Origin: Desulfobacula sp.
GTDB taxonomy: Bacteria; Desulfobacterota; Desulfobacteria; Desulfobacterales; Desulfobacteraceae
NCBI GenBank assembly: GCA_018645325.1
Contig: JABGOU010000032.1
Span: 1 to 46,847 of the forward strand
Reading direction: 5' to 3'
Length of the DNA stretch: 46,847 nucleotides
A program made the position numbers and the translations under genes. Of the stretch, positions 1 through 46,847 are shown piece by piece. Numbering within the stretch: the stretch's first letter is position 1; every line of letters starts with the position of its first letter. The notes below the pieces were generated by a model. That model made no database searches. It was given only the letters and a program-made list of their open reading frames with translations, and was not told the origin of the DNA.

Positions 1-518
1 CCGGCTTCAGCAACTATTCTCTTATAAGATTCACCATTGATCATGATCTGCCATTTACCAGTACGAACTGGAGTGGCGCCGCTTTTAAGAGTACCGGCTT
101 TCATGCCTTGTTTACCATTCAGGTTTTTACCGTCATCGGTTTTTTTCCAAACGGGAAGTCCCCATTCTTCGAAAAGATGGACGGAATCATCAACATGACG
201 GCCAAGGTCAAAGATCAAGTCTTCACGAACAATACCCATGAGGTCATTTCTGACCATGCGGACGTAATCTTCAGGTTTGTTATCGCCAATGTAAGTATTG
301 ATAGCAGAAAGACCCTGGGCTACTGCGCCTGATCTTTCAAGAGCTGCTTTGTCACAAAGAAGAATTTTTGTGTCATCACTTGCCCATTTTTTAACTTCAA
401 ATGCTGTTCCGCAGGCAGCCATTCCGCCACCAACGATCAGAATATCAACGTCTCTTTTATCAACCTCTGGATCTCTTACAGCTTTAAGTTCTCCAATAGG
501 TTTGTTAGGTAATGCCAT
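1..518 (-). CDS. aprA: Adenylylsulfate (APS) reductase alpha subunit, N-terminal part
   Basis: This is the flavoprotein subunit of dissimilatory APS reductase, which reduces APS to sulfite and AMP in the cytoplasm. Only about the first 172 residues are inside the window; the gene runs off the left edge. The visible part begins MALPNKPIGELKAV and then carries the FAD-binding Rossmann motif VDILIVGGGMAACGTAFE, followed by the stretch KAALERSGAVAQGLSAINTY that is typical of AprA. The ATG lies 8 bases after a GGAGG ribosome binding site. The gene follows aprB by 57 bases on the same strand, the usual aprBA order. Identification is confident from the sequence and from the neighbour; nothing can be said about the C-terminal part. 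Confidence 0.95.
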   Translation of the reverse strand, partial: MALPNKPIGELKAVRDPEVDKRDVDILIVGGGMAACGTAFEVKKWASDDTKILLCDKAALERSGAVAQGLSAINTYIGDNKPEDYVRMVRNDLMGIVREDLIFDLGRHVDDSVHLFEEWGLPVWKKTDDGKNLNGKQGMKAGTLKSGATPVRTGKWQIMINGESYKRIVAEA

Positions 519-575
519 TATATACCTCCAAAATTATATATAAAGTATCAAAATTAAATGGTTGACAGTGAAAAA

Positions 576-1013
576 TTATGCAAGCTCTGTTGGAGCTACG
601 AGTACATAACCATCTGCTTCCTGGGTAGAAAGAAGTCCACTGTCAAGGTCTTTACCTTTAAGATCAGCATAATCGTTAGCTTCACCTTCGGGAGTAGTTC
701 TAATTGGGAACTTAAAGCGTTTTACAACACCGTTTCTAAACTTACATGTCCACATAACATCCTCAGTACCCATCATAGGAACAGTAGAACCCCCCATGGG
801 TACAAAGTCAGAATATCCTCTGACTTCAATTGCCTGGGAAGGACAGATTTTTACACATGAAAAGCATTCCCAGCACTGATCTGGTTCCTGATTGTATGCT
901 TTCATTTCATTAGGTTCAAGAACCATCAGGTCATTGGGACAGATGTACATGCATGCTGTCTTGTCCCCACCTTTGCAGCCGTCACATTTTTCTGCAATTA
1001 CAAAAGATGGCAT
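576..1013 (-). CDS. aprB: Adenylylsulfate reductase beta subunit (two [4Fe-4S] ferredoxin)
   Basis: This 145-residue protein is the electron-transfer subunit of APS reductase and passes electrons to the AprA flavin. Two [4Fe-4S] binding sets are visible: Cys10, 13, 21 and 25 (with CMYICP), then Cys47, 50, 53 and 57 (CWECFSCVKICP). The beta-rich tail ends in VLVAPTELA; in the family this C-terminal tail wraps around AprA. Length and motif spacing match known AprB. A GGAGGT ribosome binding site precedes the ATG. It is the first gene of the aprBA unit and has a leader of roughly 170 bases if the promoter proposed at 1192-1221 is correct. The subunits normally take electrons from the membrane Qmo complex, which is not in this window. 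Confidence 0.96.
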   Translation of the reverse strand: MPSFVIAEKCDGCKGGDKTACMYICPNDLMVLEPNEMKAYNQEPDQCWECFSCVKICPSQAIEVRGYSDFVPMGGSTVPMMGTEDVMWTCKFRNGVVKRFKFPIRTTPEGEANDYADLKGKDLDSGLLSTQEADGYVLVAPTELA

Positions 1014-1191
1014 TTAAAATACCTCCACTAATTTAAGTTAATCAAATTGCACAATACCGTTGTGCTACTATTTTTTATCACATCATAACAGGCCGTAACC
1101 TTTACTGTTCAGCCTGATAAGTCTTAATACAGCTTGAAGATCAAAAAAATTAAAATCAAATAATCATCCAAGCTCACTACAAATTGTTATC

Positions 1192-1221
1192 GAAATAGCA
1201 CTCTCTATCTATTTTTGTCAA
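1192..1221 (-). promoter_or_regulatory. Candidate promoter of aprBA
   Basis: Read on the minus strand there is a perfect -35 TTGACA, an 18-base spacer ending in TGC (an extended -10 element) and a -10 TATTTC. This is the best sigma-70-like match in the 407-base gap between aprB and the divergent gene at 1421. It implies a long leader of about 170 bases before aprB. I saw no strong hairpin in the rest of this gap. Confidence 0.4.
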
Positions 1222-1366
1222 GAATTTTTCAAAAAAGATTGGTCTTGTTTTTTAATTGTTTCCTTTATTCCATGGAATTACAATATATATTAAATATCAA
1301 TAAGATAAGACACAATATATAGTAAGCAGTCCAGAATAAAAAGAGACTGGAAATCTAAAAAGATTA

Positions 1367-1395
1367 TTGATACTCTAAACAAAATAAAAAATAGT
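1367..1395 (+). promoter_or_regulatory. Candidate promoter for the 1421-2988 gene pair
   Basis: TTGATA, a 17-base spacer and AATAGT lie about 25 bases before the ATG at 1421. The -35 matches at 5 of 6 positions and the -10 at 4 of 6. Surrounding DNA is AT-rich, so chance matches are possible. Confidence 0.35.
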
Positions 1396-1420
1396 GTCTT
1401 TTTAATAATAAGGAAAACAA

Positions 1421-2164
1421 ATGACAGAAGAAATGATACCGGTTACAATTCAAAGCTTGATGAGTTTTAATTGTAATTGTGAAAATGAGTGCTTTAATGA
1501 ATGCTGCCGTGACCTGAATCAGGCACTTACTCCCTATGACGTTCTGCGATTGAAAAATAGCCTTGGGATATCTTCACAGGATTTTTTAAAGACATATACT
1601 GCTTTGCATTACGGGCCTGAATCCGGTTTGCCTGTAATAGAATTTAAGCCCAACCCGGATAAGGGGTATGAATGCCCCTTTGTTACGCCTCAAGGATGCT
1701 CAGTCTATGAAGACAGGCCTGGTTCATGCCGGATGTACCCTCTGGCAAGAGCCATCACAAGATCAAGACAGACAGGTGAAATCAACCAATACTTTGCCTT
1801 GATTGAAGAACCCCATTGTAAAGGATTTGGCAAAGGAAAAGGGCAATCTGTAGAACAATGGCTGAAAGGCCAGAATGTTGATAGGCATAATAAAGAAAAT
1901 GACAAACTCATGGAATTGATAAGCCTGAAAAACAAAATTATGCCGGGCAAGCTTGAAGGGTTGCAGACTGATATATTTTACCTGGCCCTTTATGATTTGG
2001 ATGAATTCCGGGCACAGATTTTTGAAAAAGACCTTTTAAAATCATTTTCTATCCCTGATGGTATCTTAAGAATAATTACAACAGATGATGAAGCATTGCT
2101 GAACCTGGGTATTGACTGGGTGAAATACAGGCTGTTTGGGGTAGAGTTGTTATTGGGAGAATAA
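1421..2164 (+). CDS. YkgJ-type cysteine-cluster protein (putative Zn/Fe-binding)
   Basis: This 247-residue cytoplasmic protein has the cysteine layout of the YkgJ family of putative metal-chelating proteins. An N-terminal set, FNCNCENECFNECC, is followed by a second set around CPFVTPQGCSVYEDRPGSCR and the hallmark RMYPLARA, with a further EPHCKGFG. The C-terminal third has no recognisable motif. AAGGA precedes the ATG. The downstream dehydrogenase-like gene starts 5 bases after the stop, so the two are probably cotranscribed. The exact reaction of this family is unsettled; a metal-bound redox or chaperone role is possible. A second, shorter member of the same family lies at 23311-23865. Confidence 0.75.
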   Translation: MTEEMIPVTIQSLMSFNCNCENECFNECCRDLNQALTPYDVLRLKNSLGISSQDFLKTYTALHYGPESGLPVIEFKPNPDKGYECPFVTPQGCSVYEDRPGSCRMYPLARAITRSRQTGEINQYFALIEEPHCKGFGKGKGQSVEQWLKGQNVDRHNKENDKLMELISLKNKIMPGKLEGLQTDIFYLALYDLDEFRAQIFEKDLLKSFSIPDGILRIITTDDEALLNLGIDWVKYRLFGVELLLGE

Positions 2165-2169
2165 ATCTT

Positions 2170-2988
2170 ATGCAGGTCAAAGGAAAAGTGGCCCTGGTTC
2201 TGGGGGCAGTCAAAGGCATCGGTAAAGGCATTGGTATTGCCCTTGCCAATGAAGGCGCAGAACTTGTCTTAACCCGGCATGACTGGAAAGATGCCTTTGA
2301 GAGAATGGAAAAAGATTTTTCGGCATCTGCAGCCGAACACATGATCATCACAGCTGATTTGCGCCGTATTAAAGATATTGAAATGCTGGCCTTATCCATT
2401 AAAGAAAAGTACGGGAGTCTGGATATCCTGGTCAATAATATTGAACGTGGCGGCTGGCCAACAGTTCATGGTGAATATGTTGAAGATCAATGGGATCTTG
2501 AAATTGAAACCACACTTAAGGCCAAACAATGGGTGTTTTCTTCTGTGTTTCCCCTGTTGAAAAAGGCCCGGGAAGCTGTTGTCATTAATATCTCTTCAAT
2601 TGCAGGCATTGTCGGGCGATCCGGTCCTGCTGCACTGGTGTTTAATGATGGGTATGCAGCTGCCAACAGGGGTGTTTCAAGTCTGACTGAAACCTGGGCC
2701 CGCCTGGGTGCGCCTAATATCAGGGTTAATGAGATTATGCTGGGTATGTTTGATACCCGGCATGCAAAAGATACCAGGGGGTGGAGTCAGGTTTTAACAA
2801 AAGAGGAAAAACAGTCTTTGATTGATCATACCTTGTTGAAAAGGACAGGAACCATTGAAGATGCGGTTAAAGCCTGCTTGTTTCTGATCAAAGATGCCCC
2901 TTACATGACAGGAAGTGTTTTGCGGCTTGATGGTGGATATGTGCTTGCTGGGGAAAATATCCCTCCCATGCCCAAAGGGATTGTTTAA
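2170..2988 (+). CDS. Short-chain dehydrogenase/reductase-like protein lacking the catalytic lysine
   Basis: This 272-residue protein has a Rossmann fold of the SDR family. The glycine-rich nucleotide loop is LGAVKGIGKGIG (residues 11-22), with Leu where Thr is usual. The NNAG motif is replaced by VNNIERGG (88-95). Serines 142-143 (NISSIAG) and Tyr162 occupy the usual catalytic region. The tyrosine motif reads YAAAN, so the expected lysine of YxxxK is Asn166. The C-terminus LRLDGGYVLAGE is typical of SDRs. It follows the cysteine-cluster gene by 5 bases. It could be a divergent reductase or a cofactor-binding protein with altered chemistry. No substrate can be deduced, and its link to the neighbouring respiratory genes is only positional because it is on the opposite strand. 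Confidence 0.8.
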   Translation: MQVKGKVALVLGAVKGIGKGIGIALANEGAELVLTRHDWKDAFERMEKDFSASAAEHMIITADLRRIKDIEMLALSIKEKYGSLDILVNNIERGGWPTVHGEYVEDQWDLEIETTLKAKQWVFSSVFPLLKKAREAVVINISSIAGIVGRSGPAALVFNDGYAAANRGVSSLTETWARLGAPNIRVNEIMLGMFDTRHAKDTRGWSQVLTKEEKQSLIDHTLLKRTGTIEDAVKACLFLIKDAPYMTGSVLRLDGGYVLAGENIPPMPKGIV

Positions 2989-3123
2989 ATTCAGCATAGT
3001 AAATGATAGTCATCGATTTCAGATACCAAGGTCGTTCTGATCTTTGAAAATTTTATTGTCCGGATCAAAGGGGATGTTTGGGAATATGGGTGGCAAAATC
3101 TTTAATTATAATTTTTTACTCGC

Positions 3124-4638
3124 TCATTTAAATATCCTTATCAATTCTTCGACATTTAGTATACCATTGATCAGCAGATAGAGGCATAAAATCAACACAA
3201 TACTTCCGAAAAAATAGTAGAGCCCATTCCAAGAAACTGGAGTTTTTTTAACAATTAAGCCAGGCAGTAATCTTTTTGCTTCTATACGTTCAATCCAGGA
3301 AGGCCTTTCATGCTTGAGTCTTTGTAAATCAATGCCGCCTTCAAACATGACAAGATCCATGGGGAAATGTTGTCGTCTCAGATGTCCGATAAAAAAGTGT
3401 ATGATAAAGACATGTCCCATGGCCAGAACAGCTTCAATACGATGAATCCACAGAAAAATATTAATTGTCCAACCTGGTATAAAACGGCTTGAAAACACTG
3501 GGGTATAAAGAATCAGGCCGGTGGTGCCAAGAATAGTGATGCCCCAGAAAACAGCCCAGTAATCAAATTTTTCCCAATAGGTCCAGCGATCAAATTTAGG
3601 GCATTCCCCAAGCCCCACAATCCATGCAGCGTGCTTAACCGCTTGCCTGGCATCTTCTATCCGGGGGAGGAGGGAATCAGGACCATACAAACTATTTAAT
3701 AAATTTTTCAAGTTAATTTTCTTAATAATATAAATCAGATGAAAAGCAAGAGATACAAGCATGAAAATCCCTGTTATTTTATGAATAAAAAGTGCTCGTG
3801 TATAACCGCCGAATAAAAATATTAAAAAATGTCCCCAATCCGTACCCGCATACATTCGGGAAAGGCCTGTTCCTGCCTGGATGACAAAAGAGAGCATCAG
3901 AACAAGGTGAAATGCCCGTTGTTCCTTGGTAAACCGTTCTATCCGGTTCATTTTTTCAGGAGGGTTTTTGGATTTATTTTTTTTTTGAGGCCAAAATTCA
4001 CGTATCCCCCATAATATAGTATGGGGAATAAAGGCTGCAAAAGTAACTGTAGCAAGGGCAGCCATGGCCCAAAATACATAAAATAATAATGGAAAACTTT
4101 TTTGTGTTGTTTTAAGTGCAGGATTAGGTTCGTGAACCACATAAGAAGCAAAAGATGCACTGGCACCTTTGTGGCATTTGGCGCATACAAAGGCATACCG
4201 GCGGATAGGATTCATTGAAGAATAATAATGCTTTATTCCGGCAATGGGCTCCCCGCCGTGGCACTGACGGCATGTGATTTTGGACCTGATCCTGTGCAGG
4301 TTTCTGGCATTCCGTGGATGGCAATCAACGCAGGAACGAGATTGATAAAATCTGAGTCCCAGATGTGAATCTTTCATGTACCTGCGATGTTTTATTTTGT
4401 CAGCAAAAGGAGAGACATCAAGCAACTTATTTTTATCTATAGGTACTAAGGCTGTGGATGGGTGCGATATTATGGGTCTGGTTTCATGTGCGCTATACTG
4501 TCTCTTTATGGTTTCCCCCTGATGATAAAGGTAGATCTTAGTTGTGGCCTCCTTTTGTGCTTGTGAGGGATCAGAGGTAAATAAAATCAACAGGACAAAT
4601 CCTGTTACAGCCCATTTGTATTTTATTGAATCCTCCAT
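3124..4638 (-). CDS. Trihaem cytochrome c fused to a membrane cytochrome b domain
   Basis: This 504-residue protein joins a periplasmic c-type part to a membrane b-type part. A signal/anchor segment lies at residues 9-27. Three CxxCH sites follow: CVDCH at 103, CRQCH at 123 and CAKCH at 152. After that come several membrane helices resembling the cytochrome b561 / formate dehydrogenase gamma family, with candidate haem histidines in FHLVLMLSF, FIHKITGIFMLV, LAFHLIYI and GHVFIIHFFIGH. Such proteins move electrons between menaquinol and periplasmic cytochromes. It is the last gene of the 13-gene minus-strand operon and starts 3 bases after the upstream stop, with a poor ribosome site, so translation is probably coupled. 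A role as a quinol-oxidising gate for the cytochromes encoded upstream is inference. Confidence 0.82.
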   Translation of the reverse strand: MEDSIKYKWAVTGFVLLILFTSDPSQAQKEATTKIYLYHQGETIKRQYSAHETRPIISHPSTALVPIDKNKLLDVSPFADKIKHRRYMKDSHLGLRFYQSRSCVDCHPRNARNLHRIRSKITCRQCHGGEPIAGIKHYYSSMNPIRRYAFVCAKCHKGASASFASYVVHEPNPALKTTQKSFPLLFYVFWAMAALATVTFAAFIPHTILWGIREFWPQKKNKSKNPPEKMNRIERFTKEQRAFHLVLMLSFVIQAGTGLSRMYAGTDWGHFLIFLFGGYTRALFIHKITGIFMLVSLAFHLIYIIKKINLKNLLNSLYGPDSLLPRIEDARQAVKHAAWIVGLGECPKFDRWTYWEKFDYWAVFWGITILGTTGLILYTPVFSSRFIPGWTINIFLWIHRIEAVLAMGHVFIIHFFIGHLRRQHFPMDLVMFEGGIDLQRLKHERPSWIERIEAKRLLPGLIVKKTPVSWNGLYYFFGSIVLILCLYLLINGILNVEELIRIFK

Positions 4639-4641
4639 AAT

Positions 4642-5910
4642 TTACCATCTTGGAGGGGTTTGATGAACCCTTAGCAGGGTCTTTTGAGATAGACTGTCAA
4701 AAAGTTTTTGCAAGGTCATAAGATCAGTTTCTTTATGTTTATGACAATTCTGGCATGCATTGGGAATCTCTGGATTTTTCAAAGTATCTTTTGGCAAAAT
4801 AGTTTTAAATACATGGGAATGTGTTATCCCGGCGCCTCCGTTTTGAGAAATTTTGGGCATATGGCAGCCAATACAATTGGCAAACGAGTGGATGGAATGT
4901 GACATGTTGTTATTGATCATTTTGTGGCATAAAAGACATTGTTGGGAGCCTGCCCCTCTGGTCTGATATTGGTTAGGAGGTACTCCCAATCGATGGACAT
5001 AGTGACAGGAAGTACAGGAAACTCCCTCTCTTGCGTGGGCCGACTTTTTCCAGTCATTGAATTGCATATAGCGGCCCTTGGCAAAATCATTGGGATAAAA
5101 AAATTCATTCCCCCCTGAACCAGGGGAAACAGGTTCATAATATATGTCCAGACTTCGCCCGGGCAGATATTGTACCGGCCATTCAACTCCTTTTACTTTG
5201 GTTGATCTGCCCCTGCTGTGACAGGAACCGCAAATTTGAGTTCTGAAAGCGGCAGGAAGATGAGATGGATTCACTATGGTACGATGCTTTTGGAAAACTG
5301 CTGTCTCAGGTAAGGCGATATGGTGTGAGCCTGGGCCATGGCAGGCTTCACAACCTACGCGTGGTTCAGAAAATTTATTTTCTTTTAAGTCTACGCCTGT
5401 TGCATGACATCCTCCGCATTTTTCTATCCAGGGCTCTTTATCCCATTTGTCTTCATTGCGGCTATACCACTTGTTATCTCTTGCATTGTATAAAATTGGA
5501 GCCACATACAAAATTTTGTTTTTCTCGATGAGGAAAGCTTGCTCCCATTGCATTCCCATTGTATATTTTACATCTTCTATTTTTGGGATATAGATTTTGT
5601 CTATTGAAACTTTGAGCTTTTCTTCAGATTGTTTAAGATCGGCTCTGATAACTTCAGGTTCGAACTCTACAATCAAGGCGTCTCGATTTTCTGTTACATC
5701 CTGAAGTGTGCGGCTGTGAAGGGTAGTTTCCCAAGAGTGATTGTGTTCCAAATGGCAGAATTTGCACTCTGAGGAGCCAACATACATTTTCGATTTTGAC
5801 AGAATTTTTTCAAGGTCAAATGATTTTTGACTTGAATCCGTCCCACAATTAACTACAAACAATGATAATAAAATGAGTACTGCAATTAGAATCCATGAAT
5901 GTGTTTTCAT
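4642..5910 (-). CDS. Octahaem c-type cytochrome lipoprotein
   Basis: This 422-residue lipoprotein has a signal peptide ending in the lipobox-like LFVVNC, with Cys22 as the probable lipidated residue. Eight CxxCH haem sites are visible: CKFCH, CGGCH, CEACH, CGSCH, CTSCH, CLLCH, CIGCH and CQNCH. The opening VGSSECKFCH resembles cytochrome c554-type domains. No CxxCK site is present, so it is not an NrfA-like nitrite reductase. It is clearly paralogous to the octahaem cytochrome at 11223-12512: both share a CHATG/CHSTG site, CEACHGPGS, CGSCH and a tryptophan-rich segment before the second haem. A good AAGGAG site precedes the ATG. It is the penultimate gene of the operon and likely carries electrons in the periplasm between the membrane cytochrome b and the molybdoenzyme. 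Confidence 0.85.
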   Translation of the reverse strand: MKTHSWILIAVLILLSLFVVNCGTDSSQKSFDLEKILSKSKMYVGSSECKFCHLEHNHSWETTLHSRTLQDVTENRDALIVEFEPEVIRADLKQSEEKLKVSIDKIYIPKIEDVKYTMGMQWEQAFLIEKNKILYVAPILYNARDNKWYSRNEDKWDKEPWIEKCGGCHATGVDLKENKFSEPRVGCEACHGPGSHHIALPETAVFQKHRTIVNPSHLPAAFRTQICGSCHSRGRSTKVKGVEWPVQYLPGRSLDIYYEPVSPGSGGNEFFYPNDFAKGRYMQFNDWKKSAHAREGVSCTSCHYVHRLGVPPNQYQTRGAGSQQCLLCHKMINNNMSHSIHSFANCIGCHMPKISQNGGAGITHSHVFKTILPKDTLKNPEIPNACQNCHKHKETDLMTLQKLFDSLSQKTLLRVHQTPPRW

Positions 5911-6024
5911 TGCATCTCCTTTGAATGGAAAATTGACTTAAAATGTCAAGATCCATGGGGAGCTTTAAAAATGGGTTTATTATGTGCTTATCCCATGATG
6001 CAAGGTTTGATATTCAATTCCGGT

Positions 6025-7269
6025 TCATTGGCTGTAAATAAGTTCAGGTTTTAGATCATAAGTCCAGGGTGCATTAGCATTTTTCCACCCATTGATTACT
6101 CGCTTACCATAGTTGGAACTGTCAGGATTTTTAAGTTTATCACCTTCAAATCCATCTATGATACTATATATTCTTTCAAATCCTGCGGTTGCCAGAATAT
6201 TTACGGCCAAGGCGCTCCTTACCCCTGAACGGCACATTAATAATATAGTATCTGTTTCTTTAAATTTCTTTTTTACATCAGACACAAAATTTTCATTAAG
6301 CGTCAAAACAGATCCAGGTTTTCGTTTTGGGCCTAGAAATTTGACAGGGATATTGTATGCCATTGATCCATGGCCGACAAAAAAATATTCGCCAATGGTA
6401 CGGGTATCTATGATTTTAATTTTATCAGGATTTTTCTTCCATTTCTCATAACCTGCCTTAGCAGTCAAATAGAGACCCAAAACAGTCTGTTTTTTACGAG
6501 GGATATGGGAAAGAGCAAAGGATTGTTCTGCTTTTTCAATTGCCTTTGTATCCATAGCGGGTTTGACCATCTCAAGGGATTTTTCACTGGATTCTTCTCC
6601 GTGCATGGCGGCAAGTTTCCACCATTTATAGGCCTGGATATTATTTTTTAAAACTCCGTGACCTTCCCAGAACATGTTTGCAATCTTTTTCATAGCGGAA
6701 ACATGCCCATTTTGAGCAGATTTTAAAATCCATTTTGATGCCTGATGAATATTTGATGATATGCCACGGCCTTCAAGGTACATCTGGCCCAGGCTGTGCT
6801 GTGCTTTTCCATTTCCCTGATCCGCTGCCAGGCGATACCACTGAGCTGCGAATGGTTCACTTTTGGCAATGCCCAGACCTTGTTCGTACATGGCTGCCAA
6901 ATTATTCTGTGCAGATTCAAACCCTTGTGAGGCTGCTTTTCTATACCATCCAATTGCCTGAATATAATCTTTGCCTTTTCTAAAGATATTGCCCAGTCTG
7001 TTTTGAAATTCAGGATCTTCCAAAGGCGTTGTTTGCTCTACAAGTGCACTGCCGTCAGCACCCACCCAGATGGTATCATCATCGTCATCAGCTTCCCCGT
7101 CCCCGGCCCAACCGCAAGCACCTGCAATCTCAGGCAATAAGATTAAAGAACAGATGAGACTAATTATAATAATAGATTTTATAGTCAGTATGAATTTATT
7201 TTCTTTGTGATAAGAATTTATAATCAACAAAAAGGGTGCAGTAACCCATGATATAAATTTAGACCCCAT
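6025..7269 (-). CDS. Sel1-repeat and rhodanese domain protein, exported
   Basis: This 414-residue protein has a hydrophobic export segment at about residues 26-50 (ending PEIAGAC), then an acidic linker GEADDDDD. Three to four Sel1-type TPR repeats follow at about 85-235, with AxWYRKAASQG and AAQWYRLAADQG signatures. A rhodanese domain fills about 265-400, with the active-site loop CRSGVRSA (Cys346). Rhodanese cysteines carry sulfane sulfur as a persulfide, and Sel1 repeats bind partner proteins. Its place inside a molybdoenzyme/cytochrome operon hints at sulfur handling in the periplasm: either delivery or trapping of a sulfur product, or sulfuration of the enzyme. That is inference. Whether the N-terminus is cleaved or stays anchored cannot be decided. 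Confidence 0.82.
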   Translation of the reverse strand: MGSKFISWVTAPFLLIINSYHKENKFILTIKSIIIISLICSLILLPEIAGACGWAGDGEADDDDDTIWVGADGSALVEQTTPLEDPEFQNRLGNIFRKGKDYIQAIGWYRKAASQGFESAQNNLAAMYEQGLGIAKSEPFAAQWYRLAADQGNGKAQHSLGQMYLEGRGISSNIHQASKWILKSAQNGHVSAMKKIANMFWEGHGVLKNNIQAYKWWKLAAMHGEESSEKSLEMVKPAMDTKAIEKAEQSFALSHIPRKKQTVLGLYLTAKAGYEKWKKNPDKIKIIDTRTIGEYFFVGHGSMAYNIPVKFLGPKRKPGSVLTLNENFVSDVKKKFKETDTILLMCRSGVRSALAVNILATAGFERIYSIIDGFEGDKLKNPDSSNYGKRVINGWKNANAPWTYDLKPELIYSQ

Positions 7270-7304
7270 AATTCACCTATAGGTATTATAATTATTTAAA
7301 GGAA

Positions 7305-8336
7305 TCAAACACCTTTGCCAAAAGGACAATGTGGGAATGAACATTCCTTGCAATCCATGCAAAGTCCGCCATGACCGAAAAATGCCAGCTCTTTTTTCCC
7401 GATATGTTCACCTGCCATGATTCTTGGCAGAACGAGATCCAGCACGGTAATTCTATGGTGAAGTCCACAGGCCGGTACACCTAAAAGCGGTATGTCATCA
7501 ATGTAAGCTGAAAGGAACATGGCTCCCGGCAGAACTGCGGTCCCATAGTTCATCTCGGTTGCGCCGGCCTGGCTGATCCCCGAACGCGTAACATCATCGG
7601 GATCAACACTCATCCCGCCGGTTAATAAGATAAGCTCGCATCCTGAATCCAGACATTTTAGTATGGCCTGTTTAATAAGGACTGAGTCATCCGGTGCATA
7701 TTCCACGCTTCGTATTTGAGATCCAAGATCCTCAATTTTTTTGGACAGCAATGGAGCAAACCCGTCTTCAATTAGTCCGCTATAGACCTCACTTCCTGTT
7801 ATAATCAAACCGGTTTTAAGGTTATTAACCGGTTTGACACCAATCGTTCCCCCATTACCTGCCGCTATCATGGCAGCCCGTTCAATGGGAGCTCGTTTCA
7901 TTACTAAAGGAATCGCACGTGTGGCCGCCACAAGATCCCCCTTTTTAACAAGGCGATGATTATGCTGGGTGGCGCACATGACTTCATCAATCATATTAAA
8001 TGCTGCCAATGATGCAATGTTGATGGAGATAATACCATCAATTGCTGCATGCAAGGTGATTTTCCCTTCTTTGGGGTCATTTTTCCAATGTATGCCTTTA
8101 CCTGCCAGACCTTTTGCCAAAATTTTTGCAGCCTGGTTTTCATGGATTTCATCGTCTTCAAGGTCTATCAGATAAAGATGATTCTTGCCAAGCTTTTGAA
8201 GACGGCAGATATCATCGTCACAGACTATATGTCCTTTCCTAAATGCCGCACCTTTGAATTCTCCGGGTCTTATTTCAGTTATATCATGTGCGAGGCGAGT
8301 ACCAACCGCTTTTTGAACACGAATTTTTTTAAGCAT
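7305..8336 (-). CDS. MoeA-like molybdopterin-binding protein with C-terminal cysteine motif
   Basis: This 343-residue cytoplasmic protein contains the molybdopterin-binding domain of the MoeA/CinA type. The region around residues 180-270 includes LIITGSEVY and the signature TGGMSVDPDDVT. The N-terminal part (AHDITEIRPGEFKGAAF) resembles MoeA-like proteins but is shorter than classic MoeA of about 400 residues. The C-terminus carries an extra motif, CMDCKECSFPHCPFG, which could bind a metal or Fe-S cluster. An AGGAGA site precedes the ATG, and the gene begins 21 bases after the FmdE-like gene. Its position in the operon suggests a dedicated role in molybdenum or tungsten insertion or in cofactor regulation, rather than the housekeeping enzyme. 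Confidence 0.8.
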   Translation of the reverse strand: MLKKIRVQKAVGTRLAHDITEIRPGEFKGAAFRKGHIVCDDDICRLQKLGKNHLYLIDLEDDEIHENQAAKILAKGLAGKGIHWKNDPKEGKITLHAAIDGIISINIASLAAFNMIDEVMCATQHNHRLVKKGDLVAATRAIPLVMKRAPIERAAMIAAGNGGTIGVKPVNNLKTGLIITGSEVYSGLIEDGFAPLLSKKIEDLGSQIRSVEYAPDDSVLIKQAILKCLDSGCELILLTGGMSVDPDDVTRSGISQAGATEMNYGTAVLPGAMFLSAYIDDIPLLGVPACGLHHRITVLDLVLPRIMAGEHIGKKELAFFGHGGLCMDCKECSFPHCPFGKGV

Positions 8337-8357
8337 GGCAATGTCTCCTTTGGTCTA

Positions 8358-9029
8358 TTATAAATTGTGTTTTTGAAAAAAATTGTTATCAGAAACATTG
8401 GTCCCATTGATAGGAGTCCAATCCATATGATCCCAGGTGATTTCATGGGCATCTGAAAAGTATGTATCCTCAGTGCATGGCCTGCAGACCGGCTTCTTAT
8501 CAATTATCACTTCTCTTTGATCACGCACCACCTGGCCACATCTCGAGCAGGTCATTTTTTTCCGGGTTGGACCCGGCATGTCATAGTCGTTTAATTTTAC
8601 ACTGACCTTCTGGACCCGGAACAGAACACTGTCCGGCATGAGTTTATATGCTTCCAGCTGCTGGGCGGATTTGCCTGCAACTTCCGGTGCATAATAAGGT
8701 GCAAGTGCACGGGCTTCTTCTGTTGAAATAATCCGAAAAACACTATTGGTTGAAAGGTTAATGAACGTGGCTGCCATTATCCCGTAATCGGCAAATTTCA
8801 GACTCCGTCTGCCCAGTTTTACCCCGGTCACATGGGCCACGGCATCACCAGCACAACGGTCCATTTCAATGTAGACAATCAGTTTTTTAATCTGATCGTG
8901 ACATGTGGGATCATCCAGTCCTATCAGGCGACAGCCTAATATTGCCATGCGAACTCCGATGATCTGCCCCGGACATAAATGTCCGTGCACTTTTGCCGAT
9001 TCACTGACAAGGGTTTTAAAGTCTTTCAT
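8358..9029 (-). CDS. FmdE-family protein with C-terminal zinc ribbon
   Basis: This 223-residue protein belongs to the FmdE family, named after formylmethanofuran dehydrogenase subunit E. The family motif ESAKVHGHLCPGQIIGVRMA sits near the N-terminus, with CAGDAVAHVTG following. A zinc-ribbon-like end contains CSRCGQVV and CRPC. FmdE-like proteins are often encoded beside molybdenum or tungsten enzymes in bacteria that lack methanogenesis; a metal-handling or cofactor role is commonly assumed but not proven. The start overlaps the end of nrfD by 14 bases, which points to translational coupling. Together with the following MoeA-like gene it forms a two-gene block likely to serve the molybdoenzyme of this operon. 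Confidence 0.82.
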   Translation of the reverse strand: MKDFKTLVSESAKVHGHLCPGQIIGVRMAILGCRLIGLDDPTCHDQIKKLIVYIEMDRCAGDAVAHVTGVKLGRRSLKFADYGIMAATFINLSTNSVFRIISTEEARALAPYYAPEVAGKSAQQLEAYKLMPDSVLFRVQKVSVKLNDYDMPGPTRKKMTCSRCGQVVRDQREVIIDKKPVCRPCTEDTYFSDAHEITWDHMDWTPINGTNVSDNNFFQKHNL

Positions 9030-10356
9030 TTACCACTCCTGATTTAATAATGTGTTCCTCAATTAGGTCATTGCTTTTTTCCGGTAAAGATGAAGAAGAT
9101 GTTTCTTTTAATGCAAGGACCTTTTCTCCCATAGTATAAACCAGGAGAAACGTGGCAAAAACACCCAGTAAAACAAAAATCTCCATCAGGGTCGGCAGAT
9201 AGGTCGGCAGATCTTTTGAGATATTAGGAAAAATTTGACCTGCAACAACGAATAGATACCGCATCACAAAGGCCCCGGTAAGTACCATTATACAACCTGC
9301 AAAAACAGATGGCAGGCTTTTTCTTTGGGCACCCCAAAGCAGAAAAAAGACCGGAAGAATACTCATGAGAAAAATTTCAAACCCCCAGAATCCAACCATA
9401 AAAGGTCCCTTTAATAACAAAAGTAAAGGACCCTGCTGCAATGGATTGAAAAGTCCCAGAGTAATCCGGCATGTTATAAAAAGCAGGCCGACTGCTAAAA
9501 GCAGGGCCAGAACCTGTGCCATCTCAAATATCAGAGACATAACCTGGGCCGGCATGGGATCATCACCTGTTTTATGGGAAATGATTGTCATTATAATAAG
9601 AAAAGCATAGCCGCAGAAAATGGCAGAGACAATAAAATAGGCTGGATAATAGGGCCCGTACCAAAGTGTTCGGGATTCAGAGTGGGCAAAAACCGACCCC
9701 AGCATGGATAGAGCAGAAATTCCAGCCAGAAAAGCAAGAGTACCGATCACTTTATGAAACCCCGGGTTTTCCAAAAGTTTGACTAAAACTGAATTTTTAA
9801 ATTTTTCCAAAGTCAACAGTGTTAAAATGGTTCTGATACGGCCGGTTGATGCAAGAGATCTTTTGAAAAGATCAGGCCTTATAAGCAAGTATAATTCCAA
9901 ACCGACAAACAAAAGATATCCTGAATATAAAGCTCCCATCCATGAAATAGCTGATCGAAAATTCGGGGAAATGGCATTGTAGATAGGCATTCGCTCAGGA
10001 TGCCCTAAGTGGAGCACAATACACAGCATACCAAATACAATCAGGGTCAGGGATAAAAATGCGATGCGTTTACCTAAAATTTCATAACGGTGCATACCAA
10101 AAACAGCCCCCAGGGCATTGATGATGCAAAGGCCCGATCCAGCCGCAACCAGAAATACATAAGTTGAAATCATACCGGCCCAGGGAATTTTAATAGAGAA
10201 TTCTAAAATTTCCAGGCTCGTTACAAAAGAGGCCAACAAAGCAAAGCCGCACAAAAGGATCATGGAAAGCAGACAAGTGATCCATATATAAAAACTTTTT
10301 TTTTTTCCCATGGCATCCAGGGCTGAGTGGCTTTTATATTTAATTTGTTGAATCAT
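9016..10356 (-). CDS. NrfD-family membrane quinone-interacting subunit
   Basis: This 446-residue integral membrane protein has about 9-10 predicted helices and the family features LVAAGSGLCIINALG and LHLGHPERM. NrfD/PsrC-type subunits exchange electrons with menaquinone and pair with a four-cluster ferredoxin. Here that partner is encoded directly upstream and overlaps by 17 bases. An AAGGA site precedes the ATG. The C-terminal 40 residues are hydrophilic and serine-rich (KETSSSSLPEKS). The pair is a likely menaquinol oxidation module feeding the octahaem cytochrome or the molybdoenzyme. The same subunit type occurs in Qrc, Psr and Nrf complexes, so the family alone does not fix the complex. 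Confidence 0.88.
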   Translation of the reverse strand: MIQQIKYKSHSALDAMGKKKSFYIWITCLLSMILLCGFALLASFVTSLEILEFSIKIPWAGMISTYVFLVAAGSGLCIINALGAVFGMHRYEILGKRIAFLSLTLIVFGMLCIVLHLGHPERMPIYNAISPNFRSAISWMGALYSGYLLFVGLELYLLIRPDLFKRSLASTGRIRTILTLLTLEKFKNSVLVKLLENPGFHKVIGTLAFLAGISALSMLGSVFAHSESRTLWYGPYYPAYFIVSAIFCGYAFLIIMTIISHKTGDDPMPAQVMSLIFEMAQVLALLLAVGLLFITCRITLGLFNPLQQGPLLLLLKGPFMVGFWGFEIFLMSILPVFFLLWGAQRKSLPSVFAGCIMVLTGAFVMRYLFVVAGQIFPNISKDLPTYLPTLMEIFVLLGVFATFLLVYTMGEKVLALKETSSSSLPEKSNDLIEEHIIKSGVVNERL

Positions 10357-11209
10357 TGTTTTCCTTGTCTGGATTTATAATTATGCCGGAATACAAATAC
10401 ATGGCATAAGCAATGATGGAAGCTCCCATAAAACCGCCCGAAGTAATCCTTATTTTATCAAGGTCTTGATTTATTATTTTTTTCGGAGCCTGGATTAGTC
10501 CCATATTTTCCGGCCTGGCAGGCAATAGAGTAATCATTGCCGTACCCCCAGCCTCTTCAATACCCATGATATAGCCGGGCTTTTTAAGATCATGAAGTCT
10601 TTTTTTTGCTTCTCTTATAATTTCATGACGATATCCAAATGCCAGTGCCCCAACCGGGCAGGCCGCCACACAGGCAGGTTTTTTATAATTTAGAGGGAAT
10701 CTGTTATAACAAAGCGTGCATTTCCGGGTCACCCGTTTCTCAAAATCAAACCTCGGCACTTTAAATGGACATGCCTGATAGCAATAACGGCAGCCGATGC
10801 ATTTTTTTTCGTTGATGACCACAGGTCCGGAGTCTAATTTTTTAATAGCGGAAACCGGGCAAACTCCAGCACAGGCAGGTTCCTGACAATGCTGGCAGGC
10901 CCAGTGCATATAGTTTCTTTGTGTTTTGTTTTTTTTATCAGATCTAAGATTGACCACCACCCAGTTATTACCGCTTAAATCCGTATTTTTATCACTGACC
11001 AGTTCATTCCTTTCAACCTTCAGGCTGTTCCAACGCTTGCAGGCAGACATGCATCTTTTGCAGCCAATACAAGTAAATGTGTCTGCAAGTTTGCCAAATT
11101 GGTTGATATCAGCTCCGGCAGCAGAGGTCAGGCCTATAGCAGGGGCAATGGACAACCCGGCCATCGCTTTGATAAACTGTCGCCTGTTTATGAATGATTT
11201 TTTTTTCAT
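10340..11209 (-). CDS. Tat-exported four-cluster ferredoxin with C-terminal membrane helix (HybA/PsrB-like)
   Basis: This 289-residue iron-sulfur protein begins MKKKSFINRRQFIKAMAG, a Tat-type signal (RRQFIK). The ATG at 11209 is chosen because AGGGTCAGG lies just upstream and because an in-frame upstream start would overlap the previous gene. Sixteen cysteines fit four [4Fe-4S] clusters: CIGCKRCMSAC, CQHC with CAGVCP, CIGCRYCYQACP, and CTLC with CVAACP. Near the C-terminus a hydrophobic segment, FMGASIIAYAMYLYSGIII, would anchor it, as in HybA/FdnH proteins. It is followed by nrfD with a 17-base overlap, so the two form the membrane quinone module. It is distinct from the second Tat ferredoxin at 15775-16632, which sits next to the molybdoenzyme. 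Confidence 0.9.
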   Translation of the reverse strand: MKKKSFINRRQFIKAMAGLSIAPAIGLTSAAGADINQFGKLADTFTCIGCKRCMSACKRWNSLKVERNELVSDKNTDLSGNNWVVVNLRSDKKNKTQRNYMHWACQHCQEPACAGVCPVSAIKKLDSGPVVINEKKCIGCRYCYQACPFKVPRFDFEKRVTRKCTLCYNRFPLNYKKPACVAACPVGALAFGYRHEIIREAKKRLHDLKKPGYIMGIEEAGGTAMITLLPARPENMGLIQAPKKIINQDLDKIRITSGGFMGASIIAYAMYLYSGIIINPDKENNDSTN

Positions 11210-11222
11210 CCTGACCCTCTGG

Positions 11223-12512
11223 TTATTTTTTATGAGCCGTAAAGGGTTTGGGCATATCATTCTTTCGGGCGGCCTCTAGAAATCCCGCCAGAGTTTCTGT
11301 AGGCGTATCCTTATGGTGATGACAAGCGTTACAGGCATTGGGTTGTTTTTCTATACCTCCGGCTTTAAGGGTATCCAAAGGAGACATAAAACTGAATGTA
11401 TGGCTGTGAGCATCTCCAGCTTCACCAATACCGGCGACTTTGGGCATATGACACTTCACACAGCTGCCAAAGGTATGAATCCTGTGCACTGATCGATACT
11501 GGGAAGCATTGTGGCAACTTTTGCACAATTGATCCTCAAAGAGCCGGGTCTTGGAACTTATGGCTGTTAATAAATTACTTGTATCTGCATTGGCGTTAAT
11601 GGAAGTTTTTCTCTGATGCACACTGTGGCAGGTGGCACAGGTCACCCCTGCCTTGGCATGTTCGCTCTGCTTCCAGTCAAGATATTGCTGGTTGCTGTAT
11701 TTAGATTCTCCACTAGGCCAGAAATACTTGGATTCATGACCATTACTTTTTTTAACTTCATCAAAGTGAAGCCGCAAATTGGCCTCTCCTTTGTGCTTTT
11801 GGTATGAGAATGGATAGGCATACCCGCCTTCCTTGTCCCGGCCTCGTGTATGGCATGATCCGCAAATCTGTGATGCCTGTGCCGGGGTCAATCGCCCGGC
11901 TTGAGTGATCGTCTCAATCTCAAATCCTGGAACTGCCTCAACATGGTTGCTGCCGGGGCCATGGCAGGCTTCACATCCGATTCCCATTTCCACAAACTCT
12001 TTTTTTTCAGGATCAAAGCCTGTGCTGTGGCAACCGGCACATTCTGTGATCCAGTCTCTTTTTTTCTCATCTGTGGTGGAATATTTTTTCCATTCCCCTT
12101 TTGTTACATTGTACTGGGCGGGTAAAACAATGATTCGATCCCCGGTTTTTTGAAGATACATCTGCTTCCACTGACTGCCCAGAGTATAATCCACGTCAGT
12201 TTTAGAAAAGGTTCTGATTTTACTTTCAGATTCAAAGTCGCCGATATTTGAATAGGGTTCAAGTTTGACATCCTTCATCATGCGTGAATGCAAAGATGTT
12301 CGCCAGTTTAAATACGTTCGTTCATGACAGTTTTTGCACGTCTTTGAACCAACAAATGTAGCATTATACCGATTTTCATATTTGCCCTCTAATTTTATGC
12401 CCTGTTCATGCAGCAAATCTTTTTTCAACATAAAAGTAGTGGCAATGATAACAATCAGTGATAAAGTAAATATTACACCAATAACTATCGGTATAATGGG
12501 AATCTTTTTCAT
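11223..12512 (-). CDS. Octahaem c-type cytochrome with N-terminal anchor
   Basis: This 429-residue protein has an uncleaved-looking N-terminal hydrophobic segment (residues 4-28) and eight CxxCH sites: CKNCH, CAGCH, CEACH, CGSCH, CATCH, CKSCH, CVKCH and CNACH. The region VGSKTCKNCH followed by SLHSRMM resembles cytochrome c554-type domains. It is a paralogue of the lipoprotein at 4642-5910, with the same order of haem sites and the same short motifs between them. The two are anchored differently: a membrane helix here, a lipid there. It sits between the TorD-like chaperone and the ferredoxin/NrfD pair, so it may collect electrons from the quinol module. No catalytic CxxCK haem is seen. Confidence 0.86.
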   Translation of the reverse strand: MKKIPIIPIVIGVIFTLSLIVIIATTFMLKKDLLHEQGIKLEGKYENRYNATFVGSKTCKNCHERTYLNWRTSLHSRMMKDVKLEPYSNIGDFESESKIRTFSKTDVDYTLGSQWKQMYLQKTGDRIIVLPAQYNVTKGEWKKYSTTDEKKRDWITECAGCHSTGFDPEKKEFVEMGIGCEACHGPGSNHVEAVPGFEIETITQAGRLTPAQASQICGSCHTRGRDKEGGYAYPFSYQKHKGEANLRLHFDEVKKSNGHESKYFWPSGESKYSNQQYLDWKQSEHAKAGVTCATCHSVHQRKTSINANADTSNLLTAISSKTRLFEDQLCKSCHNASQYRSVHRIHTFGSCVKCHMPKVAGIGEAGDAHSHTFSFMSPLDTLKAGGIEKQPNACNACHHHKDTPTETLAGFLEAARKNDMPKPFTAHKK

Positions 12513-12554
12513 GCTCTTTCCCCTTTTGCTTAGGACTCGCTCAAAAATTATCCG

Positions 12555-13196
12555 CTAAGTTTTATCTGTGAGCTGAAGCTCAAATTCAATAAATTCTTTG
12601 GTTAGACACACTATTTCTTTGTAAAAAACATGTTCAGCAGTGGCCAGGACCTTGACGCAAAAATCGGGAACCCAGCTGCCTATATGTTCCTTTAAAAATT
12701 TTCTCTGAATGGATACAAAATACTCAATCTGTTCTTCATCATTTATTTCCCGTGCATCTTTTTCCTGGAATGTCAGTTGTTTCATGAATTCAAATTCAAC
12801 TGAGATATGATCCGGAATGCCTTTAAAATCATCTATATATGTCATGCCCGCTGATTTGATGAACTTTTGCACTGCCACGGTAGACTCCCCCCACAGCTTT
12901 CCCCAGTCACCTCCGTCAAGCTTGTGATGCACTGATTCATGGGGAGAGATATGTTTTCCCGGCCCTATAAAGAGCCGGGAATATTCACATGCAAGTTCTT
13001 CTGTTAATTCATCTATATCGCCTTGGAAATGAAGATTCAGCTCTTTTGAGCCGCTTTCAGATATTATTTCCAAAAACCCTGATGCTTTAATCTGCTCAAG
13101 GAGGTCTCTTGAAACTTCATTCATATAAATTTCAGATAGAAGTCCGTAGATTACACTTCTCTGTTCTGCATCTAATTTTTCAATTGTTTTTTCCAT
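12555..13196 (-). CDS. TorD/DmsD-family molybdoenzyme chaperone
   Basis: This 213-residue cytoplasmic protein has the all-helical TorD-type pattern, including EYSRLFIGPGKHISPHESVH, the family signature near residue 90, and FEFMKQLTF further on. Such chaperones bind the Tat signal of a molybdoenzyme and hold it until the cofactor is inserted. Its position directly after the molybdopterin oxidoreductase gene supports this. I chose the ATG at 13196. A TTG three codons upstream is closer to the GGAGG and could be the true start. The pairing with the enzyme at 13223-15757 is inferred from adjacency; the second likely client is the Tat ferredoxin. Confidence 0.85.
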   Translation of the reverse strand: MEKTIEKLDAEQRSVIYGLLSEIYMNEVSRDLLEQIKASGFLEIISESGSKELNLHFQGDIDELTEELACEYSRLFIGPGKHISPHESVHHKLDGGDWGKLWGESTVAVQKFIKSAGMTYIDDFKGIPDHISVEFEFMKQLTFQEKDAREINDEEQIEYFVSIQRKFLKEHIGSWVPDFCVKVLATAEHVFYKEIVCLTKEFIEFELQLTDKT

Positions 13197-13222
13197 AAGA
13201 TTCAATAAACCTCCTTTTACAT

Positions 13223-15757
13223 TTATGCTTTGGTCACAGTGACCACTGTATCCATCCAAGCCTGCTGACCACTGATGGGATCAGGTTTGTTAGGAATAAT
13301 CCAGTTGGGATGTACGCCATAGGTATCCCAGGTTTTGAGTTTAAGGTCAGGATCATTATCCCCGGCCAGGGGTGCTTTTTTACCAGAGGCATACCGGCCG
13401 TACTCCCAGTGACCCAAATGATGGGAAATCGCAATCGCGCCAGGCACTAACCCTTCTGTAACATTGGCTTTTGTTATGATCTCTCCGATAGATGACCTAA
13501 CTTTTATCTTGTCCCCGGTTTTAATACCCAGTTGTTTGGCCGTAGCCGAATTGATCTCAGCCGGGTTATCATGATAGATTTCCGTCAGCCATTTACAATT
13601 CGTGGATCTGGAATGAATATGAACTGCAACCTTGTAGGTTGTTAGTATCAATTCATTGGATTTCAAGTTTTCATGTTCTTTATTTGGATAATAATGGGGT
13701 AAAGGAGAAAGTCCTTTGAGTTCCAGAAGATCTGAATAGATCTCAAAAAAACCAGACTTATTCAGTTTGTCCGGTTTAAAACCTTTAAAAACTTCATCCC
13801 CTATTTTAAGAGCAACATATCCTTTATAGGCATTCTTTGTTTTGGTGTAGCCTTTTTCCATGGCTTCGGCCTCTGTCTTTGCCTTGGATTTATGCCAGTT
13901 CCAATATGTTCCGATGCTCTCATCAAGGATAACGCCATCCTTTTTCAGATCGCCATCTTTGACTGCCTTTTTATAAGAATAAAACCTGGGTTTCGCCTTT
14001 GGATCATGCCATACCCCATGTTTTTTCATATACTCAAATCCACCGGCTTCTTTAACTCCAGGTGTTTTTTCGCAGGACAGCTTCACAAATTCCTCGGCAG
14101 AGCTAAAGCCTAAGGGAAATCCCATACGTTCACCAAGTTCACAAACAACATCCTTAAAATCACGACTTTCACCTAAAGGTTTCACAAATGGCTGGCGAAT
14201 ATAAAATTCTGCAATCTGGTCGGGCGATACCATATCTTCCCAGTCCCACCATTCAAGATAGGATGGATTAGGAAGAATCAAATCGGCCAGGGCCGCTGAT
14301 TCATCATAGTATGCATTGACGCAAACAGAAAATGGAATTAGGCTCTCATCTTTTAAAATATCAATATTTTCCTGGCACTCTCCATTGGCATAAACAGGCG
14401 TATAGCAATACCACATATAAATTTCAGGGCGGCCAGCTTTTCCGTCTTTTATGACTTTTAGTACCTGATGATTGGCGCCATGTGAAGGATAGGCAATATC
14501 CCCTTTAAACCCTTTTGCAACATTCAAGGCTTTTGCTTTAGGTTTTTCCTTAGGCCCTTTAGGGTATTTCCATTTGGCTCCCACAGCAAGGCAGCGTCCA
14601 CCGGGGTTGTCAATATTTCCGGTAATGGCTGCCAGCATCTGGACGGATCTTTCAGTCTCCGCTCCATATGCATGGGCCACGGCCCCTCTGTAACTGATCA
14701 GGCAGGCAGGTTTGGCTTTGGCAAATTCCAAAGCAATTTCTTTGATTTTAGCTGCCGGTACACCACTGATTTTTTCGGCCCAGGCCGGAGTATATTGATC
14801 CAGGTGTTTTTTTAAAGTACTGATTTTTTCATCAAAACTTGCATCAATATCTTTTGTGACTTTAAGATATTTGAAAAAATCCTTATCATAGAGTCCTGCC
14901 TCAAGTACTACATTGCACATGGCAAGGACAACTGCATTGTCTGTTCCAGGTTTGATAGGCACCCATTCTGTTGATTTTGCAGCAGTGTTGGAAATGCGGA
15001 CATCAAAGGTGACAAGTTTTACCTTGCGATCCACAATGGCTGACGACAACCGTAGCATACCGGGAATGGAGTTGGTGCCGGCTTCAAGGCAGTTAGATCC
15101 GAAATTGAGCACATATTTTGTATTGTCAAAATCCCAGTTGTCATAATGTTTGCCCCAGGTTAATTCCTGTGCAGTCCACTTACCGCCTTCACAGATAGAG
15201 GTATGATTTCCAACTGTTTTTGTTCCGTAATTTGCCAGGAAAACACTTTTGACTATTTTACTGGAAGACCCTTTCATACGGCCATAATGAAACATAAATT
15301 TTTCAGGATGACCGTCATCTCTTAATTTTTTTAGTCGGCCTGAAAGATCGGTCAATGCATCATCCCATGAAATACGCTTCCATTTTCCCTCGCCCCTTTT
15401 TCCAACCCGTTTCATTGGATAAAGGATTCTGTCCGGATCATAAAGCTGGTTGATGCCGGCAGCACCCTTTGAACATATTTTACCCCTTCCCCGGATGGAG
15501 TTGGGTTGGCCTTCTAATTTTACCAACCTCCCATCTTCAACATACCCCACCATGGAGTCCCTTGTGACGCAGTTCCAGCAGGCACTTGCAATCATCTGTC
15601 TTTCTTTGCTCGTTTTGGGAGAAAAATCCTTCCCTCCTTCCACGAAACTAACAGTTCCGGCCAGGGCTTTTGACTCAAACCCCTTGCCAATGGCAAGGGC
15701 TGCAGCACCCACTGCACCAAGTCGGAAAAAATCCCGGCGATTAAAATCTTTTGTCAT
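13223..15757 (-). CDS. Tat-exported molybdopterin oxidoreductase catalytic subunit (DMSO reductase family)
   Basis: This 844-residue enzyme starts with a Tat signal (NRRDFFRLGAVGAAALA). The N-terminal Fe-S motif reads Cys60-x2-Cys63-x3-Asp67-x27-Cys95, so aspartate sits exactly where the third cysteine is expected. Family segments GYVEDGRLVKLEG and GKWKRISWDDAL follow. Cys189, in GNHTSICEGGKW, is the likely molybdenum ligand by position. The C-terminal molybdopterin dinucleotide domain contains NPAEINSATAKQLGIKTGD. The family includes polysulfide, thiosulfate, tetrathionate, arsenate and selenate reductases; the sequence does not let me choose among them. Catalysis should be periplasmic, with the ferredoxin encoded just upstream (15775-16632) as electron partner. 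AGGAGG precedes the ATG. An inducible terminal reductase is more likely than an oxidase because of the NrfD quinone module, but this is inference. Confidence 0.9.
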   Translation of the reverse strand: MTKDFNRRDFFRLGAVGAAALAIGKGFESKALAGTVSFVEGGKDFSPKTSKERQMIASACWNCVTRDSMVGYVEDGRLVKLEGQPNSIRGRGKICSKGAAGINQLYDPDRILYPMKRVGKRGEGKWKRISWDDALTDLSGRLKKLRDDGHPEKFMFHYGRMKGSSSKIVKSVFLANYGTKTVGNHTSICEGGKWTAQELTWGKHYDNWDFDNTKYVLNFGSNCLEAGTNSIPGMLRLSSAIVDRKVKLVTFDVRISNTAAKSTEWVPIKPGTDNAVVLAMCNVVLEAGLYDKDFFKYLKVTKDIDASFDEKISTLKKHLDQYTPAWAEKISGVPAAKIKEIALEFAKAKPACLISYRGAVAHAYGAETERSVQMLAAITGNIDNPGGRCLAVGAKWKYPKGPKEKPKAKALNVAKGFKGDIAYPSHGANHQVLKVIKDGKAGRPEIYMWYCYTPVYANGECQENIDILKDESLIPFSVCVNAYYDESAALADLILPNPSYLEWWDWEDMVSPDQIAEFYIRQPFVKPLGESRDFKDVVCELGERMGFPLGFSSAEEFVKLSCEKTPGVKEAGGFEYMKKHGVWHDPKAKPRFYSYKKAVKDGDLKKDGVILDESIGTYWNWHKSKAKTEAEAMEKGYTKTKNAYKGYVALKIGDEVFKGFKPDKLNKSGFFEIYSDLLELKGLSPLPHYYPNKEHENLKSNELILTTYKVAVHIHSRSTNCKWLTEIYHDNPAEINSATAKQLGIKTGDKIKVRSSIGEIITKANVTEGLVPGAIAISHHLGHWEYGRYASGKKAPLAGDNDPDLKLKTWDTYGVHPNWIIPNKPDPISGQQAWMDTVVTVTKA

Positions 15758-15774
15758 GGTTATTCCTCCTTTGT

Positions 15775-16632
15775 TTAGCCAATGGTATCGAGCCAGGCAT
15801 CATTCTTTTCAAATTTCTTTTTTGCGGTAGCCATTTTTTCCAAAGCCCCATCCTGGTCTATGTAAAACACCATGGGTTGAGTATTTTCACCGGGTAGAAG
15901 AGTTGTAGAATCTGATTTCTCCAAAAGGCCAAATTCCTTTACAAGTTTGGCAACTTCACTTGAAGGATCATTTAAATCCCCGAATTTCCTGGCTTGTGTG
16001 GGGCAGATATTGACACATGCCGGCACAACGCCTTTATCAATACGATGCTGGCAAAGACTACATTTGGTGATACCGTTTTTGGTTGCATCTTTCCCTGCGA
16101 CCAGGAGTTTGTCAAAATTTCGGGCACCATATGGACAGGCATTTATACATTTGCCGCAACCTGTGCAATACTGATTGTCAAATAAGACTAATCCGTCAGG
16201 GCGTTTATAAGTAGCTCCGCCGCGATAACGAATTGTTTTACCGTCTTTATCAATAAATTCACGCCTGTCTTTTGGATATTCCGGGCACTCTTTTATGCAT
16301 GGAGGAATATCATCTTCTTTGTTTCCCTCACAATGATTGCACAGCCTTGGTAAAAATAATTTTGTGGAATTTGGATACTTGCCTGTAACTTCTTCGTATA
16401 CGGCTGTTTGAAATGCACCCAGGGGTGTCTGGTATTCGGCTTTACAAGCCACTGTACAGGCCCTGCAGCCCACACAACGTCTTAAATCTACAATAAAAGC
16501 CCAGCGAGGTGCGTTCCCTTTACGGGCAGCCAAAGCTGTCCCAGCCGGAATCATACCGGCTGTTGAGCTGAGAGCTGCAAGACCTGCTCCCTTAAGCAGT
16601 TGCCGTCTTGTGACGGATGTCCTTTGACTCAT
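15775..16632 (-). CDS. Tat-exported four-cluster ferredoxin subunit (PsrB/DmsB-like)
   Basis: This 285-residue protein has a Tat signal, TRRQLLKGAGLAALSSTAG, ending near ALA. Four [4Fe-4S] sets are visible: CVGCRACTVAC; CNHC with CIKECP; CTGCGKCINACP; and CSLC with CVNICP. There is no C-terminal membrane helix, unlike the second ferredoxin of this operon. It is encoded directly upstream of the molybdoenzyme with 17 bases between them, so it is the probable electron-transfer partner of that catalytic subunit. GGAGAGG precedes the ATG. Having both a soluble and a membrane-tailed ferredoxin suggests two separate modules linked by cytochromes. Confidence 0.9.
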   Translation of the reverse strand: MSQRTSVTRRQLLKGAGLAALSSTAGMIPAGTALAARKGNAPRWAFIVDLRRCVGCRACTVACKAEYQTPLGAFQTAVYEEVTGKYPNSTKLFLPRLCNHCEGNKEDDIPPCIKECPEYPKDRREFIDKDGKTIRYRGGATYKRPDGLVLFDNQYCTGCGKCINACPYGARNFDKLLVAGKDATKNGITKCSLCQHRIDKGVVPACVNICPTQARKFGDLNDPSSEVAKLVKEFGLLEKSDSTTLLPGENTQPMVFYIDQDGALEKMATAKKKFEKNDAWLDTIG

Positions 16633-16662
16633 GATCCTCTCCTTTTCATAAAGTTAAAATTG

Positions 16663-18219
16663 CTATTGCCTATCCTCTACGTAATCCATAACGTCTTCAA
16701 AGGACGAGATGGCAGCATCGATCAACATGATTGAATATTTCTTATTGTGAACCCCGTTGCCGTGAATAACGATATCCATAAAATCTTGACCCTGCTTCAA
16801 CATCGTCTTTGCAGTCTCCAGGTCTGTTTTAGACAGTTTGGGCTCAGTGTCAGTTAATATGTCAACGGCCTCCTGCAGGATTTCACGGGAATATTCAATT
16901 TCTTTCTTTAATTCTTTTTTCCAGTCCTCAAGCATTTTGTCATGTCCTTTGACATGACATTGCACGCATGTTTTGCCCGAGGCACCCAGAACCCTTTGAC
17001 CTTTAGCAGTGGTTTTCATTTCATTATGGCATCCAAAACAATTGGTTCTCACCTTGTACATGGGCTCAATAGCATCCAAAACACCTTTTCTTTTTTCTCC
17101 CTTTGCAAGCATAACCTGGTATTGATGAGGCTCAGGGTGGCAGGCAGCACAACCTTTTTTAATAGTTGATTTTAAGGCAAGTTGACCAAAAGGTTCTTTT
17201 TCTGACGCCGCTTTTCCAGATTTCGCATGGGTAATGGGTCTGTGGCAGTCAAAACAGCGTGCATTTTTAACAGTGACATGTTTTTCATGCATCAGTTTCT
17301 TGTTAGTGTCTTCTTTTAATCGTTCGGCCCGGTCATGGCAGGACCGGCAGTTTTCTTTTTTAATGGTATCCGTTCCCAGAGTTAGAGCAGTCTGAAGCAT
17401 ACCATTCTCAAAGTAGGCTTCAACGCTACCTCCGCCTGTGGCCTGGATCAGGTCTATGTGGCAACTTACGCAGGAAACCGCTGCTTTTTGAAGCATTTCA
17501 TGGGTAATTGGCTTTTCCCCGGAAGTTTGAATGGGTTTTTTGGGGAGCTCGTGGCACAAAATGCATTTGGCACGGTCCTGATTAAATGTCTCATTTGTAA
17601 AATGACACTGGTGGCAGGAAGCTTTTGTGACTTCAAATTTTTTTTGATTGGTTTCATGCTGATGACAGGAAGTGCATTGGAGCTTCTGGCCTTCTATTTG
17701 GTTTTTTAGGTCAAGATGAGAAAGGTGAACAAATGTAACTTTTTCAGTAAATTTAATTTTTTTGGTTTTAAATTTGTCATCAGGTTTGCCATGACAGGCT
17801 GATGTCATACAACTGTCATCAATTATTCTTGGACGGGTTTGAACTGATTCCCCTCCCAGATTCAGATAAGAAAAACGATCAGGAGCAACCGCCGGAATAT
17901 GGTTTTGAATCAACCCTGCCGGCATTTTGGTCAGTTGTTTTCCGGGAGGGTAATGGCATTGCGCGCAACCAATATCTTTGTGTTTATCCTTTTTTAAGAG
18001 TTCATAGCTTTTTTGAACAATATTCGGATAGGTGATCACATGGCAATAACCGCAGAAAAATTGAGGCTTTGGAGGTTCTGGAGATGGTAAATTATTTGGA
18101 TTTTGACTATTTTGTTGTGCACCTAACACAATAGATCCAAATGTTTGAATCCCCAAAGAACATAAAAGAAAAAGAAAAATCTTGAAATGGTTTTTCATCG
18201 AGTCTTTACTGGCTGTCAT
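16663..18219 (-). CDS. Dodecahaem c-type cytochrome, exported
   Basis: This 518-residue protein has a signal peptide (hydrophobic residues 12-34) and twelve haem sites. Eleven are CxxCH: CGYCH, CAQCH, CTSCH, CHQCH, CILCH, CVSCH, CRSCH, CFDCH, CAACH, CFGCH and CVQCH. One is CX4CH at residues 137-143 (CMTSACH), a spacing also known in tetrahaem cytochrome c3. Many isolated histidines could supply second ligands. After the last haem, about 90 residues without cysteine (EDWKKELKKEIEYSREI onward) look helical and may be a docking domain. The start overlaps the end of the receiver-like gene by 14 bases, with AGGAG 8 bases before the ATG. It probably wires the molybdoenzyme to other periplasmic cytochromes. 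Confidence 0.87.
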   Translation of the reverse strand: MTASKDSMKNHFKIFLFLLCSLGIQTFGSIVLGAQQNSQNPNNLPSPEPPKPQFFCGYCHVITYPNIVQKSYELLKKDKHKDIGCAQCHYPPGKQLTKMPAGLIQNHIPAVAPDRFSYLNLGGESVQTRPRIIDDSCMTSACHGKPDDKFKTKKIKFTEKVTFVHLSHLDLKNQIEGQKLQCTSCHQHETNQKKFEVTKASCHQCHFTNETFNQDRAKCILCHELPKKPIQTSGEKPITHEMLQKAAVSCVSCHIDLIQATGGGSVEAYFENGMLQTALTLGTDTIKKENCRSCHDRAERLKEDTNKKLMHEKHVTVKNARCFDCHRPITHAKSGKAASEKEPFGQLALKSTIKKGCAACHPEPHQYQVMLAKGEKRKGVLDAIEPMYKVRTNCFGCHNEMKTTAKGQRVLGASGKTCVQCHVKGHDKMLEDWKKELKKEIEYSREILQEAVDILTDTEPKLSKTDLETAKTMLKQGQDFMDIVIHGNGVHNKKYSIMLIDAAISSFEDVMDYVEDRQ

Positions 18220-18586
18220 CTCTTATGCTCCTAAGTAAATAAAATAGTTCATCAGGGTCAATGGATTTGTTGATACATGCATATACGTGGTAGCATATCG
18301 TTTCTTTAAGCTTTGGATGGTAGTTTTTGTCCGACATACACAAAAACGGGGTATGGGAATATTGTACAGTTAATTCTCTCACCTTTCTGTTCTCAACAGG
18401 GACGGTATCGATATCTATTAAAACTGCCATACATTCTTCCCAGGATAAATACGCTTCTAATTTCTTAATCGATTTTATGGTAATTCCTTTATACTCCTCC
18501 TCCATGAGCAGCTGAATCAAGGACTTGTATCCGTCGTCACTTTTGCCCACAATAACAATCAAAGTTTCAGCACAATCTTTATCCAT
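18206..18586 (-). CDS. Receiver-like protein, stand-alone
   Basis: This protein of about 126 residues resembles a response-regulator receiver domain without an output domain. A hydrophobic strand LIVIVG is followed by VLIDIDTVP, whose aspartates sit where the phosphorylated residue is expected. Then PFLCMSD supplies a Ser/Thr position and CINKSIDPDEL a conserved lysine. The acidic pair near the N-terminus is not clear, so it may be a degenerate receiver. It is the first gene of the 13-gene operon; no histidine kinase is nearby. The ATG at 18586 is preceded by a 16-base tandem duplication that moves the best ribosome site one repeat upstream (see the repeat entry). A TTG at 18607 is in frame but has no usable spacing. 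Confidence 0.6.
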   Translation of the reverse strand: MDKDCAETLIVIVGKSDDGYKSLIQLLMEEEYKGITIKSIKKLEAYLSWEECMAVLIDIDTVPVENRKVRELTVQYSHTPFLCMSDKNYHPKLKETICYHVYACINKSIDPDELFYLLRSIRDDSQ

Positions 18587-18609
18587 GACAATCTTTATCC
18601 ATGACAATC
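18572..18609. repeat. 16-base tandem duplication at the start of the receiver-like gene
   Basis: The unit AATCTTTATCCATGAC (plus strand) occurs at 18574-18589 and again at 18590-18605, with matching bases on both sides. On the minus strand each copy contains an ATG. The upstream ATG (18602) has AAAGGTGA six bases before it but opens only a seven-codon frame, whose stop overlaps the downstream ATG region. The downstream ATG (18586) opens the real gene. Confidence 0.85.
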
Positions 18610-18709
18610 ACCTTTGATTTGATCTGTAAATTATAGCAAAAAGACCGAAATGATTAGATATTGATACTCAAATAGCTACTTTAAATACTCATACCCATCA
18701 TTTGTGATA

Positions 18710-18726
18710 ATCAATATTTGTGCCAA
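18710..18726 (-). promoter_or_regulatory. Sigma-54-like -24/-12 promoter for the respiratory operon
   Basis: On the minus strand the sequence is TTGGCACAAATATTGAT. The -24 box TTGGCAC is perfect and the spacing to TTG is correct; the usual GC at -12 reads GA. Transcription would start near 18699, about 110 bases before the first gene. The adjacent gene (19008-21230) encodes a sigma-54 activator, which supports the call. The gap 18608-19007 otherwise holds the inverted repeats listed below. Confidence 0.55.
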
Positions 18727-18746
18727 AACGTGTGACTTGTCTGAAC

Positions 18747-18762
18747 GACATAGGAATGTGTC
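18747..18762. promoter_or_regulatory. Inverted repeat near the sigma-54-like promoter
   Basis: GACATA-GGAA-TGTGTC is an imperfect inverted repeat centred about 55 bases upstream of the proposed start site. It shares GTGTC/GAC half-sites with the repeat at 18935-18957. A role as an activator site is speculative. Confidence 0.3.
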
Positions 18763-18796
18763 TATTTGTAAATGCTGTAAAGACTAAGAATAAAAG

Positions 18797-18810
18797 GTTA
18801 TCAGGATAAC
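18797..18810. promoter_or_regulatory. Perfect 14-base palindrome GTTATC-AG-GATAAC
   Basis: Two perfect 6-base arms separated by AG lie about 105 bases upstream of the proposed sigma-54 start, in the range where enhancer-binding proteins bind. No known factor is recognised. Confidence 0.35.
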
Positions 18811-18934
18811 TTAAAAATCTGAAATTGATATTCCATAAAGATGGTAATAGAAATTAAGATTAGGATAAAATGTCCTGTTTATGGGGCATAAAAAGCATAT
18901 CAAAAATGATTATTCAATTAATTCAAACAATTAA

Positions 18935-18957
18935 GTGTGTCCAGTATATAGACACGC
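18935..18957. promoter_or_regulatory. Inverted repeat GTGTGTC-N9-GACACGC
   Basis: Six of seven arm positions pair. It lies between the end of the activator gene and the proposed promoter, about 245 bases upstream of the start site. It could be an enhancer site for the activator. A weak terminator for the activator gene is an alternative, although no uridine run follows. Confidence 0.35.
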
Positions 18958-19007
18958 TTTGCCTCCTTTGAGAATGAAATAGAATTACAAGAATATTAAT
19001 GAATGCC

Positions 19008-21230
19008 TTAGGAAGGAGAAGAAATATTATGATTTTTAAGTTTTACATATAATGTGGATCGGCCAATTCCTAATGCCTTTGCTGCGGCTTTTTTATTCCA
19101 GCTGCATGCTTCCAGAGTCTCAATCAGATGTTGTTTTTCAATATCTTTAAGTAGACTTCCATTAGAATTGTTATTATTTTGTTTAGAGGAATCAGAACAC
19201 TGAATTGCAAAAGGAAGGTCTGAGAAATGAACATATTGATCCTTTGCAAGGACAACGGCATGTTCCACACTGTTTTGCAGTTCTCTGACATTTCCGGGCC
19301 AGAAATGCCCGAGCAAAACCCGCATTGCATTGGAGGTAAAATGCTTGATTGTTTTATTTTCTTGGCCTGCAAAATATTGTAAAAAATGGCGTGCCAGCAA
19401 AGGAATATCATTACGCCGTGTTCTAAGGGGAGGCAGATTAATAGGAATAACATTGAGCCTATAGAAAAGGTCTTCACGAAACAGACCTATTTTAACCTGG
19501 CTAAGAAGGTCTTTATTGGTAGCCGCTAGTATCCGGACATCAATATCCAGTGAATTGGCTCCGCCAATACGTTCGAATTTTTTAGCTTGCAATACCCTGA
19601 GTAATTTAACCTGGGCTGAAAGATCTATCTCGCCAATTTCATCTAGGAAAACTGTTCCTTTATCAGCTTGTTCAAAACGGCCGGGCTTTTTTTGATCTGC
19701 CCCGGTAAAACTACCTTTTTCATGCCCAAAAAGTTCACTCTCTAAAAGGGTAGCAGGGTATGCCGAACAATTTATGACAATAAAAGGCTTATCCTTTCTG
19801 GGGCTGTTGTCATGAATAGCCTTGGCAACAAGCTCCTTACCTGTCCCACTCTCTCCCTGTATAAGAATAGTTGCATCGGAAACGCAGACATCTTTTATAA
19901 GCCTGTATATAACTTGCATCTGTGGGGCTTTGCCTAAAATTCCGCTAAACCCTGTTGTCAAACCTGTCCTTTCTTCTAAATCACGGATTTCATCTCCATG
20001 GGAGACCGCCCTTATAATAGAAGAAGTTGTCTGATTTAAAATCAGTTCAATGACTTCTAATTCTTTTGTAACACATTGACAGTCCCCCGGGCATCCAATA
20101 CAGATGGCTCCCAGAATAGTGTCTTTATGCCGTAATGGAAAAGAGGCTATTTTTTTTGCAGAATCAAAATCTGCAATATTCAGGGGAAAAGATTTTTTTT
20201 CTTTAAAGTCATGAACTTGAAGACTTGCAAGGTAATTTTGAAATGTATCAATATTTTTTCCTTCAAGCGTAAGATTTCCATTTTCCGAATGTATGAAAAG
20301 AATTTTGCGGTTGGTACTAAAAACAAGCATGATTATCTTCCGGCACGTCACAATATCCTGAAGCTTTTGAATCAAATAGATACAGATCTCATCTAACTTC
20401 AAAAGCCCCCCTGTCTCCTTGGCTATCTCAAAAGATGTCCGGGTTTGACGATAGGATCGGTCAAGCTCGATATTTTTATCCTTGAGCTTTTGTGTGCTGG
20501 TATTGATTCTTCTAAGCATATTTGAAAAAGAGACGGATAAAAGACCGACTTCACCATCCCCGTTCATATTGATTTCGACTTCAGCATCACCATGATCAAT
20601 TTTTTCAACAGTCTGTGTCAGTTCTTGCAATGGTCTAGTAATGCGTTTGATAAAAATATGAGCAACAAAAAGAGAAGTGATTAAAAGACCAAGGATGATG
20701 AGACTCATCTGATACCAGAGTCTGAATGCCTTTTCCATATAAGGTTTTTCAGAAATCCCCAGGCGTAAGACACCCGCTTTTCCTTCAAATATTGGCCATG
20801 CCACATCAATATATTTGTTGCCGTCATTTGAAATGATCTTTTGCATGTGGCCCCGGGAGTTATCCTCGGGTTGATTTGCTTTGATCAAATCAAAAGGAAA
20901 GTCATCTTCAAAAGTATGGGCAAGAAGTTGGGAGTTGTTCACAATAAAAAGGTAACCCACTGTGGGGTTGCTTTTTTTCCTGTAATCCAGCAACTTTTGT
21001 AAAGCCATTCGATCATTGATAAGAACGATATCAGCAGCTTCAAGAGCCAGGCTGTGGGCAATGTTATCGGCCTGGATCATGGCAACTTGAAACAGACTGT
21101 TTTTATACCGGTGGGTGACCAATAAAGTGATAATAATACCGCTTGTAATGACAATAGTTGTAATGATTAATGTCAGTTTCTTTCTAAGACTTGCCGGTCC
21201 CATTAGTCCTCTTTTTTTTATATCGCTCAA
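19008..21230 (-). CDS. Membrane-bound sigma-54-dependent transcriptional activator (sensor-HAMP-GAF-AAA+-Fis)
   Basis: This 740-residue protein combines sensing and gene activation in one chain. A membrane helix at about 19-38, a periplasmic region 41-172 and a second helix at about 175-194 are followed by a HAMP segment (about 195-250) and a GAF-like domain (about 270-405). The AAA+ domain has Walker A GESGTGKE (459-466), the sigma-54 contact loop GSFTGA (506-511; a common variant of GAFTGA) and Walker B GTVFLDEI (525-532). The C-terminal Fis-type helix-turn-helix has AAAKALGIGRSTLYVKL. The GAF part contains Cys377, 380, 384 and 386 in a ten-residue stretch. The gene overlaps the PhnD-like gene upstream by up to 47 bases; an in-frame ATG at 21203 is an alternative start. 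It probably activates the adjacent operon. Confidence 0.88.
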   Translation of the reverse strand: MSDIKKRGLMGPASLRKKLTLIITTIVITSGIIITLLVTHRYKNSLFQVAMIQADNIAHSLALEAADIVLINDRMALQKLLDYRKKSNPTVGYLFIVNNSQLLAHTFEDDFPFDLIKANQPEDNSRGHMQKIISNDGNKYIDVAWPIFEGKAGVLRLGISEKPYMEKAFRLWYQMSLIILGLLITSLFVAHIFIKRITRPLQELTQTVEKIDHGDAEVEINMNGDGEVGLLSVSFSNMLRRINTSTQKLKDKNIELDRSYRQTRTSFEIAKETGGLLKLDEICIYLIQKLQDIVTCRKIIMLVFSTNRKILFIHSENGNLTLEGKNIDTFQNYLASLQVHDFKEKKSFPLNIADFDSAKKIASFPLRHKDTILGAICIGCPGDCQCVTKELEVIELILNQTTSSIIRAVSHGDEIRDLEERTGLTTGFSGILGKAPQMQVIYRLIKDVCVSDATILIQGESGTGKELVAKAIHDNSPRKDKPFIVINCSAYPATLLESELFGHEKGSFTGADQKKPGRFEQADKGTVFLDEIGEIDLSAQVKLLRVLQAKKFERIGGANSLDIDVRILAATNKDLLSQVKIGLFREDLFYRLNVIPINLPPLRTRRNDIPLLARHFLQYFAGQENKTIKHFTSNAMRVLLGHFWPGNVRELQNSVEHAVVLAKDQYVHFSDLPFAIQCSDSSKQNNNNSNGSLLKDIEKQHLIETLEACSWNKKAAAKALGIGRSTLYVKLKNHNISSPS

Positions 21231-22149
21231 TTTCTTGTTTCAATTTTGTGATGGGTCGATACCATGACTCCCGGGGAGTTACAAATTTATCAACAAATAA
21301 AGACTCCTGGATCTGTTTGCCTTCAGGATCTAAATGCATATTCAACAAAATATCTTTGATCTTGTTTTTCAAAACCAGGGGCAGTGAACTGGAAGAGACA
21401 AAGGGCGGACTCCCAAAGGGAATAGATTTTTTTATTATCCGTGTATTGGCAGTATATTCTGGATTTGTTTTATGATAATATTCCCAGATATGACTGTCAA
21501 CAGCAGCACCATCCACTAGAGATTTTGCCACGGCAATAATGGAATTGTCATGGGAATAAGTATAGGTGGTTTCTTTAAAAAATAATTGAGGTGTTTCTCC
21601 TTTCATGGCCAACCAATAGTTGGGAACAAGAGTGCCGGTATTGGAATCAGGGTCAGTAAAAGCAAAGGTTTTTCCCCTTAAATCTTCCAGTGTTTTATTT
21701 GAGCTTTTTTTATTGACGATCAAGTATGACTGGTAATAGGGTTCACCTCGAACAAGGGGAACTGCCAAGGCCTCTATCTGGAATATATCTTTCCCGTTTG
21801 CATAGGGACCCGAACAGATGAGTGCAAGATCGATTTGCTGTTTTTGAAAAAGTTCATTGATCTCCCCATATGTTTTCCGCTGTATGAGAAGAATCTGATA
21901 GCCCATCTTTTTGCCTATATAATCCATTAAGGATTTGTATTTTGAAATAGTTTCCTTTGGGGAAATCATGGCAGCAATTGCTACTCGCAGGTTTGAATGA
22001 TCAGTTACCTTGTCTGTTAGTGAAGGAGCTGATAATGTTTTGGAAAAATCAACTTGTTTATATTCTGAATCAGTTGAACAAGCCGGGAAAAATAAAATTG
22101 AGATAAGAAAGAAAATAACTATTAAATTTTTTTTATAAATAATATTCAT
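21184..22149 (-). CDS. PhnD-like periplasmic binding lipoprotein
   Basis: This protein of about 321 residues has a lipoprotein signal ending LFFPACS, followed by a periplasmic-binding fold of the PhnD (phosphate/phosphonate-binding) family. Typical segments are LRVAIAAMISPKETISKY, LMDYIGKKMGYQILLIQRK, IDLALICSGPYANG and TFAFTDPDSNTGTLVP. No ABC permease or ATPase genes are nearby. Instead it overlaps the gene for a membrane sigma-54 activator, so it likely acts as a ligand sensor. PhnD-like proteins AioX, ArxX and similar are known oxyanion sensors for arsenic-metabolising operons, which makes an oxyanion ligand plausible but not shown. The ATG at 22149 is favoured by AAGGA at a spacing of 5. 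Confidence 0.85.
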   Translation of the reverse strand: MNIIYKKNLIVIFFLISILFFPACSTDSEYKQVDFSKTLSAPSLTDKVTDHSNLRVAIAAMISPKETISKYKSLMDYIGKKMGYQILLIQRKTYGEINELFQKQQIDLALICSGPYANGKDIFQIEALAVPLVRGEPYYQSYLIVNKKSSNKTLEDLRGKTFAFTDPDSNTGTLVPNYWLAMKGETPQLFFKETTYTYSHDNSIIAVAKSLVDGAAVDSHIWEYYHKTNPEYTANTRIIKKSIPFGSPPFVSSSSLPLVLKNKIKDILLNMHLDPEGKQIQESLFVDKFVTPRESWYRPITKLKQEIERYKKKRTNGTGKS

Positions 22150-22180
22150 CAAAATCCTTTTGCAAACAAGTTGAAAAAAA

Positions 22181-22209
22181 ATTATAGATTTTTATTTTGA
22201 TTACCACAA
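22181..22209 (-). promoter_or_regulatory. Candidate promoter of the sensor/activator gene pair
   Basis: On the minus strand TTGTGG is followed by a 17-base spacer and a perfect TATAAT, about 32 bases before the PhnD-like ATG. The -35 is weak (TTG only). Confidence 0.45.
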
Positions 22210-22242
22210 TGGTATACAACATTTAACAAAAGATCAAACAGC

Positions 22243-23220
22243 TTAAACAGAGATGATTTCCATGATAACTCGGGCAAGCTTTTCCGGGTCATGCCGGGCA
22301 ATTTTTGCTTTAGCATCTAAAATATCAACCTGGTGCAGGTTTCGATGATCCCAGAAAGAATCTGCCATATCGATTTTTACAAAATCTGATTTTTGCTTGG
22401 AATAAACATCAAGGATTTTTTGCATTGGTTTTGTATCGTTGCCGATAAGACCGTCAATTTTTCGTCCGAGACAATCTTCCAATTTGACCACAAAATCTTT
22501 CCCTGAAAAATTGTGGGTTTCTCCAAATTTTGTCATAATATTAATGGTGAAATAAATTTTTGCTGATGTATTTTGAAGGGCCTCCTTTACTCCTGGCACA
22601 ATCAGATTTGGGATAATGCTGGTAAACAGGTCGCCTGGTCCGATAAAAACAAAATCAGCCTTGGCAATTGCATCTAAAACCGGGGGGAATACAGAAATTG
22701 TTGCATGGTGATGGGGAACCAGAAATACATCTCTTATCTGTTCGCGCTGTGTTCCCCGGGGCAGATCAATAGCTTCTTCGCCATAGATTCTTTTTCCGTC
22801 CGTGAGTTCTGCAACCAGGGTTGCCCTGTCTATTGTAACAGGAAGGATAGTGCCGTCTACTTCAAGTATTTCAGCAAGGGCAGAAACACCTGCTGGAAAA
22901 TTTCCTGTATATCTTGAGAGCATTGTTAAAAGCATGTTGCCGGCGCTATGGCCTGCCAGATTACGATCTTTCTTAAAACGTTTTAACAGAATGGAGCGGC
23001 AGGCATCCTGATATGGAGACAAGGCAAGGATGCATTTTAGAATATCTCCCGGGGGCAATATTCCAAGTTCATCCCTTAATCTGCCCGTGCTCCCGCCTGA
23101 ATCCACCATGGAGACTATGGCAGTTGTTTGTATGTTTTTTAAATCTCTTAATCCGGATAATAATATGAATTGACCACTGCCACCGCCGATGGTAACAATT
23201 TCTTTACCTTTTATTTCCAT
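22243..23220 (-). CDS. yvcK: YvcK/CofD-like protein (gluconeogenesis factor family)
   Basis: This 325-residue cytoplasmic protein matches the YvcK family. It has the glycine-rich loop TIGGGSGQFILLSGL at residues 11-25, then VSMVDSGGSTGRLRDE and GDILKCILAL, and later FVFIGPGDLFTSIIPNL and VPGVKEAL. YvcK binds UDP-sugars and influences cell shape and central carbon metabolism in Bacillus; the related CofD is a transferase of F420 synthesis. The length and the GGGSG and VDSGGSTG motifs favour YvcK. It lies 90 bases downstream of a cysteine-cluster gene on the same strand and may share the dgt transcript. It shows no link to the respiratory operon. Confidence 0.85.
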   Translation of the reverse strand: MEIKGKEIVTIGGGSGQFILLSGLRDLKNIQTTAIVSMVDSGGSTGRLRDELGILPPGDILKCILALSPYQDACRSILLKRFKKDRNLAGHSAGNMLLTMLSRYTGNFPAGVSALAEILEVDGTILPVTIDRATLVAELTDGKRIYGEEAIDLPRGTQREQIRDVFLVPHHHATISVFPPVLDAIAKADFVFIGPGDLFTSIIPNLIVPGVKEALQNTSAKIYFTINIMTKFGETHNFSGKDFVVKLEDCLGRKIDGLIGNDTKPMQKILDVYSKQKSDFVKIDMADSFWDHRNLHQVDILDAKAKIARHDPEKLARVIMEIISV

Positions 23221-23310
23221 AAAATTCCCTTTGATACAAAATTGGTCCCTGGCATAACACCATTCACTTCTTAATTTAAAGGATATGTGCCAAATAAACT
23301 ATTAAAAGAA

Positions 23311-23865
23311 TTATGACAAAATCAACATTTGCGCAATGGATTCTTTTATTTTACCGGTTTTATTGAAGTCCTGTCGAAACCTTGTTTCAATTAAGGCCAT
23401 TTGTTGATAAAAAGGTGTTCTGTCAAATTTGATATATGGCTTATCATCAAATAAGCCTGCATCACAACCAGGGGCTTTGACAGGTTCAAATCCAGGCTTG
23501 CACAGCTCATGGGGCAACCCATGAAGCCTGCAAATCATAGGTCTGTATGTGTATAGAAGACATCGGCCATTTTCATTTACAGGGCAGAAAATTGTTGAAG
23601 TATTGATTTTTAAGTTTTCAGAAAAAGTCTTTTTAATATAAATATCCGCTCTGTTCAATATGTTTTTTTTTAGGTCTTGATCAAGTCTGTTAAAGCCATG
23701 AATTAAATAGGTTTTTTCAATATAAGTATGGTGAAAAAATAAAGAGTTACAGCAATTGTCTTTACACCCGTTACAAATAAAATTATAGCCGGCGGCAATT
23801 TTGCCCCAGGTTTGATCCATGTCTTTATAAAGGTCTTTGAGGGCTTTAAAGGGGTTTTGAGTCAT
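23311..23865 (-). CDS. YkgJ-type cysteine-cluster protein
   Basis: This 184-residue protein has the family cysteine pattern: FICNGCKDNCCNSLFFHH near the N-terminus, CPVNENGRCLLYTYRPMICR in the middle and a third set HELCKPGFE. It follows dgt after only 9 bases without a clear ribosome site, so translation is probably coupled to dgt. The family is thought to chelate zinc or iron; its function is unsettled. It is shorter than the family member at 1421-2164 and not closely similar to it outside the cysteines. Confidence 0.72.
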   Translation of the reverse strand: MTQNPFKALKDLYKDMDQTWGKIAAGYNFICNGCKDNCCNSLFFHHTYIEKTYLIHGFNRLDQDLKKNILNRADIYIKKTFSENLKINTSTIFCPVNENGRCLLYTYRPMICRLHGLPHELCKPGFEPVKAPGCDAGLFDDKPYIKFDRTPFYQQMALIETRFRQDFNKTGKIKESIAQMLILS

Positions 23866-23874
23866 GGGAGAAAA

Positions 23875-24981
23875 TCAGACCAGGGGTTTGGGTAGAAAAA
23901 TTTTGGTATAAAGTCCTAAAGCATACCGGTCAGTCATGCTTGCAATCAGATCACAAACAGAGCGTTTAAGGGCATTTTTTGAAGCATTCCAAGGGGCCAT
24001 TTCCATTTTTTCCAATTCTATCTGCAGGTGGTCTGGCTTTTTTATAAAGTAATTATAAAGACTGATGATTACTTTTTTAGCTTTCATAAATTCATTATGG
24101 ACGGCTGGTGAACGATATACTTTATCATATAGAAATTTTCTTAATATGATCATGGCCTGGAAAGTGTCTTTGCCCATGTCAAGGATGAATTTTCCATTAT
24201 CAGGGCCACTGTTATACACCAATTGCTCAATCATGATGCTGGCTCTCTGGGCATGTGTTTCACCCAGTTTTTTTATGCAAATGGCCGGAACATCTGATGA
24301 TAAGATAACCTTGCCTCGCAAGGCATCATCAAGGTCATGGTTTAAATAGGCTATAATATCAGCCACTCGGACGAGTCTTCCTTCCACTGTGATTGATGTC
24401 TCACCAAGAGTTGCCGGGAAAATATTGCCGAATCCTTTGGAGTGTTTGAGTATACCATCCCTGACTTCCCGGGTCAGATTAAGGCCTTCCCCTCTGTTTT
24501 CAAGAGAATCCACCACTCTTAAACTTTGGTCAGAGTGTGTAAAATGGGGTGAATGAACCTCCATCAGAGCTGTTTCACCACCATGGCCAAAGGGTGTATG
24601 ACCCAGGTCGTGGCCCAGTGCAATGGTTTCGGCAAGATCCTCATTCAGGCGCATGGCTCTGGCAATATTTCTTGAAATTTCAGCCACCTCAAGGGTATGG
24701 GTAAGTCGGGTACGATAATGGTCTCCTAAGGGAGAAAGAAAAACCTGGGTTTTGTGTTTTAAACGTCTAAAGGCATTTGAATAAACTATCCTGTCCCTGT
24801 CAAGCTGGAAAGGTGTTCTAATATTACAGGTGGTTGCTTCGATTCGCCGCCTTTTGGCAGAGGAACTTAAGGTGCCATAAGTCGAAAGAAAGTTTTTTTC
24901 TCTGATCTGGAATTGCTCCCGGATACAAAGATTTTTATCTAAAGTTTTTTTTTGTATATGTTTTTTCTTTTTTGCTTCCAT
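23875..24981 (-). CDS. dgt: Deoxyguanosinetriphosphate triphosphohydrolase-like protein (HD domain)
   Basis: This 368-residue enzyme of the Dgt family would hydrolyse dNTPs to deoxynucleosides and triphosphate. The N-terminal RDRIVYSNAFRRLKHKTQVF and the HD-domain residues in RTRLTHTLEVAEISRNIAR and ALGHDLGHTPFGHGGE form the metal site. The first 20 residues are lysine-rich. The length fits the shorter Dgt class rather than the 500-residue enterobacterial enzyme. A good sigma-70-like promoter lies at 25027-25055. The leader is very AT-rich and has no clear ribosome site. Downstream genes (cysteine cluster, yvcK) may be cotranscribed. Confidence 0.9.
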   Translation of the reverse strand: MEAKKKKHIQKKTLDKNLCIREQFQIREKNFLSTYGTLSSSAKRRRIEATTCNIRTPFQLDRDRIVYSNAFRRLKHKTQVFLSPLGDHYRTRLTHTLEVAEISRNIARAMRLNEDLAETIALGHDLGHTPFGHGGETALMEVHSPHFTHSDQSLRVVDSLENRGEGLNLTREVRDGILKHSKGFGNIFPATLGETSITVEGRLVRVADIIAYLNHDLDDALRGKVILSSDVPAICIKKLGETHAQRASIMIEQLVYNSGPDNGKFILDMGKDTFQAMIILRKFLYDKVYRSPAVHNEFMKAKKVIISLYNYFIKKPDHLQIELEKMEMAPWNASKNALKRSVCDLIASMTDRYALGLYTKIFLPKPLV

Positions 24982-25026
24982 AAATAATTATTGAATAATT
25001 ATTAAAATTTAATACACTGCACTTAT

Positions 25027-25055
25027 ATTATACAAAAAACCCCATTGAATCTCAA
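25027..25055 (-). promoter_or_regulatory. Promoter of dgt
   Basis: On the minus strand TTGAGA (5 of 6), a 17-base spacer and a perfect TATAAT lie about 46 bases before the dgt ATG. A direct repeat of ATAATTATT follows in the leader. Confidence 0.6.
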
Positions 25056-25123
25056 TTGACTCTATTTGGTCATATGGCAAAGGGTTTGTAAAGGAATATT
25101 TAATTTGGGAGAGATGAATAAAA

Positions 25124-25651
25124 TTGGATTATGAATATTACATGGGATTTGCATTGGAACAGGCCCAAAAAGCATTTGATCGTGGTGAATTCCCAGTGGG
25201 ATGTGTGATTGTGCAGGAGCAAAAACTGATTGCAAGCGGTGCAAGGAAGGGAACAACACAAGATAATCCTTTTTTCAGTGAAATTGATCATGCCGAGATA
25301 AGGGCGTTAAAAAATCTTGAGAAAAACAAGATTAAATTTGACCCCCAAAAAGCAATTATTTTTTGTACCATGGAGCCATGCCTGATGTGTTTTAGCGCTA
25401 TTATCCTGTCCAAGATAAAAAAAATAGTATTTGCCTATGAAGACCCCATGGGAGGTGGAACGACATGTGATTTAAAAAAAATGCCTCCTTTATATCAACA
25501 ATGCTCAATAAAGATTGTTTCTGGGGTGTCACGTCAAAAAAGTCTTGATCTTTTTTATGATTTCTTTAATAAAGAGAATAATTTGTATTGGAAAAGCAGT
25601 TATTTGGAAGAATATACCTTTGATCAGAAAAAAGAGAAGAATTCAAAATAA
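25124..25651 (+). CDS. Zinc-dependent nucleoside/tRNA deaminase (CMP/dCMP deaminase fold)
   Basis: This 175-residue deaminase has the family zinc site: His56 and Glu58 in HAEIRAL, and Cys86 and Cys89 in EPCLMC. The N-terminal YYMGFALEQAQKAFDRGEFP and VGCVIV match TadA and related guanine/cytosine deaminases. TadA, which makes inosine in tRNA-Arg, is the likeliest function, but the substrate loop FFSEIDHAEI differs from the usual NPTAHAE and a free-base or nucleoside deaminase is possible. The start is TTG at 25124, since the nearest ATG upstream is out of frame. A GGGAGA lies about 11 bases before it. Confidence 0.78.
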   Translation: MDYEYYMGFALEQAQKAFDRGEFPVGCVIVQEQKLIASGARKGTTQDNPFFSEIDHAEIRALKNLEKNKIKFDPQKAIIFCTMEPCLMCFSAIILSKIKKIVFAYEDPMGGGTTCDLKKMPPLYQQCSIKIVSGVSRQKSLDLFYDFFNKENNLYWKSSYLEEYTFDQKKEKNSK

Positions 25652-25658
25652 ATAATGC

Positions 25659-25687
25659 TTGCATTTTGTTGTGCAAGCCATTATAAT
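25659..25687 (+). promoter_or_regulatory. Candidate promoter of the infC operon
   Basis: TTGCAT, a 17-base spacer and a perfect TATAAT lie about 64 bases before the proposed infC start. A 7-base hairpin, GCTTGCA with an 8-base loop and TGCAAGC (25657-25678), overlaps the -35 and spacer. Confidence 0.45.
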
Positions 25688-25750
25688 CGCTGGGTTATAC
25701 TTGTTCTATCAAAGATAAATAGAGAATCACGTTTTTGCAGGAGGTGCAGG

Positions 25751-26272
25751 ATATCTAAGCGGGGAAGACAGGATCAGACAAGTGTGAATAAGGGAATCAG
25801 GGCCAGCCAGGTTAGGGTTGTCGGTTCTGACGGTTCGCAGATAGGAATTATGCCCATTGAAGAGGCATTAAAAATTGCCGGGGAAGAGACCCTTGATTTG
25901 GTCGAGGTTTCGCCGGATGCAAATCCACCTGTCTGTAAAATAATGGATTTTGGGAAATTTAAGTATGAGCTGACCAAAAAAAAACAAGAGGCTAAACGAA
26001 AGCAGAAAACGACTCAGATTAAAGAAATAAAGGTCAGACCAAAGACGGATGTCCATGATCTTGAAACAAAGGTAAAGCATATTGAGAAGTTTTTAAGTAA
26101 AAACGATAAAGTTAAGGTCACACTGTTTTTCAGAGGAAGGGAGATTATACTCAAGGAACAGGCCAATAAGGTTTTGGAAAAAATTGTTACCATGACTGAA
26201 TCATTTGCCCAGGTTGAGCAGTATCCTAAATATGAGGGTCGTGTTATCACAATGCTTTTAGGGCCTAAATAA
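25751..26272 (+). CDS. infC: Translation initiation factor IF-3, probable AUA start
   Basis: IF-3 binds the 30S subunit and checks start-codon pairing. The protein contains SVNKGIRASQVRVVG at the N-terminus and IKEIKVRPKTDVHD in the middle, and ends VITMLLGPK, all family features. The frame stays open upstream, but the best start is ATA at 25751: AGGAGGT lies at ideal spacing and the resulting length (173 residues) matches the family. Rare AUU/AUA/AUC starts on infC are known and allow IF-3 to repress its own synthesis, so autoregulation is likely. It opens the infC-rpmI-rplT-pheS-pheT unit. The ATG at 25655 would add 32 atypical residues and is rejected. Confidence 0.92.
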   Translation: MSKRGRQDQTSVNKGIRASQVRVVGSDGSQIGIMPIEEALKIAGEETLDLVEVSPDANPPVCKIMDFGKFKYELTKKKQEAKRKQKTTQIKEIKVRPKTDVHDLETKVKHIEKFLSKNDKVKVTLFFRGREIILKEQANKVLEKIVTMTESFAQVEQYPKYEGRVITMLLGPK

Positions 26273-26320
26273 TATAGTTTTATAACAATAGCAAAATTGC
26301 TTAAAAATACATAGTAAATG

Positions 26321-26366
26321 TATGGTGGTACATTGTTTCTTTCAATTGTGTACCACCATATTTTTT
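26321..26366 (+). terminator. Strong hairpin with U-tract between infC and rpmI
   Basis: TATGGTGGTACA and TGTACCACCATA form a perfect 12-base stem with a 16-base loop (which can pair further), followed by TTTTTT. It looks like an intrinsic terminator, yet rpmI starts 28 bases later and no strong promoter lies between, so it is probably a partial terminator or attenuator. Binding by L20, as in other infC operons, is a possibility only. Confidence 0.8.
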
Positions 26367-26393
26367 AGAAATTGTAATACAAGAGAGGATAAA

Positions 26394-26591
26394 ATGCCAA
26401 AAATTAAAACATGCAGAGCAGCTGCCAAGCGGTTTAAAAAAACAGGATCAGGGAAATATAAATTCCGTAAATCCCACGCAAGTCATATATTAACCAAGAA
26501 AAGCACTAAAAGAAAAAGATCTTTAAGATTAGATAATATAATTGATCAGGATAATATGAAAGAGGTCAGGCGTTTGTTACCCAACGGATAG
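26394..26591 (+). CDS. rpmI: 50S ribosomal protein L35
   Basis: This 65-residue basic protein begins [20 protein letters not shown] and includes [15 protein letters not shown] and KRKRSLR, matching L35 over its full length. The ATG at 26394 is chosen because GAGAGGAT precedes it and the length fits; the frame extends upstream into the terminator hairpin and is not coding there. It lies between infC and rplT, the conserved order. Confidence 0.95.
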
Positions 26592-26660
26592 GTATTATCC
26601 AGGCCAAAAATTGATTAGGACTTTTATTCAAAAGAATAGATAGTTGAGGAGTTTGAGAAA

Positions 26661-27011
26661 ATGAGAGTTACGAGAGGTTTTAAAGCTAGAAGGCGTAGAA
26701 ATAAGGTACTAAAGCTTGCAAAAGGGTTTAGAGGCGGAAGAAGTAAATTATACCGCACAGCTGCAGACGCTGTTGATAAGGCGCTGATGTATGCATACCG
26801 GGACAGAAGGGTACGTAAAAGAGATTTCAGAAAACTTTGGATCGTTAGAATTAATGCTGCAGCAAGGATGAATGATCTGTCTTACAGTAAATTTATCAAT
26901 GGTCTTAAATTGGCAGGCAGTGAATTGGATAGAAAGGTATTGGCTGATCTGGCAATATGTGATCCAGCAGCTTTCTCCCAATTGGCATCACTTGCCAGTG
27001 CAAAAGTTTAA
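26661..27011 (+). CDS. rplT: 50S ribosomal protein L20
   Basis: This 116-residue protein begins [20 protein letters not shown] and contains [21 protein letters not shown] and [12 protein letters not shown], which are diagnostic of L20. It is needed for early 50S assembly and is often an autogenous repressor of its operon. GAGGAG precedes the ATG. Downstream pheS begins 44 bases after the stop. Confidence 0.97.
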
Positions 27012-27055
27012 CCAGATTAAAAGTTTAACTGTTTTAAACGATTTGCGAGGGTATT

Positions 27056-28063
27056 TTGCAAAATAGTATTATTGATATTGAAAAACAAGCCCTTGAAAGT
27101 ATAGAAAAAGCCAATGATTCAGAGCAGCTTGATCAGTTCTCCATTAAATATCTTGGCAGAAAGGGCGAGCTCACAAAATTTTTAAGAAATATTTCCTCTC
27201 TTCCTGAGAATGAACGTCCCAGTGCCGGAAAGAATGCGAATATTCTGAAGGCAAAACTTGAAAAAGCATTTAAGGTGGCTTTATCAAAATTTGAGGCTCA
27301 TGATGATAGGCAGTTCACTGGTATTGATGTGACTCTTCCGGGGCGATTCGCCCAAAGAGGATCTCTTCATCCGATAACCCAGGTGGCAAAAGAAATTTCC
27401 GATATTTTTTTAAGACTTGGGTTTGATATTGCTGAAGGTCCGGAAGTTGAAACGGATTATTATAATTTTGAAGCCTTGAATATTCCCAAATACCATCCTG
27501 CAAGAGATATGCAGGACACCTTTTATGTGTCGGAAAATATAGTTTTAAGAACGCATACATCTCCATCACAACCCCGTGCAATGGAAAAAACCCAGCCCCC
27601 ATTGAGAATTATTGCACCGGGAAAGGTGTTCAGGTGTGATTCAGACATTACTCATACGCCCATGTTTTATCAAATTGAAGGTCTGATGGTGGATAAAAAT
27701 ATTTCTTTTGGTGATTTAAAAGGGATTCTGGCCACCTTTGTCCATCAGTTTTTTGACGCAGAAACCTCTTTAAGATTCAGACCCAGTTTTTTCCCGTTTA
27801 CCGAACCCAGTGCTGAAGTTGATATTCGCTGTGTCATGTGCAAAGGAAAAGGATGTCGAATCTGTTCAAAAACAGGATGGCTTGAAGTGTTGGGATCGGG
27901 TATGGTTCATCCCGCAGTTTTTGAAAATGTAGGGTATGATACCAAAAAATATACCGGGTTTGCCTTTGGCATTGGCATCGAGCGAATGGCCATGCTTAAA
28001 TATGGTATTGATGATATCAGAAAATTTTATGAAAACGATGTGCGTTTTTTAGGGCAGTTTTAA
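27056..28063 (+). CDS. pheS: Phenylalanine-tRNA ligase alpha subunit
   Basis: This 335-residue class II synthetase subunit has the N-terminal coiled-coil region and the catalytic core: GRKGELTKFLRNI, HPITQVAKEISDIFLRLGF, FDIAEGPEVETDYYNFEALN, LRTHTSPSQPRAM (motif 2 region) and GFAFGIGIERMAMLKYGI (motif 3). The cysteine group CVMCKGKGCRICSKTGW is common in PheS. The start appears to be TTG at 27056, with GCGAGGG upstream; no in-frame ATG is near. It pairs with PheT, encoded one base downstream, to form the alpha2beta2 enzyme. Confidence 0.96.
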   Translation: MQNSIIDIEKQALESIEKANDSEQLDQFSIKYLGRKGELTKFLRNISSLPENERPSAGKNANILKAKLEKAFKVALSKFEAHDDRQFTGIDVTLPGRFAQRGSLHPITQVAKEISDIFLRLGFDIAEGPEVETDYYNFEALNIPKYHPARDMQDTFYVSENIVLRTHTSPSQPRAMEKTQPPLRIIAPGKVFRCDSDITHTPMFYQIEGLMVDKNISFGDLKGILATFVHQFFDAETSLRFRPSFFPFTEPSAEVDIRCVMCKGKGCRICSKTGWLEVLGSGMVHPAVFENVGYDTKKYTGFAFGIGIERMAMLKYGIDDIRKFYENDVRFLGQF

Positions 28064-28064
28064 T

Positions 28065-30521
28065 ATGAAAGTCAGTTTAAGCTGGTTAAAAGAATATATC
28101 AGTGTCGACCTAGAACCATCCGTGATCGCAGAAAAATTGACCATGGCAGGCCTTGAAGTTGATGCAGTTGAAGAAAGATATGATTATCTTGCCAATATTG
28201 TTGTCGCAAAAGTTATTGACGTTAAACAACATCCCAATGCAGACAAGCTGTCTGTCTGCAGTGTTGACGCGGGCGGGGATAAGCTGGTTCAGATTGTCTG
28301 TGGCGCACCCAATGTAAAAAAAGGAATGTTTGTTCCCTGTGCGCTTCCCGGAGCTGTGCTGCCGGGAGATGTGAAAATAAAAAAAAGCAAACTTCGTGGA
28401 GAAATTTCTTACGGTATGTTATGCAGTGCTGCAGAATTAAGGCTCAATACAGATGCTTCAGGAATTATGGATCTGGACCTTGAAGATGGATTCCTGCCGG
28501 GAACTCCCCTTGAAGAAGCTTTGAATATTTCTGATACTGTGTTTGAAATTGATTTGACCCCAAACAGACCTGATTGTTTGAGTTATATCGGTGTAGCCCG
28601 TGAAATCGGTGCTTTTACAGAACCGAAACAAAAGGTTATGCTCCCTGATTATACACTGCCAAAAGATAAAATCGGTAAACAATCTATTCACGATTTTGCA
28701 AAAGTTGAAATTATTGATCCGGATCTTTGCCCAAGATACTCTGCAGGTCTTTTATTTGATGTTAAAATCAAACCCTCTCCATTCTGGCTGCAGGAAAAAC
28801 TCGAATCCATAGGCCTGACCCCTATTAATAACGTGGTTGATATTACAAATTTTGTTATGATGGAAACGGGTCAACCTCTCCATGCCTTTGATTTTGATGA
28901 AGTTGCAAAGGGTAAAATTATCGTTAGAAGAGCAGGCGTTGATACAGATTTTAAGACCCTTGACAGTAAAGATCACAAGTTGGAATCAGATATGCTTTTG
29001 ATTTGTGATGGAGAACGACCAGTAGGGCTTGCCGGGGTAATGGGGGGTGAAAATTCTGAAATTTTAGATTCCACCACCAGGGTGCTTGTGGAAAGCGCAT
29101 ATTTTAATCCTGTCTCAATCAGGAAAACAGCTAAAAAAACCGGGATTGCCTCGGATGCTTCTCACAGGTTTGAACGTGGCGCTGATCCGGAAGGAACCGT
29201 CAAAGCATTAACCCGGGCAGTTTCCCTGATTGCTCAACTAGGCGATGCAACCATTGCTAAAAATTATATTGATGAATATCCAAAAAAGGCTGTTCCCATT
29301 GAGATTGACTTAAATACCAAAGCTTTGAATTCCAGGTTGGGAACAAAATTAGATAGTGATGCAATCTGTGATATTCTCAGGTCAGTGGAGTTTGATGTTG
29401 AAAAAATAAGTGATATTCATCTGAAGATTGGCATACCATTTTTCAGGGTGGATGTTACAAGACCTGAAGACCTTTCTGAAGAAGTGGCAAGGCTTTGGGG
29501 ATATAACAATATTGAGACAAGCTATCCCTTGGTACCGGCAAAAGGCAGGCTTTTGGACCAAAGGATCGTTCTCAGGGGAAAAATCCGGGATATAATGACA
29601 GGATTTTCTTTTTTTGAGGTCATCAATTATAATTTTATTAATGAAAATTCATGTGACAGGCTAAACCTTTCAGATACAGATACAAGACGGAAAGTTGAAA
29701 CCATTTTAAACCCGATTTCAGATCAGATGTCTGTTTTAAGGAGTTCCTTGATTCCAGGTCTTCTTGAAACAATGAAAAAAAATCTTTCCCAACAGACAGA
29801 TACATTAAAATTGTTTGAAATTGGCAAGGTATTTTTTGCCACACAAAAGGGGTCTTTGCCTGAAGAAAAAGAAAGGGTTGCCGGACTGATTACAGGTAAC
29901 CGATCTGATCAGTCATGGTATTCAAAAAAGATCAAGAATGATTTTTTTGATTTAAAAGGTGTTATTGAAGGTTTTATTAAAGGGCTGATGATAAAAGATT
30001 TAAGATTTGAAAAGATTGAAAATGATGATTACCCCTATTATAAAAATGGATATGCAGCTGTTGTTAAATCAGGTGATACCCTGTTGGGTTCTCTTGGAAG
30101 AATTGGTGGAAAGACTTTAAAAAATTACGGATTAAAACAGGATGCCTTTGTTTTTGATTTCAGTCTTAAAGCAATAAGGAATATGCTTCCTGATTCTTTG
30201 ATTGCCGAGCCCTTGCCAAGATTTCCTTCCATTTCAAGGGATATTACCATTATTGTGGACAGATCAATACCTGTGGGAGAAATCCTGGAACAGATTGAAA
30301 GCATTTCTAAAAAGCAATCTCTGATTGAAAAAACTTTTCTTTTTGATGCCTTTGAAGGTAAGCCGCTGCCTGAAGGTAAAAAGTCTTTGTCATTCAGGGT
30401 TGTTTATAGATCGGCAGCTAAGACCTTGAAAGAAAAAAATATTAAAAAGCTGCATGTAAATATTTCAAGGTCCATTGTTGACCTGTTTCATGCAGACCTG
30501 CCAGAAGCGCAGGAGCCTTGA
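28065..30521 (+). CDS. pheT: Phenylalanine-tRNA ligase beta subunit
   Basis: This 818-residue subunit has the usual order: an N-terminal EMAP/OB domain (VVAKVIDVKQHPNADKLSVC), a B3/B4 editing region (EIDLTPNRPDCLSYIGVARE, ASDASHRFERGADP), B5 (LSEEVARLWGYNNIE) and a C-terminal anticodon-binding domain (PLPRFPSISRDITIIVD to VNISRSIVDLFHADL). Its ATG directly follows the pheS stop. It ends the operon; the tRNA-Gly promoter begins about 40 bases downstream. Confidence 0.97.
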   Translation: MKVSLSWLKEYISVDLEPSVIAEKLTMAGLEVDAVEERYDYLANIVVAKVIDVKQHPNADKLSVCSVDAGGDKLVQIVCGAPNVKKGMFVPCALPGAVLPGDVKIKKSKLRGEISYGMLCSAAELRLNTDASGIMDLDLEDGFLPGTPLEEALNISDTVFEIDLTPNRPDCLSYIGVAREIGAFTEPKQKVMLPDYTLPKDKIGKQSIHDFAKVEIIDPDLCPRYSAGLLFDVKIKPSPFWLQEKLESIGLTPINNVVDITNFVMMETGQPLHAFDFDEVAKGKIIVRRAGVDTDFKTLDSKDHKLESDMLLICDGERPVGLAGVMGGENSEILDSTTRVLVESAYFNPVSIRKTAKKTGIASDASHRFERGADPEGTVKALTRAVSLIAQLGDATIAKNYIDEYPKKAVPIEIDLNTKALNSRLGTKLDSDAICDILRSVEFDVEKISDIHLKIGIPFFRVDVTRPEDLSEEVARLWGYNNIETSYPLVPAKGRLLDQRIVLRGKIRDIMTGFSFFEVINYNFINENSCDRLNLSDTDTRRKVETILNPISDQMSVLRSSLIPGLLETMKKNLSQQTDTLKLFEIGKVFFATQKGSLPEEKERVAGLITGNRSDQSWYSKKIKNDFFDLKGVIEGFIKGLMIKDLRFEKIENDDYPYYKNGYAAVVKSGDTLLGSLGRIGGKTLKNYGLKQDAFVFDFSLKAIRNMLPDSLIAEPLPRFPSISRDITIIVDRSIPVGEILEQIESISKKQSLIEKTFLFDAFEGKPLPEGKKSLSFRVVYRSAAKTLKEKNIKKLHVNISRSIVDLFHADLPEAQEP

Positions 30522-30561
30522 TTGAGCATTTTTTTAATATCCTGCCTAGTTAAAAGTATTA

Positions 30562-30590
30562 TTGACAAACTCAATAGGTGTTGGTATATT
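30562..30590 (+). promoter_or_regulatory. Strong promoter of tRNA-Gly
   Basis: TTGACA, a 17-base spacer and TATATT lie 11 bases before the mature tRNA. The -35 is perfect and the -10 matches at 5 of 6 positions, giving the tRNA its own strong transcription start. Confidence 0.75.
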
Positions 30591-30601
30591 ATGCCGCTAA
30601 T

Positions 30602-30677
30602 GCGGGCATAACTCAGCTGGTAGAGTGCAAGCTTCCCAAGCTTGATGTCGCGAGTTCGAGTCTCGTTGCCCGCTCCA
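30602..30677 (+). tRNA. tRNA-Gly, anticodon CCC
   Basis: The 76-base sequence folds into a complete cloverleaf with an encoded CCA end. The acceptor GCGGGCA pairs with TGCCCGC. The anticodon stem CAAGC/GCTTG encloses the loop TTCCCAA, giving anticodon CCC, which reads GGG. The T-arm contains GTTCGAGTC. It sits alone between pheT and rimP, with its own promoter. The following terminator hairpin lies about 75 bases downstream. Confidence 0.96.
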
Positions 30678-30750
30678 TCTTTAAAAGGAAGGATGGCAGA
30701 TTTGTTCCACTGATATTATTTAGTGAAGATTTAGTTATTGCTGTACTAGG

Positions 30751-30772
30751 AACGGGCGTCTGCCCGTTTTTG
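30751..30772 (+). terminator. Intrinsic terminator after tRNA-Gly
   Basis: AACGGGC and GCCCGTT form a 7-base stem with the tetraloop GTCT, followed by further T residues. It ends the tRNA transcript about 40 bases before rimP. Readthrough into the rimP-nusA unit may still occur. Confidence 0.85.
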
Positions 30773-30812
30773 TATTTGAGGATGTATTAAAAAGTGAGTA
30801 TTAAGGCAGTAT

Positions 30813-31289
30813 ATGGTTTTAAGGCGGAAGAAAGATAATAGCAGCTTAGTTGAAAAAATCAAAGAAGTGGTTCAGCCATTGTGCCAGGCTGAGAATTTTG
30901 AGCTTGTTCATTTGGAATATGTTCCTGGTGATCGGGAAAATATGGTCCGCCTTTTTATGGACAAATCAGGCGGTATTACTTTGGATGATTGTATTTATAT
31001 GAGCCGCCAGCTTGGAGACTTGATAGATGTCCATATCGAGGATATCGGCAGCTACAGGTTAGAAGTTTCTTCTCCCGGGCCCAACCGGCCTTTGAATAAA
31101 AAAGAAGACTTTCATCGTTTCAAGGGTGAAAGGGTAAAAATTGAGACTGTTGAGTTGATTGAGAACAAAAAAAAGTTTACCGGAATTCTTGAGATAATTA
31201 ATGATGATTCTGTTGTGATTGCTGTTGATGGGGAAAAGGTTGAGATAAAAGATCATGCGATCAGCAAAGCAATACTTGCAGGTCAGTAA
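30813..31289 (+). CDS. rimP: Ribosome maturation factor RimP
   Basis: This 158-residue protein, needed for 30S maturation, has the family features FELVHLEYVPGDRENMVRLFMD, GGITLDDCIYMSRQLGDLID and YRLEVSSPGPNRPL. The start is the ATG at 30813, with AAGG 7 bases upstream. It opens the conserved rimP-nusA-infB-rbfA-truB cluster, with nusA 18 bases downstream. No other promoter than the tRNA one is obvious. Confidence 0.95.
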   Translation: MVLRRKKDNSSLVEKIKEVVQPLCQAENFELVHLEYVPGDRENMVRLFMDKSGGITLDDCIYMSRQLGDLIDVHIEDIGSYRLEVSSPGPNRPLNKKEDFHRFKGERVKIETVELIENKKKFTGILEIINDDSVVIAVDGEKVEIKDHAISKAILAGQ

Positions 31290-31307
31290 TATGGAGAACG
31301 CTTAGTA

Positions 31308-32696
31308 ATGTTTATCACAGATATTAAAAGGGTTATTGACCAGGTAAGCCGAGAAAAGGGTATTGAACCGGAAGTTCTTATTAACACATTGAAAGAGGCC
31401 ATTATTTCAGCTGCAAGAAAGAAAATAGGGCCAAGGGCTGATATTGAGGTCCACTACGATAATAAGACCGGTGACGTAGAGGTCTTTCATTTTAAAGAGG
31501 TGGTAGAAGAAGTTGAATATTCTGACAGTGAGCTGACCCTTGAAGCAGGATATGAATATGACCCTGAATGTGAGATTGGTGACAGTCTGGGTATTAGGAT
31601 TGATACAGAAGAATTTGGTCGAATTGCTGCTCAGTCTGCTAAACAGGTCATTATTCAGAAAATGCGGGAAGCGGAGAGAAATGCCATTTATGAAAATTTT
31701 ATACAGAAAAAAGGTAAAATTATTAATGGTATTGTTCAACGTTTCGACAGGGGCAGTATTATTGTCAACCTTGGGCAGACAGAGGCAGTTTTAAGGCCCA
31801 GAGATCAGATGCCGAGAGAAAATTACAAGCGCGGAGACAGGATCAGAGCATATGTTTTAGATGTATTAGAAGAATCAAAGGGCGCCCAGATTATCTTGTC
31901 CCGAACACACCCTGAATTTTTAGTCGAGTTGTTCAAAACCGAGGTTCCGGAAGTTTCAGAAGGAATTGTAACCCTGCGCGGGGCTGCAAGAGTACCAGGT
32001 CTGAGGTCTAAGGTTGCTGTCTCTTCGATGGATTCGGATGTTGACCCTGTTGGTGCATGTGTGGGTATGAAGGGAAACAGAGTTCAAAATATTGTTCAGG
32101 AACTTCGAGGTGAAAAAATTGATATTGTTCAATGGAGTCCTGATATAGCAAGATTTGTCTGTAATGCTTTGTCTCCTGCTGAGATTGCCAGGGTGATTAT
32201 TGATGAAGATAATCGTTCCATGGAAGTTATTGTTAACGATGAATACCTTTCCATTGCAATCGGAAAGGGTGGCCAAAATGTTTCTCTTGCCTGTGAAATA
32301 ACAGGCTGGCATTTGGAAGTGAGCAGTGAAGAGGAATACAGCCGGGAATTAAAAGAAGGGTACGACAGCCTGATGAAATTGGAAGGGGTGGGCTTGTCAA
32401 TGGCAGAAGTTCTGTTTAAAAGTGGATATTCTTCTGTCCTGGATATATCTGAAGCAGAAATTGAGGATCTTATTTCAATCACTGAATCAGATGAAATTCA
32501 AGCTCAAAAAATGATTGAAGAGGCAAAAGTCATTCTGGAAAAAGAATTACAGGAAAAAGAGTTACAGGAAAAAGAGTTACAGGAAAAAATGCAGGCTCAG
32601 GAACAAGAGCAAGAACAAGAGCAAGAGCAAGAAGATGAACCGGAAAATGAACAGAATAAAGACCTGAAAGATAATGAAGAAATTCAAAAAGATTAA
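31308..32696 (+). CDS. nusA: Transcription termination/antitermination factor NusA
   Basis: This 462-residue RNA polymerase-binding factor has the N-terminal NusA domain, an S1 domain (KKGKIINGIVQRFDRGSIIVNLG) and two KH domains (GACVGMKGNRVQNIVQELRGEKIDI and IGKGGQNVSLACEITGW). A helix-hairpin-like region follows (LEGVGLSMAEVLFKSGYSSVLDI). The final 45 residues are an unusual low-complexity tail of KELQE and EQ repeats, rich in Glu, Gln and Lys; most NusA proteins end before it. The tail is encoded by tandem DNA repeats and probably varies in length between strains. Confidence 0.95.
   Translation: MFITDIKRVIDQVSREKGIEPEVLINTLKEAIISAARKKIGPRADIEVHYDNKTGDVEVFHFKEVVEEVEYSDSELTLEAGYEYDPECEIGDSLGIRIDTEEFGRIAAQSAKQVIIQKMREAERNAIYENFIQKKGKIINGIVQRFDRGSIIVNLGQTEAVLRPRDQMPRENYKRGDRIRAYVLDVLEESKGAQIILSRTHPEFLVELFKTEVPEVSEGIVTLRGAARVPGLRSKVAVSSMDSDVDPVGACVGMKGNRVQNIVQELRGEKIDIVQWSPDIARFVCNALSPAEIARVIIDEDNRSMEVIVNDEYLSIAIGKGGQNVSLACEITGWHLEVSSEEEYSRELKEGYDSLMKLEGVGLSMAEVLFKSGYSSVLDISEAEIEDLISITESDEIQAQKMIEEAKVILEKELQEKELQEKELQEKMQAQEQEQEQEQEQEDEPENEQNKDLKDNEEIQKD
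32538..32633 (+). repeat. Tandem repeats in the 3' end of nusA
   Basis: Three 15-base units close to GAAAAAGAGTTACAG (32538-32582) are followed by six-base GAGCAA/GAACAA repeats (from about 32601). All repeat lengths are multiples of three, so copy-number change would keep the frame. Confidence 0.85.
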
Positions 32697-32770
32697 GGGT
32701 TAGGTCATATAGACAAAACAGGTAGCAGGCGAAAAAAGAATATAAAAAGAGACTTACTTGGGGGCAATAA

Positions 32771-35671
32771 ATGGCGAAGATCAGAGTATATGAGTTGGCT
32801 AAAGATCTGAACATGACTAACAGAGCGCTTCTTAATAAAATGAAAGAGTTGAAGATTGAAGTTAAAAGCCATATGAGTTCTCTGGAAAACGGTGCTGTTA
32901 GCGCAATCAAAAGAGGTCTTTTTGGAAAAGCTAAAAGGAATAAGGATGTTAAAGTTAAACCATCTGTTATCCGAAGGCGCAGGAAGGATTCTGAAGAGAT
33001 TATTGCACCGGAAATTGAGGAAGAAAGTATAACACCGGTGGAAGAAAAAATAGAAAAAATAGTTGTTCGTAAAAAGAATGAGCCTGTTGCAGAAAAAGAC
33101 GCAAAAGTGGTGCTACCTGATATTGAACAAGAGGAGACAAAAGATATACCCAAAGACCAGGATATTGAAAAGGTGTCAAAAAAAATAGAACCCGCGCCCA
33201 AAAAAAAGAAATTGAAAGCTAAAAAGACTACACCAGCCAAAATCATCAAACCCATGAAAACTGATCAGCCTGAAACAATTGAGCCTGAAACAATTGATAC
33301 TAAAAAGTCAAAAGAATTCCCCCGGGCTGAAGAGATAGAAATTCCTTCTGCAAACACTAAAGTTCCAAAAGCTGAAGAATTAATTGTGGAAAAAGAAGAA
33401 AAACAGATTGTCGAGAATAAAATTGATCCGATTATTAAAGAGGATAAAGAGAAAAAAGACAAAAAGAAGAAGAAAAAGAAAAAATCCACACCTGCAAAAA
33501 TTGTCAAAATCGCAGATCCTTTAGTGCTTGAAAATTTAAAAAAATCCAAGCCGGGTGAAGATAAGAAACGGGGCGGGATAAAAAAAGACAGCAGCAAGGA
33601 GGGTGTTAAGAAAAGGCCTTATAAAAAGAAAGGGCCTGCTGCACCATCACCTGCTTTTCATGGAAAGAAGGTGCCGGCAGCGGATATTTCAGCGGTCAAT
33701 GAAATAGATACGTCAAAAAATAAAAAAGAAAAAAGAAAAGTCGTGTTTGGTGATGACAAGCCTGCTGCGGGAAAAAGAAAGCACCGCAAGAAAAAATCTG
33801 TGATCGAAGGGGATGCAATATACTCTAAAGGCCGAGGTAGAAAAAAACGAGGCAAAAAGGACACAAGAAGCAAAAAGGGAAATAAGACCCAGATTACCAC
33901 ACCAAAAGCCATTAAAAGACGTATTAAGATTGATGATGCAATTGAACTTGCTGAACTTGCAAAGAGAATGGGTATCAAAGCAAATGAGATGATAGCAAAA
34001 TTGATGACCCTGGGCGTTATGGCAACTGTGAACCAGACTATTGATTTTGATACTGCGGTGCTTGTCGCCACTGAATTCGACTTTGAGGTGGAAAAAGCAT
34101 CTTTTGAGGAAGAAACCCTTCTCAATATTGAAGAAGGGGATGATGATGAAGATAAAATGACTGGAAGAGCTCCGGTCGTGACTATCATGGGGCACGTAGA
34201 CCATGGAAAAACTTCACTTTTAGACGTTATCAGGAAATCTAAGATTACCAGTGGAGAAGCTGGCGGAATCACCCAGCATATTGGTGCTTATAATGTTGAA
34301 ACACCCAATGGAGGTCGGATCACATTCCTTGATACGCCTGGACATGCTGCCTTTACAGCAATGCGATCCAGGGGCGCCCAGATTACAGATATTGTTATCC
34401 TTGTGGTTGCTGCTGATGACGGGGTGATGCCCCAGACAATAGAAGCAATCAATCATTCAAAAGCCGCTGGAGTACCCGTTGTTGTTGCTGTAAATAAAAT
34501 GGATAAAGTCGGAGCTGATCCTGACAGAATTATGAGAGAACTATCCGAGCTTGATCTTTTAGCTGAAGACTGGGGTGGAAATGTCATATTTGTAAAAGTA
34601 TCAGCAAAGACAGGAGAAGGTATTGATGATCTTCTTGAAATGATTCTGCTGCAGTCTGAAGTTCTGGAACTCAAGGCCAATCCAGACAGAAAAGCCACGG
34701 GTTATGTTGTGGAATCAAGGTTAGATACCGGGCGTGGTGCTGTTGCAACCATCCTTGTAAAACAGGGAACTTTGAGAGATGGTGATCCAATTGTCTGCGG
34801 GTATTATTCGGGTCGACTAAGAGCAATGATTGATGATTCCGGGGCCAGAATTGATGCAGCAGGCCCGAGTACTCCAGCTGAAATAGTTGGGTTAAACGGT
34901 GTGCCCGATGCCGGGGATGAGTTTATAGCAGTTGCCTCTGATAAGGATGCAAAACAGATTGCCGGTCACCGAATGCAGAAACAAAGGGCAAAAGAGCTGG
35001 CCAAAAAGAGCCGTGCAAATCTTGAGAAAATGTTTGAAAATCTTGGTTCTGCTGAAGTCAAGGAACTCAAGCTCATCGTTAAAGCCGATGTTCAAGGATC
35101 TATTGAAGCACTGAATGATTCATTAAAAGATCTGGCCAAAGAAGAAGTGGAGATTAAAATTGTTCATTCCGGTGTTGGCACCATTAATGATTCAGATGTA
35201 GCTCTTGCAGCAGTGTCTGATGCCATTATTGTCGGGTTTAATGTCCGACCGACAACACAGATTCGAAAGTTTGCCAAGGATGAAAATGTGGATATGCGGT
35301 TTTATGATATTATTTATAATGTTATCAATGATATTAAAGCGGCACTGGATGGCATGATGCCCTCCACATTTCATGAAATTATCATCGGCCGTGCAGAGGT
35401 ACGCGATACTTTTGTCGTGCCTAAGATGGGAACCATTGCTGGATGCCATATTTCAGAAGGTAAAGTTATTCGAGGCAAGAAAGTAAGACTCTTGAGAGAT
35501 GGTATTATCAAATGTGATACAGAATTGTCATCCCTGCGGCGGTTTAAGGATGATGTCAAAGAGGTGGAACAGGGATTTGAATGCGGTATCGGTCTTCAAA
35601 AATATAATGATATCAAGGTTGGCGATGCCATTGAGTGTTATGAAGTTGAAGAAAGAAAGTACCAGGGATAA
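32771..35671 (+). CDS. infB: Translation initiation factor IF-2
   Basis: This 966-residue GTPase delivers initiator tRNA. The N-terminal 60 residues ([20 protein letters not shown]) form the small IF2N domain. Residues of about 60-390 are a long Lys/Glu/Pro-rich disordered linker with many KKKK runs. The second IF2N domain ([18 protein letters not shown]) leads into the G domain with [12 protein letters not shown] (G1), [15 protein letters not shown] (G3) and NKMDK (G4). The C-terminal domains end in [16 protein letters not shown]. The long linker is typical of this phylum. rbfA follows after 11 bases. Confidence 0.97.
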
Positions 35672-35682
35672 ATAATTAAGAA

Positions 35683-36051
35683 ATGAAACCCTATACAAGA
35701 GCCGACAGGATCAGTGGCAAGATCCAATATGCCATTACTGAACTTCTAAGCAAAAAAATGCAGGACCCGAGAATTGAGATGGCCACGGTGAGTGGTGTGA
35801 AAATGACGCCGGATCTGAGGGTTGCCGATGTGTATATTGCTGTTTTTGGAGATAAAAAGCGAATTTCAGATGTTATGAATGGATTTAAGAATTCCAAGGG
35901 ATTTATCAAGAAAAGTATTGCACCGAAACTGGGATTAAAATATATGCCGGATATAAAATTTGTCTATGATGATTCCTTTGACAAGGCTGCTAAAATGGAT
36001 GCCCTCATAAAATCCGCTTCAACGGGAACTTCAGACGAACAACCATCCTAA
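35683..36051 (+). CDS. rbfA: 30S ribosome-binding factor RbfA
   Basis: This 122-residue KH-fold factor for 16S rRNA maturation contains RADRISGKIQYAITELLSKKMQDP, MTPDLRVADVYIAVFGD and LGLKYMPDIKFVYDDSFDKAAKMD, all family features. It has no convincing ribosome site, so its translation is probably coupled to infB. truB starts 10 bases after the stop. Confidence 0.95.
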   Translation: MKPYTRADRISGKIQYAITELLSKKMQDPRIEMATVSGVKMTPDLRVADVYIAVFGDKKRISDVMNGFKNSKGFIKKSIAPKLGLKYMPDIKFVYDDSFDKAAKMDALIKSASTGTSDEQPS

Positions 36052-36061
36052 AAACAAATAA

Positions 36062-36967
36062 ATGAAAAGTGGTATTATAGCAATTCATAAGCCTTGCGGC
36101 ATCTCTTCAGCCCGTGTGGTGGCCCGTGTAAAAAAGGCTTTGGGAGCTAAAAAAGTAGGTCATACAGGCACCTTGGACCCTTTTGCTTCAGGATTGATGC
36201 TTTGCGCAATTAACAAAGGAACCCGGATATCCGGGTTTTTTCTTGGCGGTAAGAAAAGATATCTTGCCAGGATTTGTCTGGGTATTGAAACAGATACCTA
36301 TGATCTGACCGGCAAAACGGTTTTTTGCGCCCCAAAGGCGGTTATGGATGACCTCAAAAACCAGGATATTGTGGAAACCATAAAATCTTTTGTCGGGATA
36401 CAGGATCAGCGACCGCCGGCATTTTCTGCTTTGAAACATAAAGGGCAGCCATTGTATAAACTGGCACGCCAGGGGATAAAAATACAAAAACCACCAAGGC
36501 AGATCGAGTTTTTTGATATCAGCATCAATCAAATTGAGTTGCCCAATGTTGATATAGATGTTTTTTGTTCATCAGGAACCTATATCAGAAGCCTTGCCTT
36601 TGATTTAGGTCAAAAGCTTGGATGCGGCGCCCATTTATCAAAACTTTGCAGAACACAGTCAAGCAACTTTTTATTGGAAAATGCCATTGAATTGGAAGCT
36701 TTTGAAAGTCTTGATAAAACACTTGCTGAACAAAGAATACTTTCATTATCAAATTGTCTTGAATTTTTGCCAAAGGTTGTTGCCAGCAAATCCATTGCCC
36801 AAAAAATTAAATTCGGACAAAAGCTTTTAAAAAAAGAATTTGAAGTTACCCCAAAAACAAAATCAGGGCTTTTCAGAGTGACTGATGATGAAAATGATCT
36901 TCTGGCAATTCTTCAACTCAATGAAAACAGCCCGGAATATATTTATTCTTGTGTTTTTTCAAGTTAA
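36062..36967 (+). CDS. truB: tRNA pseudouridine(55) synthase TruB
   Basis: This 301-residue enzyme makes pseudouridine 55 in tRNA T-loops. It begins SGIIAIHKPCGISSARVVARVKK and has the catalytic aspartate motif GHTGTLDPFASGLM, then KRYLARICLGIETDTYDLTG, QRPPAFSALKHKGQPLYKLARQG and SSGTYIRSLAFDLG. The ATG has no clear ribosome site and probably depends on coupling to rbfA. The 153-base gap to rpsO holds no obvious terminator. Confidence 0.95.
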   Translation: MKSGIIAIHKPCGISSARVVARVKKALGAKKVGHTGTLDPFASGLMLCAINKGTRISGFFLGGKKRYLARICLGIETDTYDLTGKTVFCAPKAVMDDLKNQDIVETIKSFVGIQDQRPPAFSALKHKGQPLYKLARQGIKIQKPPRQIEFFDISINQIELPNVDIDVFCSSGTYIRSLAFDLGQKLGCGAHLSKLCRTQSSNFLLENAIELEAFESLDKTLAEQRILSLSNCLEFLPKVVASKSIAQKIKFGQKLLKKEFEVTPKTKSGLFRVTDDENDLLAILQLNENSPEYIYSCVFSS

Positions 36968-37120
36968 CTGGTATTTATAAAAGCTTATACATATTGGTAA
37001 TGGTATTGTGATCTGCTTTGCGTTTCTTTTTTCTGAATGGAATATCGGATGGGAAATCATAAAAAATCAGGTTAACAAAAAATACCATGTTTTATTTATT
37101 CCAACTAAAGGAGTTATAAA

Positions 37121-37390
37121 GTGGTTCTATTAGTAGAAAACAAAGAGGAGATGATTAATCAATTCAAGCTCCACGAGTCTGACACGGGCTCACCAGAGGT
37201 GCAGGTTGCTATTTTAACCCACCGCATCAGCTATCTTACAGAGCATCTTAAAGCTCACAAGAAAGACCATCATTCAAGACGTGGTCTGTTGATTCTTGTT
37301 GGCCGACGCAGAAGTCTTTTAGATTATGTTAAGAAAAAAGATGTGAACAGATACCGTTCTTTAATTGAAAGACTCGGACTGAGAAGATAA
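37121..37390 (+). CDS. rpsO: 30S ribosomal protein S15
   Basis: This 89-residue protein contains [25 protein letters not shown] and [26 protein letters not shown], full-length S15. The start is GTG at 37121, with AAGGAG 7 bases upstream. A strong terminator follows at once, separating it in part from pnp, as in many bacteria. Confidence 0.97.
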
Positions 37391-37401
37391 CAATGGCATT
37401 C

Positions 37402-37450
37402 AGCTGGTTTTTGACAACTTGCATGTCAAAAACCAGCTTTTTATTTTTAT
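37402..37450 (+). terminator. Strong intrinsic terminator after rpsO
   Basis: AGCTGGTTTTTGACA and TGTCAAAAACCAGCT form a perfect 15-base stem with a 7-base loop, followed by TTTTTATTTTT. It begins 12 bases after the rpsO stop. Confidence 0.93.
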
Positions 37451-37514
37451 CACGTTTATTTTTACCAAGTTTATTATCGGGGCGGCAAATTTCAAGGAAT
37501 TTTTTAAATAAGTT

Positions 37515-37570
37515 CGCATGTTTGCCATTAAGTTTATATTTAATGGCAAACATGCGGGTTTATTATTTTT
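37515..37570 (+). promoter_or_regulatory. Second long hairpin in the pnp leader
   Basis: CGCATGTTTGCCATTAA and TTAATGGCAAACATGCG form a perfect 17-base stem with the loop GTTTATAT, followed by GGTTTATTATTTTTT. It could be a second terminator. Its position about 60 bases before pnp also resembles the leader stem processed by RNase III in the autoregulated E. coli pnp transcript. Confidence 0.75.
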
Positions 37571-37618
37571 TAAAAAATTTTTTTATCATTCGCTGTCTTT
37601 TTTATTACAGGAGAAGTT

Positions 37619-39715
37619 ATGGAAAAAAAATTTACAACAACCCTTAACGGGAAAGAATTTTCTATCAGTGGGGGCAAAATTGCCAAACAGGCATCCGGAT
37701 CAGTAATTGTGCAGTATGGGGAAACAACTGTGCTTGTTACAGCAGTTTCTTCAAAAGATCCGAAACCTGAGATCAGTTTTCTGCCTCTAACTGTTGAATA
37801 CCAGGAAAAAATTTATTCAGCAGGAAGAATTCCGGGAAATTACTTCAGGCGGGAGATCGGCAGACCTTCTGAAAAAGAAACCCTGACAGCCAGATTAATC
37901 GACAGACCCATTCGTCCTCTTTTTGTGGATGACTATAATTTTGAGACCCAGGTCATTGCCACTGTTCTTTCAATGGATAAGATTCATGAGCCTGATACCC
38001 TTGCCATAGTGGGGGCATCTGCTGCCCTGCAAATTTCTGATATTCCTTTTGCAGGTCCCATTGCCGGTATTAAAGTCGGCAGAATTAATGGCCAATTTGT
38101 TGCAAATCCAACCATAGAAGAGATGGAAGAAAGTGATATCGAGCTGGTTGTAGCAGGTTCGAAAACCGGTGTTGTCATGGTTGAAGGTGGAGCAGATATT
38201 GTTTCTGAAAAAGATATGCTGGATGCTATCTTTTTTGGACATCAAGCCATGCAGCCCATCATTGATCTACAGGCTCAGATAAAAGAAGCCCTTGGAAAAG
38301 AAAAACGTGTATTTGTACCGCCTGTCAGAAATGAAGAACTGGTTGCCAAGGTGGTTGAATACTCAAAAGATAAAATTTATAAAGAAGTTCAGATCAAAAC
38401 AAAGATAGAGCGGCAGAATGCACTGGGCAATTTAAAAGACCAGGTTGTAGACCATTTTAGCGAAGCCTATCCCGAACAGACAAAAGGGATAAAAGAAGCC
38501 TTTTCCAAGTGTGTGAAAAAGGTTAGTCGAGATATTGTTTTAAAAGAAGATAAAAGAATTGACGGCAGGGCTTTTGAAGAAGTCAGGCAGATTGACTGTG
38601 AAGTTGGACTTCTTGCCATGCCCCATGGCTCAGCTCTTTTTACAAGGGGTGAAACCCAGGTCTTAGGTGTTTTGACCCTTGGTTCCGGCATGGATGAACA
38701 ACGGGTTGAAACGCTGATGGGAAATGAAACCCGCGCCTTTATGTTACATTATAATTTTCCTGCTTTTTCAGTGGGAGAGGTCAGACGGGCAGGCGGACCC
38801 AGCAGACGGGATGTTGGCCATGGAAATCTGGCAACCCGTGCTATTCAAAGAGTCCTTCCTTCACCTGAAGATTTTGAATATACCATTCGTCTGGTGGGAG
38901 AAGTTATGGAGTCCAATGGGAGTTCGTCCATGGGAACCATATGTTCAGGTATCCTGGCATTAATGGATGGCGGTGTTCCCATAAAAGCGCCGGTTTCCGG
39001 GATAGCCATGGGACTTGTAAAAGAAGGCGATAAAACGGCTGTGCTTTCTGATATTTTGGGTGATGAAGATCATTTCGGGGATATGGATTTTAAGGTGGCT
39101 GGAACGGCTGAAGGGATTACGGCTCTCCAGATGGACATTAAGATTAAAGAACTCTCCAGGGAGATTATGGAAAAAGCCCTTAATCAGGCCAATGGAGGCA
39201 GGATACACATCTTGAACAAGATGCTGGAAACCCTTAAGGTTGCAAGACCGGAAGTTTCTCCACGTGCACCCAAAATTGTCAGTATTAAAATTAATTCCGA
39301 TAAAATCAGAGATATCATCGGTCCTGGCGGAAAAGTGATCAGAGCGCTTCAGGCAGAAACTAATACTGTAATTGAGGTAAATGACGAAGGCATTGTAAAG
39401 ATTGCTGCACAAAATGAGGAAGATTCGGCCCTTGCATTAAAAATGGTATCAGATATCGCGCTTGATCCTGAGATTGGTGAAATTTATGAAGGGACTGTTG
39501 TAAAAATAATGGATTTTGGCGCTTTTGTAAATATTAAAACAGGCACTGACGGGCTGGTACATATTTCAGAACTGGCTAATTACAGAGTCAAAAAAGTAAC
39601 TGATGTGGTGAAAGAAGGAGATGTAATCCCTGTTAAAGTTTTGGATGTTACAAGGGATGGTAAGATAAAGTTGAGTTACAAAGCCACACAAACCGAAAAA
39701 ACCGATGACAAATAA
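37619..39715 (+). CDS. pnp: Polynucleotide phosphorylase
   Basis: This 698-residue exoribonuclease degrades RNA by phosphorolysis. It has two RNase PH-type domains ([21 protein letters not shown] and RPIRPLF; then [20 protein letters not shown] and PRTHGSALF-like [13 protein letters not shown]), with [21 protein letters not shown] and [10 protein letters not shown] nearby. A KH domain ([19 protein letters not shown]) and an S1 domain ([20 protein letters not shown]) follow. A GGAG site precedes the ATG. The stop overlaps the next gene by 11 bases, so that gene is translationally coupled. Confidence 0.97.
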
Positions 39716-40481
39716 GTCATTTTGTATCTGTCCCCTTGCCAGTGGCAGCAAGGGGAACAGTCTTTTTGTGTCATGCTGCAACTCTTCCATTTTGATTGAT
39801 GCAGGACTTTCCGGAATCGAAATTGAACGACGGTTAAAGGCAGTGGATATAAGTCCTGAAAGTCTGACTGCCATCATCATCACCCATGAACATTCTGATC
39901 ATGTAAAAGGTGCCGGGATATTGAGCCGTCGTTTTAATCTGCCTGTTTATATTACAAAAAAAACATATGAAGCCTGCCGGGGCCTTGGCAAAATTGAAGC
40001 CTTATGTCTTTTTGAGTGCGGTAAACCATTTCAAATAGGTAAAATTCTGGTCAGCCCTTTTTCCATCTCCCATGATGCAACAGATCCTTCCGGACTGACC
40101 ATGGAATACAATGGTGAAAAAATAGGAATTGCAACTGACCTGGGTATTGTTACAAGTCTTGTAAAAGAGCATTTGAAAAACTCCAATATTTTATACCTTG
40201 AATCAAACCATGATCCTGACATGCTTATTAATGGCTCCTATCCATGGCATCTCAAACAACGAATAAAAGGAAGGACCGGCCATTTGTCCAATCTGGATGC
40301 AGCCGGACTCTTGTCGGAACTTGAGACAGACGCCTTAAAACACGTCATTCTCGCGCATTTGAGTGAAGAAAATAATTGCCCTGAAAAAGCGGTTCAGGAG
40401 ATTTCAAAAACCTTGAACGGTTCAAATATTGCCTTACACGTTGCAGGACCGGATAAGGTCGGAGCAATCATAAAATTATGA
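39705..40481 (+). CDS. Metallo-beta-lactamase-fold hydrolase (YycJ-like)
   Basis: This 258-residue protein begins [19 protein letters not shown] and has the metal motif [13 protein letters not shown] (HxHxDH), with later metal-ligand candidates in [23 protein letters not shown] and [11 protein letters not shown]. These features match the YycJ/WalJ group of MBL-fold exonuclease-like proteins. It overlaps the end of pnp by 11 bases and may be coexpressed with it, which would fit a nucleic-acid role, though this is inference. Confidence 0.85.
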
Positions 40482-40507
40482 GCACTTCAATATAAAAGGA
40501 GACAAAT

Positions 40508-41131
40508 ATGAATCCAGTCATTAAAGCCTTAAATTTTCGTCATGCCTGTAAACAATTTGATCCAAAAAAGAAAATTCCAAAAGAGATATTGGATGTGATT
40601 CTTACTGCAGCTCATCTTTCACCCAGCTCCTTTGGACTGGAGGCATGGAAATTTCTTGTGATCTCTTCTGAAAAGGTAAGAAAGATTCTTCGACCGGCCT
40701 GCTGGAATCAACCCCAGATCACAGATGCAAGCCAGGTTATTGTCATCCTTTCAAAGCCGAGTGTGGCTGATCCATCCCATGACTATATCAAAAGCAATTT
40801 TAAAAGGCGGGATCTGCCCGAAGATCTCACTAAAGCTTATATTGAAAAATATAAGCATCACATGGAAACAGAGGTTTTTCCTAAGATGAGTGCCTATGCC
40901 TGGTGCTCCAAACAATGCTATATCGCCCTTGCAAACATCATGACAACAGCGGCATCAGAAGGAATAGATTCCTGCCCCATTGAAGGGTTTGAAAAAGAAT
41001 GGGTGGAAAAGGTGCTCAATATTGATACAGACCAGTATGAAGTGGCAGTTGTAGTGGCCCTGGGATACCGTGCCAAAGAGCAGCCCCCAAGAAAACGTCA
41101 TCCCCTGGAAAATATTGTAGAGTACAGATAA
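40508..41131 (+). CDS. Nitroreductase-family NAD(P)H-dependent flavin oxidoreductase
   Basis: This 207-residue FMN enzyme has the family start LNFRHACKQFDPKKKIP, the FMN-contact LTAAHLSPSSFGLEAWKFLVI and the C-terminal region EGIDSCPIEGFEKEWVEKVL with ALGYRAKEQPPRKRHPLENIV. Length and motifs match NfsB-type nitroreductases. AAAGGAG precedes the ATG 7 bases away. It stands 26 bases after the MBL gene and converges with the ABC transporter genes, 3 bases from their end. The physiological substrate is unknown. Confidence 0.88.
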   Translation: MNPVIKALNFRHACKQFDPKKKIPKEILDVILTAAHLSPSSFGLEAWKFLVISSEKVRKILRPACWNQPQITDASQVIVILSKPSVADPSHDYIKSNFKRRDLPEDLTKAYIEKYKHHMETEVFPKMSAYAWCSKQCYIALANIMTTAASEGIDSCPIEGFEKEWVEKVLNIDTDQYEVAVVVALGYRAKEQPPRKRHPLENIVEYR

Positions 41132-41134
41132 ATA

Positions 41135-42919
41135 TTAAATTCTCTCTTTTTTCAAAAGATGGTAATATTCACCCTTTAAACGTACAAGTTTCCGGTGAGA
41201 TCCCTGTTCCCTGATCTTTTTATCCCTTAAAAGAAGGATGGTATCACAATTTCTTACAGTGGACAGCCTGTGGGCGATGATGATGGAAAGCCTCCCTTTC
41301 ATGAGTTTGTTCATTGCATCATGAACCTTTTGTTCTGACTGGGAATCCATATATGATGTTGCTTCATCAAAAATGATCAGGTCCGGGTTAAAGGCAAAGG
41401 CCCTAGCAATGCATACAAGTTGTTTCTGGCCGGAGGACAGAGGACGTCCCCCCTCTTTTATCATTGTGTCAAGCCCTGAAAATGTTTCAAATAAAAAATC
41501 ACAGTTTCCATTATGTAACGCTTTTTCAAGCCGGGCATTATCCATATCCATTCCAGAAGGCGCAATATTTTCCCGGATAGTGCCGGAAAAGAGAACGGGG
41601 TCCTGCATGACAAGGGCAGTCTTATTCCTGATATCTTTTATATTGATTGAATTGGTGTTGATATGGTTGATAAAAATATTTCCATCATATGCTTTATAGA
41701 ACCCTGTGATCAGGTTTATAATGGAGCTTTTGCCTGATCCTGTCTGACCTACGATACCAATGGATTCTCCTTTTCCCAGATGAAAACTGATATTTTTTAA
41801 TACCATTGTTTTCTGATCGTAGGAAAAATTCACCTGGTCAAAAGTAATACTGGAAATTTTATCAATCCTCTGTCTTGTTTTACTGATTCGCTGTTTTGCC
41901 TTGTCATTGTTGAGTACATTGACAATCCGTTCTGCCGAAGCCATGGCACTCTGGAGCAGATTAAATTTTTCAGACAGCTCTCTTAACGGCCTGAAAAAAA
42001 GTTTCATATAAGTTAAAAAAGCCACAAGTTCCCCTAAGGTCAGAGATTTTTCAACAACCCCAAAGCTTCCACCCCAGATAATGATGGCAACACTTAATAC
42101 GCCTAAAAAACCAATAAAAGGCATAAATATGGAAAATATTTTAATCTGAAACACAGCAGCCGTGAAATGTTCAAAATTAAGATCCTTAAACCGTTGCAGA
42201 AAACTGTTCTGGCTTGCGGTTGTCTGGATGATTTTTATCCCTGTAAGGGCTTCTGAAAAACTGTGGTTGATTTCAGCTAATTTTTGCCGGATCGTTCTAA
42301 ACGCATTGCGAAGAATTTTTGAAAACAGAACAATACTGATCACAATAAAAGGAACAAGCAGGGTCAGATAAAAAGCAAGCTTAATGTCAATGAAGTAAAG
42401 AATCAAAAGAATGCCTGCCATCATCATAAGATCTTTAAAAATAAAGATCAGAACACTGGTAAACATCTCATTCATGTTTTCAACATCACCGGCCACACGG
42501 GAGACCAGTCGTCCGCTTGAGTTTTTATCATAAAAAGCCACGGGCAGGAATGTCATGTGGGAAAACAGAGTGCAGCGCAGGTTCAGTATGATTTTTTGAC
42601 CCGTGTATTCCATGAAAAGGCTCTGGAAAAAATCAATTACAAAGGAAGTCAGGATAAACATGGAAAAAAACATGCAAAAAGTTTTAAAAGATTCAATTTT
42701 AAAACCCAGAATCTGGATGCCCTTTTCAAGGCCCACAGGAACGATAAATCCATCAAAGGCCTTTTGAATAAAAAGCGGCATGAGCAGCTCAAAGCAGGTG
42801 ACCAGGGTAACCAGAAAAGTTGACAGGATCAGCATCCATGCAAAGGGCCTGATAAAGGGCCATAATTTTTTGACCACGTTAAAATCTGCAAGCCTGATCT
42901 CTTTTTCCTGAAGATTCAT
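41135..42919 (-). CDS. ABC exporter half, ATP-binding/permease (canonical catalytic site)
   Basis: This fusion of six membrane helices and an ATPase domain has about 594 residues. The nucleotide domain has Walker A GQTGSGKSS, a signature LSSGQKQL and Walker B LIIFDEATSYMDS with the catalytic glutamate. The start at 42919 (MNLQEKEIRLAD) follows GGAG by 6 bases; an ATG at 42931 would overlap the upstream gene by 11 bases. It is encoded right after a second half-transporter whose Walker B lacks the glutamate. The two should form a heterodimeric exporter of the BmrCD/TM287-288 type. Substrate (lipid, peptide or drug) cannot be inferred. Confidence 0.88.
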   Translation of the reverse strand: MNLQEKEIRLADFNVVKKLWPFIRPFAWMLILSTFLVTLVTCFELLMPLFIQKAFDGFIVPVGLEKGIQILGFKIESFKTFCMFFSMFILTSFVIDFFQSLFMEYTGQKIILNLRCTLFSHMTFLPVAFYDKNSSGRLVSRVAGDVENMNEMFTSVLIFIFKDLMMMAGILLILYFIDIKLAFYLTLLVPFIVISIVLFSKILRNAFRTIRQKLAEINHSFSEALTGIKIIQTTASQNSFLQRFKDLNFEHFTAAVFQIKIFSIFMPFIGFLGVLSVAIIIWGGSFGVVEKSLTLGELVAFLTYMKLFFRPLRELSEKFNLLQSAMASAERIVNVLNNDKAKQRISKTRQRIDKISSITFDQVNFSYDQKTMVLKNISFHLGKGESIGIVGQTGSGKSSIINLITGFYKAYDGNIFINHINTNSINIKDIRNKTALVMQDPVLFSGTIRENIAPSGMDMDNARLEKALHNGNCDFLFETFSGLDTMIKEGGRPLSSGQKQLVCIARAFAFNPDLIIFDEATSYMDSQSEQKVHDAMNKLMKGRLSIIIAHRLSTVRNCDTILLLRDKKIREQGSHRKLVRLKGEYYHLLKKERI

Positions 42920-42920
42920 A

Positions 42921-44648
42921 TCAGTCTCCATATCTCTCCTCATACTGCTGCACCTGATAAGATTCTTTATAAAAACGATCTGTCTGAATGAGGTTTTCAT
43001 GGGTTCCAGAATGATTGATCCCACCGTTTTTCATTATAAAAATGGTGTTGCAGGATGCCAGGGCTGAGATCCTGTGGGATATGATAATAAAAGTGGCATT
43101 TAAATTCATCTGGTTCAATTGTGAAATAATTTTGGATGCCGTATGGGTATCCACCTGACTGATAGGATCATCCAGAATGATGATGGGCTTTTGGTGCATC
43201 AATGTCCGGGCAAGGGCAATTCTTTGTTTTTGTCCTCCGGAAAGGGTGATACCCCTTTCGCCAACAAGGGTATCAAGGCCGTCAGGCATTTTTTCCAGGG
43301 TATCTTTAAGACAGCAGACCTGTATAATCTGATCAAGTCTCTCTTTATCCACATTTTTTCCCATGAGAATATTTTCTTTTATCGTACCTGAAAAAAGAAA
43401 AGATTCCTGGGGCATAAAGGCAATATTGCCCCTTAGAAAATCAAGATCCAGGGTGTTCAGATCAAAGCCATCTATAGTGATTTTTCCAGCAGTCGTATTG
43501 TAAAGCCTTGGAATCAACTGGATCAGGCTGCTTTTCCCGGAACCCGGAGGACCGCTGATACCGATGGAACTTCCCGGATTTATCTTAAAATTAATATTTG
43601 AAAGAATGGCTTTGCCTTTATCATAGCCAAAGCCGACATTTTTAAAACCAATGTTTCCCTTTATTTTTGAAAGGATATTTGGATTTTCAGGAGAGCTTAC
43701 CCCCGGCATTGAATCTAAAAGCGTATTAATCCTTTTTAAGGATGCCATCCCCCTTTGAAACAGATTGGTCATCCATCCAAGAGCAATGACAGGCCATGCC
43801 AGTATTCCAAGATATTGAAAAAAGGCCACAAGCTCACCTGGAGTTATAACCCGTTTCATCACAAGAAAGCCGCCATAAAATATAACCACCAGGGTGGACA
43901 GATTTAAAAAAAATACCAGTAAGGGTTTTATCAGGGCGGTAACAAAAGCCCGCTTCAGATTTTTTTTAAAATAATCTGTTGACGCATCTTCAACCTTATT
44001 GCTTATGATGCTTTCAAAATTGAACACTTTGATAATACGAATGCCAAAAAAACTCTCCCTTACCAGTTCAGTCAGTTGAGAAAAGGATTCCTGGGCTGTT
44101 TTATGAAAAGCATGCATTTTTTTCCCCAGAATGCGTGTGGCAAGAATAAGAAAAGGCATAGGTATCATGGCAAGTGCTGTCAGTTTTGGATGGGTCCAGA
44201 TCATGATGGCAAGGGTGGCACCTCCAAGAAGAATGGTATCCACAATTACGATCAGGCCAAAACCAAATGCCATCCTGATATGATTGATATCGCTTGTGGC
44301 ATGGGCCATGATATCCCCTGTTTTGACCTTGTCCAGATAGGCCATGTCCAGGCTCAGGATATGTTTGAAAAGATCATCTCTTATGCCTTGTTCAACATTT
44401 CTTGCACTTGTCATGAGAAGATTGCGCCAGCCATACCTGAAGACTGCCATGAAAAGGCCTAAAAAAACAATATAACCACACTGAAAAATCAGGATTTTAT
44501 TGTCAAAAGAGCCTGTGCTTAAGGTGTCAATGGCATTTTTAATGATCTGGGGAATGACAAGTTGCAATGCATCCACAATGATCATGCACAAAATACCGAC
44601 AAGTATTTTATAAAAATTTTTTCTAAAATATGGATAGATCAGTTTCAA
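42921..44648 (-). CDS. ABC exporter half with degenerate ATP site
   Basis: This 575-residue half-transporter has six predicted membrane helices and an ATPase domain with Walker A GPPGSGKSS and a canonical signature LSGGQKQRIALAR. Its Walker B reads IIILDDPIS, so the catalytic glutamate is replaced by aspartate. This is typical of one partner of heterodimeric exporters. The start is a TTG at 44648 with GGAG 10 bases upstream. The partner gene starts next to its stop. Confidence 0.87.
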   Translation of the reverse strand: MKLIYPYFRKNFYKILVGILCMIIVDALQLVIPQIIKNAIDTLSTGSFDNKILIFQCGYIVFLGLFMAVFRYGWRNLLMTSARNVEQGIRDDLFKHILSLDMAYLDKVKTGDIMAHATSDINHIRMAFGFGLIVIVDTILLGGATLAIMIWTHPKLTALAMIPMPFLILATRILGKKMHAFHKTAQESFSQLTELVRESFFGIRIIKVFNFESIISNKVEDASTDYFKKNLKRAFVTALIKPLLVFFLNLSTLVVIFYGGFLVMKRVITPGELVAFFQYLGILAWPVIALGWMTNLFQRGMASLKRINTLLDSMPGVSSPENPNILSKIKGNIGFKNVGFGYDKGKAILSNINFKINPGSSIGISGPPGSGKSSLIQLIPRLYNTTAGKITIDGFDLNTLDLDFLRGNIAFMPQESFLFSGTIKENILMGKNVDKERLDQIIQVCCLKDTLEKMPDGLDTLVGERGITLSGGQKQRIALARTLMHQKPIIILDDPISQVDTHTASKIISQLNQMNLNATFIIISHRISALASCNTIFIMKNGGINHSGTHENLIQTDRFYKESYQVQQYEERYGD

Positions 44649-44812
44649 TTTTTTTAAGCTCCAGATGTCAAAATAGACACTTTTTTTTCTATTGCAATGC
44701 TTAAACCCTATCTATCATACTTTTAACACTAAATTCAAAATGGAAATCATTATATTTCCCCCTGCTGCCATGAAAATACTGTCAAATAAGATGTGCCTTC
44801 CCGGGCATGGAT

Positions 44813-44960
44813 TGCAACTCATCTGATTGAACTTCCCACAGGCTCTAAACTCCTTTTCGCTAACCGCCAAAACTCGCTGTCGCTCAAACACTTGGCGGTC
44901 TTAACGCTCCACTGCGTTAAGACCCTGTACAAAAAGTCCAATCAACAATTCCCTGCAACC
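44813..44960. repeat. Imperfect long palindrome containing two clean hairpins
   Basis: The outer arms match imperfectly, for example GATTGAACTT against AAGTCCAATC. Inside, CCGCCAA (44864-44870) pairs with TTGGCGG (44892-44898), and GTCTTAACGC (44898-44907) pairs perfectly with GCGTTAAGAC (44914-44923) around a 6-base loop. It has no credible gene. It looks like a dispersed palindromic repeat or a structured RNA; copies elsewhere in the genome would decide. The rest of 44649-45042 holds nothing I recognise. Confidence 0.55.
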
Positions 44961-45042
44961 CATACCCCGACTTCCCCGCCAGGATTCAACACCAGCAGTG
45001 ACATCTAATCATGTTCATTTTTTAATTTGTATGTTTTTCTCC

Positions 45043-45189
45043 TATATAGTGCCCGACCGAAAACCCCGAAATATAGTTTTCCAGTTTTGGTTAGAGATTT
45101 GCAACTATCCGAGATTGTTTTTTGCTTAAAACTTAAAACCTAAAACTTAAAACCGTGCCTGAACGTGGTTTTCGTTCAGGCACTATATA
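45043..45189. repeat. 147-base MITE-like element with terminal inverted repeats
   Basis: The first and last 23 bases are inverted copies with only two mismatches, each starting TATATAGTGCC on its own strand. Just inside the right end, GTGCCTGAACG and CGTTCAGGCAC (45155-45183) form a perfect 11-base hairpin. The middle has about four tandem heptamers of the type CTTAAAA (about 45125-45153). There is no coding capacity. The ends suggest a TA target, but the duplication cannot be separated from the repeat itself. Confidence 0.7.
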
Positions 45190-45332
45190 ATTGAATTTAA
45201 AAATTATTTACACAAAGCATAAATGCTGATACTGAGTAACATATTAAGATTTTAAACATTTCAGGTCAGATAATAAACAATTTTACATGGTACCCAGACC
45301 TGTTCAATTACTTGTTCTGTGTAGGGAGGGGA

Positions 45333-46406
45333 ATGACAACATTCACTGAATATTTTCAGATACATAAAAATCAGGCTGAACTTGATTTCGTGGATATTCC
45401 TGTTGATAGTGACATCCCTTTATTTATTGATCCCTTTGCAATATCTCAAAGGCCGGACAACTGGTCACATAATTGTCATAGAACAATAGTGTCTTTTTTT
45501 CAAAATCTCATTAATTGTATTAGAAATGACGCTGATAGCCAAGCCTATCAAATGCTAAGATTTCTAAAGGAGCCCAATGAAACCAGATTTGGTTTTTCTC
45601 GTGGTCGTCCACAAGGTGCTGGTGTTGGCAGTTTTCAAGCTGCTCAAATTTTAGAAGCGTTGCGAGCCTCAGAAGCTTTCCGTACTGGCTTTTTGAATTC
45701 TTTAGGTGAGTGTGAACTCATGATTGTTGGAGTCGGGCGTGATAAAATTTCAGACCTGACGACAAACCTTATTCGGTTTCATTTAGCGAACTATACCCTT
45801 TCACAGTGCCAGTTATGGAACATTCCCGTTCGACAGATGCCGTTACCTCCATTTTACAATGCTCAATCGGGGGAGTGGAATACGACGTATTTTGATTTGC
45901 CTATGACGAGCACAGGTCCTGTCCTTTTGGTTCCTAAAGCTATTGCAAGATATGATATCGCACACGATCACAATGAATACTATAATAAATTTGTTATTGA
46001 ATATTTACAAACAGAACATCTTACCGCCGGATCGAGCCTAGTTACAACATTGAAAAATGGGAAAAAACGAGTCTATAAAAAGGATCTCAAGGCTGCATAT
46101 CCAAAAACCAAGCAAAGGCTTTATGAATTTTCCCGAGAACATCCTGAGGTGTTGGAAACTTACAGAGAACATTTAGAAAGAGCTGAAAAGGAAGATTTAA
46201 GTTCTGCTTTAAGTTCAGAAGATGAACAAATTCTTGCAGAAGTTTTGATTGAAGCATTAAAGTCAATACAACCTGGAAATAAAATGGCAAGTGATTTTCA
46301 CAATCTTGTAATTGGGCTTATGGAATTTTTATTTTTCCCCAACTTATTATGCCCAATTAAAGAGCAGGAAATCCACCAAGGTAGAAAAAGAATAGATATC
46401 CCTATG
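45333..46406 (+). pseudogene. Gene of unknown function, truncated by an insertion sequence
   Basis: About 358 codons are intact from the ATG at 45333, which has GGGAGG just upstream; the frame then enters the insertion sequence and stops at 46433. I do not recognise the N-terminal part (EYFQIHKNQAELDFVDIPVD, FIDPFAISQRPDNW, FGFSRGRPQGAGVGSFQA). A charged helical stretch follows at about 275-320. The last native residues are LCPIKEQEIHQGRKRIDIPM. GRKRIDI resembles the strand carrying the first aspartate of PD-(D/E)xK nucleases, so the lost part may have held the rest of the site; this is a guess. Such genes often belong to phage defence, which the accessory context would suit. The remainder should lie beyond the insertion, outside the window. 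Confidence 0.6.
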
Positions 46407-46847
46407 TGTCAGGGTAGTTGTCGCCTCAATTGAACAAAAAAGTTTACAATTTGATAGGGCGATAGAGAGGTTACATGATAACAGAATATTCACCGGAGTT
46501 TAAAGAATCACTGCTGCAAAAAATCTTTTTCAATCCAGATCGAACTGTAGTAAGCTTTGCCAGAGAGGCAAGCATCCCGGGCTCAACAGTAGCAACCTGG
46601 GTTAGAAATCACAAAAAGAAAAATGGGAAAATAATGGGTCAAAAGAAACGGGAAAAGCTATGGTCAGCGGAGAAGAGATTTGAAACAGTATTGCTAACAG
46701 CGCCAATGAGTGAAGCCGAGAAGAGTGAATTTTGCAGAAAACATGGCATATACCCGGCACAACTTAAGGAGTGGAAAGAAGACTGCATAGCTGGTTGCAG
46801 GAATGCTCCAGATAAAAAATATATCAAAGAAGCAAAGGAAAAAGAGC
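46407..46847 (+). mobile_element. Insertion sequence, left part (IS3-like), continuing past the window
   Basis: The left end is placed at TGTCAGGGTAGTTGTCGCC (46407, or two bases earlier), where the interrupted gene loses its reading frame. A transposase-type gene begins 68 bases inside. The right end and any target duplication lie outside the window, so the exact boundary and family are provisional. Confidence 0.65.
46475..46847 (+). CDS. IS3-type transposase OrfA-like protein, 3' end outside the window
   Basis: At least 124 residues are visible. The N-terminal helix-turn-helix (ITEYSPEFKESLLQKIFF, then SFAREASIPGSTVATWVR) is of the HTH_Tnp_1 type found in IS3-family OrfA proteins. A second similar unit follows: LWSAEKRFETVLLTAPMSEA and EFCRKHGIYPAQLKEW. 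Two consecutive units of this kind occur in a subset of IS3-like transposases. The ATG at 46475 has GAGAGG 4 bases upstream. The frame is open to the window end; the catalytic OrfB would follow. Confidence 0.8.
   Translation, partial: MITEYSPEFKESLLQKIFFNPDRTVVSFAREASIPGSTVATWVRNHKKKNGKIMGQKKREKLWSAEKRFETVLLTAPMSEAEKSEFCRKHGIYPAQLKEWKEDCIAGCRNAPDKKYIKEAKEKE

Follow-up and report, generated by a model that had tools for sequence, protein, structure and literature searches.

The window, by which we mean the whole stretch of 46,847 nucleotides analysed from a Desulfobacula sp. contig (JABGOU010000032.1), carries 13 close-packed open reading frames on its minus strand between positions 3124 and 18607, with spacings of −38 to +114 bases and five overlaps. 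The first-pass annotation had placed a 13-gene molybdoenzyme-cytochrome operon at 3124-18586; the gene number, the tight packing and the lower boundary hold, but the first gene starts at a TTG at 18607 (18586 being a downstream ATG), and the unit reaches upstream to 22152, taking in the genes for a PhnD-like sensor and for a sigma-54 activator that spans the membrane. A Pfam scan of the operon detected a molybdopterin oxidoreductase, a nitrate-reductase-delta/TorD-type chaperone, NrfD, two Fer4_11 ferredoxins, FmdE, MoCF_biosynth, a cytochrome b561-type domain and Sel1 plus rhodanese. Together with the 16 cluster cysteines read from the translation of each ferredoxin (FeS1 and FeS2), these matches bear out the Tat molybdoenzyme, two four-cluster ferredoxins, NrfD, TorD, FmdE-like and MoeA-like proteins originally proposed. 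The c-type haem motifs, counted as CXXCH plus one CX4CH, come to 31 (3 + 8 + 8 + 12), the figure of about 31 haems given before.

All genes of the unit, and its promoter-like site, lie on the minus strand. The first operon gene (18206-18607) encodes a small receiver-like protein with a FleQ match below its cut-off and occurs in 11 of 83 related loci. It is followed by a dodecahaem cytochrome c, C12 (16663-18219; 11 CXXCH and one CX4CH, with Pfam c7 and NapC/NirT-like pieces), present in 35 of the 83, and by a Tat-type four-cluster ferredoxin, FeS1 (15775-16632; Pfam and NCBIfam), the likely partner of the catalytic subunit MopA (13223-15757). The TorD-type maturation chaperone (12555-13259; PF02613, 83.9 of 132 bits with the TorD model) is encoded next. 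Downstream lie a second Tat-type four-cluster ferredoxin with a C-terminal hydrophobic helix by hydropathy, FeS2 (10340-11260; HmcB/HybA-like below cut-offs), and an NrfD-family membrane quinone subunit (9016-10356; PF03916, DsrP/HmcC-like below cut-offs), whose PDB matches are the NrfD-type subunits C of Alternative Complex III and kin. An FmdE-like protein (8358-9029; PF02663) and a MoeA-like molybdopterin-binding protein (7305-8336; PF00994) come next. The rhodanese reported earlier is present as a domain; it does not stand alone, forming the C-terminal part of a secreted Sel1-repeat protein (6025-7269; Pfam) with an N-terminal ACGWAGDGE motif that is found in 12 of 84 family loci. The operon ends with a periplasmic trihaem domain fused to a membrane cytochrome b (3124-4638; 3 CXXCH, PF01292).

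Two octahaem cytochromes, OctB (11223-12512; 8 CXXCH, with an N-terminal hydrophobic anchor by hydropathy) and OctA (4642-5910; 8 CXXCH), are 36% identical. Their profile matches the surface reductase OcwA of Thermincola potens (PDB 6i5b, E 1.6e-45), of which residues 11-267 align, and so could be taken to mean that the OcwA-like proteins are the true terminal reductases, acting on another oxyanion or an extracellular acceptor. We regard this as very unlikely: Pfam shows no porin or outer-membrane conduit in the 13 genes, and of 83 related loci only 17 were found to have OctA/OctB, whereas the ferredoxin is present in 73 and TorD in 67, many of these loci being incomplete. OctA and OctB also differ from OcwA in having eight haems rather than nine and in sitting in a molybdoenzyme operon. 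A structure model of OctB was poor (mean pLDDT 52).

The search for the same gene order elsewhere recovered it in two other genomes, G001 (L062, on a contig shared with L082) and G011 (L063), while about a dozen further genomes have part of it; because the order recurs, the arrangement is not a matter of chance. Sel1 and rhodanese are distinct open reading frames in G001 and G011. The trihaem-cytochrome b fusion is seen again in L063, and its two halves are separate genes in six related loci.

Upstream of the operon, positions 19008-21230 encode a single-chain sigma-54 activator with HAMP, AAA+ and Fis-type HTH domains (Pfam) and two hydrophobic helices by hydropathy, at residues 20-38 and 176-194; its protein cluster is found in 9 of 83 related loci. 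At this locus the one membrane-spanning activator stands in place of the kinase S and regulator R with which AioX/ArrX/ArxX sensors work. A −24/−12 promoter-like site, TGGCACAAATATTGA (18711-18725), precedes the first operon gene. The sigma-54 pattern, fixed after the window site was seen, is kept in 10 of the 11 loci of window-type arrangement, against 0.12 expected from shuffles; the other five of the 16 loci examined (L112, L117, L142, L143 and L151), of another arrangement and outside that count, gave one match, in L151. A broad pattern allowing one mismatch was found 50 times in the whole window (48 expected), no better than chance, so that only the position and conservation of the site count. 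That the operon has a sensor of its own and a sigma-54 switch suggests inducible expression, as had been supposed.

The sensor gene (21184-22152) encodes a PhnD-like periplasmic protein (PF12974) of the ArrX/AioX subfamily, possibly a lipoprotein as judged from its sequence. Its best PDB match is ArrX (6x6b, E 1.4e-54, 189 bits); among other solved binding proteins AioX scored 144 bits and the phosphonate/phosphite proteins PhnD and PtxB at most 68. A phosphonate reading of the PhnD annotation was rejected, the arsenic-type relatives fitting far better; the protein passes the broad TIGR01098 model (145 bits, cut-off 112) and fails the PhnD equivalog (151 of 261). No ABC transporter parts were present among the 18 genes around the sensor scanned by Pfam. 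Two ABC exporter-type genes lie at 41135-44648, about 19 kb away.

The pocket of AioX, as listed in PMC5908839, comprises Tyr88, Cys106, Tyr131, Ser161, Ser163, His192 and Asp210. Six of these seven residues are identical in the sensor, where the pocket reads Tyr95, Cys113, Tyr140, Ser170, Thr172, His201 and Asp219; the seventh, Ser163, is replaced by Thr, a change shared with the ArrX-type protein at L186, which is an ArrA locus. In the sensor tree, rows from Desulfobacterota and Nitrospirota, the window among them, grouped with L186 (87/84, or 83/81 with three rows removed), and proteobacterial rows grouped with an ArxX (94/91). Grouping of the window sensor with ArrX has moderate support, and the sensor would be expected to bind an arsenic oxyanion. 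The oxyanion hint drawn from the PhnD-like sensor was borne out in this way and sharpened to arsenic by kinship and pocket. The pocket is not uniform: in the two Marinimicrobia sensors Gly replaces Cys and Lys replaces Asp, and in L123 these positions hold Ser and Gly, so the MopA family need not be arsenic-specific throughout.

An ACR3 arsenite pump lies beside 5 of 80 related loci, where 0.22-0.40 would be expected (P 4e-6 to 6e-5), an expectation drawn from Desulfobacterota only, although the loci span several phyla; if two ACR3 are assumed for each genome, P becomes 0.001. Four of the five pumps exceed the NCBIfam cut-off, and the fifth, clipped at a sequence edge, reaches 274.7 of 282.8 bits. 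The order in L083 is ArsR, ACR3, sensor, activator and operon, with ACR3 directly upstream of the sensor; on Azoarcus pAZKH, arsA and ACR3 adjoin a sensor, kinase, regulator, FeS protein, NrfD, a 41% relative and TorD. Of the five loci with ACR3, just L083, L084 and L121 also have a sensor with the arsenic-type pocket; the sensor of L140 lacks the pocket Cys and Asp, and L119 has no sensor. ACR3 was not seen in the examined flank of the other 75 loci, many of them incomplete, and a search of the window for ACR3, ArsA and ArsR-like reading frames found none. The host genome has its ACR3 on another contig (the gene is common, in 48 of 79 genomes), and a partial dsrA lies at the end of a contig (156 of 393 bits). 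Both would fit an anaerobic sulfate reducer, which the host probably is.

ACR3, ArsA and ArsR also handle antimony, and antimony sensed and exported by arsenic-type proteins could point instead to a respiratory antimonate reductase, although seawater holds less antimony than arsenic. An Sb-specific reductase, AnrA, is named in PMC13284237; calorimetry reported in PMC5908839, however, found no antimonite binding by AioX, ArxX or ArrX, and we consider an AnrA-like function distinctly unlikely.

MopA is a Tat molybdopterin oxidoreductase, assigned from Pfam, structure matches and trees, although its Tat match in the Pfam scan is below cut-off. The nearest solved structure by sequence and by fold is ArrA; in fold its lead over polysulfide reductase, the second best, is modest. 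None of the curated NCBIfam cut-offs was reached: 336.5 bits with PhsA, the best model (cut-off 694), 210.4 with ArrA (NF041714; 1600), 201.8 with QrcB (440) and 131 with TtrA (1750); three loci serving as ArrA references (1016-1097) are likewise under the ArrA cut-off. A careful 35-row tree, with TtrA set as outgroup and PhsA a long row of unsure placement, recovered an ArrA+ArxA clade (100/99) and, outside it, the MopA family (100/100); a 116-row quick tree rooted on DmsA likewise kept the family apart from ArrA+ArxA and TtrA. By these trees, which held ArrA, ArxA, TtrA and PhsA rows and no PsrA or QrcB row, MopA belongs to neither ArrA nor ArxA and makes up a third lineage next to them. The earlier view that the system is not Qrc, Psr, Phs, Ttr or Arr agrees with the scores and, for the families represented, with the trees. 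That the complex is undescribed holds for the open-licence papers searched, among which none on the MopA family was found; what the family does seems so far unstudied.

Arg160, His185, Cys189 (the predicted Mo ligand) and Lys193 are kept in 89 of 91 family rows, and Tyr205 in 83. All line up with ArrA except Lys193, which is one place off ArrA Lys198; MopA may have an ArrA-type pocket, with Arg, His, Lys and Tyr around a Cys Mo ligand. MopA has YGRMK, with Met in 72 of 91 family rows, and neither the (R/K)GRY motif of ArrA nor the XGRGWG motif of ArxA, both as given in PMC6549141. Asp67 stands where the N-terminal cluster would have its third cysteine. With C12 upstream (34 rows, the window not counted), position 67 is Asp in 27 and Cys in 7; without it (57 rows) there are 43 Cys, 10 Asp and 4 gaps, one Asp67 row, L176, lying outside the MopA family. 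Since basal rows without C12 also carry Asp67, the association may reflect ancestry rather than function.

The rhodanese had been read as a hint of sulfur. A polysulfide, thiosulfate or tetrathionate reductase resembling Psr, Phs or Ttr, in which the rhodanese would deal with sulfane sulfur, would agree with PhsA as top model for MopA, with the polysulfide reductase fold, and with FeS1, which fits TtrB (175 bits) and DsrO (153) better than ArrB (142), none passing its cut-off. Sulfur was nevertheless dropped as the leading idea, and is now judged highly improbable, because MopA falls far under the PhsA and TtrA cut-offs and apart from their tree rows (PhsA placement being unsure) and because the sensor carries an arsenic-type pocket. 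The rhodanese hint itself was not upheld: a rhodanese gene is also found next to an ArxA-type operon, close to genes annotated as ars.

Since the sensor resembles known arsenate sensors, the operon probably serves arsenate respiration. We somewhat favour a reading in which 3124-22152 encodes the inducible, anaerobic respiration of an arsenic oxyanion, with arsenate as the most likely one. The sensor in the periplasm would bind the oxyanion and signal to the activator encoded next to it, probably docking on the periplasmic domain of that protein; the activator would then drive RNA polymerase-sigma-54 at 18711-18725. One chain would do the work that AioXSR/ArxXSR cassettes divide between a sensor kinase and a response regulator. 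Electrons from menaquinol may enter via NrfD/FeS2 and/or cytochrome b and pass through OctB, OctA and C12 to FeS1; we infer this carrier order, as well as ligand, substrate and direction of flow. Reduction would take place at the Mo-bisPGD of MopA, with Cys189 as ligand and Arg160, His185, Lys193 and Tyr205 around Mo, and the TorD, FmdE-like and MoeA-like proteins would mature the cofactor.

The same machinery might run as an arsenite oxidase, or reversibly, with electrons from arsenite reaching the quinone pool by way of the haem proteins, as they do in Arx. Sensors of proteobacterial family members group with an ArxX, often with kinase and regulator genes, and L068 has an ArxA-clade enzyme beside a relative; but the window sensor groups with ArrX, and electron transfer from arsenite to menaquinone would be uphill in a sulfate reducer, which makes oxidation unlikely here. 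Returning to arsenate reduction in the window, we propose tentatively, at a little under even confidence, that MopA represents a widespread third lineage of molybdoenzymes for arsenic respiration, next to Arr and Arx, a reductase where the sensor is ArrX-like and an oxidase where it is ArxX-like, equipped in Desulfobacterota with a multihaem wire, two quinone gates and a single-chain sigma-54 activator coupled to a binding protein. The family occurs in seven phyla as named in the records, its carriers including Desulfobacterota, Nitrospirota, Nitrospinota, Alpha- and Gammaproteobacteria and Marinimicrobia. If this is true, arsenic respiration in many lineages goes uncounted by surveys using strict arrA/arxA models, and sensor type (ArrX or ArxX) predicts direction, testably. 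The operon would also give a compact example of kinase-free signalling from a binding protein to a membrane sigma-54 activator, and of multihaem proteins taking the place of the quinol dehydrogenase that usually serves a molybdoenzyme.

Among known systems, the FeS2-NrfD pair resembles HmcB/HmcC, QrcC and DsrO/DsrP of the membrane complexes of sulfate reducers by NCBIfam score, although all scores of FeS2-NrfD and MopA are below cut-offs and the operon here has a dedicated oxyanion sensor. Ttr, Psr and Phs share periplasmic Mo-FeS-NrfD-type modules with a Cys ligand and differ in family, as set out above, and in that the present operon has 31 haems and two possible quinone modules. Arx (arxB'ABCD with arxXSR) likewise places an oxyanion sensor beside FeS-Mo-TorD genes and uses an AAA+ sigma-54-type regulator, whereas MopA forms a separate clade without XGRGWG in an operon with multihaem cytochromes and no kinase. 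Closest is Arr (ArrAB with ArrX), in sequence, fold, predicted Cys ligand, Arg/His/Tyr positions, Tat signal and a nearby ArrX-like sensor and TorD-type gene; MopA nonetheless lies outside the ArrA+ArxA clade, with 210 of 1600 bits and YGRMK in place of (R/K)GRY. Arr draws its electrons from CymA or ArrC and has a kinase and regulator; here a 31-haem electron path and a single-chain activator are found instead.

The 13 minus-strand open reading frames of the operon (3124–18607, the first gene reaching 18607 in the ORF list) are spaced by −38 to +114 bases, bearing out the close packing described in the first-pass annotation, and the gene identities proposed there match the domain assignments made here. 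Its estimate of about 31 c-type haems agrees with motif counts of 3, 8, 8 and 12 (31 in total), the 12 motifs of the dodecahaem cytochrome C12 (16663–18219) comprising 11 CXXCH and one CX4CH. The trihaem–cytochrome b fusion (3124–4638) recurs in the relative genome G011 and corresponds to two genes in 6 related loci; Sel1 and rhodanese form a single ORF at 6025–7269, but G001 and G011 encode them in a pair of overlapping ORFs. Core genes at 26322–39715 (ribosomal protein L35, pheS, pheT, nusA, infB, truB and pnp) and a tRNA-Gly at 30602 make the setting look chromosomal.

A single-chain sigma-54 activator (19008–21230, minus strand) lies upstream of the first gene across a 400-base gap, overlapped by 47 bases by the gene for a PhnD-like sensor (21184–22152, minus strand). 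The activator has two hydrophobic helices flanking about 137 residues, presumably periplasmic, followed by HAMP, AAA+ and HTH domains. On the operon strand, the gap contains TGGCACAAATATTGAT. TGGC[AC]N6TTG[CA] was found in the gap of 10 of the 11 loci with this arrangement, against 0.12 expected (400 shuffle sets, with a maximum of 2 in any set); the exception was L137, whose pre-operon gap contained no such site. The promoter-like site stands only 12, 22 and 31 bases upstream of the next gene's listed start in L121, L083 and L086, respectively, so these listed starts may be too far upstream. The operon is probably inducible.

Orthologues of the catalytic subunit MopA (13223–15757) were found in two of 38 relative genomes besides its own, G001 (96%) and G011 (73%); best matches in the others fell below 225 bits, against at least 1460 bits, to rounding, for the orthologues. 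A search of 86 genomes of the taxonomic family with the octahaem cytochrome OctB returned the same two at 80–90%, with all others at 43% or less. Across 395 genomes of the phylum, 21 reached E 1e-75 and only G063, besides the window's own, exceeded 50% identity. A four-row profile scan of named genomes gave 193 pattern matches, from which 138 relatives were confirmed and the best 80 used (74 assemblies by accession prefix). These best 80 of 138 are assigned by record title to Desulfobacterota, Nitrospirota, Nitrospinota, Pseudomonadota (Alpha- and Gammaproteobacteria and Magnetococcales), Marinimicrobia, Omnitrophota and Lindowbacteria, with a few lacking a phylum name.

Neighbourhoods were compared in 83 loci, namely these 80 plus L063 (from G011), L064 and the Azoarcus plasmid locus L176; counts are lower bounds, many loci ending at contig ends. 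The ferredoxin cluster occurs in at least 73 loci, TorD in at least 67, C12 in at least 35, the NrfD cluster in at least 34, the sensor in at least 28, a sigma-54 response-regulator-type protein in at least 24, a kinase-type protein in at least 21, OctA/OctB in at least 17 and the single-chain activator in at least 9 (the NrfD, kinase and regulator clusters were checked against Pfam with one representative each). Two plans emerge: FeS1–NrfD–MopA–TorD in many proteobacteria, and C12–FeS1–MopA–TorD, with or without OctB–FeS2–NrfD and OctA–cytochrome b, in Desulfobacterota and Nitrospirota. C12 is also present in some proteobacteria, e.g. Thiodiazotropha. The operon is a real, conserved respiratory unit.

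Gammaproteobacterial loci L122, L127, L148, L149, L153, L155 and L160 carry two closely spaced MopA genes; upstream of these are encoded a tetrahaem protein of NapC/NirT type and a haem protein resembling ethylbenzene dehydrogenase, each identified from one scanned representative. The window's own genome holds a second molybdoenzyme fragment (L189, G000:C127:1-9000; 38% to MopA across 341 residues), and close to it a protein of 1113 residues bearing 12 haem motifs. In L068 (G053:C31) an ArxA-clade enzyme lies close to a relative of the MopA family. An N-terminal motif, CGW[AW]GD[GS]E, is common to proteins encoded in the vicinity of MopA in 12 of 84 family loci (window 6025–7269, L063, L082, L107, L142, L144, L145, L146, L152, L157, L158 and L160) and in none of the other loci compared. 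The domains behind it vary, being Sel1–rhodanese or, in one representative, weakly phosphatase-like; the 66-residue window stretch bearing it matched only its own genome among 297 of the phylum.

When window positions 9016–18607 were compared with L062 (from G001) and L063, the first gene through MopA showed 88–96% identity to G001 and 64–73% to G011, whereas FeS2 and NrfD showed 93 and 81% to G011 and 64 and 42% to G001. The pattern looks as if a catalytic module and a quinone module had been swapped within the genus.

The closest solved relative of MopA by sequence is ArrA (profile, E 4e-69). By fold (model mean pLDDT 86) it is also ArrA, with Foldseek E 2e-48 against 4e-45 for polysulfide reductase, a modest margin. 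In a careful 35-row tree, the 19 family rows formed a single clade (100/100). A broader group, to which the Azoarcus protein belongs, joined it (100/99), and a further clade united ArrA with ArxA (100/99); a quick 116-row tree gave the same picture. The identity of reference rows was taken from NCBIfam scores for ArrA and TtrA, from plasmid annotation for PhsA and DmsA, and from operon context for Cereibacter ArxA; every ArrA and TtrA reference locus missed the strict family cut-off. Around the predicted molybdenum ligand Cys189, Arg160, His185 and Lys193 are kept in 89 of 91 family rows and Tyr205 in 83; we take their ArrA counterparts to be Arg165, His189, Lys198 and Tyr210, the lysines aligning one place off. 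Residue 67 of MopA is Asp in 37 of the 91 rows, the window's included, replacing the third Cys of the N-terminal iron–sulfur cluster. Relatives in L070, L074, L076 and L079 aligned without the molybdenum-ligating Cys and the Arg–His pattern, and could lack activity or rely on a different ligand. Searches of an open-licence library, which covers only part of the relevant journals, listed no paper describing the family or operon, so an earlier description may exist; apparently novel Cys-using MopB lineages, of which this family may be one, are mentioned in a passage of PMC10100899.

Against the PDB, the sensor scored 189 and 185 bits with ArrX and 142–144 with AioX, versus at most 68 with phosphonate/phosphite proteins. 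Passages of PMC5908839 list the AioX pocket residues and report binding of arsenate and, less strongly, of phosphate by ArrX and of arsenite by AioX and ArxX, with none of the three binding the other ions tested. All seven AioX pocket positions map onto the window sensor, six identically, with Ser163 replaced by Thr172. In a 32-row tree (midpoint root; ArxX row long), the window sensor grouped with rows from Desulfobacterota and Nitrospirota and with the sensor encoded at L186, an ArrA locus (joining branches 87/84 and 83/81), and proteobacterial rows grouped with Cereibacter ArxX (94/91). Two Marinimicrobia rows were very distant, with pocket Cys and Asp replaced by Gly and Lys; the L123 sensor has Ser and Gly there. 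The sequence comparisons are strong evidence for an arsenic-type sensor.

The arsenite transporter gene ACR3 accompanies 5 of the best 80 of 138 relatives, against 0.22–0.25 loci expected from its density in 79 Desulfobacterota genomes over 1.27 Mb (P ~4e-6 to 7e-6); at one ACR3 per genome the expectation is 0.40 (P 6e-5) and at two 0.8 (P 0.001). L083, L119, L121 and L140 scored over the cut-off, and L084 just below it, its gene being incomplete at the edge of the stretch examined. L110 has ArsA over the cut-off and an ACR3-like protein far below it (114 of 283 bits). Only 3 of the 5 ACR3 loci also have the arsenic-type pocket, because L119 has no sensor and the L140 sensor lacks the pocket. 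The gene order in L083 is ArsR, ACR3, sensor, activator, operon, and on the Azoarcus plasmid annotated arsA and ACR3 adjoin a 41% MopA relative with a sensor–kinase–regulator set. ACR3, ArsA and ArsR were sought in the window and none was found. Overall, the evidence for arsenic as the substrate is moderate; the ArrX-type sensor and likely anaerobic host point to arsenate reduction as the direction.

The electron path as a whole, carrier contacts included, we infer. Placed beside FeS1–MopA, C12 would likely be the last carrier toward it, and the trihaem–cytochrome b protein would offer a second possible quinone site. NrfD and FeS2 of the window resemble the quinone modules of Hmc, Dsr and Alternative Complex III, and OctA and OctB align with OcwA (6i5b, a structure named in an excerpt of PMC6703420).
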